A DNA stretch of 64,000 nt, from the NCBI GenBank assembly GCA_943736015.1, contig OX031063.1, forward strand, positions 34,688,172 through 34,752,171. The letters are read 5' to 3'. This document shows, one piece after another, positions 1 to 64,000 of the stretch; position 1 is the stretch's first letter, and each line of letters begins with the position of its first letter. The translations under genes were made by a program, and so were the position numbers. The notes under the pieces are model-generated. The model was not told where the DNA came from, did no database searches, and worked only from the letters and a program-made list of their open reading frames with translations. Source of the stretch: Tridacna crocea (lineage: Eukaryota; Mollusca; Bivalvia; Cardiida; Cardiidae).

Positions 1-57
1 GAGTAAAGGGTTAATCAATTACATTACTTTGATTAAGGTTAAGTGATCAAATCTTAG

Positions 58-195
58 CCCAGGTCCGTATTCACCCATTATTCAAAATTGCATTTTTCTT
101 CTAGATTTCGAAAGTAACGGAATTTCTGATTGACTCAACTCTTTGGTTTAGCCAATCAGAAATTGCTTCACTCTCAAATAAAGAATATTTTCTTT
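58..195. mobile_element. degenerate foldback MITE (GTATTCACCAACC family)
   Basis: Weak match to the foldback elements at 8818-9029 and 37597-37794: GTATTCACC near the left end, then TTTCTGATTGACTC and its partner GCCAATCAGAAATTG as inverted arms. Old and eroded. It lies in the intron upstream of the symporter exon; the rest of 1-519 holds nothing recognisable. Confidence 0.45.
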
Positions 196-519
196 TCTTT
201 TCGTTTACATTGAGATTGTTATTAAGAATGATTGAAAACTGGCCCATGACATTCATCATTGTTATGCTATGTTCTCATATCTAGTCTTTCATAGACGACA
301 ATTTTTTATTAGTCTTCGGTTTGAAAGTCCATGTATTTGCAGAGAACAATTTACATTTGACCCTTTTTTCTCTTTTACCCACGATGTTTCCACCCTTTCA
401 AAAACTAGTTTCACCAGTAGATTCACCCGTGATTTGTTATCTTCAAATTCTTTTGTATTTGTGAAGGTCCAAAATGTTGTTGTTTGGAACATGATAATGG
501 AAGTCCTGTGTTATTTCAG

Positions 520-2153
520 ACATGGTGCATGATTTGGGTTGTCATAGGCGTCGTGCCATTAGGACTTATCATATCCGAAACGTCCCTCAATGTGACTTGG
601 GTTTCACTTGGGTTTCAAACACTGACGGGCCCATTTTTAGTGCCTATAATACTCACTATTACCTGGACAAAGGCCACATCTCAAGGTGTAATAGCAGGTA
701 TGTCATTACGTACATTTAACTTAGGATTATGCAAATTGTATTGAAATGTGTTTTAACAGCGCTTTCGACATTTTTTTGTCATATCACGTCGACAATTCAC
801 ACCATGTATTTCCTGGATTTCAACGGTTCTTGACTAGGGTTTTGAAGTGTTTTGACCAAGGAAACTCCAATGAAAAACAAATTGGATCCACTGAGGCTCG
901 AACCCAAGAGTGTTTTGAAATTACTTGTGACATAATGCCTGATAGCGCATCTCAGTAGGAAAATAAATAGTTTTCAGGCAATTTGAAGTCTAAAATTAAT
1001 CACTGAAAAGAATGACCCAAGACACTGTGCCAAATCTGATTAATCGAGTCGTTATTTGAGAGAAAAAAAAAACATACAGCGGTCATCTTTAGTTTTTTGA
1101 AAAACTAGGGGTTTATGGTGTAGACGTCTTAAGCTCAATACACTGAGGCCTAAAACAATTTGTACTCATGGCTGCATTTATTAAGCGTATAGTATAAATC
1201 CAAGACCAGACCACGTCTTGTGCAGTCAGATTATGGTCTACGTCGGTCACAAGAGCCCAGTTTTAGCTTATTCAACCCATTACGACACAGTCCCTACTTT
1301 TGACGACCCTGAGAAAGAAGCCTCTAGAAAACATTGTGGGAAAAGGAGAAAATGCTGGTTACCAGCATTTTCTCCTTTTCCCACGATGTTTTCTACCCTA
1401 CACAAAACAAATTTCAAATCTTTTGTCATTTTTATTTTGTCCCTTGTAAATGCTTTTGATTTAGACAAATCTGAAATATTGTTGTCTAGTAATGAGGTTA
1501 ATGGTTATAAGAGATTTCAAGTAAAACATATATATGTTATTATTGCTTCCACAGGAAGCCTTGCTGGAATCGTTTGTTCAGTATCAGCCATGTTGGTTGC
1601 TGGATCGATGTACGAAGGAGGTTTGGACAATTTCTTCGTCAATACAATACAGGACTACTCCCTTCTCGCCTCCATGTTGAGCGGTCTCCTCGTCAGCGGA
1701 GTCGTGACTTTGGTTGTCTCCCTTTGTACTCACAAAATCAAAGACGACGCTGACGCGCGACTTGAATGGGCAAAAACGATTAATATTGATAATCCTTTAA
1801 ATCCTTTCCGACTAACGTACTCCAAGGAACTCAAGGAATATGGTGCTGATGCCGTGATCACAACAGAGACAATGGAGAACATTTTCAAAAAGCCAAAACT
1901 GTTTGCTATTATAGGGAGTGTCGTCAGTGTTCTTGTGTTTATTGTTATCATTCCGTCTATTATACTGAGCATTGATGTGTTCAGTCTCGGGCAATACAAG
2001 GCCTGGATTCTCACCTTCCAATGTCTGTGTTTTGTGGCGACTTTTATTTCAATTGTTCTGCCGCCGATTGAGGAAGGTTTTCAGATTTGGAAGCAATGCA
2101 GGCGAAATAGAGAAGCAGAATTAACTGAGACAGAAAACAAATACAAGTTCTAA
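520..2153 (+). CDS. DUR3-like sodium/urea symporter, last two exons (partial gene)
   Basis: Exons are 520-697 and 1555-2153, with upstream exons outside the window. The first follows a TTATTTCAG acceptor and ends at a GTATGT donor in phase 1. The second starts after a CTTCCACAG acceptor and ends in TAA, giving about 258 joined residues. The first exon encodes a membrane segment (WVVIGVVPLGLI) followed by TITWTKATSQGVIAG, a pattern known from the sodium:solute symporter family near its later helices. The second has about four hydrophobic stretches (IVCSVSAMLVAG, LLVSGVVTLVVSL, VLVFIVIIPSII, FVATFISIVLPP) and ends in a charged tail. In fungi and plants DUR3 proteins import urea at the plasma membrane; urea as substrate here is inferred from resemblance only. 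The intron holds a TTAA-type MITE. Another SSS-family transporter is the main alternative. Confidence 0.65.
1271..1501. mobile_element. TTAA-type MITE with hairpin core, in symporter intron
   Basis: Left end AACCCATTACGACACAGTCC, right end near GTAATGAGGTTAA. The core at about 1325-1395 is a near-perfect hairpin reading GGAGAAAATGCTGG then its complement. Same family as the dated copy at 51559-51787. Target ends are TTCA and TTAA, so the left one has mutated. Confidence 0.7.
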
Positions 2154-2216
2154 TATTTACATGTATATACCACAGTGTAAGGGCAGAGATCAAAACTTTA
2201 TTGACATAATATAATT

Positions 2217-2477
2217 GGAGTGCAATACGCGAAAAGGTGCATTCGGACATTTGCGTAAAGTGTCGTCTCGGATTAGCCTGCGCAGTCCGCGCAGGCTAAT
2301 CCGAGACGACACTTTACGACTACATTAGATTTTGTGCTACAGTAGACTTGCGTGAAACAGAAAATCACATAAAATCGGAAAGTGTCGTTTCGGATTAGCC
2401 TGCACGGACTGCACACGCTGATCCGAGACGACACTTTACGCAAATGTCCGAATGACCCTTTTCGCGTGTTGCACTCC
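2217..2477. mobile_element. CACGCG-family MITE, complete
   Basis: Terminal inverted repeats start GGAGTGCAAYACGCGAAAAG and continue as CGGACATTTGCGTAAAGTG. Two internal hairpins with the GCCTGCGCAGTCCGCGCAGG-type core are separated by a linker with GTGCTACAGTAGACTTGCG. It begins 64 bases after the symporter stop codon. Confidence 0.8.
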
Positions 2478-2896
2478 ATATCATATTTTCAATAAGGCTG
2501 GTGGAGATTTGATTATTTGTATTACGATCTAACATCAGCTAGATCTGGCATTTATCTTCTTTTTGATGTCGCAAATATACAGATGTAATCAGACGTTTCT
2601 AAATTCAGACCTACAAACACCTGTTTCGGCTTGCCTGCCGCTTAAGAAATGATTGAAGCGAAAGCACTGCTTGTCACGAGCAATCTCTCTTTTTGCCAGA
2701 TATTTTTGCAAGTTAAAGAGATGAGTAGATCTACATGAACATCGTTCCACATCTTTTCTGTTATAAGCTCTCCCAAATGACGTTTCTGTACGTTAAGTTA
2801 TCCATAGGCAAAAAAAAGTATCTCCAACATTAAAGCAGACCACATTGAAAAAGAAATATTTGTGCCATGCTCTGCTACAAGGGGGTAGATGATAAA

Positions 2897-3136
2897 GGCC
2901 TGCAACATGTGAAAGGGGGGGGGGGGGGGTCGGACATTTGCGTAAAGTGTCGTCTCGGATCAATCTGCGCAGTCTAATCCGAGACGGCACTGTACGACTA
3001 CATGAGATTTTCCGCTACAGTAGACTTGTTGAAAATCAGAGAATTACATAAAAACGGAAAGTGTTGGACTGCCCAGGCTGATCCGACACGACACTATACG
3101 CAAATATCCAAATGCCCCTTTTTGCGTGCTTCAGGC
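2897..3136. mobile_element. CACGCG-family MITE, eroded, at the copy A left edge
   Basis: Both ends are recognisable (GGCCTGCAACATGTG and TGCGTGCTTCAGGC) with a poly-G run at 2917-2930 replacing part of the left arm. Homology with copy B starts in its linker (about 3011), so the duplication breakpoint lies inside this element. Confidence 0.7.
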
Positions 3137-3518
3137 AAATTATAATGCATATACAAAGGCTGTCACCCCATTTTAGCCTGCACAGTCCAAGCAGGCTGCC
3201 ATGGACCGAAAAATATTTCGTTCTTTCAGTATTCTCTAAGTTAACGGACGACTGTACCCCAACGAACGCTTGTTTAAAAAGGATACTATGGGATCCATAA
3301 TTTTGTAATGACTTACTTAACACAGTGTAAAGGATCACTGAAAACCTATTTTTTGTCAGGGAATGGCTCAAATATCTTGGTAAAACATGACAATCAACAT
3401 GTATAAAAGTTTTGTACACGAACATTTGTTTTCAAAAGTCTAAAAATAGATCTAACACACGGTAAAACATTCTTTAGTGAGACAAACTGGCTTTTGAATA
3501 GGTTTTAGATGTAGCATT

Positions 3519-4003
3519 TTATAAGAATTCCTCCGTAAAATATTCTACATCATAAGTGTCCCTTTGAATACCTAAGTCTTTACACACTGCTACAAGTTTG
3601 TTCCGTGCTTCTGTAACAGTTTGTGCTTGAACGGCAAGGTTAGCAAACGGTTCCTCGAACAGTTCGGAGTCTGACACGGCAGTTTCACTAAACTGGTTCC
3701 AAATCACCTCTTTTGATTCTATAAGTGCTGTAAGCTTCCCTTTATATACGTCATCGACGAGCACATGACTATGTATCGAAGGCAACAGCATGGTTCCCAT
3801 AATGTGGCTTCTTGAGTCATGTTTTGGAACGTACGGTTTGATACCACAGGCAATCGTTAGAGAAGCCAACATTAAGTCGACGTCATACAAACGCTTGATC
3901 CAGTCCCGGAGATAAAACCCTCCCATTCTGGCGTTTATTTCCAAGAGTTTTGGTCCGACTGCAGTCATTTTCAGTTCTACGTTGAATGTTCCATTTGTTA
4001 AAC
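3519..4003 (-). CDS. copy A exon 14, C-terminal ATP-grasp exon
   Basis: Starts GLTNGTFNVELK, includes LLEINARMGGFYLRDW and ends YDVEYFTEEFL with a stop at 3519-3521. EINARMGG corresponds to the metal-binding end of the ATP-grasp domain; the Glu and Asn are the expected Mg ligands. Seven residues in the last 149 differ from copy B. Confidence 0.85.
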
Positions 4004-4289
4004 CTTTAAAACCAATGAGCTTAAACTAAGACCTCGTATAAAATATAAATATCAAATTATGTAGATTAGAAGTAGTGGTTTGATAATCAGAAATAAACTA
4101 AAAACAGAGCGTATTACATGTACATGGATGAAGCTCAACAAACCCAAGGACAACGGAGCTTGATCTATGGTGCTATTAGAAGGGTATAGATCAAGATGAA
4201 ACCGAACAGAACACGCAATCTGGATATTTATTCATTTGTGAAAGAGTTAATTCTTTGCTAGATGACAAATTGCAAGACGTATCAAACTT

Positions 4290-4735
4290 TTAACCCTTAT
4301 GCTGCTCAGCGGACAAAGACAGTGCAGTCTGATCTTGGATCTATACTCTCCGACAAGGAGATATGGCCTGCAACCCGCCAAAAAGGGCATTCGGACATTT
4401 GCGTAAAGTGTCATCTCGGAGCAGCCTGCGCAGTCCCTGTTTTGATGATTTTTTTCCTGTTTTGTGCATGTCTACTATAGCACAAAATTTAATGTAATCG
4501 TAGAGAGCCGTCTCGGATTAGCCTGCGCGAACTGCGCAGGCTGATCCGAGACGACATTTTACGCAAATGTTCGAATGCCCCATTTCATGTGTTGCAAGCC
4601 ATATAATTCTTAAATATTAAATAAAAAAGTTTTCATAGCACCATTCGGGTTTTTACATCCAGCTTGAAAGTATCACTTAACTTACTCAGCAGGATAAGGT
4701 ATAACCACATGTAAGACACACGGCAATTGCATGTA
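4290..4735. mobile_element. small MITE interrupted by a CACGCG-family MITE
   Basis: The outer element has ATGCTGCTCAGC near its left end, GCAGTCTGATCTTGG inside, and ACTCAGCAGGATAAGG near its right end. It is split by a complete CACGCG MITE at 4365-4600. Copy B carries the outer element unsplit at about 41380-41565, which supplies the empty site. Confidence 0.7.
4365..4600. mobile_element. CACGCG-family MITE, A-only insertion
   Basis: Ends GGCCTGCAACCCGCC and GTGTTGCAAGCC, with two internal hairpins. Absent from the matching position in copy B (about 41465), so it inserted after A and B separated. The flanks are AT-rich (ATAT on both sides), and the exact target duplication is unclear. Confidence 0.75.
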
Positions 4736-6079
4736 TCGTATGTGCCAGGGTTTATCTATGGAAGGTTAAGTAAGAATTATGGGGAAAGGGAAAAAAGTCC
4801 TTGATACCAGCACTTTCTCTTTCTGTCACAATTTAATCAAAATGCATGCTCCCATGATTGGTTAAAATTCAAACTAACTCTGTATTGTTAATGATTTTGA
4901 CCTTTTGACATCGTAAGATCTGGCAAAATATCTTTTGAGTGTACTTAAGATTATTTTTTTTTGTTTATAAAGTAAAATTCCTTCTTCACGTTTTGCTACG
5001 ACTTTTTTGACACAGATTTATGTTTCAGATAAAGTTTTTCTTGAGACTAGTGCCTAATTTTTATTTTACAATTTTTAACAGTTTTTCATGTGCTTTTACA
5101 CAATAAGATATTTTATTTTCCAGGACTTTTCAATTTTGAAAGTAACACGAATCCTGATTGGCTGAACCATAGGGTTTAACCAACTAGAAATTGTCTAATA
5201 TTATACTCTGATAATGCAAATTGGAGTCGCTGGCAGTTATTGGCACAAAACTTAACATTAATATTAAAAACCTAACTCAACATGACAGGAAGAGAACTAA
5301 ACAATGGCCTTACCAAGTTCTACACAACACTGATAGGCTGCTGCCACAAGCTGGGCCTGCTTATCTTTCGGTAAACTGGATGGCATGTGAGCACATGTCT
5401 CTGTTGGAAAGATTACGACAGTTTTGGTTTAAATGTTTTTCCATTGCTGTTTTCATATCGCTATCAACAACCAATCTCAATGTAGGTCTGGCGTCATGTT
5501 CACCAACCTTTTTAAAAACACTTTAAGTCTTATTTTCAAGAATTTTCTAAACTTGAACGTAAGGTAGAGGTTTACCCAACAATGGTCTGTATTCACCATC
5601 TTTTCATAAAAAATACGTGATATATTTGTAGTTTTTTTTTACAACTTACACTAGCACAGTTAAATAAATTGAATATAATCTCCCAGTCAAAATTGGCAAA
5701 ACGGAAATTGTACTAATATGCTGTAAACATGACGAATAATTTTTGCATGAAAACAGTGTGATATCTTAAAAAAAGTTGGAAATATATCTGCAAGTCCAGA
5801 TATGAAAATGGATAATAGAAAATAAAACTGAGAAAACAAACGCGAATAATAGTAACGAGACTTATTTTAAAAAAAGACGGCGTGAGAGACGCTGGAGTAT
5901 AAAATACTGAACTTCTTTCTTTCAAACTTTGTCATGCCATTTTGTCATTGGTGTGCCTGCAAGAAAGCCTGCACAGGAACCTGCCGAATAAACATGTCTT
6001 CACTGTTTATGCATTCTAATACATCGAATCGAAGTAGCGGGTCAAAGCAAGTGCATTTAGCAGTGTCAAAAACAATTAC

Positions 6080-6363
6080 CTATATAAAAAGGTTCCCGAG
6101 TTGGTCCATTATCTGAAATGAAGGCAGCAATCAACTGTCTGTTAAAGATGACAACGTCAACATCGTGTTCGGACCCGTTATGATAGTCCATCAGCAATAA
6201 CGTGTTGTCAAAGCCCAAACCTATACCGGGAAAGTCTGTCTCTCGACTCAAGGTCGTTGTTATCAGCTCATACTCCTGTATCAGTTGTTCATTGCTCTGG
6301 ACAAGCTTAACACCGACAGCACTCGAGCCATGTTCCAGTTTGACGATTGCTGGGAATTCAATC
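6080..6363 (-). CDS. copy A exon 12, ATP-grasp nucleotide-binding exon
   Basis: Encodes IEFPAIVKLEHGSSAVGVKL near its start and EHDVDVVIFNRQLIAAFISD near its end. In the carnosine synthase family the lysine of the VKLE segment and the acidic DVDVV strand belong to the ATP-grasp fold. The frame is open, acceptor TTGAAG and donor GTAATT, phase 2 in and phase 1 out. The exon-13 continuation (5314-5400, ETCAHMPSSLPKDKQAQLVA) is too short to stand out as an open frame and was placed by phase and family order. Confidence 0.8.
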
Positions 6364-7432
6364 CTTCAATGTAGAAAATGATTAATTGTTACGGGAGACC
6401 ACTCCTTCATGCATAGCTTCATCCCGATTTAAATACAATACCTGAAAACTGCGTCAGAAAGATATCTCTTTAGCTCAGTGGTTATGGTAATGGTCTTTTG
6501 AAACTTTAAAAAACGAGGGTATCTGTCCCTTCAAGGGTACGCATCCTGCCTGATGCGGTTTGTATTTGAACTATGCATTTATCTGTTTCTTTGTTTTAGA
6601 CTTTGTTCGTAAGACAATGAAGAAATTAAATGGCAAGTTTGTGTGCAACAATGATACTATTGTGGCGGTTATTTTTTTACTGATGCTAGGAATTTTCTCT
6701 GAAAAGTTCGGCTAAGTTACTCCTGAGATCTATCAATCGCCCAATAAAACAACCGACCAATCAAAGTTTGGTTCAATTTATCGGTCGGTCTATCATGTAT
6801 CCAACAACATATCGTTTGCCGATCCATCAGTCGGTCGTTCTGCTAGTCTTGTCCAAACAACTTACTCTTTAGTTGCAGTAATCAAGGTTTCCTTGTCCGT
6901 TATTCTGTGTGAGGCGGACGAATACAGATAAGACCTTGGCCAGTGGGGCGTGTCGTCCTTCCTTGAGCGAAGTATTTCGAATGTCCGGCTTTTTCTCTTG
7001 GCACTCAATGCTGCTTCATAACTTACTCCTACAATAATGTTGATTTACGTATGTACATAAACTTTAAACTATGTTAGCAGAAGCAGTAGAAGAAGCAAAA
7101 GCAAAAAGCGAAGGTGTAGCACCAACAAAAAGCTCTGTGCGCTAGAAAAAAAATCTGAAGACGTTTTTAAGTTTAATATTAGTAGTATTTTGGTTCTCTT
7201 GTCTAATTCAGAAACGTGGAAGTTTAGCTGAATATTTATTATGTAAATAAATGTATTCTATTCACTGACGTTCTTGATAGTCTAGCAAAAAAGTTTAAGC
7301 ACTCTGATTGTAGTCTACTCTTATTAGTAATCTGTATTTGAACTTAAACAGGTTTGAAATTGTAATATCAAGGTCTATCTCGTTAGAGAAAATCCAAAAA
7401 AATGATGCAAACTCAAAAAAGAACTTCTATAC

Positions 7433-7676
7433 CTGATTTTGACAGTGGTTTACCTGATTTTGACAGATCCAACTGTTCCCGTAGTAAAGCCGCTAGCGGC
7501 CCACAATCCTCCCAGAATGTTACACAACCGTCGATCTTAAACTTCTGATTGCTAAGCATTGTACTAATATTAATTGCGTGGTCTTCGTCAAGAAGGTGGT
7601 CCAAAAAGTTGTAATGTATAAAATGATAGACGTGGTTTCTAGCAGCACAGTCTGAGTTCGAATCGATAAGCACAAC
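7433..7676 (-). CDS. copy A exon 10 with duplicated donor site
   Basis: The exon encodes VVLIDSNSDCAARNHVYHF and then LLDEDHAINISTMLSNQKF. Its end is a 21-base direct duplication containing CTGTCAAAATCAG followed by GT. Using the upstream donor (exon start 7454) gives the same exon as copy B. Using the downstream one (7433) adds seven in-frame residues. Copy B (44117-44339) has a single donor. Confidence 0.7.
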
Positions 7677-7795
7677 CTGTTGATTTGAGCGAGAAAATAA
7701 GGCAAAAAAAAAAGAGTATTAAAACAAATTTAAGCCCGCACATAAATTGCGAATGTTTCCTCGATTGAGCATCGCTGCACGGGCACAACCAAATG

Positions 7796-8287
7796 AATGA
7801 TTGAATGAATAGTGTTTTAAGGCCCGTCGACAACTTAGGTCATATTGGGCGCACTTATTTAGTAAACAATAATGTGAGGTGAAAATAACATACATGTCGA
7901 ACAACACAAGACAAACATGATAAATGAGGAATGGATGAAACACAAAATGATGCCCCTTTTGTCGCCTTTTACGACATGCATGCTGTCACTTTTGTTCCGC
8001 CAGATGAAATGGCAGATGTGACAATCGCGGGACTGCAGTGGTTTATTCTTATACCCCCGATTAAACCACACGGGGTCCCACAGGCCAATTGATTCCCATT
8101 CCAAACCCTATTTACATCGAGAAAAAAAAATAGGATTTGGAGTAAGAACTACCCAGCCTGCTGCAATCCTACGAATTACGAGGAAAGCAGCCGTTTGTCT
8201 CTAATTTTAGTCGCCTTCTACGACATGCCATAGAGAAAGGCCGAGGTCCTATTCTATACAGTAAAAACCTCCGGGACCCCAAGGGGA
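7796..8287 (-). mobile_element. SINE-like retroposon, A-only, 12-base target duplication
   Basis: Flanked by perfect CACAACCAAATG repeats at 7784-7795 and 8288-8299. Copy B has one copy of this word and no insert (about 44455). Read on the minus strand it starts GTCCCCTTGGGGTCC, contains GCATGTCGTAGAAGGCGAC and a second GCATGTCGTAAAAGGCGAC about 220 bases later, and ends with AATATGACCTAAGTTGT and an ATTCATTCAATCATT tail. The AATATGACCTAAGTTGT word also ends the tRNA-derived SINE at 34730, linking the two. No clear tRNA promoter is seen at its own 5' end. Confidence 0.75.
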
Positions 8288-8817
8288 CACAACCAAATGT
8301 GTGATTTTGTTCTTTACCCACTTATCACAAATCGGGCGATTCCAAAGCTACATCTAACCTTGTCCGTATCAAGGAGGTCGCCACATGAAATATACTTTCA
8401 ATCATGTAATCGTAAACATGGTTGAGCCTTGAATTGTATTACATGATCTTTTACATGGCAAAGCCCTTTAAATTCTGTTATCAACGACAACAACATCTAT
8501 AATGGCGTTACCTAATCTACTGTACTGTCAAGATATGCCGACTAAATTGATGAATTAGCTTGAAAAATATGTACAAATCAAGTATCTGTCAATTAAAATG
8601 CATAAAGAATGATTTCGTTTCAAAATTGAGGCTCGCGGATTTCTTTATTAATGTAGTCGTATTGTACAAGTTATAAAAACGGTATGTTTGCGGCGAAGAA
8701 ATAAAATACGTGACCGAAAAACCACCTTACGTAATACCACCGAAGGATTTGATCCGCAGATGACCCGAAAGTTTGCTGAAGTTTGCTGAAGGGTTTCTAG
8801 AAGGTGGTGGCCTTTCA

Positions 8818-9029
8818 GGGCCTGTATTCACCAACCATTCTTAAGAACATTCTTTGTCTTAGTCTCCAGAATTTTCTACATCTGTAAGTAACACAAGTTC
8901 TGATTGGCTAAACCATTCGGTTTAGCCAGAATGGTTTAGCCAATCAGAAGTTGTGTTACTTACAGATGTAGAAAATCTTGGAGAATAAGACTAAGAATAT
9001 TCTCAAGAATGGTTGGTGAATACGGGCCC
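8818..9029. mobile_element. foldback MITE (GTATTCACCAACC family), copy A
   Basis: Two arms of about 100 bases start GTATTCACCAACCATTCTTA and pair almost fully. The centre holds GGCTAAACC/GGTTTAGCC. Copy B has the same element at 44971-45169; copy A has 13 extra bases at the loop that repeat the arm end. Confidence 0.85.
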
Positions 9030-12000
9030 TGGTCTTGGTCTCACCTTTTTATGTCAACCATCAGACTAAAACCCCTTGAGGACAAATCATTCCTTCGTTT
9101 CAAGAAAAATAGGTCTTCATAGATAAATAAACAGACGCCTTCAGATGTGTCATTTGACGTTGGAAAATAACATGTGGATTGTAGAACTGTGTAGAAGTCA
9201 ATTACAAACAAGAAAGAACTTCAATGTTAAATGTCATAGAGTAAGCTCATGATCTGAAATTGGCCTCGTTTAGCAGCTTTAACATGATCTAGTTTATAAG
9301 TCTACATCGCAGATGAATAAGTAAAAGAAACACAACCAAAACACATCAGACATACTATCATTTCACAAGCACTTTATAAGGCCCAAAACCGAATGCAGAG
9401 AGCTCAGATAAACGCATTTATGGAAAATAGTAATACAATAATGCTATCAATCTTAGAAAATAACTGCTGTAAACCGTTAAATGCATGACTATTCCATGAT
9501 ATGGTCCAATATTGAGGTTATTTGCTAGCAGATTCTGCCATCATATTGTATCACCAATTCAGTACATTGATGTTATCATTTCATGTTCATGTTGAAATAT
9601 TTGCCTACTCAAGTTTTACGTTCTTCGAAACTTGCAGTACAAAAGCATCTGAACAGAATCTTCAGTAAAACATTTAGCATTGAAATATTTGTCTATCCAA
9701 GTTTTATGTTTCCCGAAACCTGCAGTACAAAAGCACCTTAAAGAAATCTTAAATAAAACATTTAGCATCAGCTAAACTTTTAATGGCCAGAATAAAAAGT
9801 TCTGTTGAAAAGCTGTTGGAAAAGGAGAAAATTCAAACATGACCAAACAGGCCAATACATCAATAAGCTTGCGAGCACGTTTTTTTAACGATCAGATATT
9901 ATCCGTTTTATTTATTGATGTTCAAACGGGCTCTGTCCCTCTCTCAGTGCTACAGGACAAAACAGAAGTATCACGGACGGCAAAGATCATGGGCAGACTA
10001 CGTGGAACTTTAAATTTGAAATGTTCACAGTTTACCCAAACCGTCTATTATACATTAATCTTTTATGGATGGCATAAGATGCTTCTTATCGCTGTCGAAA
10101 GATTTTAAGTCCATACTAAAAAGTAACCACGTGTAAGAAAGAATATTTGAAATGTTTGGCAAGAGTCACAAAACATACCTTTATTCCGTACGACTGACAG
10201 TCAGGCCAAATGAACCGTTTACTGTAGGCACCAGCACCGACAATAACAACAACCTTGTCCTCCATTAAGTAGAGTTGTGATCGAACAATGATATTTCGTA
10301 TCCAAGGGAGGTAGCACTGGCCAAGTGATGATATTGTACCTTTTAAAGGTAAGTCAGAAGTACATAAAGTTCTACTGAGGACAGCATGATGATGAGCTTT
10401 TTGAATGCAGTTTCTCTGATTTCGCAATATTTTTAGAGTGTTTGGCAACAATACGCTGGAAGTCGTCCAAAGCAGGTAATGAGTATACACTTTTACTTTC
10501 ACCTTATAATTTTTCCCGCTCATTATGCTTTGTAAATTTTCGACCAATTACAGTTGTACGGCCTCGGACGATGGACCAAAAATATTACAGTTGATATTAG
10601 CTGACTACAGTAGGCCTAATCTTGATTTGTTATGAAGCACGTTTGGAAACAAGGGTCTACTGAAATGCCGTTTAACATCAGGTGATCTATTATCTATTTA
10701 AGATTTCATTGTTCTACATTTGCACAAAATATACTTCCAATCTAACATGAATTCATTCTGTCTGTAAAATACAAAATGGAGTTTTCCTTACCGTTTTGCC
10801 CTACGATATTTGTATCGCAGAGATCCTGCACAAACTCACGTATCTGACAGTTTATGGTACAATCATGACTGTTGACCTCTATACCAACTGGGACAATTTC
10901 ATCTTTCCGTAGACATAGCACCAAGTCGATTCCTGTTTTACAGATGATTTGATAAGTACTATTTTTCTACTGTCAACAACCCGTAAAATGTATAACAAAT
11001 GTCATGCAACATCAATCAAATCAACTACACCCTTCTGGGAATCTGAGCCAGGGGATCACTTGACCTTTCTGTCGGCCAATTTTGATGATAGTTTTTAAAA
11101 GTCAAAGTGAACCTCTGAATATGGTCTTTAATTTTGCAAGATTCCATTAGAAGATCCTAAGAACGACTTCTTTGTGTGATTTATATGTATTCATTTGCAT
11201 TTGACGATAAGAACACATCCAGATATCTAAAAAAGACGCCATTCAAACGACTGTTTTCTGATCTAAAACTGTCAACTTGTATAAAATAAATGTTCTAAGC
11301 TGACAAATATACCTTAAATCAAAAACAAGGAACAGGGCAGTGTTCGTCAAAAAACATACTATAGATTTTGCGAAGCCCTAACTCGTTGCTGGTTGTCAAT
11401 AAAGCCCCAAAAGCAATGGGAAGAGAGAGTCATTTATTTAAGCCATGATCTGCGTAAAGTGTGTTTTTCATCCGCAAAAAGGAACGCCTTTGTCAGCCTG
11501 AACTTGCTTTTCTCTTTGCATTTTTAGTGTGTGTCCAAGGTCCATTTTGTTCTCATGATTTAGTTGTTAGATAGCTTTTAAGAATCCACGGTTATTTGAT
11601 GGTTAACTTGCTTGGTATAATGGATCATGAAGATGCATCAACCAATTACAGCTAGCTTATACCCACAATGACAATAGAATTTTGTATTTGTTTCATAATA
11701 TGTAAATACGCTTTAGCAGTGTTTTAACTTCGTTAACTAACCTATCACCTCTGTTTGAGCTCTAAGACAACCTCGCTGGTCCACTGTCAAATATTTTTCA
11801 CGTTCTATGATCTCGGACATAACAGCCTCGCATTGTTCCCGCAATCTCTTTTCAGCTCGGTCTCTCTGTTCCTTTTCAAACACATTGTAGGCTAACAGTG
11901 TGCTATCCAGAGACTGTGGGACAGTGTTGTCCCCGTTGATTGGTCGAGATCGTGATTGCATCCCGCAGCTTACCTGAATTCAAATATTCCCGAAATGCAT

Positions 12001-12370
12001 GAGTCCGACGCTCAGACTGCTGAAAAATCTATATCTCTTATGTCATCGGCCTATATACGTACTAAAAGCTTGCAGACCTACCGCATTCAGAAACCATCTT
12101 TAAAAGCATTCTGAGTCTAGTGATTAAGAAGTTCTTTTAATCTTTGAAGCAAACCATTGTCTGATCTGCTTAACCAAAATGGTTGAGCCTTTTAGAATTG
12201 CGTTGCATTCTACTTCTATTAGACTGAGACTGCACTAAACAGTGCTTGTTGTGTACTTCTGTAGCGAACAAATTATATGTACAAATCTTATATAAGGGAA
12301 GACTATCCAATGGCAAAATGGTGAACTTTAAACTACATAAAAATCTATTGAAACATTTATATTTGATTAC

Positions 12371-12471
12371 CTGCACTGTTACAGGTTTACCATTAAAATC
12401 TCGACACACTGTGGCTCGTAATCTGAAGGATAGGTTTCTGTCAACACCCCAAGGTTTGCGTTTTTGACAGC
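12371..12471 (-). CDS. copy A exon 6 with tandem (NAGNAG) acceptor
   Basis: Encodes CQKRKPWGVDRNLSFRLRAT and then VCRDFNGKPVTVQ. The acceptor reads TAGCAG, so splicing may start at 12471 or 12474. Both choices keep frame and change the junction from Cys to Ser-Gly. Copy B has the same arrangement (48666 or 48669). Donor GTAATC, phase 0. Confidence 0.7.
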
Positions 12472-13059
12472 CTGCTATAATCAAAGATAGTGAAATGTTT
12501 TTTCTCCATGTAATATAAACATATATGTAGTAAGGCGAAAATTATTTCCAGTTTTGCCAGCGCGTACATCTTGTATCGAGCGAAAGAAAGGAAAGGGTAA
12601 AAGATAAAATACAAGGAGGTAGGTACAGTTGCCAACAACCAAGTTGAATGCTCAAAATTGGACTAAAGTTCTAAGTAAGTTCCACATGTATAAGTTAATA
12701 ACGCCTGAATATTAAATTTTATTCGATGATCTTAATTCTAAATCAAAGAAAAGCTATCAAATTGGCTTAGGAGTTCTGGTTATTCTTCCAAATTCGAGTC
12801 TAAAGTTGACATAAAATATATGTGAGCCATGCTTTGTGATGGAAATAGAGGTTTGATACCTCTGTATTGACTCATATCAGCCTAGGCAGGCTAATATGGG
12901 TTGCAGCTTTTTGCTATATGATGATTTGATTGTTTTCGCACAATGCGTCATGGAGATGCACAAAATCTCCTATTCCCAAGGCCACATGTGACTAATTATA
13001 AAAGGCTGGCGGACTAGGAGTCTGAAATAGCGAGGTTACTGCATGTTATATTTACTAAC

Positions 13060-13234
13060 ATGTATTTAACGGAGTCAAGCCGTCGATAAATTCCTCAACC
13101 AGAACTGAAGATCCAGGTTGAATATCCTGAAGCAACTCATTAACAGCATCAAGGATAGCATTCTCATCTGTTTTACCATGGTAGGAGACACCGATGCTGC
13201 CGTAACATTGCGGACCAGACGGTTTCACCACAAC
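13060..13234 (-). CDS. copy A exon 5, ATP-grasp-like loop exon
   Basis: Encodes VVVKPSGPQCYGSIGVSYHG and then an acidic stretch ending VLVEEFIDGLTPLNT. A lysine and proline followed by a Gly/Ser loop and then an EEF strand is the pattern of an ATP-grasp nucleotide-binding lobe. It precedes the catalytic ATP-grasp exons by about 400 residues, so it may be a second, N-terminal ATP-grasp-like unit. Acceptor CTGTAG and donor GTTAGT; phase 0 to phase 1. Confidence 0.7.
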
Positions 13235-13294
13235 CTACAGAAAAGTAACTGAAATATATCGCACAGTTAGACTTTGTCCTTTCCTTAACTTTGG

Positions 13295-13568
13295 CATGGA
13301 GATGCACAAAATCTCCTATTCCCAAGGCCACATGTGACTAATTATAAAAGGCTGGCGGACTAGGAGTCTGAAAGAGCGAGGTTACTGCATGTTATATTTA
13401 CTAACATGTATTTAACGGAGTCAAGCCGTCGATAAATTCCTCAACCAGAACTGAAGATCCAGGTTGAATATCCTGAAGCAACTCATTAACAGCATCAAAG
13501 ATAGCATTCTAATCTGTTTTACCATGGCATGAGACCCCGATGCTGCCGTAACATTGCGGACCAGACGA
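13295..13568 (-). pseudogene. decayed tandem duplicate of copy A exon 5
   Basis: The block 12951-13215 (exon 5 plus its 3' intron) is repeated in direct orientation at about 13295-13568. The second copy ends 19 bases short of the exon's 5' boundary, so it has no acceptor of its own at that edge. It carries a GAG to TAG change in the exon (TAG complement at about 13511-13513) and several substitutions. The missing acceptor side reappears at about 14835 beyond an inserted repeat. The extra exon therefore cannot be spliced in usefully. Copy B has only one exon 5. Confidence 0.8.
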
Positions 13569-13586
13569 ATATGTAGTCTTATCTTA

Positions 13587-14795
13587 TGGCCGTGTCACAC
13601 AGCCGCTGACGTATAAATTTCGCACGATTTACGCATAAAAATGGAAAAATCTGGATTTATACGCGGCGATAATAGAAAATTTGGTGGTTATACGTGAAAT
13701 TTTGACAGATGAATCACGCAAGAATGACGCAGAAACTACGTATAATTACGCATGAAACACGAATACACCGCGCAAAGAACACGCATATCCACTGAAAAGC
13801 CAATTTTCTAGATAATAAAACACGAAAGAAATTCGTATGATTTACGCATGATTCCCGCAAAGCACGAATGAATTGCACATGCTCCGCTCACAGATCGCGT
13901 ATGTTTTACGCATGAATCGCGCATGTTCCGCGCATGCTTCACGTCTGCAACTTGTGTATAAATTTGCCACCTCCGCTGCATTTCTTCACAAACCATTGAT
14001 CGTCACTTCTCATCTCCACATCATTCTGTCGTAGATTCCAAGTTCGAATCTTCTTCCACGCCTTTTTCTCCTCCTGTGGTTCAGGATCTGCTGGAGCTGG
14101 ACCATTTGGTTGTTGTGCTGCTGAAGGAGGAAGGCAAGAACTTCTCTGCGTTGGGGATTCATGGTCTCCTCTCTTGAATGTCATACAACAGAGATGTGAA
14201 CCCATGGACGGCATGATGTAGACTGATGCAGGGGTACGAAATCGACCGGTTTATATACCCTGTCTCCATACGCGTTTCTTGCGTGAAGCATGCGTGATTC
14301 CAACGTAAATCTAGCGTATTTCATCTGTTTTTTATAGGTGATCCATGCGTAATGTGTGTTGTTTCTTAGCGGTATACGCGAAATATTAGTGATGCATCAG
14401 CGATATATGAGTGTTATATCCGTGAAAGGTTCGTTAAACATAAGCGGACATACGTGGAATGGTCATGAAAATTGCCAACTTTGCGTATGTATCGCGCACA
14501 TACGCGTATGGATTACGCACGAATTACGTAAGAATTACGTAAAAACTACGTAAATTACGCATAGATCGCGTAAATCCAAACAGTCGAAAAATTTTGTGCA
14601 GCTCAAAACCGTTTTCGCGTATGTCCACGTATGCTCACCCTGGACTCCACTGGCTGCGCACAGAGACGAATGAAATGCGCATGAAAAACGTATGAATTAC
14701 GTATATCGCGCATGTATTGCGTATCTCTGCGTATGCCTCACATTTTATACGTAGTTTATGCGTAATTTATGCGTAAGTGCTGTGTGACACGGCCT
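13587..14795. mobile_element. non-autonomous Harbinger-like DNA transposon (about 1.2 kb)
   Basis: Ends carry the inverted repeat GGCCGTGTCACACAGC and its complement at 14779-14794. The element is flanked by TTA on both sides (13584-13586 and 14796-14798). A near-identical uninterrupted target occurs at about 26120-26178, where a single TTA is present, which confirms a 3-base target duplication typical of PIF/Harbinger elements. The interior is filled with short repeats built around ACGCATGAATTACGTAT-like words in both orientations. An open frame at 13939-14214 (-) is not recognised as a transposase. It sits inside the duplicated exon-5 region of copy A and is absent from copy B. Confidence 0.75.
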
Positions 14796-15194
14796 TTAGA
14801 CCTACGCTTTACGATTATATAGCAGACATTATGGCGACCTACAGAAAAGTAACTAAAATATATCGCACAGTTAGACTTTATCCTTTCCTTACCTTTGGCA
14901 TGGTTCAGTTATTGAGTATAGATAAGATTAAACATACTTGTTAGAAAAGAGGCTGTATCAGAGATTATACATTGTGGATACCCGCATTTTTCTCTTTTTC
15001 CCATAATGTGTTCACAAACGTTCTTCCTCAGAGTCGATATAACACGGGACTGTGTGGTGAAGCGTTAATGGATGACCTTACTCATCAAGTCAGATCATTT
15101 TGTTTACAAGGGTAGCAGAGAAAATCGTTATGTCTTCCACTCGTATGACATTTCTCGCGATCTGATTGGATGATATGCTCCGAACATAATAATT

Positions 15195-15456
15195 GGAGTG
15201 CAACACGCGAAAAGGTGCATTTGGACCTTTGCGTAAAATGTCGTCGCGGATTAGCCTGCGCTGTCCGCGCAGGCTAATCCGAGATGACACTTTACGACTA
15301 CATTAGATTTTGTGCTACAGTAAACTTGCGTAAAACAGAAAATCACATAAAAATCGGAAAGTGTCGTTTCGGATTAGCCTGTGCAGACGGCAAAAGCTGA
15401 TCCGAGACGACACTTTACGCAAATGTCCGAATGCACCTTTTCACGTGTTGCACTCC
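15195..15456. mobile_element. CACGCG-family MITE, A-only insertion
   Basis: Ends GGAGTGCAACACGCG and CACGTGTTGCACTCC, flanked by ATAATT on both sides. Copy B reads straight through at about 50237-50245. This and the 4365 copy show the family moved after A and B diverged. Confidence 0.8.
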
Positions 15457-16011
15457 ATAATTCTTGTACACAAACATATCCACGTAAAAGCAGTTCCCCT
15501 CTTGGAAGTCATTACTACATTATCGAGACAACATCTAAAATGGCGGCGTCCAGCGATTGAGTAGCCTGCATCATATTATTACTAGTTTTCCTTGATAGTT
15601 GTAATCAAAGGGGAAGAATGGGTTATTTCTTAGAGTAAACGAAAATAGTTACAATTATTATCGTTTGATATTATCACTCTAAAACAAATACACGAGGTTA
15701 ACACGAGCCATCCTTTCGTCAGGTAAGAAAATTGTGAAATGTCGATACTCATACTCGGTACTGTTAGAAGCATAATCTAATGGTCGTTTGCTTTTGCCAA
15801 CAAGCCATTAAAATGCATTAATTTTACTTACCCTAAAGTTATTTAAATCCATGTTTAAATAAAATACATCGAATGTCTATCGCAGTGACGACATTAAGCT
15901 CATTTACCAAACTGCACGTTTTACCAAGATTTCAGGCCATAAGACAGAGAACATCCATTTAATACATGTAGAAATTGAAGAACTTGCAGTATTGAATTCT
16001 GTGTATGGTAA

Positions 16012-16119
16012 TGTGGCAGGGGACTTGGAAATTTGTTAACGGCTGTGGTGAACCATGTAGACCGAACCTGTTGACATGGTTCACCACGGTCGTGAACAAG
16101 ATTCCAGGTCCCCTGCCAC
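16012..16119. mobile_element. foldback MITE with GTGGCAGGGGACTTGG arms
   Basis: Arms GTGGCAGGGGACTTGG...GTGGTGAACCATG and the complement ending CCCCTGCCAC enclose a short loop. Copy B (about 50811-50910) has the left arm but its right arm is eroded. Confidence 0.7.
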
Positions 16120-16386
16120 TTGACCGTACAACTAATACCGTACAGTATGATACACTATGTTTGGCATTGATAACCCCGCTTGGCATCAAAGATGAATTTT
16201 GATGCTTCTGCCGGTCGCATAGATCAAGATCAGTCTGCACAGCACGTAGATCTACACTGTTCTCTTTTGACCATGAATTCGGAAAAAAAAACTTGGTCTC
16301 TTTAAGCGACAGATACTAATGTCTGCAGTGCCGAAACAAAAACAGGTTTGTATTACCAAAAATGTTACATGACCATAATTAGTTAC

Positions 16387-16698
16387 CTTGGTGACGTCAC
16401 TCATCGGGTAACTGTTCAGAAACTCTTGGATTCTCTTGTGAATTTCTCCGCCTTCCTTTGTCTGTAGCCTCACAATCATTATATTTCTGTGTTTGTTTGG
16501 AATACCGTAAGTGGGATGATACATAAAAGCCAGGGTGATTGGATACGCCATTCCAACATCCGCCATGATACATCGTGTCCAAACTTTATTGTCAATAAGC
16601 TCGGATAACTTGACGGAACTGCTGATTGGGCACTCTAAATCATTCTATGATGATACAAATAAGAGCTTTGCAAAGCGGCGCATATACATCAGAAAGGG
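16387..16698 (-). pseudogene. copy A exon 4 with in-frame TAG
   Basis: This 104-codon exon is phase 0 at both ends and includes MADVGMAYPITLAFMYHPTY. Codon 18 is TAG (16645-16647) where copy B has CAG; the preceding codon also changed, CCA to TCA. The rest of the exon stays open and its splice sites are intact (AG before the exon, GTAACT donor after it), so the disabling change appears young. Confidence 0.8.
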
Positions 16699-18864
16699 CT
16701 TGTCATTGAAATGGGTTAAAATCTAGAGCGCCTGCAGATATCAAAATTAAAATAAAAGTCACATGCACAACTGCACATCATAGAGATTCAACTTATTCCT
16801 ATGAAAACAGTTGGAGGGGTATCGCACACAATAAATTGCTAAAGGACGGACTGACGGACGGACTGACGGGGCCATAATATCATACGACCCTTCGGGCGTA
16901 TAAAAAGTATTTACGGAGTATGTAAATGCCTATACGTATTTATATAAAGGGTTGACAGAGGGGTGAGAGAAAGTAGAACTTGAATCTTTATAAAACAGAC
17001 AAAACATAAAATCTTCATACACACAACCTTAAGCATCGATTATTTAAGCATCTAAGGGATTTGAACCAAAGCTGTATAAAACCTCTTCCAACGAATATGA
17101 AAATCTTTGATATTGCCTACAGATGAAAGAAAAGGCGTCACATTCTCTATTCTTGCCGACGAAGTCACCATGATTAGGAACCAGGCTTCACGCTTTGTAG
17201 AGCCAAACCTAGATAGAATGCTTAAAGCCGCCTGAAACTGACATACTCGTACACAGTTCGCAAAATCTGCTTATGTCCGTATCAATTGTTATAATAGGTA
17301 AATTCAATTTCTTCTGTAATAATTTTGCCAGAGAAAACTTTGTGAAAACAATCATGAAACATTACAGATAATGTACATGGATTGAGTATGAAATATTCGA
17401 GTATGTACAATTACTTAGTCCATAACAGCCCAAAACACACAAAAATGTCTGCCAGGAGTAAAGAGTAAGCATGTTGCGGAAGAGATCATTTCCTATGGAC
17501 CAGAACATAAGTAACGTTTTAATGTGGGATCCAACTTTTGCTTTACCTCAAATTTCTCCCCGTCATTTCTCTGTCCTCCTGTGATATTTCCAGTGAAAAA
17601 GTCCAAAAAGTATGTTACTTTTCGGGGTGGTTTAAACACATCAATATAGGACTGTCCATTTTTGTGAAAAGTTATTGCTTTTGTCACCCATAGCCCACTG
17701 GAGCAATAGTGTCCTCCCTCGTCCTTTTTAGACAACCAGGTTGTTGATAAGATAAGATGGAATGTATCGGGTGCTTGCTTGCCACCTTTTGTAAATGAAG
17801 GACAATGGGAAGTAAATCCTGACGATGATTTAAACCAAACAGCACTAAAATATTGTGGAATTGCTTTTAGTCTATATTCTTTCTATGCATACGCATCTTA
17901 TGTTACTGAATCGGTGCTTACTAGAAGAGAATCTGTTTTAGGTTTGAAAACATCTCAGTTAAAAATTGATCAAGATAAATTTGAATTAGAATAGAAATAC
18001 CATCGAAAGAAAACACTTTTACATAAAGTTTGTAAAATGGCTTTCTGGATTAAAAGTGTTGTCTGTATGTGATATGTCAAAATGTTTACCTTCAAGGAGT
18101 AATCCAACAATTTCACAAGGCGAGGCCAAGATGGCTGCTGTCACATGTTCTGCATTATTGGTATTTCTCGGAGTAAGTGTACGGTCTATCGTTTCCGGGT
18201 GCCCCGTCTCTAGCAGTGTATATTGTAGGGAGTCATAGTAATCTCTCACGTAGCGGTCTTCAGCCTGCTTCTGTTTGTTAGAAGCATAATCATTTTACAT
18301 GTCGTAGATAGCAACAATACTAATATAATAGTTCATCGAGATATAATAGTGGATTATGGTTTGATATTTCATGGTAACGACTAATAAAGAATAAAGATTT
18401 CATATTTCTAATTCTTCAGTTGAAGGCGAAAAACAATAGTTTCTGCTCAGTAATAACCCAAATAAATCAGACGGCAATGTGACGTTTTACTTAATATTGT
18501 AATGTGTTGTTATGTGGGACGGGTTCGCTACACTGTGAATTACTGAAAAAAACTGTTCTTAATTTTCTCCAAAGGCCCAAGAAAATTGTTATAAGTATGA
18601 AGTAAAAAGAACATTGTCTTGTTCAGTGAAAGATCGAAATTTGTTTCATCTCGTGAACATCATTGGTTTTGCTCCTCGCGAAAATATTACCGATGATGTT
18701 CACTCGATGAAGCGAAATTCTATTTTTCACAGAAAAAGAAATATCCTCTGTATATACCATCCGTATAAATATACATGTACCAACGTTTTCAGCGACAAAA
18801 ATACAAACGACCGCTTTCAAAAACTGAAAAAAAAGCCACACGTTTCAAATCTTGATTAAACGTT

Positions 18865-19367
18865 CTGTCAAGTATGAAGCAAGGGCAACAACCTACGTCA
18901 CAGGAAGTGATATCGGACCTTGGCATTTTCATAACTTATGTCCGCCATATTGAAAAGTAAGTACAATATGAAGATAGAATGAGGCTAGCGTGGGTGGATA
19001 CAAACAAACTACAAAGACTATCATATATTTATCAAAGACATTAGATGAATACATTTAATATTCTGATGTTTTGGACAGGAAGCAGATGGCTATATGCACA
19101 AACACTTTGACCAAATATCAAAAAGTGATTGGGTTTTAATAGTTGGTCGAAGTCTATTCCATTATTACAAGTAGTTAACAAAAGCTTTGACAAAAAACAA
19201 CGTCCCTAGGCATTGCACGCTTTGGAGAGGTCTAAAGACTTTTTTAGATCATTTAAAGGAACGATTACAAAAAACCACTCCTACCAAACACGCACAATGA
19301 CTTTATAACAAGGGTCCGATATCACTACCTGTGACGTCACACTGACGTACGTTGTGAGGGGTGATAA
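18865..19367. mobile_element. A-only insertion with inverted repeats
   Basis: Inverted repeats at 18895-18921 and 19310-19337 share ACGTCACAGG and GTGATATCGGACC with few mismatches. Copy B is continuous at about 53975. No coding frame is recognised inside. Likely a non-autonomous DNA transposon; the exact ends are uncertain because the flanks have changed. Confidence 0.6.
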
Positions 19368-19397
19368 AGGTATACAATAAAAATTTGAATCACCTAC

Positions 19398-19557
19398 ATC
19401 TTTGTGATCAATTCCTGCAGCTGCCAAATCAACGTCTGTATTCCATATAGGTATGAACGCACCGCGAGCTTTCGAGTACTGCTCTCCCAAAGCTTCAAAC
19501 CTTTCCTGGAAACTCGTCATCATGAACTGAGTACAGGTGTCCTAATACACGAGGGCG
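19398..19557 (-). pseudogene. copy A exon 1 (first recognised), TAG upstream of the first ATG
   Basis: The exon follows a CCCTTTTCCAACAG acceptor and ends at donor GTAGGT after DHKD. From its first ATG (19523) it encodes MMTSFQERFEALGEQYSKAR onward. In copy B the frame stays open upstream of this ATG (ALVYLDICTQF), but in A the leucine codon is TAG at 19542-19544. If translation starts at the MM pair the stop is harmless 5' leader. If coding begins in an exon still further upstream, A is broken here. No earlier exon was recognised in either copy. Confidence 0.6.
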
Positions 19558-19760
19558 CTGTTGGAAAAGGGCTTTTAATGCGGCATAAAATACCGAGCAA
19601 GTGATCACAAAATCATAGATACATAAAATCGAGTTAGTCTTAAAACTGGTTGAATCTTGAGGTAGACTGGTCCTTTGACCAAATGCAGCCTTTCGGGACT
19701 TCTTCAAGATGCAATAATTACATTTTAATCACATTTTACTTAACATGAATCGTAGATATG

Positions 19761-20023
19761 TGGCTTGCAAACACGCGGAAAGGAGCATGCTGACATTTGC
19801 CTAAAGTGTCGTCTCAGATCAGCCTGCGCAGTCCGCGCAGGCTCATCTGAGACGGCACTTTACGCTAATATTAGATTTTGTCTTACACTAGACTTGCGGG
19901 AAACAGAAAATCACACACGATCGGAAAGTGTCGTCTTGGATCAGCTTGCGCAGACTGCACAGGCTTATCGCAGACGACACTTTACGATAATGTCCGAATG
20001 CCCCTTTTCGCGTGTGGAAGACC
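19761..20023. mobile_element. CACGCG-family MITE shared by both copies (A)
   Basis: Ends TGGCTTGCAAACACGCGG and CGCGTGTGGAAGACCA with two hairpins. The same element lies at 54384-54646 in copy B, so it inserted before the duplication. Confidence 0.8.
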
Positions 20024-20253
20024 ATTATATGAGCCTTGCTCTGATAAACCGAGGCTTAATGCATCTCCACGATGCATATTACAAAGCATTTTATAACAGT
20101 AACACACCAAAATAGTGCGTTTTATCTGACAACCTAGTGAACTATGAGATACACTGACCTTTTTACATGGCGAAAATCTACCAAAAGCAAAAAGTTTATC
20201 TATACTTTGTCACATGACGGTATCGCTTTATCACCTATTTCTTCCAGGAAGAG

Positions 20254-20395
20254 AGTTGTCTGTCTGTCTGTCTGTCTGCCTATCCGCCCGCGCGCCAACA
20301 CGCCGTTCCGTCCGTCCGTCCGTCCGTCCGTCCGTCCGTCCGTCCGTCTGTCCTTCCTTCCTTCCTTCCTTCCTTCCTCCCTTCCTTCCTTATTT
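20254..20395. repeat. compound microsatellite (TCTG)n (TCCG)n (TTCC)n, copy A
   Basis: Consecutive runs of four-base repeats beginning in CTGTCTGTCTG, then CCGTCCGTCCG, then CCTTCCTTCC. The matching array in copy B (about 54930-55025) differs in run lengths. Confidence 0.9.
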
Positions 20396-20808
20396 TTTCC
20401 CGTTGATATTCTACAGTAACATCTTGCTAATTCGAGCATTGATGTAAAAGACAATTTGATTCGAATTCTAGGTACAATCGAAAAACCCATGGACTACTTT
20501 AAGAAGCTCGAGTAGTATATCTTTTTTTTTTTTTTTTTTTCTTTATAATTAATTATAATTAATTGATGTCATTGACAGATCTGCTGTTGCGGATTATTTT
20601 TTACTTTTAGACTCACGCGATTCAAGGACCTTTAACGGATAGTGTAGATCAAAATCAGACTGGACAAAGTAAGCAACCTGATCTTGCATCTATACCATCC
20701 CATACGTAGATACTTTCCCCGAAATGCAATGTAGAACTCTGAAATAACAAAATCGGAGTTTTTACTCTCGACTGAAAGTTTAATCTAATTTGTTTGGTAA
20801 GTTTGGGG

Positions 20809-21039
20809 TTTCACCCAATACCACATAATCCCTACTTTTGACGACCCTGAGAAAGAAGCCTTAAGAAAACATTGTGGGAAAAGGAGAAAATGCTGGTTAC
20901 CCGCATTTTCCCCTTTTCCCCACAATGTCTTCTAAATTTTACAACATAAATTTCAAATTTTCAGTCACTTTTATTCTGTCGTCTGCAAATGCCTTCGATA
21001 TGAACAAAACTAAAATTTTGTCGTTTGGCAAAGACTTAG
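20809..21039. mobile_element. TTAA-type MITE, A-only
   Basis: Left end near CACCCAATACCACATAATCC, core hairpin GGAGAAAATGCTGGTTACC with its complement, right end near GTCGTTTGGCAAAGACTTA. Terminal TTAA words are mutated. Copy B has a different, longer block at this position. Confidence 0.65.
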
Positions 21040-23830
21040 ACAAATTTCAATGCCTTTTACCAAAAGACAAAAGACCCTTTGTGTAAAAAGCTTTGAAGAT
21101 AACAACTGATATTAGGCTGAAATGAACGAATACGCCTCTCAAAGGTTAGAAAATATTGGAAGAAGGATAGAATTGTCGCTTCTTCCGACAACGTTTTGAA
21201 AGTTCCTATAGACTCTGATGATCGTAGAAGCAAGTGTTGGATTGGTAAGACAAAGTGTCGCATAATTATTTGAATAATCAAATTTCATATAATTTAAATT
21301 CAAAACGTTGCTGTAATCAATAATGTTTGCTTTTCTAATTACTTGCTTCTTCCGCTACAAAGAAAAAGTGCAGTTTGCAACGGTTCCGCAGCAGAATGAA
21401 AACACAGCTCTGAAAAAAAAAAACATAATATAAACATATAAAGTATTGGACACTGTGGATCAGAGATCAGGCTGCGCATAATCTGCTGTCTAATCTTGAT
21501 CTACTCCGTCCGTAAGACCTCATTATGTCTTCTATAGTAAGAAAAAAGAAAATTTACGTATTAATCTACCTGTAAAAAATAATCTATCTAGTCTTTATCA
21601 CTTATTTACATTTTCTCTTACTAATTTATCGTAGCCTCCTCCTCCTTTTTTTAAAAGAAAAAGTGACTTTCACGTCCGTCGCCTGAAAGGAAACTCCAAA
21701 GAAATGCTTTAACTCTATCACTATATTCGCCAAAATCCAGCGCAAACCAGATCGGCACTCATTATAAGATACATTAATTTTGTTTATGTATGAAAACGGA
21801 TGTGACGGTGATATATCGATATAATGAAAAACAAAAAAAGTACTGAAAGTGCTGGAACCCGGTTTGGTGCTAGTTTACAAATTGAACACCACTTAACGAT
21901 GTTATTTAGGAAAGAAGCCTAATGGTTGGGAAGAATATTTTGCCAAGAATTAGTAAATTAAACTCCTGGAGAGCATGAACAGGTACACATGCCTCCACGA
22001 TAGTGGATATAAGTATTTTGCACGCAAGCCGTTAATTCTTCTGACGGCTTTGAATAAGTTACTTTTTCATATGTGTGTTATTCATTTCCATTGGCATTGA
22101 AGGACATAATGGCTATATCTCGAAGGGTTTGTTTCTTGAGGGATTTTTTTTAAAATAACATATATATATATATATATACAAAATTAGACTATTGCTCTGT
22201 GAAATTCTAGCTAAAGTCAGTGGTAAAAAATACCAATTCATGTCAGCCTGTGCAGTTCGTGCAGACTGACCTCGTTCCAAACCCCATGTCAAAGGTGACT
22301 TTTTTGCAAGTCACAGAACCATTTTACCCTATGGCTAAGTCAGTTGTAAAACAAAAAGGATCCGTATTACGCAAAGGATAGTTTTATAAAGTGTATAACG
22401 GAGGTGCAACACTCTCTTTCCTACATGTAAATTACATACATTTTTTACCAAAGACCCCTTTCTCTCCGCACAAACATGCAAATATTATATCAGCGAGATT
22501 TATCAAACGTTATCTGTAAGTGGCATTTTGAGTTGAAGTTTAAGTGGTCCTGAAGATTAAGTTGATCTGAAGGGGATCCGAATATTTCCTCAAAGTTTCA
22601 TACTTTCATATCATTTATCAATAAATATTGATACTTAAGCTCAGTCACGAATACATTTGTTACATGATTCAGTAAATATTGCATAACGAAACTTTCAATA
22701 TGATTACCCCACTGTGGTGGAACATAATACTGTTGCCCCAATTGCATATGGGTGTATGCCTCTGTTTATGACAATATTATTTATGCCTACGGAATCAATG
22801 AGGATCATTTAGGAAATTCTTTCTTTATAGAAAACAATTTAAGGGTTTATTAAGAATGGACGTAAACCCGAAATTTTACAGTATTGAAACAAGCAAGGAA
22901 CCCATTTATTGCTTTCGGATCTACTGGTTTCAAATGGGTATGAGCTAAAGCAGCTTAAGAAGTATGAAAAAAACTATCAGAATTAGCCCCATTACAATGG
23001 TTATAGATGTATAAAAAAACATTAACAGGACTTTTAGTGTACTAATCCGGTTAAACCGTTACAACATCTGTTGCAGAATTTCCCATGTGAGGACTTACGT
23101 TACTATCTGCACGGCTTCTTAAAGGGAGTTAAGCCAAAGCAACATCCGGTCTATGAGAATGTTAACGCTCTTCGTAAGTTTAAAATCCAGGTTATGCCAA
23201 TATAATGGTTATTTTCATCGGCAGAAATTGGGAGCCGACGCTGAGGTTTATATGTGTAACTTTACGTTCCTTTGAGTGCAGTACTATGTAATCATTACAT
23301 ACTTTGATAGTGTCCCTATGTATTTGCACTGGATGAAAGCATGCAATATTTATTCATATTGCACACTTTCATATTACATAGTTTAGAGCTTTTTTTTCAC
23401 GTGCGTTGCTAAGTACGGAACTATTTCAAAACCCGGCATTTCAATTAAATCTAAATATGAAGGGCCGATATTTTGAAAAAAATCAGCATCAGACATCAAG
23501 ATTTACAAACTTTTCAAAGCATTGTTCTTATTAAAAACGTGATAAATAAACAGAATATTTGTTTCCCAAATGACAGTCACTACAAAATTATGAGAAAATG
23601 TCTAAAGAAAATACATATCGACGATGAATTTTTTAAGCGATGAAAAGGATTCTATCTTGTCGCCGTCTTGTTTGTTTACATACCATGAGCAACGATTACG
23701 TCATTACACTGAAACTTTCGCGAAAGCAAAAAAAAAAACGTCTCGACGCTTTTTGAATGAATAAGGCTGTTTTCGATAAAATTATACAGTTCAATCACGG
23801 AAAGTTATGTAAACAATACCAAAGTATACA
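21040..23830. other. gene-free stretch of copy A
   Basis: No recognised gene. It holds a (TA)n run at 22162-22179, a short hairpin with GTCAGCCTGTGCAGTTCGTG at about 22240, and a short frame at 21137-21245 that is open in both copies but changes many residues between them. The matching stretch of copy B is about 56334-59890. Confidence 0.6.
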
Positions 23831-23836
23831 ATAAAA

Positions 23837-23955
23837 AGGTTGTTGCACTTGTATGGGAATATATTGTGTTGAATTCGTTCTTTTGGCGTTGTCGTGCAAC
23901 TCTGCCAAAGAACTCGTTCAACACAATATTTTCCCATACAAGTGCAATAACCTAT
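23837..23955. mobile_element. hairpin with TTGCACTTGTATGGGAATAT arms
   Basis: Arms of about 45 bases pair across a loop containing TTTGGCGTTGTCGTGCAAC. Present in both copies (about 59920-60033 in B), so it predates the duplication. Confidence 0.7.
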
Positions 23956-24352
23956 GTTATACTTTTTAGATGGAGTAATGAAAGATGAGATTGTACGTGA
24001 TAGATAGCTTCATGATGGCGGATATTTTATGTGGCAATCCTTTCTTAACCCTGTTAGTTCTTACCAAACGAAAATATTTTAGACTGTCCCAAATCAGAAG
24101 CGTTTGCGGACAACAGATTAAACATCCCTCGAAATCTAGAATCTTGCTTTCAAAGTATGTGGAAAAAGGGGAAAAAACACTGGTTACCAGCACCTCACAA
24201 TGTTTTCCAAAGCATTCTTTGCTAAAGTCAACCACTCTGGGAATAGCTTGATAAAAGACTAAGCCGAAAATAAATGATATAGACTATACTGTTGCAAAAA
24301 CGAGGGGATAATGCATCTCCGTAATGCATACAAAGCAAACCATCTAAATAAT

Positions 24353-24616
24353 TGGCTTACAACACGCAAAAAGGGGCACTCGGACATTTGCGTAAAGTGT
24401 CGTCTCGGATCAGCCTGCGCAGTCCGCGCAGGCTAATCCTAGACGGCACTTTATGTTTACATTAGAATTTGCCCTCCAGTAGACTTCTGCAAAACAGAAA
24501 AAAAACATATAAACGGAAAGTACTGTCTCGGATTAGCCTGCGCGGACTTCGCGGACTGATTCGAGACGACAGTTTACGCAGATGTTCGAATGTCCCTTTT
24601 CGCGTGTTTCAAGCCA
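24353..24616. mobile_element. CACGCG-family MITE shared by both copies (A)
   Basis: Ends TTGGCTTACAACACGC and CGCGTGTTTCAAGCCA with two hairpins. Counterpart at 60432-60696 in copy B. Confidence 0.8.
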
Positions 24617-24864
24617 TGATTACGAAAATGAATCCATAAAATTCATTTTGTCAAGAAAACGAGATTGGTCATTAGACAAGCAGAAAAAAAAGTTTACCGA
24701 CAATAAATTTTTTCGATACAGGGCAACCTGTGCGGACTGTCCATGCTTACTTGTTTACCGACAATAAATTGTTTCGATACAGGGCAACCTGTGCGGACTG
24801 TCAATGCTTACTTGTGTAGATTTTTTTTTTTGCTATTCATTCGTCCTGTTTTAGCTCAAATGTA

Positions 24865-25073
24865 TTTATCGCATAACTTCCCTTGTTTTCAGTGTAACAT
24901 ACCCTTTACGAATTTTCTTATCTCACTCACGTTTGATATCACATTTGTGTGACGTCATTTTATGCGCATTTCATACAAGTGAATGGGTCTCATGAAAAAT
25001 ACCGCCGGGGCATTTATGAATGTTCTTGCATCATCTGATCTATATTTTGTGAAATATCGTTATGTGATAAAAA
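24865..25073. mobile_element. MITE with TTATCACATAAC ends (first A copy)
   Basis: Ends TTTATCGCATAAC and GTTATGTGATAAA are inverted repeats about 200 bases apart, with CTTCCCTTGTTTTCAGTGTA inside the left end. A second A copy lies at about 25579-25792, and B has 60889-61111 plus a truncated one at about 61604-61655. Confidence 0.7.
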
Positions 25074-25084
25074 GAATCTGACAT

Positions 25085-25215
25085 TTGTGGGCTTTTGAGA
25101 TAAGATTTTATTAAGCTCGTAGAGGAAAATGTTATTAAGCTCGCCAAAGGCTCGCTTAATAACATTTCCCTTGACTCGTTTAATAAAATCTTATCTCAAA
25201 AGTCCACTCATGTCA
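25085..25215. repeat. hairpin with GCTTTTGAGATAAGATTTTA arms
   Basis: Arms pair across AAGCTCGCCAAAGGCTCGCTT. Repeated in eroded form at about 25805-25885 and in copy B at about 61122-61242. It follows each TTATCACATAAC MITE, so the two may form one composite unit. Confidence 0.65.
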
Positions 25216-26369
25216 GATCCTATGTCTTCTCTACTGGGAAAAAAATCCTTCTTTTTTTCTTTACAATCTATATAGATCAAGTTTCAATGAATTCGTCATT
25301 AGAATGGCTTATAAAGTGGCCGACAGTGTAATATATAACATCAGACTTTACAGAGTATGCAGCCTGATCTTGATATACAATGACCTGTAACATAAAGTGG
25401 AATAAACTCGTGCGTTAATAATATGAACCCTTTACCATTCGGAAAAATTTTACAATCTTGTCGAACGAACGTATGAATTTACAAGAAACAATTTTAATTG
25501 AATATCAATACGGATCTTTGTCCATAAGTAAGTTGAAAACATCGTGGGGAATTCGAGAAAATGTAGGACACTACCATTTTTTATCACATAACCTCCCTTG
25601 TTTTCAGTGTAATTTACCCATTACGATTTTTTTTTCACCTTATACACGTTTGTTTGACGTCATTTTTGACGTCATTTTGTACGCATTTCATACTGCTCAG
25701 TGAATGGATCTCATGGAAAATACCGCGGCAGCAGTTTTGAATGTTTTTGCATCATCTGATCTGTATTTTGTGAAATATCGTTATGTGATTAAAAAAAAAA
25801 AAGACATGTGTGGGCGTTTGAGATAAGCTCACTTTATAACATTTCCCTAGACTTGTTTAATAAAATTTTATCTCAAAAGCCCACGAATGTCAGATCCTAT
25901 ATATCTTTTTTTTCCACAATAGTTTCAAAAACCTTTTTTTCTCTAAAGACTGTTATATCTTGGGATTGTATAATGAAAAGGGTAAAGCCAAATATCCACA
26001 GCAGACCCACACCCTCCATTAAAAAAACAACAACCACTACTTACCCTGAGCTCTTGCGGTGCCAGTGTAAAGTTTAGTATACTTTCGCTGGCTGTGCAGA
26101 TCAGGATTAGAATACACTGAATATGCAGTCTTATCTTAGACCTACGCTTTACGATTGTATAGCAGACGTTATGGCGAAGATAAAAATCATACTGGACGAT
26201 CTGGTCAACGTTTCGCAACTGTGAGACTCATTAATATATTGGAATTGAGAACTGAAGGGGTAAGTACATCTTTGAATTCTCCAAGTAGTAATGATTCATA
26301 ACATTATATATTTTTTTCATCTTCAAGTACACTCATAATGGGGTCATGCTATGTAAAAAGGGGGTTCAG

Positions 26370-26850
26370 AGCTCAAGATAGAGGGAGTGATTTTGATTTC
26401 AAAATTGAAAATATCAATCATTCTCCGTTAAACCCTATGTTGTGGGTACTCATTAGGATCGTCTCATCGAGACGATTCTGTGGGTACTCATTAGAATCGT
26501 CTCATCGAGACGATTCTAATGAGTACCTACGTCATAGGGTTTCGAAGAGAAATAATGATTTTAGAAAACCATCTTTTCCTCTTATCTGGAGTTCTGGTGT
26601 TGCATCTACTTAAAAGTATCAACCCATGTCAACCCGTGTCAGCCTGCGCAGTCTGCCCTGACTGACAAAGGTCAAAACTTTTTTATTTAATTTTGCACGT
26701 CTTCTAAATATGAGTACTCATTAGATTTTTGTCTCGATGAGACGATTTTAATGAGTACCCATTACATAGGGTTTAGTTGAGAATTTTCAATAATTTCAAT
26801 TTTTAAATCGAAATCATTTCTTCTATCTGGAACTCATCTTCGCGAGCCAA
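26370..26850. mobile_element. foldback element with GGGTACTCATTAGAATCGTC
   Basis: Outer inverted repeats include AAACCCTATG with TGGGTACTCATTAG on the left and CATAGGGTTT on the right. The left arm also carries a local duplicated palindrome GTCTCATCGAGAC at about 26460-26520. The family is not recognised. Confidence 0.55.
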
Positions 26851-27489
26851 GCTTACGATCACTACGTGGATCTTACCTTGGCTGATTGAGCCCGATTTCG
26901 AGATTCCTGCGATGCGCCCTCTATTGGATGCTGGTTATTACTCCCCTTTACATCATGTTTCTAAAAGCAAATGAAATATCGTTTTACAAACCGCTTACGA
27001 ATACACATGAAGCGATAAGCAGACATACACGTGGGTTTCCATGTTTTACCTTTTATTCGAAAGGTAGAGACCTTGTTCTATCTTTATCAAAGATGAAATG
27101 CTACGAGCGATTTCATTTGTTGCAGCTAGAGCTGGCTGCATCAAATGAAAAGGCGTATCGGGGGAATGTAAAAATCAAGCTTGATCCGCCAAGGGTAGAG
27201 TTACATAGTGAATCGTCGGCCTTGGCTTGCGAAGATGTCTGGAGCTCTGATCTATAGAAATATGATGACATATGTGGTAAAATGCATCACGGTAATGTAA
27301 GATCGCAGATGAATTACATTGTTCATGTGCATGGGAAAAATGCGGCTAGCAGAGGCCAAACCAATTAGACCTATCAAATATATTTTGTGGTCAGGATGAT
27401 GACGCTATGACTGTCATCAATTATCGTACAAAGTAGGCCGTGTTGTGGATTCGAACCAATGACTCTCTGGTTTCAAGCCCCGTATGTAA

Positions 27490-28180
27490 TATATGTCCAC
27501 AATTGAAAAATCACCATCTCTAGCTTTGCACCGTCAGTTAAATGAAACTTGTGACTACAAAAACTTTTTTGATGTTTTGCTCTACCACTTAAGAATATAT
27601 ATCTGCAGAATCAGGACATCTTCGCACTCGTCACAAATTCAGAATGATCGATTTAGCCGAACTAGAATTCCAAGAAGTGAGAGAATTTGCAGAGTATGTA
27701 AGGTAGGAGAAATAGGGTATGAATGTCACTTTATTTTGAAATGTCAGTTACTATTCCTTTCTTCGTAGAAAGTACATGTATTTGAAAAAAAAAAAAAAAT
27801 ACTTACGACCGAATATGATTAAATTGGCCGAACTATTGAATTCTACGAAAAGTATCAGTTATTTAAGTTAACGTTATACTTCAAGCTAGCATCAATAGAG
27901 AGAACAAATATTTTTCACACAGAGAATTCAGTTGATCGTTAGTCCATCTACACCTCTAGAAAATTACAATTCCCCTTTTATTGAAATAACAACCTTCTTT
28001 TCTTCTCCTTCCTTCCCCGTTCAAGATTTCCTGACACTATTACTTTTACTTATGTACTTCTCAGATACATTCATGTTTTACAGTTTGTTGAAAATAACAT
28101 TGATATTGTATAATATATATGTTTTGTGAGGTTTGTGACTATGTGCATTGGTACTTGTCAATAAAGAATCTATCTGTCTA
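27490..28180 (+). mobile_element. LINE fragment: C-terminal end and 3' tail
   Basis: The frame at 27493-27768 includes RICRVCKVGEIGYECHFILK, matching the Cys-rich segment that closes many non-LTR reverse transcriptases (Cys-X2-Cys followed by His and Cys). It is followed by an AT-rich tail ending in AATAAAGAATCTATCTGTCT. The reverse transcriptase domain is missing, so this is a 5'-truncated dead copy; the clade is not determined. Confidence 0.6.
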
Positions 28181-28627
28181 TGTAACCAAGCGAGCTACGG
28201 GCCCAACATCAATTCACGAACCGTGCTCTGTCGAAAAATGGTGAAATGGAAAATATCGACCTAGGTCAATCTTTACAGGGTACGAAGGCTGATCCGCATT
28301 GAAAGTTTTGATTGTTGTAAAATTTCCTTTACATTGAAGAATCGGTCAAGCTCCTGATTCAGTCAGTTGTTTACTCTTATCCTGCTAAATAACTAAAATA
28401 AAATTTTCAATACGATAGTAAAACTACAACTATTACAATTTCAAAGTGATGTTCGGGGGAATAATATCTCCTTATCGGACAGAGTAGATCCAAGATCAGA
28501 CTGCACGTTCTGTGCAGTCTGATCTTGATCTACACTGTCCGCAAAAGGTCAATGAGTCAGGCTTAGCAGCCTAAGGGGGTTTTTTTATATACAAAATACA
28601 TTTAGTCGACCATAATCATATTTTCGA

Positions 28628-28803
28628 GTACAATAAGTGCTTTTGCTACAGGGAACTTATATATACGCAAAATAGAAAATTCGTTAAAAAAAAAAAAAAC
28701 GGAAACCGTCGTCTCGGATAAGCCTACACGGACTATACAGGCTGATCCGAGACGACACTTTACGCAAATGCACGAATGCACCTTTTCGCGTGTTGCAAGC
28801 TAT
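28628..28803. mobile_element. right half of a CACGCG-family MITE
   Basis: Starts in the linker (GCTACAGGGAACTTATATAT) and keeps the second hairpin and the end CGCGTGTTGCAAGCTA. It abuts the perfect palindrome at 28806. Confidence 0.65.
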
Positions 28804-28805
28804 AT

Positions 28806-29072
28806 ATTATTGTGCTTTATTGGTACTTCTTTTTCAAGGTTGAAAACAGCTCTTTAAAGAAGAAAAACATGAACAAGAATAACAGACATACCTGAATGTG
28901 AAGTCTGTGATTATTGGTTTACTTTGCACACTAATTCTAAGAATTAGTGTGCAAAGTAAACCAATAATCACAGACTTCACATTCAGGTATGTCTGTTATT
29001 CTTGTTCATGTTTTTCTTCTTTAAAGAGCTGTTTTCAACCTTGAAAAAGAAGTACCAATAAAGCACAATAAT
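28806..29072. repeat. perfect 267-base palindrome
   Basis: Two 133-base arms, identical when one is reverse-complemented, are separated by a single A at 28939. The arms begin ATTATTGTGCTTTATTGG and meet at CTAATTCTAAGAATTAG. I compared them base by base and found no mismatch. No terminal repeat or other copy was found in the window, unlike the MITE families. It may be a template-switch inversion, a very young foldback, or an assembly foldback error. Confidence 0.95.
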
Positions 29073-29378
29073 TTCTAACACGATTAAATCTTTATTAGGC
29101 AAAAAGATATGTATGACTTTTACAGTTGTGTGTATGTTCAAAAACAACTCTAATGTTATACTGATAATGGGATTTATCTTTAAAAGCGGAGAAATTCTTG
29201 TAGGAAAAGGAGTGCATGTTTTTACCGGAGTGGTAAAATCACGGGATTATATGGTAAAACGTGAAAATTTGTAAAAATAAAGAAATTTAAATATCAATCG
29301 CGCATTCCAAAAGCATCGGAATGCACTGTCGATATACCTATTTATCAAACTGTCTCTTGATTTAACGACTGGGAAGAA

Positions 29379-29421
29379 AGTGTGAGAGAGAGAGAGTGAG
29401 AGAGAGTGAGAGAGAGAAAGA
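29379..29421. repeat. (GA)n microsatellite
   Basis: Run of GAGAGA with GTGA interruptions. Confidence 0.9.
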
Positions 29422-29494
29422 GGGCCTGTGAAAACATTGGGGATAAAATTAGAACGTTCTGTACCCAGCATTACCTATGTAAATAATTACATAT

Positions 29495-29600
29495 AATTCG
29501 CCTATCGTCGGTGTACTTCCTAAACCTCGTAACTACAACTTGTAACAAGCTGTAGTTACGATGTTTTGGAAGTACAACGACGCTACGTTGCTGAAAATAT
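29495..29600. mobile_element. hairpin of the GTACTTC...CCTCGTAACTAC family
   Basis: Arms contain CTCGTAACTACA and its complement around CTTGTAACAAG. Relatives lie at 37150-37220 and, as a B-only insertion, at about 53340-53444. Confidence 0.6.
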
Positions 29601-29755
29601 CGAAAAGGCAATGTTCATCAAAGCAGCGAAGATTTTTCGCCTTGTGATTTGCGACACTGATGTCACACATCAACATCTTTTTTTTTTTGATCGAACGATT
29701 TGATCGACTGACAAACATGCTCACTGCAGGTGGCCCACTATAAAACATGATCAGA

Positions 29756-29924
29756 GGATCCGTATTCACCAACCATTCTTAAAAAACATTCTAAATCTTT
29801 TTCTCCAAGTTTGTCCAAACTTGAAAATAGCACAACTTCTGATTGCAATCAGAAATTGTATTTCTTTCAAAGTTAAAAAGATATGAAGAATAAGAGTAAG
29901 AATGTTCTTAGAATGGTTGGTGAA
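29756..29924. mobile_element. foldback MITE (GTATTCACCAACC family)
   Basis: Ends CCGTATTCACCAACCATTCT and AGAATGGTTGGTGAAG with eroded arms. Confidence 0.65.
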
Positions 29925-30049
29925 GATATATATCTTTAATCTTTATCACTCTTATGTTATCTAGTACATTAGTCTTTGCTGTTCAGATGCTTCATTATCT
30001 GGTTTTTTTTTTATTATCCCTAACTACTGAAAAGTTTTAATTTTTTTCA

Positions 30050-30245
30050 GCTGCCAATAAAACTGTTGTTTCTTAAACATGTAATTGGAGGAGGGGAATG
30101 GCCGAATCTAAGTTGTGAGAACTTGTGGCCAGACCCCTTTGCCAATGTACATGTGTCATTCCATGTACTAGAAACTGTGTTTGTGTATTGCTTTTGTTGA
30201 CATGTGCATATCTATGGCAATAAATATATTTAAACTAAACTAATG
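30050..30245 (+). mobile_element. probable LINE 3' tail
   Basis: Sequence ending CAATAAATATATTTAAACTA, an AATAAA followed by TTTAAACTAA. The same terminal word ends the inserted LINE tails at 49251 (minus strand) and about 55860. No coding frame remains. Confidence 0.45.
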
Positions 30246-30539
30246 GTTGTTGAATTCACGTTACAGGTGCTGAATTTAGAGAGATTTACGACTACCAGAC
30301 GCCGAACTTAACTTGAAAATGAACTACTGGTAGGAGGTCAGCCGTTACAAGTTCATTGACCTTTAGTAAGGTAAGATACCCCCACATCAATAGACCGTCA
30401 AAATTTCTATGAATGATTTTCAACGGACATTGAACTCTTGTCTAGCACTGCAAGGACAGTGTGCAGCAAGATTGGAATACACAAAGAGTTCAGTCTAATT
30501 TTTGATATACATGTGTGATGTTTTAATATCAAGTGTAAC

Positions 30540-30768
30540 TTAACCCTTTCCCAAACGACAATTTTTAGACTCTTCCAAACTCAAAGAGTTTGCAGACAAC
30601 AATTTCAAATTTGATAAAAACGGCAGAAAGTTCTCCAAATGGGTAGAAAACACTGTGGGAAAAGGAGAAATTGCTCGTTACGAGCAATTTCTCCTTTTCC
30701 AACAGTGTTTTTTTTTAAACTTGTACTGCAGAAACGTAGAAATAAGGGCTTGTTTGGAAAAGAGTTAA
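30540..30768. mobile_element. TTAA-type MITE, divergent subfamily
   Basis: TTAA at both ends, then CCCTTTCCCAAACG and the complement TTGTTTGGAAAAGAG. Core hairpin GGAGAAATTGCTCGTTACG. Confidence 0.7.
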
Positions 30769-31281
30769 ATGAACAAGCAGTACAGCCTCTTAGTGAGAAA
30801 TCACACCTAAAAATCAAATTTTCTTAACGCTGATACAGTAATGAGCAGATTTTATCGCAAAGGGATTTTAATCGGATTGTTAATCTCTAACTTTACCTAG
30901 GAGGTGGCGTAGATAGGTATAATCACGTAATGTAGATATGTAATGTCACCGTAATGCTTACTTTTTATCGTAAAAGAACCCAATGATTTACAAAATGTCG
31001 AATCAGTTAACTCTAAAACTTAACAAGTATGAAGATTTTATTTTTGGTAACAGATGAAAAAAAAAAAGCTATGTACACGCAAAACCATTTTTGAAGTTAA
31101 AAAATGCCTTAGTTCTTTTTCCTCTTGGGTGGCTAGTCCCCCCTCCACTCCACCCGTTCCGACCCTCTCTCTCTCGACCCTCTCCCCTTTCAAAATTTGC
31201 ATAACTTGAAAAAAAAAACTAGCTACGTCATGACAGGTAACACTGTGTAATAACAAACATGTTCATGCAACAGGATTAATA

Positions 31282-31526
31282 TGGCTTGCACCATGTGAAA
31301 AAGGGCATTCGGACATTTGCGTAATATGTCGTTTCGGATCAGGCTACGCAGTCCGCGCATGCTAATCCAAGACGGAACTTCACGACCACATTAGATCTTG
31401 TGCTAAAATCGACTTGTGCAAATCAAAAAATATCTAGAAGCGGAAAGTGTCGCAGTCTGCATAGGTTTATCAGTGACGACCCTTTAACCAAATGCCCCGA
31501 TGTGCCTTTTCGCATGTTGCAAGTCA
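31282..31526. mobile_element. CACGCG-family MITE, eroded
   Basis: Ends TGGCTTGCACCATGTG and CGCATGTTGCAAGTCA, with the second hairpin partly deleted. Confidence 0.65.
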
Positions 31527-32231
31527 TATATATACATATGTATCTATAAGCCATGCTCTGTGAATTGAGGGTTTAACTTACAGGTTTCCGCAAATACCTT
31601 CGATACAGATCAACCTAAGCAATATGTGCAGGCAGACCTGCTTCGAAACATTATACTTCTTGGTCAATTTCAAGCGTGTTCTGAGATCAGTCCACCTCAT
31701 GATTTAATCGTATATTAAACAAAATTGATCCTACGGATCCCTAATTATGTGATGGCTTGCTTGGTCCGAAACATCACGGAGATGTATAACCCCCCCCCCC
31801 CTCTTTTGTCAGAGTATAGCTCATGCTACAATTGTCAAGAGTATTCCATTGAAACTAGTACATCATTACCTTCAGATCATTAAGCTCATAGTCCAGAAAT
31901 ATTCCATAGAAGAATCTTATCCCAGTTCAGTTATATCTTGTGCGCTGGGCAAGTAATAATTAACAAACTGTAACTCCGTTTAGTTCACCAAGTGAAAGTC
32001 TGTAAAAGATGCTTATGGATGAAAATTGTTTTCCCAGATGTTGATTTGTTTTCAGAATCATGAAAATAACTCAGTTCTCTTTGCTACAACTTTTCGTTTC
32101 AGACCACCTTTTTAAGTTTGATTTGAATCTGGGAACACTGAAATGCTAGCTCAACAGACAGAAACTTCTGGTAATTAAGCTGTACGCTTAAGACCTTAAG
32201 ATGTGTACATGTTATATTAAATTTGATTGGC

Positions 32232-32460
32232 TTAACCCTTTATCAAACGAAACATTATTGGACTGAACCAAATTCAAAGCATCTGCATACAACAAATTAA
32301 ATCTTGGTACTGTGATGATTTTTGACTTTTATGGGGTAGAAAATATTGTGAGAAAAGGAGAAAATGCTGGTAACCAGCATTTTCTCCTTTTCCCGCAATG
32401 ATTTCCATACCATTCTCTCTCAGGGACGTTAAAACTCGTCATTGTGGGGTAAAGGGATAA
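32232..32460. mobile_element. TTAA-type MITE
   Basis: TTAACCCTTTATCAAACG at the left, core hairpin GGAGAAAATGCTGGTAACC with its complement, right end GGGGTAAAGGGATAA. Confidence 0.65.
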
Positions 32461-32747
32461 CTCTGGAACTGGTTTAGGCTTTCCTCCCCTGAAGTTTCTG
32501 GTCAAAACGGCACAATTTTTGTTGTTGTTGTTAGATTTTTGAGGATTTATAGTGGTTCAATAATTCAAAACACTTATAACCGCACAAATTTCCTTAAATG
32601 TCTATCTAAAATGTTTCTGTTCATTCCACTGCATCTATTTGTAAAGGGAGATAATAATATTCTCCCTTTGAATTAAGCACATAATGATTTTAGAATTGAA
32701 AATGGTCATTCTGTGAAGGCAAAACCTCCAAGAGTAGCTTACTTCCC

Positions 32748-32930
32748 TTAACCCATTACCACACAATCCCTACTTTTGACGCCCCTGAGAAAGAAGCCTA
32801 TAGAAAACATTGCGGGAAAAGGAGAAAATGCTGGTAACCAAATTTCAAATTTTCAGTCACTTTTATTTTGTCATCTGCAATGCTTTCAATTTGGACCAGT
32901 CTAAAATTTTGTCGTTTGGTAATGAGTTAA
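32748..32930. mobile_element. TTAA-type MITE with half its hairpin lost
   Basis: Intact ends TTAACCCATTACCACAC and GTCGTTTGGTAATGAGTTAA with TTAA on both sides. The second half of the core hairpin is deleted after GAAAATGCTGGTAACC. Confidence 0.75.
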
Positions 32931-34319
32931 GATGCTACAATAGTGCTAATTGTTTGCGGTATCATATTTTCCTGAGTAATATTACAGAGGAATAGATGTT
33001 TTACTTCAGGGTAGGAATACTTTCAGTTAAGTCGTTGACGGCTTATGTTGATCTAAGAGTCCTGAAGCTTGTTGTGTAGATCGCGATTAGACAGTACAAG
33101 TACTATGGGGTTACAATGCACCAAAATCTGAGATACTCTACAGAAAATATTGCCTAACCTCTTCTATTAACGAATTATTTTATCGACTGTAAAGCGACAA
33201 CATTTCGGAAAGGGGTCTAAGTAAGCGTCTTTAAAACTCGCTATTGTATGTTTTAGAGTTTAAGTTGTCATTTAACCTTTATTCTTCTAATAAATAACTA
33301 AAATTAAATTTTCATATAGATAGTAGACACAAAAAAGTTTCTCTTTCAAAGTATTGTATCGGGAAATAGTATGTGCTTATCAGACAGTGTAGATCCTAGA
33401 TCAGACTGCATGTTCTGTGCAGTCTGATCTTGATCTACACTGTTCGCAAGAGGCGAGTGAGTCGCTCTTAGAATCCTAAGGGTGAATATCAGTAAATCCT
33501 CTATGACAATCATCGATGACTTACTGAATGTCTCTTGCTTATCGATAACGATAGGCACAACCGAGACCCCACTGATTGTTACTTCCTTATTTACATCTAA
33601 GCAAACAGGCTTTAACCCTTTCACTGGCAATTAAATGTATTTGAACATTTGTCGAAACCTTAAAGTTCATTTCAGTGGCGAGTCAATAAGACATAGGTCT
33701 ATAGTCTTTTTTTTTTTTTTTTTTTGTGGCGGACAATGTAGATGCATGGTCAAACTGCATGTTTTGTGAAGTTTTATCTTGACCTCCACCGTCAGCAAAA
33801 GGTATGTAACTTAACATAGGCAAATATCAATATCAATATTGATAGCGACGTATGACATAATCGTGATAAAAAGTTATCTTAAACTATTTTTTCAAGATTT
33901 TAAAATCCGTGGGGGTTCTTTTGTTCTAAAATGAGATTGAAAAGAAAAAAAATACAGGTAAAAGAAACCAGCGTAAAACTTAATCAAATGGGAAACAACA
34001 TTGTTCAGTTTGTAAAGAAAAAAAAATTCTCAAATTTAGGAAATGATCTGCTTGTAGTTTCGTGGAAAATAGATTCTTGTTCAAAGCGCACATTATCTCC
34101 AGTCTACTCAGGGTCTACACTTTCGCAAAAGCAACTTAGGCTGTGTCAAGGGATTGTGGGAGTGATAAGATTATAATACCTCTGGTTTAAAAAGGTAATT
34201 CCCCAACATTTCATGATAAGTTATTTATCTAACCCTAGTTATTTTACATCTACAACATTTCGCCCGATGAAATCTACTGAAATCCAGAATGAGTTTTCTT
34301 TTTAATCTTATAGACCAAA

Positions 34320-34534
34320 TTAACCTTTCACCCCATAAGGCATTTCTATGGTATCTCTAATTGACCCTAAATAACAGCAAGGAGGAAGCTGTTTCTTAAG
34401 TGCATATGACAACTTTTGATGGCATAGAAAACATTGTGGCAAAAGATGAAATTGCTCGTCTTTTTGCTACAATGTTTTCAAAAGGCTCCTACAAGCAATG
34501 CGTAGAAATGAGTATTTATGGAATAAAGGGTTAA
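34320..34534. mobile_element. TTAA-type MITE, eroded
   Basis: TTAACCTTTCACCCCATAAG and GGAATAAAGGGTTAA at the ends, with a damaged hairpin core (ATTGTGGCAAAAGATG). Confidence 0.55.
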
Positions 34535-34729
34535 ATAATCAGCGGCATAGATGTAGATTCTAGATCAAACTGCACGTTCTGTGCTTCTGTCTAAGAGTTA
34601 CACAGTCGGAACGGCAGGAAGAGAGAAAGAAATCCATGCATCTTATATTTAAATATTCTACAGAGAAGAAAAATACTAGTATACGCTAAACTCACAATTT
34701 TCAATCGTTTCATTTTGTTCTCATCTTAA

Positions 34730-34985
34730 GTGTCCACCTCGATAGCTCAGTGGTTACCTTATCGGACACGTGACCTGGTGGTTGTGAGTTCGATACCTGG
34801 TTGAGCCAAACTTTTTGTCCTGTGAGTTTTTCGCTTCTCACCCCTGATGTATGTGAAAAAGTAGTTAGTCACTTTGAAAGAGTGTCAGTACTGGTGTGAG
34901 AAAGCCAGAAAACACATGCCTAGGTGCACTGACCATCGCAATATGACCTAAGTTGTTAAAATAGCGTTAAACTCTTATTACATCA
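34730..34985 (+). mobile_element. tRNA-derived SINE
   Basis: Box A-like TAGCTCAGTGGTTAC and box B GGTTGTGAGTTCGATACC, spaced as in a tRNA gene, followed by a body and the tail AATATGACCTAAGTTGT then GCGTTAAACTC. Resembles the SINE at 38026 throughout. Possibly related to the mollusc V-SINE family RUDI; that name is from memory. Confidence 0.8.
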
Positions 34986-35109
34986 GTCTGAACTTAAGTA
35001 TTTCAACGATTCTCAAGGGTTAAAGACGGAAAATGAAACATTATAGATGATAATACGCGTTTGTTATGTTCGATAGTACTATGTGTGATGACGTCATATC
35101 TGATTATTG

Positions 35110-35330
35110 CCTTGCAAGACGCGAAATCTGTCGGACATTTACGTAAAATGTCGTGTCGGATCAGCTTGCACAGTCCGCAACGACACTTTATAATAGACTT
35201 TTGTGAAACAGAATATCATACAGGATCGGAAAGTGTTGTCTCGGATCAGCCTGTGCAGACTGTTCAGGCTGATCCAAGACGACACTTTACGCAAATGTCT
35301 GAATGCACCTTTTTGCGTATTGAAGGCCAT
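35110..35330. mobile_element. CACGCG-family MITE with a deletion
   Basis: Ends CTTGCAAGACGCGAA and TTGCGTATTGAAGG. The first hairpin and linker are shortened; the second hairpin is complete. Confidence 0.65.
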
Positions 35331-37590
35331 ATCAAAGTGGAGACAGAGTTTCCCATTCCAAAAACAACGGACAAATTACTTAAACGTCAAAATCGCCTGT
35401 CCTTTTTTTTTTAAACTGAAAAATAACCTTAACTTTCTTACCTTCACAAGAAAAATTGTATTGTTGTGTAGTATTAAAGGAATAAATTAATTCAAAGTAA
35501 AAAAAAGCACCAAAACATGAGACCAGTATGACATAGTGCCTACGAGGTACATCAATATATCGATATACATGGATGCTACAGCGACTCCTTGTCACTGCGC
35601 TTTTGTGAGCGGTACAGGTCAACACCAGACTCTACAGACAATAAAGTCTGATCTCTGTAGTTATAAGTAGTCTATAAACAATAATTTTCTGTGCTCATTC
35701 AGTAAAGTAAGTACGTGATCTTACATGAAAACAAACAACTGTCCAACGAATAATAGTCACCATACGTTCCATTGAACTTAATCACAAAAATAAACTTATT
35801 TCAAATCACAATTTCACGCTCCGACACTTTAAACACCAACATTCGTATTATCTTGACGGAGAGGACCAAATGACCACTGACTTTAATATTCATCATAACT
35901 TCATATTTTATTTTATGTATCAGAAATATTATTGTTGGTCTCCCGCTGCTTAGTCTGGAGTGCAAATATTAAGCGTTAAGGAGAGGGAAGTCCGAATCAA
36001 GACTTGGGCTAAGTTCATTCACTGAAAATTAATGCTGAAAATCAAGTTGAACTTCATGAATCATCATTCTTGACGCGATAGACGATGTGTAGCCACTTGC
36101 TTTTTAAAAAAAAAGAATATTTAGCAAAGGACTAGTTATACCGTTTAGTGCTAAAATAGATGAACCGTTCTCTGCACAAAAGTATCGACTCAGGTCAGCC
36201 TACACAGTCCACGCGGGCTGACCAGAGCCGAAACTTTTGGTTATTCGTCAACTTTCTGCATATCAAAGGACTATTCTACCTCGTGATTCAGACAGTTGTA
36301 GACTCCACCAAACTGACTGATTTGCTCATTATTACCTTCTTTTGACGTCATGATGACTGGCAAAGTTATCCCCCTTGTGTGGATATTTGGCATACAGGTC
36401 GTGTTTCATACCCCTCCCCAAACTTGATTTTGCACAAGTTTGCTTAAGTCTCTACTACACAAGTAACCTGTTAAAACGGTCAGCAGCCGATTTAATTTAT
36501 TGTTTTGCAATACAGAACAGATGTGGTTTGAGGTTTGACTGAACGCTGTGAATCAAAGTTCTTCTAAGTGTTTTTCTGCACGTCTATAGTTTCAAATAGT
36601 ATTTAAAACAAACGAGCTACGAAGCCAGATTAGTATCCAGGTTGTTTGACAGTTCCCGTTACTTGTAATTCCTGATGTTAATATTCCCACCTCATATTAA
36701 ATGTAATTCTGAACTTAGGTGGTAATTTTAGTAATAGAAAACAGCCGTTTCCTCTATAGTATTATCCTGAAAAATTTGCTATGATTAAAAGTGAGTACTA
36801 TTGTACTACTTTAACCAAGTCAATCCCCCCTTTTTCCCTTCTTATAATTATCATTTATACATCTAAAACCACTGTATCATCGTTACAAAGGGAGATAATA
36901 ATTATCTCCCTTTTCAGGAAACTAACAAAAGTGTCAACAAATAATTTCAAGATAGACATAAAAAGAATTTCTAGTGAGTTAGAACTGTGTAAAATTATTA
37001 TATCAGTATAAATCCTTATTTATAAACTAATAAAGACATTTTATTCCATGTTGCACTAGAAGCGTTAGGAATACCTTAATAGGCTTTGTCTATTTTTTAG
37101 TACAATGCCTGTGTAAGACACTATGCATTTTAAATGCATATATTATTGTTGGTTTACTTCAAAAACCTAGTAACTACAGCTTGCTTCAAGCTGTTGTGAC
37201 GAGATTTTTTAAGTAAATTGACGATATGTATATTCTGTGGACGCTAAAACTAAGTTTGACGTCACATTTAACAATACCTGTATTATTTGACAAGGCAAAA
37301 TAAGTCTCGGGACAGAATTATCAGGTATTTCAGCCTACAAAATTACGGACCCAGTGAAGAAGAACTTCTGGTTCCTGGTTAAAAGTAAAACAGCCCAGGA
37401 ACTTTTGCTATACTCATAGCTTTTGCTGGGTGTCTTAGTCGGAGATACGATTTTGTCTCCTACCTTGGATAGATAACTGGCGGAAATTGAGTTGAACTCC
37501 TAATGAGACTTACTTCCCTTGAACCCTCTGTATAACGCCTGCAGATACTAACCTGAAAGCGCAAGTTACGCTTACAGGCAGTGTTAATTG
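35331..37590. other. gene-free spacer
   Basis: No gene, RNA or complete element recognised. It contains a small palindrome AGGGAGATAATAATTATCTC at 36890 and a CTTCAAAAACCTAGTAACTA hairpin at about 37150-37220. Confidence 0.55.
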
Positions 37591-37596
37591 AAACCT

Positions 37597-37794
37597 GGGC
37601 CCGTATTCACCAACCATTCTTAAGAACGGTCTTTGTCTTAATCTCCAGAATTTTCTACATTTGTAAGTAACACAACTTCTGATTGGCTAAACCGAATGGT
37701 TTAGCCAATCGGCAGTTGTGTTACTTACAAATTTAAAAAATCCTTGGAGAATAAGACTGACAATATTCTCAAGAATGGTTGGTGAATATGGGCC
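37597..37794. mobile_element. foldback MITE (GTATTCACCAACC family)
   Basis: Arms starting GGGCCCGTATTCACCAACC pair along about 95 bases around GGCTAAACCGAATGGTTTAG. Confidence 0.8.
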
Positions 37795-38025
37795 AACACT
37801 GCCGTCTTGTTGACAGAGTTGATCAAGATCAGACTCTACATACGTGAAGTCAGATCTTTGATATACACTATCCGTGATCCTGAAAAATATTCTGGTGAAA
37901 AACACCCTTCATTACTATCATTGTTTATTAAGTTTTTTCTTTATTCATATAATGATTACCATTAACTGGTATTATTATCATTTCTAAATTATTTCTATTT
38001 TTCTAACGACCCACTGCTTCCAGGG

Positions 38026-38290
38026 CCCGCCCGGGTGGCTCAGTGGTGAGCGTGTCGGACTCATGACCTGGTGGTTGTGAGTTCGATACCCGGTTGAGGC
38101 GAACTTTCTTTCCGGCGAAGTTTCGCCTCACACCTCTGCTGAAGCATGTGAGAAAAGTAGTTGGTGGCTTTGGAAAGAAAGTAGTGTAAGTACCCGTGTG
38201 AAAAAGCCAGGAAACACATGTGCGTCACTGATCGCCATGATATGACCTTAGCTATTAAAGTGGCGTTAAACCCCAATACAACCAACCAAA
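38026..38290 (+). mobile_element. tRNA-derived SINE
   Basis: Box A GTGGCTCAGTGGTGAGC, box B GGTTGTGAGTTCGATACC, body with GAAAAGTAGTTGGTGGC and tail GATATGACCTTAGC then GTGGCGTTAAACC. The box spacing supports a Pol III promoter. Confidence 0.85.
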
Positions 38291-38609
38291 CACTGCTTCC
38301 AGAAAAGCCTGGCTGTAGAACATTCAAACGTGATGACCTTGCTTATACGTGGAGCCATGTGTATGAATGAAGTAAACTTGATCTAGATCAGCCTTCACTG
38401 CTACAGGGACACTTTGACCCCGATCTGTATGTAAATCAATACACAACTCATCCATTACCTTGAACCTATCTCATATGCACAGTTCAATAGTTTAAATATG
38501 CATGTTCAAGATGTAAGAACGAGAACTATAACAATTCATTACCCATTTGCACTACATGTACAAAGATGTCTTGTATAGTGGGCTTGAAAATACAACTTTT
38601 TTGCAATTT

Positions 38610-38797
38610 TGACCCTGAGAAAGAAGCCTCTTGAAAACATTGAGGGAAAAGGAGAAAATGATGGTCACCAGCATTTTCTCCTTTTCTCACAATGTTTTCT
38701 ACCCTTCACAAAACAAATTTCAAAATGTTCATTTTGTCGTCTGCAAATGCTGACGATTTGGACAAGCCAAAAATTTTGTCGTTTGGTAATGAGTTAA
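38610..38797. mobile_element. TTAA-type MITE, left end lost
   Basis: Starts at GACCCTGAGAAAGAAGCC, has the full core hairpin GGAGAAAATGATGG/CCAGCATTTTCTCC and ends GTTTGGTAATGAGTTAA. Confidence 0.7.
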
Positions 38798-39049
38798 GTA
38801 CTTGAAGTGTTATTTTAAGATATCTATGTAACGATAAAAGAGAAGGCGTTTATGACGTTTATTTTAGCACATGCCATTTAGAAACGTTAATTATGCCTAC
38901 GTCAACGGAATTGTAACGTTATTTTCTAGACAAAACAGTTTGCAAAACGTAACGTTTTTCTATCTAATTATCTTTCCAGAAAACGTCTTTTCCTTTTTCA
39001 TTTATCAATTTTGTACATGTTTTCTGAACTTATGAAAGCTTTATTTTTA

Positions 39050-40091
39050 TGCTCCCCGAAGGGCGAGCATATAGTCGCCGCTTCGTCTGTCCGTCCGTCC
39101 GTCCGTCCGTCCTTCCGTCCGTCCGTCCTTCCGTCCGAAGCGATTTCTCCACAACCTTTGGACCAAATTGGATAAAACTTTATATATGAACTCCTTAGGG
39201 TAAGGTGCCAATATACTTTTCCCGGATTACCAATTTGACCCTGTGTCATGGAAAAAAGGGGCATAATGCAAAATTGCAATTTTGACCAATATCTCATTCA
39301 GTTTTTGTCAGAATATCATGAAACTTCATGGTTACATTATTTATGGAGAGTTTTAGCACTTACCCTTCCTATTTCTAATCTGGGCGTTTTTTAAGTTGAC
39401 GTTCTATCATAGAAAAAGGGGGCTTCTTGCAAAATTCCAATTTTTACTAATATTTCATTCAGTTTTGGTCAAAATTTCATTAAACTTCATGGTTATATTG
39501 TTTTTTCAAAGTTTCACCATGTGCTCTTGTTTCTTTATCTATGTGCTTTTCAATTTGACCCTCTGTTATGGAAAAAGGGGATTTCTTGTAAAATGAAAAA
39601 GGGGCCCTAATGCAAAATTGCAATTTTTACTAATATCTTGTTCAGTTTTTGTCAACATTTCATGGTTATATCCTGTTTTACAAGTTTCAACATGTGCCCT
39701 TTGTTTTTGCATTCTATGAATTATTAATGCGCAAGTATGTCTTTCCTGGTTTCCTAAAATTAAGGCTGCATCACGGAAAAAGGGGACTTATGGAAAAAAT
39801 TGTTTTTCACTAGGTTCTCCTTTATCAGTGCTCAAAACTTTGTGAAATTTCAAATCTGAACTTGTTGGAACGTTGCCCAGGTACCTCTCTTCCTTTTTCT
39901 CAACTTCAGGCTGCGTCTCGGAAAAAAGGGGCTTCATGTAAAAAAATTGTTTTATGTAATTTTTAATACATGACTGCTCAAAATTTTATGAAATTTCGAA
40001 TTTTTAATTATTATTCAAAAATGCCACAAACCACACACCCGTTGTATTTATTGCAATGATCCAATACTGTCTTATGGGAAAAGGAGGCTTC
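39050..40091. repeat. GTCCGTCC-headed repeat with degenerate tandem units
   Basis: Begins CCCCGAAGGGCGAGCATATA, runs through (GTCC)n at 39085-39135, then holds at least six diverged units about 140-205 bases apart that share GGAAAAAGGGG and GCAAAATTGCAATTTT (near 39247, 39410, 39567, 39773, 39917 and 40077). The last unit is cut by the copy B left breakpoint. I recall similar repeats in other bivalves. Confidence 0.7.
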
Positions 40092-40218
40092 TCCGCTACA
40101 GTAGACTTGTTGAAAAACAGAAAATTACATAAAAACGGAAAGTGTTGGACTGCGCAGGCTGATCCGAGACGACACTATACGCAAATATCCAAATGCCCCT
40201 TTTTGCGTGCTTCAGGCC
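40092..40218. mobile_element. truncated CACGCG-family MITE at the copy B left edge
   Basis: Only the linker and right arm remain, starting CTACAGTAGACTTGTTG. Counterpart of the right half of 2897-3136. Confidence 0.75.
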
Positions 40219-40599
40219 AATTATAATGCATATACAAAGGCTGTCACCCCATTTTAGCCTGCACAGTCCAAGCAGGCTGCCATGGACCGAAAAATATTTC
40301 GTTCTTTCAGTATTCTCTAAGTTAACGGACGACTATACCCCAACGAACGCTTGTTTAAATAGGATACTATGGCATCCATAATTTTGTAATAACTTACTTA
40401 ACACAGTGTAAAGGATCACTGAAAACCCATTTTTTGTCAGGGAATGGCTCAAATATTTTGGTAAAACATGACAGTCAACATGTATAAAAGTTTTGTACAC
40501 GAACATTTGTTTTCAAAAGTCTAAAAATAGATCTAACACACGGTAAAACATTCTTTAGTGAGACAAATTGGCTTTTGAATCGGTTTTAGATGTAGCATT

Positions 40600-43500
40600 T
40601 TATAAGAATTCCTCCGTAAAATATTCTACATCATAAGTGTCCCTTTGAATACCTAAGTCTTTACACACTGCTACAAGTTTGTTCCGTGCTTCTGTAACAG
40701 TTTGTGCTTGAACGGCAAGGTTAGCAAACGGTTCCTCAAACAGTTCAGACTCTGAAACGGCGGTTTCACTAAACTGGTTCCAAATCACCTCTTTTGATTC
40801 TGTAAGTGATGTGAGCTTCCCTTTATATACGTCATCGACGAGCACATGACTATGTATTGAGGGCAACAGCATGGTTCCCATAATGTGGCTTCTTGAGTTA
40901 ATTTTTGGAATGTACGGTTTGATACCACAGGCAATCGTTATAGAAGCCAGCATTAGGTCGACGTCATACAAACGCTTGATCCAGTCCCGGAGATAAAACC
41001 CTCCCATTCTGGCGTTTATTTCCAAGAGTTTTGGTCCGACTGCGGTCATTTTCAGTTCTACGTTGAATGTTCCATTTGTTAAACCTTTAAAACCAATGTG
41101 CTTATACTAAGACCTCGTATAAAATATAAATATCAAATTATGTAGATTAGAAGTAGTGGTTTGATAATCAGAAATAAACTAAAAACAGAGCATATTACAT
41201 GTACATGGAGGAAGCTCGACAAACTCAAGGACATTGGAGCTTGATCTATGGCGCTTTTGGAAGGGTAGGCCTATAGGTCAAGATGAAACCGAGCAGAACA
41301 CGCAGTCTGCGTATTTATACATCTGTTGAAGAGTTAACCCTTTGCAAGATGACAAATTGCAAGACGCACCCAACTTTTAACCCTAATCCTACTAAGCGCG
41401 ACTGACTGAACTTTTGCGGACAAAGAGAGTGCAGTCTGATCTTGGATCTTCACTCTTCGACAATGATATTTTAATCTTAAATATCACATAAAAAAGTTTT
41501 AAAAGCATTATTCGGGTTTTTACATCCAGCTTGAAACTTTCTTTTAACTTACTAAGCAGGATATAGGATAACAACATGTAAGACAAACGGCAATTACATG
41601 TAGATGTATCTTATGTGCCAGGGTTTATCTATGGAAGGTTTAATAAGAAATGCTCGTTACCAGCATTTTCTCTTTCTGTCACAATGTAATCAATAATTTT
41701 GTTTTCTTTGAGGCTAATTTTTATTTCATTATCTTTTATAGTTTTTCATGTGCTTTTACAAAATAGAAAAAAAGTTTTATTTTCCAGGACTTTTAAATTT
41801 TGAAAGTAACGCAATCTTCATTGGCTGAACCATTGGGTTTAACCAACTAGAAATTGCCTTATTTTCTACTCTAATATTGGAGTTGCTGGCAATTATTGGC
41901 ACAAAACTTAACAACACTATCAAGAACCGAACTCAACATGACAAGAAGAGAACTAAACAATAGCCTTACCCAGTTCTACACAACACTGATAGGCTGCTGC
42001 CACAAGCTGGGCCTGTTTATCTTTCGGTAAACTGGATGGCATCTGAGCACATGTCTCTGTTGGAAAGATTACGACACTTTTGGTTTAAATGTTTTCTCAT
42101 TGCTGTTTTCATATGGCAACGTCGGGCAAACACTTGCAGGGTCGCTTTCAACAACCATTCTAAATTCAGGTCTGGCTTCATGTTCACCAACTTTTTTTTT
42201 TTTAAAAAATGCTTTAAGTCCTATTCTCAAGAATTTTCTAAACTTGAAGGTAACCAAGGGGTTTAGCCAACAAGGGTTTGTATTCACCATCTATTCACGA
42301 GAAAATACGTGATATAATTGTAGTTTTTTTACAGCTTACACTAACATTGTTCAATAAATCGAATATAATCTTCCAGTCAACATTAGCAAAAATCTCAAAT
42401 TGTACTAATATGTTGTAAATAGGACAAATGATTTTCGCATGAAAATTGTGTGATTTCTTAAAAAAAAAGTTGGAAATATATCTGCAAGTCCAGATATGAA
42501 AATAGATAATAGAAAATAAAGCTGAGAAGACAAACGTGAATAATAGTGACGAGACTTATTCTCAAAAAAAGACGACGTAAGAGACGTTGGAGTATAAATA
42601 TTGAACCTCTTTCTTTGAAATTTTGTCATGCCATTGTGTCATTGGTGTGTCGGCAAAAAAAAGCCTGCAGGAACCTGCCGAGTAAACATGTCTTTACTGT
42701 TTATGCATTCAAATACATTGACTCGTAGAAGCGGGCCAAAACAAGTCCATTTAGCAATGTCAAAACATTTACCTATATAAAAAGGTTCCCGAGTTGGTCC
42801 ATTATCTGAAATAAAAGCAGCAATCAACTGTCTGTTAAAGATGACAACGTCAACGTCGTGTTCGGACCCCTTATGATAGTCCATCACCAACAACGTGTTG
42901 TCAAAGCCCAAACCTATACCGGGAAAGTCTGTCTCTCGGGTCAAGGTCGTTGTTATCAGCTCATACTCCTGTATCAGTTGTTCATTGCTCTGGACAAGCT
43001 TAACACCGACAGCACTCGAGCCATGTTCCAGTTTGACGATGGCTGGGAATTCAATCCTTAAATGTAGAAAATGATCAATTGTTACGGAAGACCAATCTTT
43101 CATACATAGCTTCGTCTCGATTTAAATACATTACCTGACAACTGCGTCAGATAGTTATATCTTTGGCTCAGTGGTTATGGTATTGGTCGTTTAAACCTCG
43201 AAAAACGAGGATATTTGTCCTTCAAGGGCACCAATCTCACCGGATGCGCTTTGTTTCTTTGTTACCGACTTTGTTCGTAAGACAATAAAGAAATGAAATG
43301 GTAAGTTTGTGTGCAACAATGATCCCATTGTGGCGTTTTTTTAGCAATGCTAGGAATTTTCTCTGAAAAGTTCGGCAAAGTTACTCCTGAATCTCGAGAT
43401 CTATCAATCGCCCAATAAAACAACCGACTAATCAAAATTTGGTTCAATTTATCTGTTGGTCTATTATGTATCCAACAACCAATTGTTTGCCGATCCATCA

Positions 43501-46500
43501 GTCGGTCGCTCTGCCAGTCTTGTCCAAATAACTTACTCTTTAGTTGCAGTAATCAAGGTTCCCTTGTCCGTTATTCTGTGTGAGGCGGACGAATACAGAT
43601 AAGACCTTGGCCAGTGGGGCGTGTCGTCCTTCCTTGAGCGCAGTATTTCGAATGTCCGGCTTTTTCTCTTGGCACTCAATGCTGATTCATAACTTACTCC
43701 TACAATAATGTTGGTTTACGTATGTACATTAAACTTTAAAGTATGTTAGCAGAAGCAGCAGAAGACGCAAAAGAAAAAGGCGAAGGTGTGGAACATCAAC
43801 AATAAGCTCTGTGCGCTAGAAAAAAAATCAGAAGATTTTTTCAAGTTTAATATAAGTACTATTTTGGTTCTCTCGTCTAATCCAGAAACGTTGAAGTTTA
43901 GCTTAATATTTATTGTTTAAATAAATCTATTCTATTCACTGACGTTCTTGACAGTCTAGCAAAAATGTTCAAGCACCCTGATTGTAGTCCACTCTTATTA
44001 GTAATCTGTATTTGAACTTAAACAGTTTTGAAATTGTAATATCAAAGTCTATCTCGTTAGAGAAAATCCCAAAACTATATTCATTGAAATGATGCAAACT
44101 CAAATAAGAACTTTACCTGATTTTGACAGTTCCAACCGTTCCCGTAGTAAAGCCGCCAGCGGCCCACAATCCTCCCAGAATGTTACACAACCGTCGATCT
44201 TAAACTTCTGGTTGCTAAGCATTGTACTAATATTAATTGCGTGGTCTTCGTCAAGAAGGTGGTCCAAAAAGTTGTAGTGTATAAAATAATAGACGTGGCT
44301 TCTAGCAGCACAGTCCGAGTTCGAATCGATAAGCACAACCTGTTGATTTGAGCAAGAAAATAAGGCAAAATAAATTTGTAAAACAAATTTAAGCCCGCAC
44401 ATAAGTTGTGAATGTTTCCTCGATTGAGCATCGCTGCATGGGCATAACCAAATGTGTGATTTGTTCCTTACCCACTTATCATAACTCGGGCGATTCCAAA
44501 GCTACATCTAACCTAGTCTGTATCAAGGAGGTCGCCGCATGAAATATACTTTCAATCATGTAATTGTAAACATGGCTGCCCCTTGAATTCTATTACATGA
44601 TCTTTAACATGGCGAAGCCCTTTAAATTCTGTAATTAACGACATCAACATCTGTAATGGCGTTACCTAATCTACTGTACTGTCAAGATATGCGCACTAAA
44701 TTGATGAATTAAGCTTGACAAATACGTATAAATGAAGTATCTGTCAATTACAATGTATATAGAATGATTTCCTTTCAAAATTGAGGTTCGCAAATTTCTT
44801 TATGAATGTAGTCGTATCGTGCAAGTTGTAAAACGGTATGTTTGCGGCGAAGAAATAACATACGTGACCGAAAATCAAATTACGTAATACCACCAAAGGA
44901 TTTGATCCGCAGATGACCCGAAAGTTTGCTGAAGTTTGCTGAAGGTTTTCTAGAAGGTGGCAGCCTTTCAGGGCCCGTATTCACCAACCATTATTAAGAA
45001 CATTCTTTGTCTTAGTCTCCAGAATTTTCTACATCTGTAAGTAACACAACTTCTGATTGGCTAAACCATTCGGTTTAGCCAATCAGAAGTTGTGTTACTT
45101 ACAGATGTAGAAAATCTTGGAGAATAAGACTAAGAATATTCTCAAGAATGGTTGGTGAATACGGGCCCTGGTCTTGGTCTCACCTTTTTATGTCAACCAT
45201 CAGAGTAAAAAACCCGTGAAGATAAACCATTCCTTCGTTTCAAGAAAAATAGGTCTTCATAGATAAATAAACAGGCGCCTCCGGATGTGTCATTTGACGT
45301 AGGAAAATAACATGTGGATTGTAGAACTATGCAAGTCAATTACACACAAAAAAAAAACTTCAAAGTTAAATGTCATAGAGTAAGCTCATGATTTGAAATT
45401 TGCCTCGTTTGGCAGCTTTAACATGACCTAGTTTATAAGTCTACATCGCAGATGAATAAGTAAGAGAAACACAACCAAAACACACCAGGCATGCTATCAT
45501 TTCACCCAAAACCACTTTATAACGCCTAAAATCGAATGCAGAGAGCTCAGATAAACGCATTTACGGAATACAATAATGCGATCAATCTTAGAAGATAATT
45601 GCTGTAAACCGTTAAATGCATGACTATTCCATGAAATGGTCCACTATTGAGGTGATTTGCTAGCAGATTCTGCCATCACATTGTATCCCCAATTTCAGTA
45701 CATTGATGTTATCATATCAAGTTCGAAAACCAAATGATTGAAATATTTGCCTACTCAAGTTTTACGTTTTTCGAAACTTGCTGTACAAAAGCATCTGAAC
45801 AAAATCTTCAGTAAAACATTTAGCATTGAAATATTTGTCTACCCAAGTTTTACGTTTCCCGAAACCTGCAGTACAAAAGCATCTAAAAAAATCTTTAGTA
45901 GAACATTTAGCATCAGCTCAACTTTTAATGGCCAGAATAAAAAGTTGCGTTGAAAAGCTGTTGGAAAAGGAGAAAATGCAAACATGACCAAACAGGCCAT
46001 TACATCAATAAGCTTGCGAGCACGTTTTCAACGATCAGATATTATCCGTTTTATTTATTGATGTTCAAACGGGCTCTGTCCCTCTCTCAGTGCTACAGGA
46101 GAAAACAGAAGAATCACGGACGGCAAAGATCAGGGGCAGACTACGTGGAACTTTAAATCTGAACTGTTCACAATTTACCCAAACCTATCACACATTAATC
46201 TTTTGTGGATGACATTAGATGCTTCTTATCGCTGTCGAAAGATTTTAAGTTCATACTGAAAAAGTAACCACGCGTAAAAGAGAATATTTGAAGTGTTTGG
46301 CAAGAGTCACAAAACATACCTTTATTCCGTACGACTGACAGTCAGGCCAAATGAACCGTTTACTGTAGGCACCAGCACCGACAATAACAACAACCTTGTC
46401 CTCCATTAAGTAGAGTTGTGACCGAACCATGATATTTCGTATCCAAGGTAGGTAGCACTGGCCAAGAGATGATACTGTCCCTATCAAAGGTAAGGCAGAA

Positions 46501-49500
46501 GTACATACACTCTTAAAGTTCTACTGATGACAGCATGATGATAAACGTTTTGAAAGCAGTTTCTCTGATTTCGCAATCCTTTGAGAGTGTTTGGCAGCAA
46601 TACGCCGGAAGTCGTCCAAGGCAGGTAATGAGTATACACTTTTACTTTCCCCTTATAATTTTTTCCCGCTCATTATACTTTGTAAATTTTCGACCAAATA
46701 TAGTTGTACGGCCTCGGACGATGGACCAGAAATATTACAGTTGATGTTCGCTGACTACAGTAATCTTGATTTGTTATGAAGCATGTTGGGAAACAAGGGT
46801 CTACTGAAATGCCGTTTAACATCAGGTGATCTATTAAAGACTTCATTGTTCTACATGTACACAAAATAGACTACCAATCTAACATGAATTCATTCTGTCT
46901 GTAAAATACAAAATGGAGTTTTCCTTACCGTTTTGCCCTACGATATTTGTGTCGCAGAGATCCTGCACAAACTCACGTATCTGACAGTTTATGGTACAAT
47001 CATGACTGTTGACCTCTATACCAACCGGGACAAGCTCATCTTTCCGTAGACATAGCACCAAGTCGATTCCTGTTTTAAAGAAGAATTGATAAGTACTACT
47101 TTTCTAATGTCAACAACCCGTAAAATAACAAATATCATGCAATATCAATCGAATCAGCTACACGATCACTTGACCTTTCTGTCGGCCAGTTTTGATGATA
47201 GTTTTTAAAAGTCAAAGTGGACCTTTGAATATGGTCTTTAATTTCGCAAGATTGCCATTAGAAGATCGTAAGGACGACTTCTTTGTGTGATTTAAATGTA
47301 TTCATTTGCATTTGACTATAAGAAAACATCCAGATATCTAAAAAAAGACGCCATTCAAACGACTGTTTTCTGATCTGAAACGGTCAGCTTGTATACGATA
47401 AATATTCTAAGCTGACAAATATACCTTATATAAAAAAACAAGGAATAGGGCAGTATTTATCACAAAACATACTATAGGTTCTGCGAAGCTTTAACGCGTT
47501 GTTAGCTGTCAATGACGCCCCGAGAGCAATGAGAAGAGAGAGTCATTTATTCAAGCCATGATCTGCGTAAAGGGAGTTTTTCATCCGCGAAAAGTAACGA
47601 CTTTGTCAGCCTGAACTTGTTTTTCTTTTTGCACTTTGTTTTGTATGTCCAAGGTCCATTTTGTTCTCATGATTTAGTTGTTAGATAGCTTTTAAGAATC
47701 CATAGTTATCTGATGGTTTACTTACTTGGTATAATGGATCATGAAGATGCATCAACCTTTTACAGATAGCCAATAGCCACAACGACAAGAGAATTTTGTA
47801 TTTGTTTCAGAATATACAAATACACTTTAGCAATGTTTTCACCTCGGTAACTAACCTATCACGTCTGTTTGAGCTCTAAGACAACCTCGCTCTTCCACTG
47901 TCAAATATTTTTCCCGTTCTATGATCTCGGACATAACAGCCTCGCATTGTTCCCGCAGTCTCTTTTCAGCTCGGTCTCTCTGTTCCTTTTCAAATACATT
48001 GTAGGCTAACAGTGTGCTATCCAGAGACTGTGGGACAGTGTTGTCCCCGTTGATTGGTCGAGATCGTGATTGCATCACGCAGCTTACCTGAATTCAAATA
48101 TTCCCGAAATGCATCAGTTCGACGCTCAGACTGAAAAAACTATATCTCTTGTGTCATCGGCCTATATACATGTACATTGTACATGCTCGTAGATACAGAT
48201 AAGTGACTAAATTTTACACATTGCTTTGCCATGGAGTATGAACTTCATTGCTAAAAGCTTGTAGACCTACCGCGTTCAGAAACCATTTTTGATAGTATTC
48301 TGAGTCTACGAGTTAAGATTTTCTTTTAATCTTTGAAGCAAACCATTGTCTGATCGGCTTAACCAAAATGGTTCCACCTATTAGAATTAAGGTGCATTCT
48401 ACTCCTAACATTATTAGACTGAGGACGCACTTAATAGTGCTTGTTGTGTACTTCTGTAGCGAAGAAATTATATGAACCAATCTTATATAAGTGAAGACTA
48501 TCCAATGGCAAAACGCTTAACTTTAAACGACATAAAAATTTATTGGAACATTTCTATTTAATTACCTGCATTGTTACAGGTTTACCATTGAAATCTCGAC
48601 ACACTGTGACTCGTAATCTGAAGGATAGGTTTCTGTCAACACTCCAAGGTTTGCGTTTTTGACAGCCTGCTATAATCAAAGACAGTGAAATGTTTTTCTC
48701 CGTGTTATATATTTATATATGTGTAGACAGGCGGAAATTATTTCCAGTTTTGCAAGCGCGTACATTCTGTGTCGAGCGAAAGAAAGGAAAGTGTAAAAAA
48801 TAAAATACATATAGGTAGGCACGACAATGCTTATATCACAGTTGCAGTTGCCAACAACCAAGATGATTGCTCGAAATTTGACTTAAGTTCTACGTAAGTA
48901 CCACGTGTATAAGTTAATAAGACCTCAATATTTAATCGATGATCTTAATTCTAAATCAAAGACAAGCTATCCGATTGGCTTAGACGTTCTGGTTACTCTT
49001 CCAAATTCGAGTTACAAGTGGACCTAGAGTATATGGGAGCCATGCTCTGTGAAAAAGCAGGTTTGATACATCTGCAAACAGTATTGACTCATGTCAGCCT
49101 AGGCAGGCTAATAGGGGTTGCAGCATTATGATGGATTGCTTTCGTATAATGCGTCATGGAGATGCACTGAATCTCCTGTTCCCAAGGCTACGTGTGACTT
49201 ATTATAAAAGACTGGCGGTCTAGGAGTCTAAAAGAGCGAGGTTACTGCATATTAGTTTAAACATTTTATTCAACAGTATTAGATACAAATTTTACAAAAC
49301 AAGAGGAAATACAAATATATGATAAATATACTGAGGAAAAGGATAAGAACGGAAGCTAAGCTTATAAAGTTCTTCTCCTAGATCCGGCTTAAGGTTATTA
49401 TATTAGCATATCCTTACTAATCACTGACAAAGAACGCAATTGAAAGAAAAAGTTGTAAAACATGGTGAATATCCAAACGGTGTGGAGTGGTATTGGTAAA

Positions 49501-52500
49501 GATTTTAATTGAATACACCTATTTACTAGCTGTAGGAACCTCCAGCTTGACCAAACAAATGACAGAACTAGTGATTGCTTTAAACTAAGGGAACCAAAAT
49601 CGTATAAGGATGTTAGCAAATCGTACTCAAGTGGTCCAAACCAATATTTAAGTAAAAGAAAAGGTAATGAAATGGTACTGCATGTTATATTTACTAACAT
49701 GTATTTAACGGAGTCAAGCCGTCGATAAATTCCTCAACCAAAACTGAAGATCCAGGTTGAATATCCCGAAGCAACTCATTCACAGCATCAACGATAGCAT
49801 TCTCATCAGTTTTACCATGGTAGGAAACCCCGATGCTGCCGTAACATTGCGGACCAGACGGTTTCACCACGACCTACAGAAAATTAACTGAAATATATCG
49901 CACAGTTAGACGTTATCATTTCCTCATGGTCTGAACGTTTAAATGCCTTTGGCATGGCTCAGTAACTGAGTAAATGTAAGATTAAACATACTTGTTAGAA
50001 AAGAGGCTGTACCAGAGATGATACATTGTGGATACCCGCATTTTTCTCCATAATGTGTCCAAAAACGTTCTTTCTCAGAGTCGATATAACACGGGATTGT
50101 GTGGTGAAGCGTCAATGGATGACCTTGCTCATCAAGTCAGATCATTTTGTTTACAAGGGTAGCCGAGAATATCGTTCTTTCTTCCACTTGTATGACATTT
50201 TCCGCGATCTGATTGGATGATATGCCCCGAACATATATTCTTGTACACTGACAAAATCCACATAAAAGCAATTCCCCTTTTGGAAGTCATTACTACATTA
50301 TCAAGACAACATGCAAAATGGCGGCGTCCATCGACTGAGTAGCCTGCATCATATTACTGCTAGTTTCCTTGATAGTTGTAATTAAAGGGGAGAGAATGGA
50401 TTATTTCTTAAAGCAAACGAAAATAGTTACATATATTATCGTTCGTTACTATCACTGTAAAACAAATACATGGGGTTAACACGAGCCATCCTTTCGTCAG
50501 GTAAGAAAATTGTGAAGTGTCGATACTCACATTCGGTACTGTTAGAAGCATAACCTAATGGTCGTTTCAGGCAACTAATGGTCGTTTACTTTTGCCAACA
50601 AGCCATTAAAATGCATTTATCTTACTTACCTTGAAGTTGTTTAAATCCATGTTATAATAAAATACTTCGAATGTCTATCGCAGTGACCACATTAAGTTCA
50701 TTCACCAAAGGGCACTTTTTACTAAGATTTCAGGCTTTAAGACGGAGATTATCCCTTGAATACATGTTGGAATTGAAGAACTTGCAGTATTGAATGCTGT
50801 ATATGGTAAGGTGGCAGGGGACTTGGAAACTTCTTAACGGCTGTGGTGAACCATGTAGACCGAACCTGTTGACATGGTTCACCAAGGCCGTGAACAAGAC
50901 TCCCTGCAAAGTGACCCTATAACTAATACCGTACAGTATGATACAAGTATGTTGGGTACTTGATAACTCTGCTTAGCATCAAAGATTAATTTTGATGCTT
51001 CTGCTGGTAGCTTAGATCAAGATCAGTCTGCACAGCACGCAGATCTACACCGTTCTCTTTTAGGGCAACTGTTTTGACTTCTGGCCATGAATTTGGACAA
51101 AAAAATGGTCTCTTATAGCGACAGATACTAATGTCTGCAGTGCTGTAACAAAAACAGGTTTGTATTATTAAAAAGGTTACATGGCCATAATGTGTTACCT
51201 TGGTGACGTCACTCATCGTGTAACTGTTCAGAAACCCTCGGATTCTCTTATGAATTTCTCCGCCTTCCTTTGTCTCTAGCCTCACAATCGTTATATTTCT
51301 GTGTTTATTTGGAATACCGTAAGTGGGATGATACATAAAAGCCAGGGTGATTGGATACGCCATTCCAACATCCGCCATGATACATCGTGTCCAAACTTTA
51401 TTGTCAATAAGCTCGGATAACTTGACGGAACTGCTGATTGGGCACTCTAAATCATTCTGTGGTGATACAAATAAGAGCTTTGCAAAGCGGCGCATATACA
51501 CCAAAAGGTGCTTGTCAGTGAAATGGGTTAAAATTTAAAACGCCTGCAGATATCAAAATTAACCCATTACCACACGATCCCTACTTTTGACGCCCCTGAG
51601 AAAGAAGCCTTTTGAAAACACTGTAGGAAAAGGAGAAAATGCTGGTGACCAGCATTTCCTCCTTTTCCCACAGTGTTTTCTACCCTTTCCAGAACAAATT
51701 TCAATTTTTCGGTCACCTTTATTTTGTCGTCTGCAAATGCTTTCAATTTGAATCAGTCTTAAATTTTGTCGTGTGGTAAAGAGTTAAAATGAACATCATA
51801 GAGATTCATTGTGGTAAGTTTGAACTTATTCCTATGAAAACAGTAGGAGGAGTTTCGTGTACAAGAAACTGCTAAAGGACGGACAACTGGGACCATAACA
51901 TAATACGGCCCTTCGGGCGTATAAAAAAGTACTTCCGGAGTATGTAAATGCCTGTACGTATTTATATACATGGTTGACATGGGGTGATAGAAAGTAGAAC
52001 TTGAATCTTTATAAAACAGACAAAACAAAAAATCTTCATACACACAACCTTAAACGTCGATTATTTAAACATATAAGAGATTTGAGCCAAAGCTGTATAA
52101 ATCCTCTTCCAACGAATATAAACAGCTTTGATATTGCGTACAGAAGAAAGAAAAGGCGTCACATTCTCTATGCCTGCCAACGAAGTCACCATGATTAGGA
52201 ACCAGGCTTCACGCCGTGTAGAGCCAAACCCAGATCGAATGCTCAAAGCCTTCTGAAACTGGCATACTCGAACGCACTTCGCAAAATCTGTTTATGTCCG
52301 TATTTATTGTTGTAATAGGTAAATTCAATTTCTTCCGTAATAATTTTGCCATAGAAAACTTTGTGAAAACACTCATGAAACAGTACAGATAATGTACATG
52401 GGTTGAGTATGAAATATACGAGTATGTACAAATACTTAGTCTATAATAGCCCGAGGCGCACAAAAATGTCTGCTAGGAGTAAAGAGTAACCATGGAAGAG

Positions 52501-54170
52501 ATGATTTCCTATGGACCAGAACATAAGTAAGGTTAAACGTGGGATCCCACTGTTGCTTTACCTCAAATTTCTCGCCGTCATTTCTCTGTCCTCCTGTGAT
52601 ATTTCCAGTGAAAAAATCCAAAAAGTATGTCACTTTTCGGGGTGGTTTAAACACATCAATATAGGACTGTCCATTTTTGTGAAAAGTTATTGCTTTTGTC
52701 ACCCATAACCCACTGGAGCAATAATGTCCCCCCTCGTCCTTTTTAGACAACCAGGTTGTTGACAAGATAAGATGGAATGTATCGGGTGCTTGCTTGCCAC
52801 CTTGTGTAAATGAAGGACAATGGCAAATAAATTGTGATGATGATCTAAACCAAACGGCACTATATTATTGTTGAATTGCTTTTAGTCTATACTCTTTCTA
52901 TGCATACGCATCTCATGACACTGAATCAGTGGTTACTGAAAGAGAATCTGTTTTAGATCTGAGAACGTCACAGTCGAAAATTTATCAAGATACATTTGAA
53001 TTAGTATAAGAATAACATCGAAAGAAATCATTGTTACAAAAAGTTTGTAAAGTGGTATTCTGGATTAAAAGTGTTGTCTGTATGTGATATGTCAAAATGT
53101 TTACCTTCAAGAAGTAATCCAACAATTTCACAAGGCGAGGCCAAGATGGCTGCAGTCACATGTTCTGCATTATTGGTATGTCTCGGAGTAAGTGTACGGT
53201 CTATCGTTTCCGGGTGCCCCGTCTCTAGCAGTGTATATTGTAGGGAGTCATAGTAATCTCTCACGTAACGGTCTTCAGCCTGCTTCTGTTTGTTAGAAGC
53301 ATAATTATTTTACAGGTCGTAGATAGCAGCAATACTAATATTTCGTAGTATTACTTCAAAAACCTCGTAACTAAAGGTTGTTTTAAGCCGTAGTTACGAG
53401 GTTTTTGAAGTAAAGCGGCGATTTACTTCGTGCTTTTCGGCAGTTCATCGAGAAATAATAGTGGATTATGATTCAATATTTCATGGTTACGACCAATGAA
53501 GAATAAATATTTCATATTTCTAATTCTTCAGTTGAGGGCGGAGACAATAGTTCCTGCTCAGTAGTTACCCAAGGAAATCAGACGGCAAAGTGACGTTTTG
53601 CCCAAGATTGTAACGTGTTGTTATGTGGGAGGGGCACGCTACAGTAAATCACTGAAAACAACTGTTCTTGATTTTGTCCAAAGTCCCAACAAAAAAGTTT
53701 TAAGTATGAAGTAAAAGGAACATAGACTTGTTCGGTGAAAGATCGAAATTTGTTCATCTCGTGAACATCATTGGCTTTGCCACTCGTGAAAATATTACTG
53801 ATGATGTTCACTCGATGAAGCGAAATTCTATTTTTGACAAAAAAATAAAAAAACGAATCTTCTGTATGTATCATCCGTATAAATATATCAACATTTTCAG
53901 CGACAAAAGTACAAACGACCGCTTTCAAAAACTGAAAAAACACACACATACACGTTTCACATCTTGATTAAACGTTATGAAGGTATACGATAAAAATTTT
54001 AATCACTTACATCTTTGTGATCAATTCCTGCAGGCGCCAAATCAACGTCTGTATTCCATAAAGGTATGAACGCACCGTGAGCCTTCGAGTACTGCTCTCC
54101 CAAAGCTTCAAACCTTTCCTGGAAACTCGTCATCATGAACTGAGTGCAGATGTCCAAATACACGAGGGCG
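40600..54170 (-). CDS. CARNS1-like: carnosine synthase-like ATP-grasp ligase, copy B (all recognised exons open)
   Basis: Exons in transcript order: 54170-54011, 53285-53105, 52800-52562, 51510-51199, 49873-49699, 48666-48566, 48087-47856, 47069-46929, 46480-46320, 44339-44117, 43699-43537, 43056-42773, 42056-41970, 41084-40600. All have GT-AG borders and join in phase without a stop. From the first ATG in exon 1 the protein is 969 residues, close to the long vertebrate CARNS1 form (about 950). In vertebrates the enzyme joins beta-alanine and L-histidine to carnosine with ATP, in the cytosol. Motifs: VVVKPSG...GSIGV (about 287-302), FPAIVKLEHG (688-697), EHDVDVVIF (750-758), EINARMGG (830-837). 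An upstream exon is possible because the frame stays open before the first ATG. The exact dipeptide made in molluscs is inferred. Confidence 0.85.
41970..42056 (-). CDS. copy B exon 13 (87 bases)
   Basis: Encodes ETCAQMPSSLPKDKQAQLVA and then AAYQCCVELG. The short exon bridges the two ATP-grasp exons and matches the family segment between the aspartate strand and the FNVELK strand. Acceptor CCAACAG, donor GTAAGG, phase 1 at both ends. Confidence 0.8.
42773..43056 (-). CDS. copy B exon 12, ATP-grasp nucleotide-binding exon
   Basis: Encodes residues 685-779, with IEFPAIVKLEHGSSAVGVKL, FPGIGLGFDNTLLVMDYH and EHDVDVVIF. These match the order of the carnosine synthase ATP-grasp domain as I know it from vertebrates. 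Acceptor TTTAAG, donor GTAAAT. Confidence 0.85.
44971..45169. mobile_element. foldback MITE (GTATTCACCAACC family), copy B
   Basis: Counterpart of 8818-9029 with a tight loop and nearly perfect arms beginning GGGCCCGTATTCACC. It predates the duplication because both copies share the site. Confidence 0.85.
49251..49675 (-). mobile_element. B-only LINE 3' tail with 8-base target duplication
   Basis: Flanked by TACTGCAT at 49243-49250 and 49676-49683; copy A has the word once. Read on the minus strand it ends GAATAAAATGTTTAAACTAA. The frame at 49398-49700 is not recognised as a domain. 5'-truncated insertion by target-primed reverse transcription fits best. Confidence 0.65.
49699..49873 (-). 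CDS. copy B exon 5, ATP-grasp-like loop exon
   Basis: Single copy here, unlike the tandem pair in A. Encodes VVVKPSGPQCYGSIGVSYHG and ends VLVEEFIDGLTPLNT. Acceptor CTGTAG, donor GTTAGT. It lies 23 bases from a B-only LINE tail in the adjacent intron. Confidence 0.75.
51199..51510 (-). CDS. copy B exon 4 (open counterpart of the stopped exon in A)
   Basis: Encodes HLLVYMRRFAKLLFVSPQND and onward through MADVGMAYPITLAFMYHPTY, 104 codons, phase 0 at both ends. The glutamine codon CAG here is TAG in copy A. A TTAA-type MITE unique to B begins 49 bases upstream of the exon in the preceding intron. Confidence 0.8.
51559..51787. mobile_element. TTAA-type MITE, intact, B-only
   Basis: TTAA at 51559-51562 and 51784-51787, with ends CCCATTACCACACGATCC and GTCGTGTGGTAAAGAG as inverted repeats and a core hairpin GGAGAAAATGCTGGTGACC with its complement. 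Copy A has a single TTAA in the same context (about 16744-16749). TTAA targeting with CCC ends is the hallmark of piggyBac-type transposition. Confidence 0.9.
53340..53444. mobile_element. B-only hairpin element
   Basis: Arms TTACTTCAAAAACCTCGTAA and its complement enclose GGTTGTTTTAAGCC. Absent from copy A at about 18320. Related to 29495 and 37150. Confidence 0.7.
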
Positions 54171-54383
54171 CTGTTGGAAAAGGGCTTTTAATTTGTGTCC
54201 AAATGGCATAAAGTACCGAGCAAGTGATCACGAAATCATAGATACAAAAAATCGAGTCAATCTTAAAACTGATTGAGTCTTGAAGTAGACTGGTCGTTTG
54301 ACCAAATGCAGCCTTTCGGGACTTCTTCAAGATGCAATAATTACATTTTAATCACATTTTACTTAACATGAATCGTAGATATG

Positions 54384-54646
54384 TGGCTTGCAAACACGCG
54401 GAAAGGAGCATGCTGACATTTGCGTAAAGTGTCGTCTCAGATCAGCCTGCGCAGTCGACGCAGGCTAATCTGAGACGGCACTTTACGCCAACACTAGATT
54501 TTGTCTTACAGTAGACTTGTGGGAAACAGAAAATCACATACGATCGGAAAGTGCCGTCTCGGATCAGCTTGCGCAGACTGCACATGCTGATCCGAGACGA
54601 CACCTTACGCATATGTTCGAATGCCCCTTTTCGCGTGTGGAAGGCC
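54384..54646. mobile_element. CACGCG-family MITE shared by both copies (B)
   Basis: Counterpart of 19761-20023, with both hairpins intact. It lies about 210 bases upstream of exon 1 of the copy B gene. Confidence 0.8.
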
Positions 54647-54929
54647 ATAAAGTTATGAGCCTTGCTCTGGTAAACCAAGGCTTAATTCATTTTCACGATG
54701 CATGTTACAAAGCATTTTAGAAAAGTAATACACGCTAATATAGTGCGTTTTATCTGACAACCTAGTGAACTATGAGATACACTGACCTTTTTACATGGCG
54801 AAAATCTAACAAAATCTAAAAGTTTATCTATATTTTGTCACATGACTGTATCACTTTATCAACAATTTCTTCCAGGAAGAGTGCTGTTTGTATGTATGTC
54901 TGCCCGCCCTCCCGCTTAATCATTCTTCC

Positions 54930-55025
54930 GTCTGTCTGTCCGTCCGTCCGTCCGTCCGTCCGTCCTTCCGTCCTTCCTTCCTTCCTTCCTTCCTTCCTTC
55001 CTTCCTTCCTTCATTCCTTCATTCA
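54930..55025. repeat. compound microsatellite, copy B
   Basis: Same order of four-base repeats as at 20254 but shorter TCCG and longer TTCC runs. Open frames here on both strands are artefacts of the repeats. Confidence 0.9.
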
Positions 55026-55433
55026 TTCCTCTTTATTTTTTCTTCCGTTGTTGTTCTATAGTAACATCTTGCTAATTCGAGCACTGATATAAAAGAGAAT
55101 TTAATTCGAATTTTAGGTACATTCGAAAAACCCATGTATTACTTCAAGGAGCGCGAGTAGTATATCTTTATTTTTTTTAATTATAGTTAATTGATGTCAT
55201 TGATAGATCTGTTGTTCCGGTTTCTTTTTAACTTCTAGACTCACGTGACTCAAGGACTTGATAGTGAGGATCAAACTCAGTCTGCACAAAAAGTGCTGTC
55301 TGATCCGGAATCTAAACTATTCAATACGAAGATATTTTCCCCCAAATACAATAGAGAAACCTGAAATAATAAAAACAGAGATTTTACTCTCGACTGAAAG
55401 TTTAATCTAATTTGTTTGGTAGGTGTGGGGTTT

Positions 55434-56334
55434 AAACAAACTATATTTTATTTCATGGGTCTATTTTTAGAAATGTTATGGGTAAAGAAATGACTTAATT
55501 TAAGCTGGGGTGGAGGGATTATTTCCCCGTTATAGTGAATGTTTTTCTCCTGCCGAAAATCTGAAACTACTTTGTTTTTGAAAATATCGGTTAACTGGTA
55601 ATTGACTTGAGATCACTTGTTTTAAAAGTGGCATTTGTTGGCAAAATTATCAGAGGAAATTTAATATATGATTTAATTCATCAGCTTGTGGTTAATATGG
55701 GGAGGTATTTCATACTTTCCAGTAGGATATCGAGAAATAGCACTATAATATAAGCTTCGCTTTCGTTCTGATCCATTTCGTCAGTAATTGTTTGTTAATT
55801 TGTTGATTTGTCTTTAAATCTTTGTAATTACATGTAATTGATGAATAAAATATGTTTAAACCAAATATTTTTCCACCTAACACTGGTACCACCAGTGAAA
55901 ATACCAATTTTCACGCTCTTGTTGCCTAGGTAAACTGCGCGTGCCTCACAACCAGATGGGAACTATGACGTCATATATCTTACATTTCGCACTTGTAATG
56001 CGTTGCTATGCGGGGAGGGATACGCCATGGGGAATAAAGGAAAATAACTCTACTGGATTTTGATAAAGCTTTTTCCAGAAAGGATTAAAAGCACGAAATA
56101 AATAGATTTTTTGTCACTCGTGCCTGCGCCACTCATGAAAATATTACCGATGGTATTCACTCGATGAAATGAATTTCGATCTTTCACCGAAAAAGATAAC
56201 CAAATATCCTCTATATATTTGCTTCAAAAGGAGAGATCCGCGAAAATAACGAATGCCTTACGGCACTCGTTAGTTTCTCATACATTTCCCTTTTTTCGGC
56301 AAATATTTCCCCATATTAACCACAAGCTGATAAA
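55434..56334. other. B-only block replacing about 325 bases of A
   Basis: Flanks match A at 20809 and 21134 but the interior does not. It contains a LINE-like tail ending AATAAAATATGTTTAAACCA at about 55865. No gene recognised. Either several insertions or a deletion in A. Confidence 0.5.
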
Positions 56335-58169
56335 CTCAAAGGTTAGAAAATGTTGGAAGAAGGATAAAATTGTCGCTTCTTCCAACAATGTTTCGAAAAT
56401 TCCTATACAGTCTGATGATCGTAAAAGCAAGTGTTGGATTGGTTAAGACAACATGTCGCATAATTATTTGAATAATCAAATTTCATATAATTTAAATCCA
56501 AAATGTTGCTGTTATCAAGTAATGATTGCTTTTCCAATTAAATGCTTCTACCGCTACAAAAACAATGCAGTTTCGCAACGGTTCCTCAGCAGAATGAAAA
56601 CACAGAAAAGAAAACATAATGTAAAGTAGTGGGCACTTTGGATCAGAGATCAGGCTGCGCATAATCTGCGGTCTAATCTTGATCCACTCCGCCCGTTAAA
56701 CCTCATTATGTCTTCCATATTAAGAAAAAAGAAAATTTACATATTAATCTACCTGTAAAAAAATCTAGTCTTTATGACTTATTTACGTTTTCTCTTACTA
56801 ATTTATCGTAGCTTCCTCCTTTTGCGAGTCTCTTTTATTAAAAGAAAAAGTGACTTTCACGTCCATCGCCTAAAAAGAAACTCCAAACAAATGCGTTCAC
56901 TCTATCATTATATTCACCGAAATCCAGCGCAAGCCAGATAGGCGCTCATTATAAGATACATTTTTTTTTTTTGTTCATGTATGAAAACGGATGTGACGGT
57001 GATATATCGATATAAAGAAAAGAAAAAAAAGTACTGAAAGTGCTGGAACCCGATTTGGTGCTAGTTTACAAGTTGAACACCACTTAACAATGTTGTTTAG
57101 GAAAGCAGCCTAATGAATGGGAAAAAAGAATTAGTAAATTAAACTCCTGGAGAGCATGATCAGGCGCACATGCCGCCGCGATGTAGGATACGAGTAGTTT
57201 TGCACGCAATATTTGAATTTTTGGGTCGCAGAATGCTTTGAATAAGTAACGTTTTCATATATGTGATATTCCCACTGAGGACATGATAGCTATATCTCGA
57301 GGAATTTGTTTCTTGAGAGATTTTTTTTTTTAAATTACGTATATATATATATATACAACATTAGACTATTTCTCTGTGAAATTCTAGCTAAAGTCATTGG
57401 TAAAAAATACCAATTCATGTCAGCCTGTGCAGTTCGTGCAGGCTGACCTCGTTCCAAACCCTATGTCATAGGTGACTTTTTTGCAAGTCACAGATCCATT
57501 TTACCCTATGGCTAAGTCAGTTGTAAGACAAAAAGGATCCGTATTACGCAAAGGATAGTTTTATAAAGTATATGACAGAGGTGCAACACTCTCTGTCCTA
57601 CATGTTAATTACGTACATTTTTCACTGAAGACCCCTTTCTCTCCGCACAAACATGCAAATATTATATCATCGAGATTTATCAAACGTTATCTGTAAGTGG
57701 CATTTTGAGTTGAAGTTTAAGTGGTCCTGAAGATTAAGTTGATCTGAAGGGGATCTGAATATTTCCTCAAAGTTTCATACTTTCATATCATTTATCAACA
57801 AATATTGATACTTAAGCTCAGTCGTGAATACATTTGTTACATGATTCAGTAAATATTGCGTAACGAAACTTTCAATATGATTACCCCACTGTGGTGGAAC
57901 ATAATACTGTTGCCCCAATTGCATATGGGTGTATGCCTCTGTTTATGACAATATTATTTATGCCTCAATGGAATAAATGTGGTTCATTTAGGAAATTATT
58001 TCTTTATAGGAAACAATTTATGGGTTTATCAATCATGGACCCAAACTCGTAATTTTGCAGTATTAAAATAAGCAAGGAACCCAGTTGTTGCTTTCGGATC
58101 TACTTGTTTCAAATGGTTATGAGCTAAAACAGCTAAAGAAGTATGAAAAAAAAACTATCAGAATTATCC

Positions 58170-58805
58170 TGTTGTAATGCACAGGCTGACATTGTTCGCT
58201 TCACATCCGCTATCATAATAGAAGGAATAAACTATAACTATTCTTCAATATCAAAGAGGAGCCAGCACCACCTTTTAATTAGCCATAGCTCCCAGCCAGG
58301 GTGTCGGTATTGTTTAGTTACAACAACCCACAGTGTCATCAGGTGGAAAGACTAGAACGGTACACCCGGCTAACGCTTGTGTATCAACGAATTATCATCG
58401 GTGCACATCTCTTGTATAAAAAGGCGTTACTGAAAATCATCAGCACTTTAGTTTAGGTCAACCGCTAGCATTTTGTCCAAAATTGGATTTAAACGTGGGC
58501 ACTACCTCATGATCTGGCCTCCTTACCGCGGTAAAACTGGAATAGCATTTGGCATGTCTTCACCAACCATTTTTGAGTGGCAATATTTGTCAAAATCTCA
58601 GGATTTTTTTTTTTAAGTTCGAAGTAACTTAAGCACATGATTCAGCAAAACATAACTGGAATTAAATTCTAAACCGCGATTTAGGATTTAGGATGAGTGT
58701 GCAATGTGGAACGGTTCATGAATAAGGTCTCTGGAAGTATAAGGTAATATTTTTGTTGAGTAAAACCATTGCAGGATAACAGCATCCTCTCACTAGAGAT
58801 CCATT
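58170..58805. other. B-only block of about 635 bases
   Basis: Copy A jumps from the matching left flank (about 23000) to CCATTACAATGGTTATAGAT. The block contains a partial GTATTCACCAACC-type arm at about 58560 and a short frame with no recognised domain. Confidence 0.55.
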
Positions 58806-59081
58806 ACAATGGTTATAGATGTAAAAAAAAACATTAACAGGACTTTTAGTGTACAAATCCGGTTAAACCGTTATAACATCTGTTGCAGAATTTCTCATGT
58901 GAGGAATTACGTTACTATCTGCATGGCTTCTTAAAGGAAGTTAAGCCAAAACAACATCCGGTCTATGAGAAGGTTAACGCTCTTCGTGAGTTTAAGATCC
59001 AGGTTATGCCAATATAATGGTTATTTTTATCGGCAGAAATTGGGACCAATACAATTCAAATTTTACAGAGGGAGCCGGTGT

Positions 59082-59330
59082 AATGCAGAGAAATGACCCT
59101 GATTACAAAATGACCCACGGTCATTTCTCGACATAGAATAATGACCCATGGGTCATTTCTCTACGTCGAGAAATGATCCATGGGTCATTTTTCGACGTAG
59201 AATAATGACCCGGGTCATTTTTCTACGTCGAAAAATGACCCATGGGTCATTCCTCTACGTCGAGAAATGACCCGGGGGGTCATTTTGTAATGGGGGTCAT
59301 TTTTCTACATTACACAGGCACTGAGGTTCA
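59082..59330. mobile_element. B-only foldback of nested GAAATGACCC palindromes
   Basis: Ends GTGTAATGCAGAGAAATGAC and GGTCATTTTTCTACATTACA are inverted. The interior is a run of units about 30-35 bases long centred on AATGACCCATGGGTCATT and CTACGTCGA, each itself a palindrome. Copy A lacks it at about 23232. Confidence 0.75.
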
Positions 59331-60431
59331 TACGTGTAACTTTACGTTCCTTTGAGTGCAGTACTATGTAATCATTACATACTTCGATAGTGTCCCTATG
59401 TATTTGCACTGGATGCAAGTATGCAATATTTATTCATATTGCACATGTCATATTACATAGTTTAGAGCTTTTCTTTTTTCACGTACGTTGCTAAGTACGG
59501 AACTATTTCAAAACCCGGCATTTCAATTATATCTAAATATGAACGGCCGCCATTTTGAAAAAAATCAGCATCAGACATCAAGATTTACAAACTTTTCAAA
59601 GCATTGTTCTTATTAAAAACGTGATAAATAAACAGAATATTTGTTTCCCGAATGACAGTCACTACAAAATTATGAGAAAATGTCTAACGAACATAGATAT
59701 CGACGATGAATTTTTAAGCGATGAAAAGGATTCTATCTTGTCGCCATCTTGTTTGTTTACATACCATTAGCAACGATAACGTCATTACACTGAAACTTCC
59801 GCGAAAGCAAAAAAAAATATCTCGACGCTTTTTGAGTGAATAAGGCTGTTTTCGATAAAATTATACTGTTCAATCACGGAAAGTTATGTAAACAATACCA
59901 AAGTATATAATAAAAAGGGTATTGCACTTGTATGGGAATATATTGTGTTGTATTCGTTCTTTTGGCGTTGTCGTGCAACTCTGCCAAAGAACTCGTTCAA
60001 CACAATATTTTCCCATACAAGTGCAATAACCTATGTTATACTTTTTAGATGGAGTAATGAAAGATGAGATTGTACGTGATAGATAGCTTCATGATGGCGG
60101 ATATTTTATGTGGCAATCCTTTCTTAACCCTGTTACTTCTTACCAAACGAAAATATTTTAGACTGTCCCAAATCAGAAGCGTTTGCGGACAACAGATTAA
60201 ACATCCCTCGAAATCTAGAATCTTGCTTTCAAAGTATGTGGAAAAAGGGGAAAAAACACTGGTTACCAGCACCTCACAATGTTTTCCAAAGCATTCTTTG
60301 CTAAAGTCAACCACTCTGGGAATAGCTTGATAAAAGACTAAGCCGAAAATAAATGAAACAGACTGCACTGTTGCAAAAACGAGGGGATAAAGCATCTCCG
60401 TGATGCATACAAAGCAAACCATCTAAATAAT

Positions 60432-60696
60432 TGGCTTACAACACGCAAAAAGGGGCACTCGGACATTTGCGTAAAGTGTCGTCTCGGATCAGCCTGCGCA
60501 GTCCGCGCAGGCTAATCCGAGACGGCACTTTATGCTTACATTAGAATTTGCCCTCTAGTAGACTTCCGCAAACAGAAAAAAAAATCATATAAACGGAAAG
60601 TACCGTCTTGGATTAGCCTGCGCGGACTTCGCAGACTGATTCGAGACGACAGTTTACGCAGATGTTCGAATGTCCCTTTTCGCGTGTTGCAAGCCA
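60432..60696. mobile_element. CACGCG-family MITE shared by both copies (B)
   Basis: Counterpart of 24353-24616, with similar divergence to the surrounding DNA. Confidence 0.8.
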
Positions 60697-61655
60697 TGAT
60701 TACGAAAATGAATCCATAAAATTCATTTTGTCAAGAAAACGAGATTGGTCATTAGACAAGCAGAAAAGGTTTACCGACAATAAATTGTTTCGATACAGGG
60801 CAACCTGTGCGGACTGTCCATGCTTACCTGTGTAGATATTTTTTGCGATTCATTCAATCCTGTTTTCTCAAAGCATAGCTCAAATGTATTTATCACATAA
60901 CCTCCCTTGTTTTCAGTGTAATAGCTATACCCTTTACGAATTTTCTAATCTCACTCACGTTTGATATCACATTTGTGTGACATCATTTTTGACGTCATTT
61001 TATGAGCACTTAATACAAGTGAATTGGTCTCATGAAAAATACTTCGGTTGCATTTATGAATGTTCTTGCATCATCTGATCTATATTTTGTGAAATATCGT
61101 TATGTGATAAATAGAATCTGACATTTGTGGGCTTTTTATTAAGCGCGTGGAGGAAAATGTTATTAAGCTCACCAAAGGCTCGCTTAATAACATTTCTCTT
61201 GACTCGTTTAATAAAATTTTATCTCAAAAGTCCACTCATGTCAGATCCTATGTCTACTCTACTGGGAAAAAAATCTTTCTTTTTTTCTTTACAATCTATA
61301 TAGATCTAGTTTCAATGAATTCGTCATTAGAATGGCTTACAAAGTGGCCGACAGTGTAATATATGATCAGCCTTTACAGAGAATGCAGCCTGATCTTGAT
61401 GTACAATGACTTGTAACATAAAGTTAAATAAACTCGTCCGTTAATAATATTAACCCTTTCCCATTCGGAAAACCTTTACAGTCTTGTCGAACGAACGTAT
61501 GGATTTACACGAAACAATTATAATAGTAAATCAATGCGGATCTTTGTCTATAAGTAGGTTGACAACATCGTGGGGAATTCGAGAAAATGCAGGACACCAT
61601 CATTTTTATCACACAACCTCCCTTGTTTTCAGTGTAATATACCCAATCACGATTT

Positions 61656-64000
61656 TTGGAAGTCGATTACGTCAGTAATCGGTCTTCCTATAGCAACGCT
61701 CAGGCATTTGGGAAATCACCCAACAACACCAATATTCAACCAGCGAAAAAAAAGTTCTATGAAATTCAAGCATTTAAACATATAAAACGATTGAATTTCA
61801 GATAAAAAATGAAATAAGCCAAACTATTGCACTAAACAGATATTTTCTTTGAACTGTTATGACATTTCAATGAATAATTATCAAATCTTAATATCTGTTA
61901 ATACACAGATCCTATATTTTTCTATATGAATGCGGACGAATCTAGCCATTTGGCATTACTCAGATGTTGAGAGCCATCAAATCGGCCGAGATGTTACGAT
62001 TACCAATCGGGCACTATTTTATGAATGATATGTCACTCGGATCCATGTTCACATAAAAAATAGCTTTCGTTAAACACGCATCATTAATACTCTTACCAAT
62101 AAAATTATTGGCTTGTTTATTTTACAAGGCATTTACATTTTCAGCAAAAATTTGCTTGAATGTCTGAAGTGTTGAATAGCTAGTAACCTAATTTATTCAT
62201 ACTCGCAACGTGACTTTCATCCACACCACAGCTTAAACGGCGGCGAGTGAAACGCAAGGCAAGCAAGTCACAATTTGATCTGAACAAACCTAAGACCGCA
62301 AAGGTAAAGTTCAATGTATTTTTTTCTTTTTTGAAATGTGTTTTTGTTTTAAACGTGAAGGACATTATGTCCTTACTTAAGTATTGTTTAGAAACGAAGT
62401 AGGTCAGTCGTTGTTTATGAAGATTACAGTCGCCATTTTGATTGATTGTAAGTTCGTAAAAGCTTTACGCCTGCGTTACAGAAGGCTACATTAGTATATA
62501 AATATGAATGATTTGTATTCCATTTGCTGCCATAACTAGTTGAATGTATCGCTCTTCGTTCAAGAAGAATATTTAACGAATCCCAAATGTCAACAGTCCT
62601 CACAGTGACTGGAAATTTCGACCGATAACAATTTCGTCCCATTACAATTTCGGCCCATGACAATTTCGGCCCTTTCTCCTAACGTGAGTTTACATGGTTT
62701 ACATTTGTGTAATAAATCTTACACCTTTATAATCTTTTAAACTTACCTTTCAGCACTAGGATTTTGCAGCCCTAAGGTGAAAGTATATTGAAATGTTGGA
62801 AAAATATAAAATGGTGATCTATTCTTCCCCTTTCATATAGTTAATTTTGACTTTAATGCTGTCAACCTGGATCTAACATATATATGCATTTAAATCTTTA
62901 AATTGGCTCAGTCAAAAGTATCGCAGCTTTTGTACTTTCACTTAAAGGTGGCCCTTCAGATTTTTGGACGAAATTTATACAAAAATATTAAAATTCATCC
63001 TGATACTCCCAGTACCTTTTAATTTTCATTCATAAAACCCCAGTAGTCGAAAACCATCCGACAACAAGAGAAATTAGAGATCTAATACGGCCCAGGTCAA
63101 CACCGACGGGAACCATGGTCTACTTTTAGATGAGCAACTTGCTCACTCACTTACCGGAAATACACAAATGATGCCTCAAACACAGCGACTGAAGAAGTTT
63201 ATGGAAAATAACATGTTTGTTATGTTACGGAATTTAAGCGTCATTAGTCATGTGCCAGTCACTTTATATTCCCACAATGCTTCTTTTCATTTTTGGCGCG
63301 AAATTCAAAAATACCTTAAGAGGCTACGTGGCCTTTTAAGGGAATACCATAAAAAAAATGTATACAAAAAGTGTCATGGTATTGAAGTTTTTGAAGTTAA
63401 TTGACATAATATTTAGTAGATTCATTCAATTTAGCTGGCAAGTATCTCGCAAAATTGATACCTGCTTTTGTAGAGAAAAGGGTTAAACATTAATATTGAA
63501 AAAAAAAAAAACCTAAATGAATGTGCATGCAAAACAGAACAAAAGAAAGCTTTTGAAAACATTGTGGGAAAAGGAGAAAATGCTGGTAACCGATGTTTTC
63601 TTCTTTTCCCATAATGTGTTCTTATCCTTTACTGACAAATCTTATTACTTGTGCCACATTTACTATGTCTCTTGGAATTTCTTTCAATTTTGATCGGTCT
63701 GAATTTTGTTGTGTGGTAAAGAGTCAAATCTGATATAAAAGGTTTTTTGAAAATTGTGTTTGCATAGGTAAAAAGGCTGTACAGTATGTGTGCTTAACCC
63801 ATTACCACACAGTCTCTACTTTTGACGCCTCTGAGAAAGAAGCCTTTTGAAAACACTGTAGGAAAAGGAGAAAATGCTGGTAACCAGCGTTTCCTCCTTT
63901 TCCCACAGGGTTTTCTACCCTTCCAAGAACAAGTTTCAATTTTTCAGTCACCTTTATTTTGTCGTCTACAAAATTTAATGCTTTAGATTTGAACAAGTCT
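61656..64000. other. right flank, gene-free as far as seen
   Basis: No coding exon recognised. It starts at the copy B right breakpoint and contains a damaged TTAA-type MITE at about 63541-63727 and the start of an intact one at 63794. Three short CAATTTCGGCCC-like repeats occur at about 62625-62672. Confidence 0.5.
63794..64000. mobile_element. TTAA-type MITE, cut by the window end
   Basis: TTAACCCATTACCACACAGT at the left, then the core hairpin GGAGAAAATGCTGGTAACC. Very close in sequence to the 51559 copy. Confidence 0.8.

Follow-up and report, generated by a model that had tools for sequence, protein, structure and literature searches.

Carnosine synthase (ATPGD1/CARNS1) is an ATP-grasp ligase of vertebrates and molluscs, and the available part of a study of Tridacna squamosa describes TsATPGD as a mollusc carnosine synthase linked to L-carnosine in the gill (PMC11591149). 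The gene analyzed here, present in two neighboring copies (A and B) in Tridacna crocea, likewise encodes an ATP-grasp ligase. The copy A product is one long protein in which Pfam, searched with copy A, places ATP-grasp_4 (PF13535) at residues 669-821 (39.9 bits against a cut-off of 27), and it therefore has the C-terminal ATP-grasp catalytic domain expected of a carnosine synthase. In the same part of the T. squamosa study the mollusc enzyme is reported to lack the ATPgrasp_N domain, whereas copy A just passes the Pfam cut-off for that domain (27.8 versus 27 bits) (PMC11591149).

When the C-terminal 464 residues were compared by sequence with proteins of solved structure, the best relatives were the L-amino acid ligase BL00235 (PDB 3vot; E 4e-9) and the alanine-anticapsin ligase BacD (PDB 3wnz; E 4.7e-6). 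Both are ATP-grasp ligases like the A/B protein, but they are bacterial and, at 425 and 470 residues, respectively, about half its length, and the weak similarity points to a shared fold, and perhaps shared chemistry, only. The label "carnosine synthase" (CARNS1/ATPGD1) for the A/B gene is a name that we adopt as an assumption; among the Pfam and solved-structure matches seen, none bore the carnosine synthase name and none was a CARNS1-specific model. We refer to the product as a carnosine-synthase-like ATP-grasp ligase, which under this name would be predicted to make beta-alanyl-histidine from ATP.

Tandem expansions occur in bivalves, an example being the razor-clam I84 inhibitors, which in the available part of the report are likewise diverged tandem copies of one gene (PMC9198434). 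Unlike the I84 family as described there, the present case is not a large immune family but a metabolic-type enzyme with two tandem copies and one that is inverted. No match on carnosine synthase duplication in molluscs was found among the literature listed, as judged by titles and abstract openings in a search whose scope excluded most subscription journals. If the duplication argued for below is true, a presumed producer of a protective dipeptide is encoded in this animal genome by three open copies, two being in tandem with complete flanks, which would offer a clean case in which to ask whether extra copies raise dipeptide levels or oxidative-stress tolerance.

Results

Extent and divergence of the repeat

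The window, that is, the whole 64,000-base stretch that was analyzed (C8:34688172-34752171), comes from a 1.049-Gb genome in 31 contigs. We added 60 kb on either side of it (184 kb joined) and 80 kb around a distant homologue. Positions below are window coordinates, and those above 64000 lie past the window end.

Self-comparison of the window paired copy A (3008-25631) with copy B (40089-61657) in direct orientation, in colinear blocks of 79-96% BLAST identity each. A previous sequence-only reading of this stretch had reported a 22-kb direct duplication, and its coordinates were right to within ~20 bases. It had also described a 14-kb spacer between the copies and a non-matching right flank, both of which proved to match: in the 184-kb view, the former spacer (25615-39039) recurs to the right of B at 70264-81054 and 90701-91352. 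A unique spacer was therefore rejected as proof of duplication. The continuation of the repeat had been hidden because B carries an insertion from 61658 onwards. The full repeat unit is ~37 kb, arranged head to tail (3008-39039 versus 40089-91352), and its two copies are colinear, adjacent and in the same orientation, which is the arrangement of a tandem duplication.

3008-39039: repeat unit A, ~36 kb, containing the gene and the former spacer
25615-39039: right part of unit A (the former spacer), matching 70264-91352 beyond the window
40089-64000, continuing to ~91352 outside the window: repeat unit B, longer than A mainly through insertions, the largest being ~8.6 and 8.2 kb
61658-64000: start of a B-specific insertion of ~8.6 kb (61658-70263), which separates B from the rest of the repeat

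The A/B chain consists of 26 pieces with 29.8 kb aligned at 90.0% BLAST identity, gap columns counted. When mismatches only were counted, A and B differed at 6.7% of 28,343 aligned sites over the whole unit, in line with the several percent given by the earlier reading. The mismatch frequency was 3.2% for exons, 9.2% for introns and 5.8% for sequence outside the gene, the last value being nearer to allelic values than that of the introns. These counts were taken from 22 of the 26 chain pieces; four small pieces were omitted, and exon 5 is absent for this reason. Divergence was uneven: in successive intervals of 500 aligned sites it varied between 0.8% and 13% (chi2 = 349, df = 55, with exon-containing intervals included).

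The sequence-only reading had noted at least ten clean insertions. We counted 12 clean copy-specific gaps in the same interval (7 in A and 5 in B), a clean gap having at least 100 bases on one side and at most 35 on the other. The doubled exon-5 region accounts for one of the seven A gaps, and there the count varies with the threading of the chain. Repeats common to A and B, also noted earlier, were found at corresponding sites, including A 8816-9031, 19753-20028 and 24345-24617. Apart from satellite-like arrays and the A/B unit, no other direct repeat pair longer than ~0.6 kb was listed in the 184 kb. No tRNA genes were found in the window, and no other genes were recognized by eye among the open reading frames within the unit.

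Edges and junction of the copies

Repeats lie at both the left edge of unit A and the A/B junction.

2923-3118: MITE-like repeat at the left edge of unit A, with inverted arms at 2923-2977 and 3064-3118
39048-40088: junction repeat, a high-copy element of ~1.2 kb with its left end intact and its right end absent, directly abutting copy B

The MITE arms are 55 bases each and 80% complementary. The A/B match begins at 3008, between the two arms, and copy B retains the right arm only. A search with the junction repeat returned at least 39 further long matches of 91-95% identity, the best 40 of 3,071 first-look candidates being scored. All five element copies examined with their flanks begin with the left end TATGCTCCCCGAA and share a right end, TTCGGGGAGCATA in four of the five and a variant in L033, after which comes a short tail. 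These five copies are 94-95% identical to the junction copy. In the two copies that were measured, this shared right end, tail hairpin included, is 181 and 190 bases past the point at which the junction copy stops. The A/B junction is a right-truncated element fused to a MITE without its left arm, with no N between them and, by eye, 2-4 shared bases at the fusion. Where B ends on the right (91353), there is no such element.

Because the junction repeat is cut at one end only, a 5′-truncated LINE mediating the duplication was considered. This reading was dropped since the five other copies have both a common left end and a common right end, the pattern expected of a non-autonomous element. We also rejected a simple insertion of this element into a pre-existing junction with target-site duplication, as no convincing duplicated target was seen by eye. 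The sole candidate target duplication, GCTT, is part of the element itself. The sequence at the fusion would fit either an element that entered A once the duplication existed, followed by a deletion that removed the original junction, or an exchange whose parents differed.

Structure of the gene

The exons of A and B were joined manually, guided by the distant copy, and the start codon was inferred.

3519-19523, minus strand: gene copy A, 14 exons (19398-19523, 18090-18270, 17547-17785, 16387-16644, 13060-13234, 12371-12474, 11742-11973, 10792-10932, 10179-10339, 7454-7676, 6866-7028, 6080-6363, 5314-5400, 3519-4003), 952 aa
40600-54136, minus strand: gene copy B, 14 exons (54011-54136, 53105-53285, 52562-52800, 51199-51456, 49699-49873, 48566-48669, 47856-48087, 46929-47069, 46320-46480, 44117-44339, 43537-43699, 42773-43056, 41970-42056, 40600-41084), 952 aa
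13295-13567, minus strand: second, incomplete copy of the exon-5 region, restricted to A and 97.8% identical to 12949-13221, with an internal stop codon and the 5′ part of the exon altered

The claim that both copies hold all 14 exons was confirmed. In each copy every intron is GT-AG and the 2,859-nt coding sequence gives 952 open codons plus a stop. The extra partial exon-5 copy in A is presumably skipped in splicing. Eight stretches that we take to be nucleotide-binding and metal catalytic motifs were identical between A and B in all eight cases, and none of the 38 residues that differ between A and B lies inside them. Six of the eight were also identical in the third gene copy, C, in which the remaining two carry one and two changed residues.

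Comparison with a third copy

In a genome search the last exon of the ligase gene matched three loci, and the 34 matches to a 691-residue query fell without exception at these loci, which are all on C8. The third gene, C, lies on the opposite strand at C8 34467537-34488524, 200 kb to the left of the window, with 14 exons and 945 open codons. Aligned-residue identity was 914/952 (96%) between A and B, 739/955 (77%) between A and C, and 740/955 between B and C. The dS values were 0.091 for A-B (bootstrap 0.067-0.118), 0.51 for A-C and 0.56 for B-C, and omega was 0.20 (0.196), 0.22 and 0.20, respectively, with exon 1 omitted in the comparisons with C. An omega of 0.20 suggests that both tandem copies are kept under purifying selection, so the likely effect of the duplication would be extra dosage or mild specialization of the same enzyme. 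The inverted copy C appears to be older than the A/B pair, and A, B and C would form a small local gene family.

With C used for polarization, 11 synonymous codon changes were assigned to A and 25 to B (p = 0.029, uncorrected). When every coding site was counted, the two branches were not clearly unequal (28 versus 45, p = 0.06; without exon 3, 26 versus 40, p = 0.11). The relative-rate tests for alleles versus paralogues thus gave a mixed outcome.

Copy number of the neighboring exon and marker genes

One large exon of another gene stands to the left of the duplication.

1185-2153, plus strand: last large exon of the left neighbor, outside the duplication, with an open frame of 322 aa; transporter-like

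We take the left neighbor to be a DUR3-like transporter gene; its exon had no Pfam match at E 0.01. The exon was found at one place: beyond position 351 the 976-base query had no second match when the best 40 of 4,735 candidates were scored. The query up to position 351 is a repeat part. The marker genes Tfb4, Tfb2 and Paf1, presumably single-copy genes, were each at one locus in the genome search (3 of 3 tried, a small sample). In the Paf1 search, two matches ~0.7 kb apart overlapped in the profile (positions 23-48).

Discussion

The two copies probably represent a genuine head-to-tail segmental duplication of ~37 kb comprising one ligase gene and its upstream region, most likely a fairly old one of an ordinary kind. 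The sequence-only reading had leaned towards a fairly old true duplication on the strength of the spacer and the right flank. Duplication remains the better reading, but that argument falls because the spacer is itself duplicated: the window edge had made a 37-kb tandem repeat look like a 22-kb repeat plus a unique spacer. A true duplication would be better argued from the uninterrupted junction, the ~9% intron and synonymous divergence, and the single places of the neighboring exon and the markers. Under the proposed mechanism, unequal exchange or a similar event would have made the duplication, and each copy would then have gathered its own insertions. The ~1.2-kb repeat would have landed in the right end of A, with no counterpart at the right end of B, and a later deletion, or the exchange itself, would have fused the cut end of the repeat to the middle of the MITE at the start of B.

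We consider it improbable that A and B are two haplotypes of one locus that the assembler joined end to end without a gap. A whole unit repeated head to tail is the shape that such a false (heterotype) duplication yields, and both supposed contig ends would fall in repeats. In addition, a junction repeat that is absent at the right end of B, with none interrupting the left edge of A, is what polymorphic haplotypes would show. The uneven divergence may be counted on the same side, although it would fit conversion between paralogues as well as recombining haplotypes. False duplications usually, but not universally, show an assembly gap between the copies, and false copies are sometimes joined without one through wrong gap filling (PMC9516828). 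Here no N occurs across the 184-kb joined region of an assembly that may write its gaps otherwise, and the junction is uninterrupted and lies inside two truncated repeats. Mean heterozygosity is given as 1.73% for Mytilus galloprovincialis, a mussel noted for high variation and a yardstick from another species than the host (PMC7653742). The A/B divergence in introns (9.2%) and at synonymous sites (dS 0.091) is five times this value, and that of the whole unit (6.7%) four times. Doubling of other single-copy genes, which also marks false duplication, was not seen in a small sample, the three marker families and the left neighbor exon all being at single places. Two co-sampled alleles would also not favor the uneven synonymous changes on A and B.

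The sequence-only reading proposed to abandon duplication if no single long read spans a copy with both of its flanks or if both copies show half-depth coverage. Both demands are too strict: long reads hardly span a unit of 37-51 kb plus both flanks, and a real hemizygous duplication also lowers depth. The exact junction offers a far simpler read test than the depth of whole copies, and the decisive spot is near 40089.

A true duplication could have arisen or persisted in more than one form, and the forms below do not exclude it. The duplication may be polymorphic, on one homologue or in part of the population, a possibility about which we are doubtful. Structural variants in bivalves are often polymorphic. 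Hemizygous gene-bearing regions are common in Mytilus according to the available part of the report (PMC7653742). The ~9% divergence speaks against a polymorphic state, because copies that split long ago are more likely to be fixed. Rather unlikely, in our view, is an origin by unequal crossing-over between non-identical homologues, one of which carried the 1.2-kb element where the unit ends on the right. In that case A and B would already have been different when the tandem pair formed, and the duplication would be younger than dS suggests. The absence of the element at the right end of B is in keeping with such an origin, since it means that these ends either derive from distinct versions of the locus or became different afterwards, and so is a junction that joins two cut repeats with few shared bases. 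However, a post-duplication insertion of the element into A, together with a single deletion, explains the data equally, and the 94-95% identity of the five element copies to the junction copy makes the family young enough for an insertion later than the split. It would be a long shot to propose that an exchange between very different chromosome versions fixed heterozygous ligase alleles as neighbors and that these, with C and the exon 3 conversion considered below, form a small family evolving in concert. Should A and B, which differ at 38 of 952 residues, then have specialized, the animal would possess a set of dipeptide ligases that offers both dosage and variety.

Similarity of A and C in exon 3

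A and C differ at 5 of ~50 synonymous sites in exon 3, compared with 217 of ~548 in the other exons, exon 1 omitted (Fisher p = 1.1e-5, one of 13 exons examined). This contrast would fit a conversion that involved C, the inverted copy, and the A/B lineage and was limited to exon 3. Constraint on synonymous sites was rejected as the cause of the A-C identity because A and B differ at 7 of 50 synonymous sites in this exon, which is above the gene average. The A-C identity was 95-100% within exon 3 and 57-75% per 40-base step over ~160 bases on each side.

Similarity among the copies

Mismatch between units A and B was only 0.8-4% at window coordinates ~23185-24699, 30376-31887 and 33096-35104, stretches that are apparently non-coding, and 5-13% elsewhere outside the exons. 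Either recent conversion between the copies or functional sequence that has so far escaped recognition may account for these low values. Sequence comparison also singled out one exon of the distant, inverted gene C on contig OX031063.1 (C8):

C8:34470058-34470296, exon 3 of gene C (counterpart in A, window 17547-17785)

This exon is near-identical to exon 3 of A and B, while the remaining coding sequence is far more divergent, a pattern that would fit conversion confined to the exon.

Copy-specific insertions

Each unit carries additional sequence of its own:

Window 13295-13567, copy A only, partial tandem duplicate of one exon (97.8% identical)
Window ~82451-90700, minus strand, B-specific insertion, non-LTR retrotransposon with open frames (loci L021-L022)

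The exon duplicate already contains a stop. The retrotransposon has an open frame of 1,136 residues, close to whose start lies a GDIELNPGP motif that we take to be 2A-like, and a second, separate frame of 320 residues.

Repeats left of the window

Two satellite-like arrays, with unit lengths taken from the spacing of self-comparison matches, lie at negative window coordinates:

~-36800..-29000, unit roughly 500 bases
~-21800..-18100, unit roughly 195 bases

An inverted pair of ~5 kb segments (-51220..-46425 and -38695..-43603; loci L029, L028 and L016), 91-92% identical to each other, is a further local duplication with a divergence similar to that between A and B.
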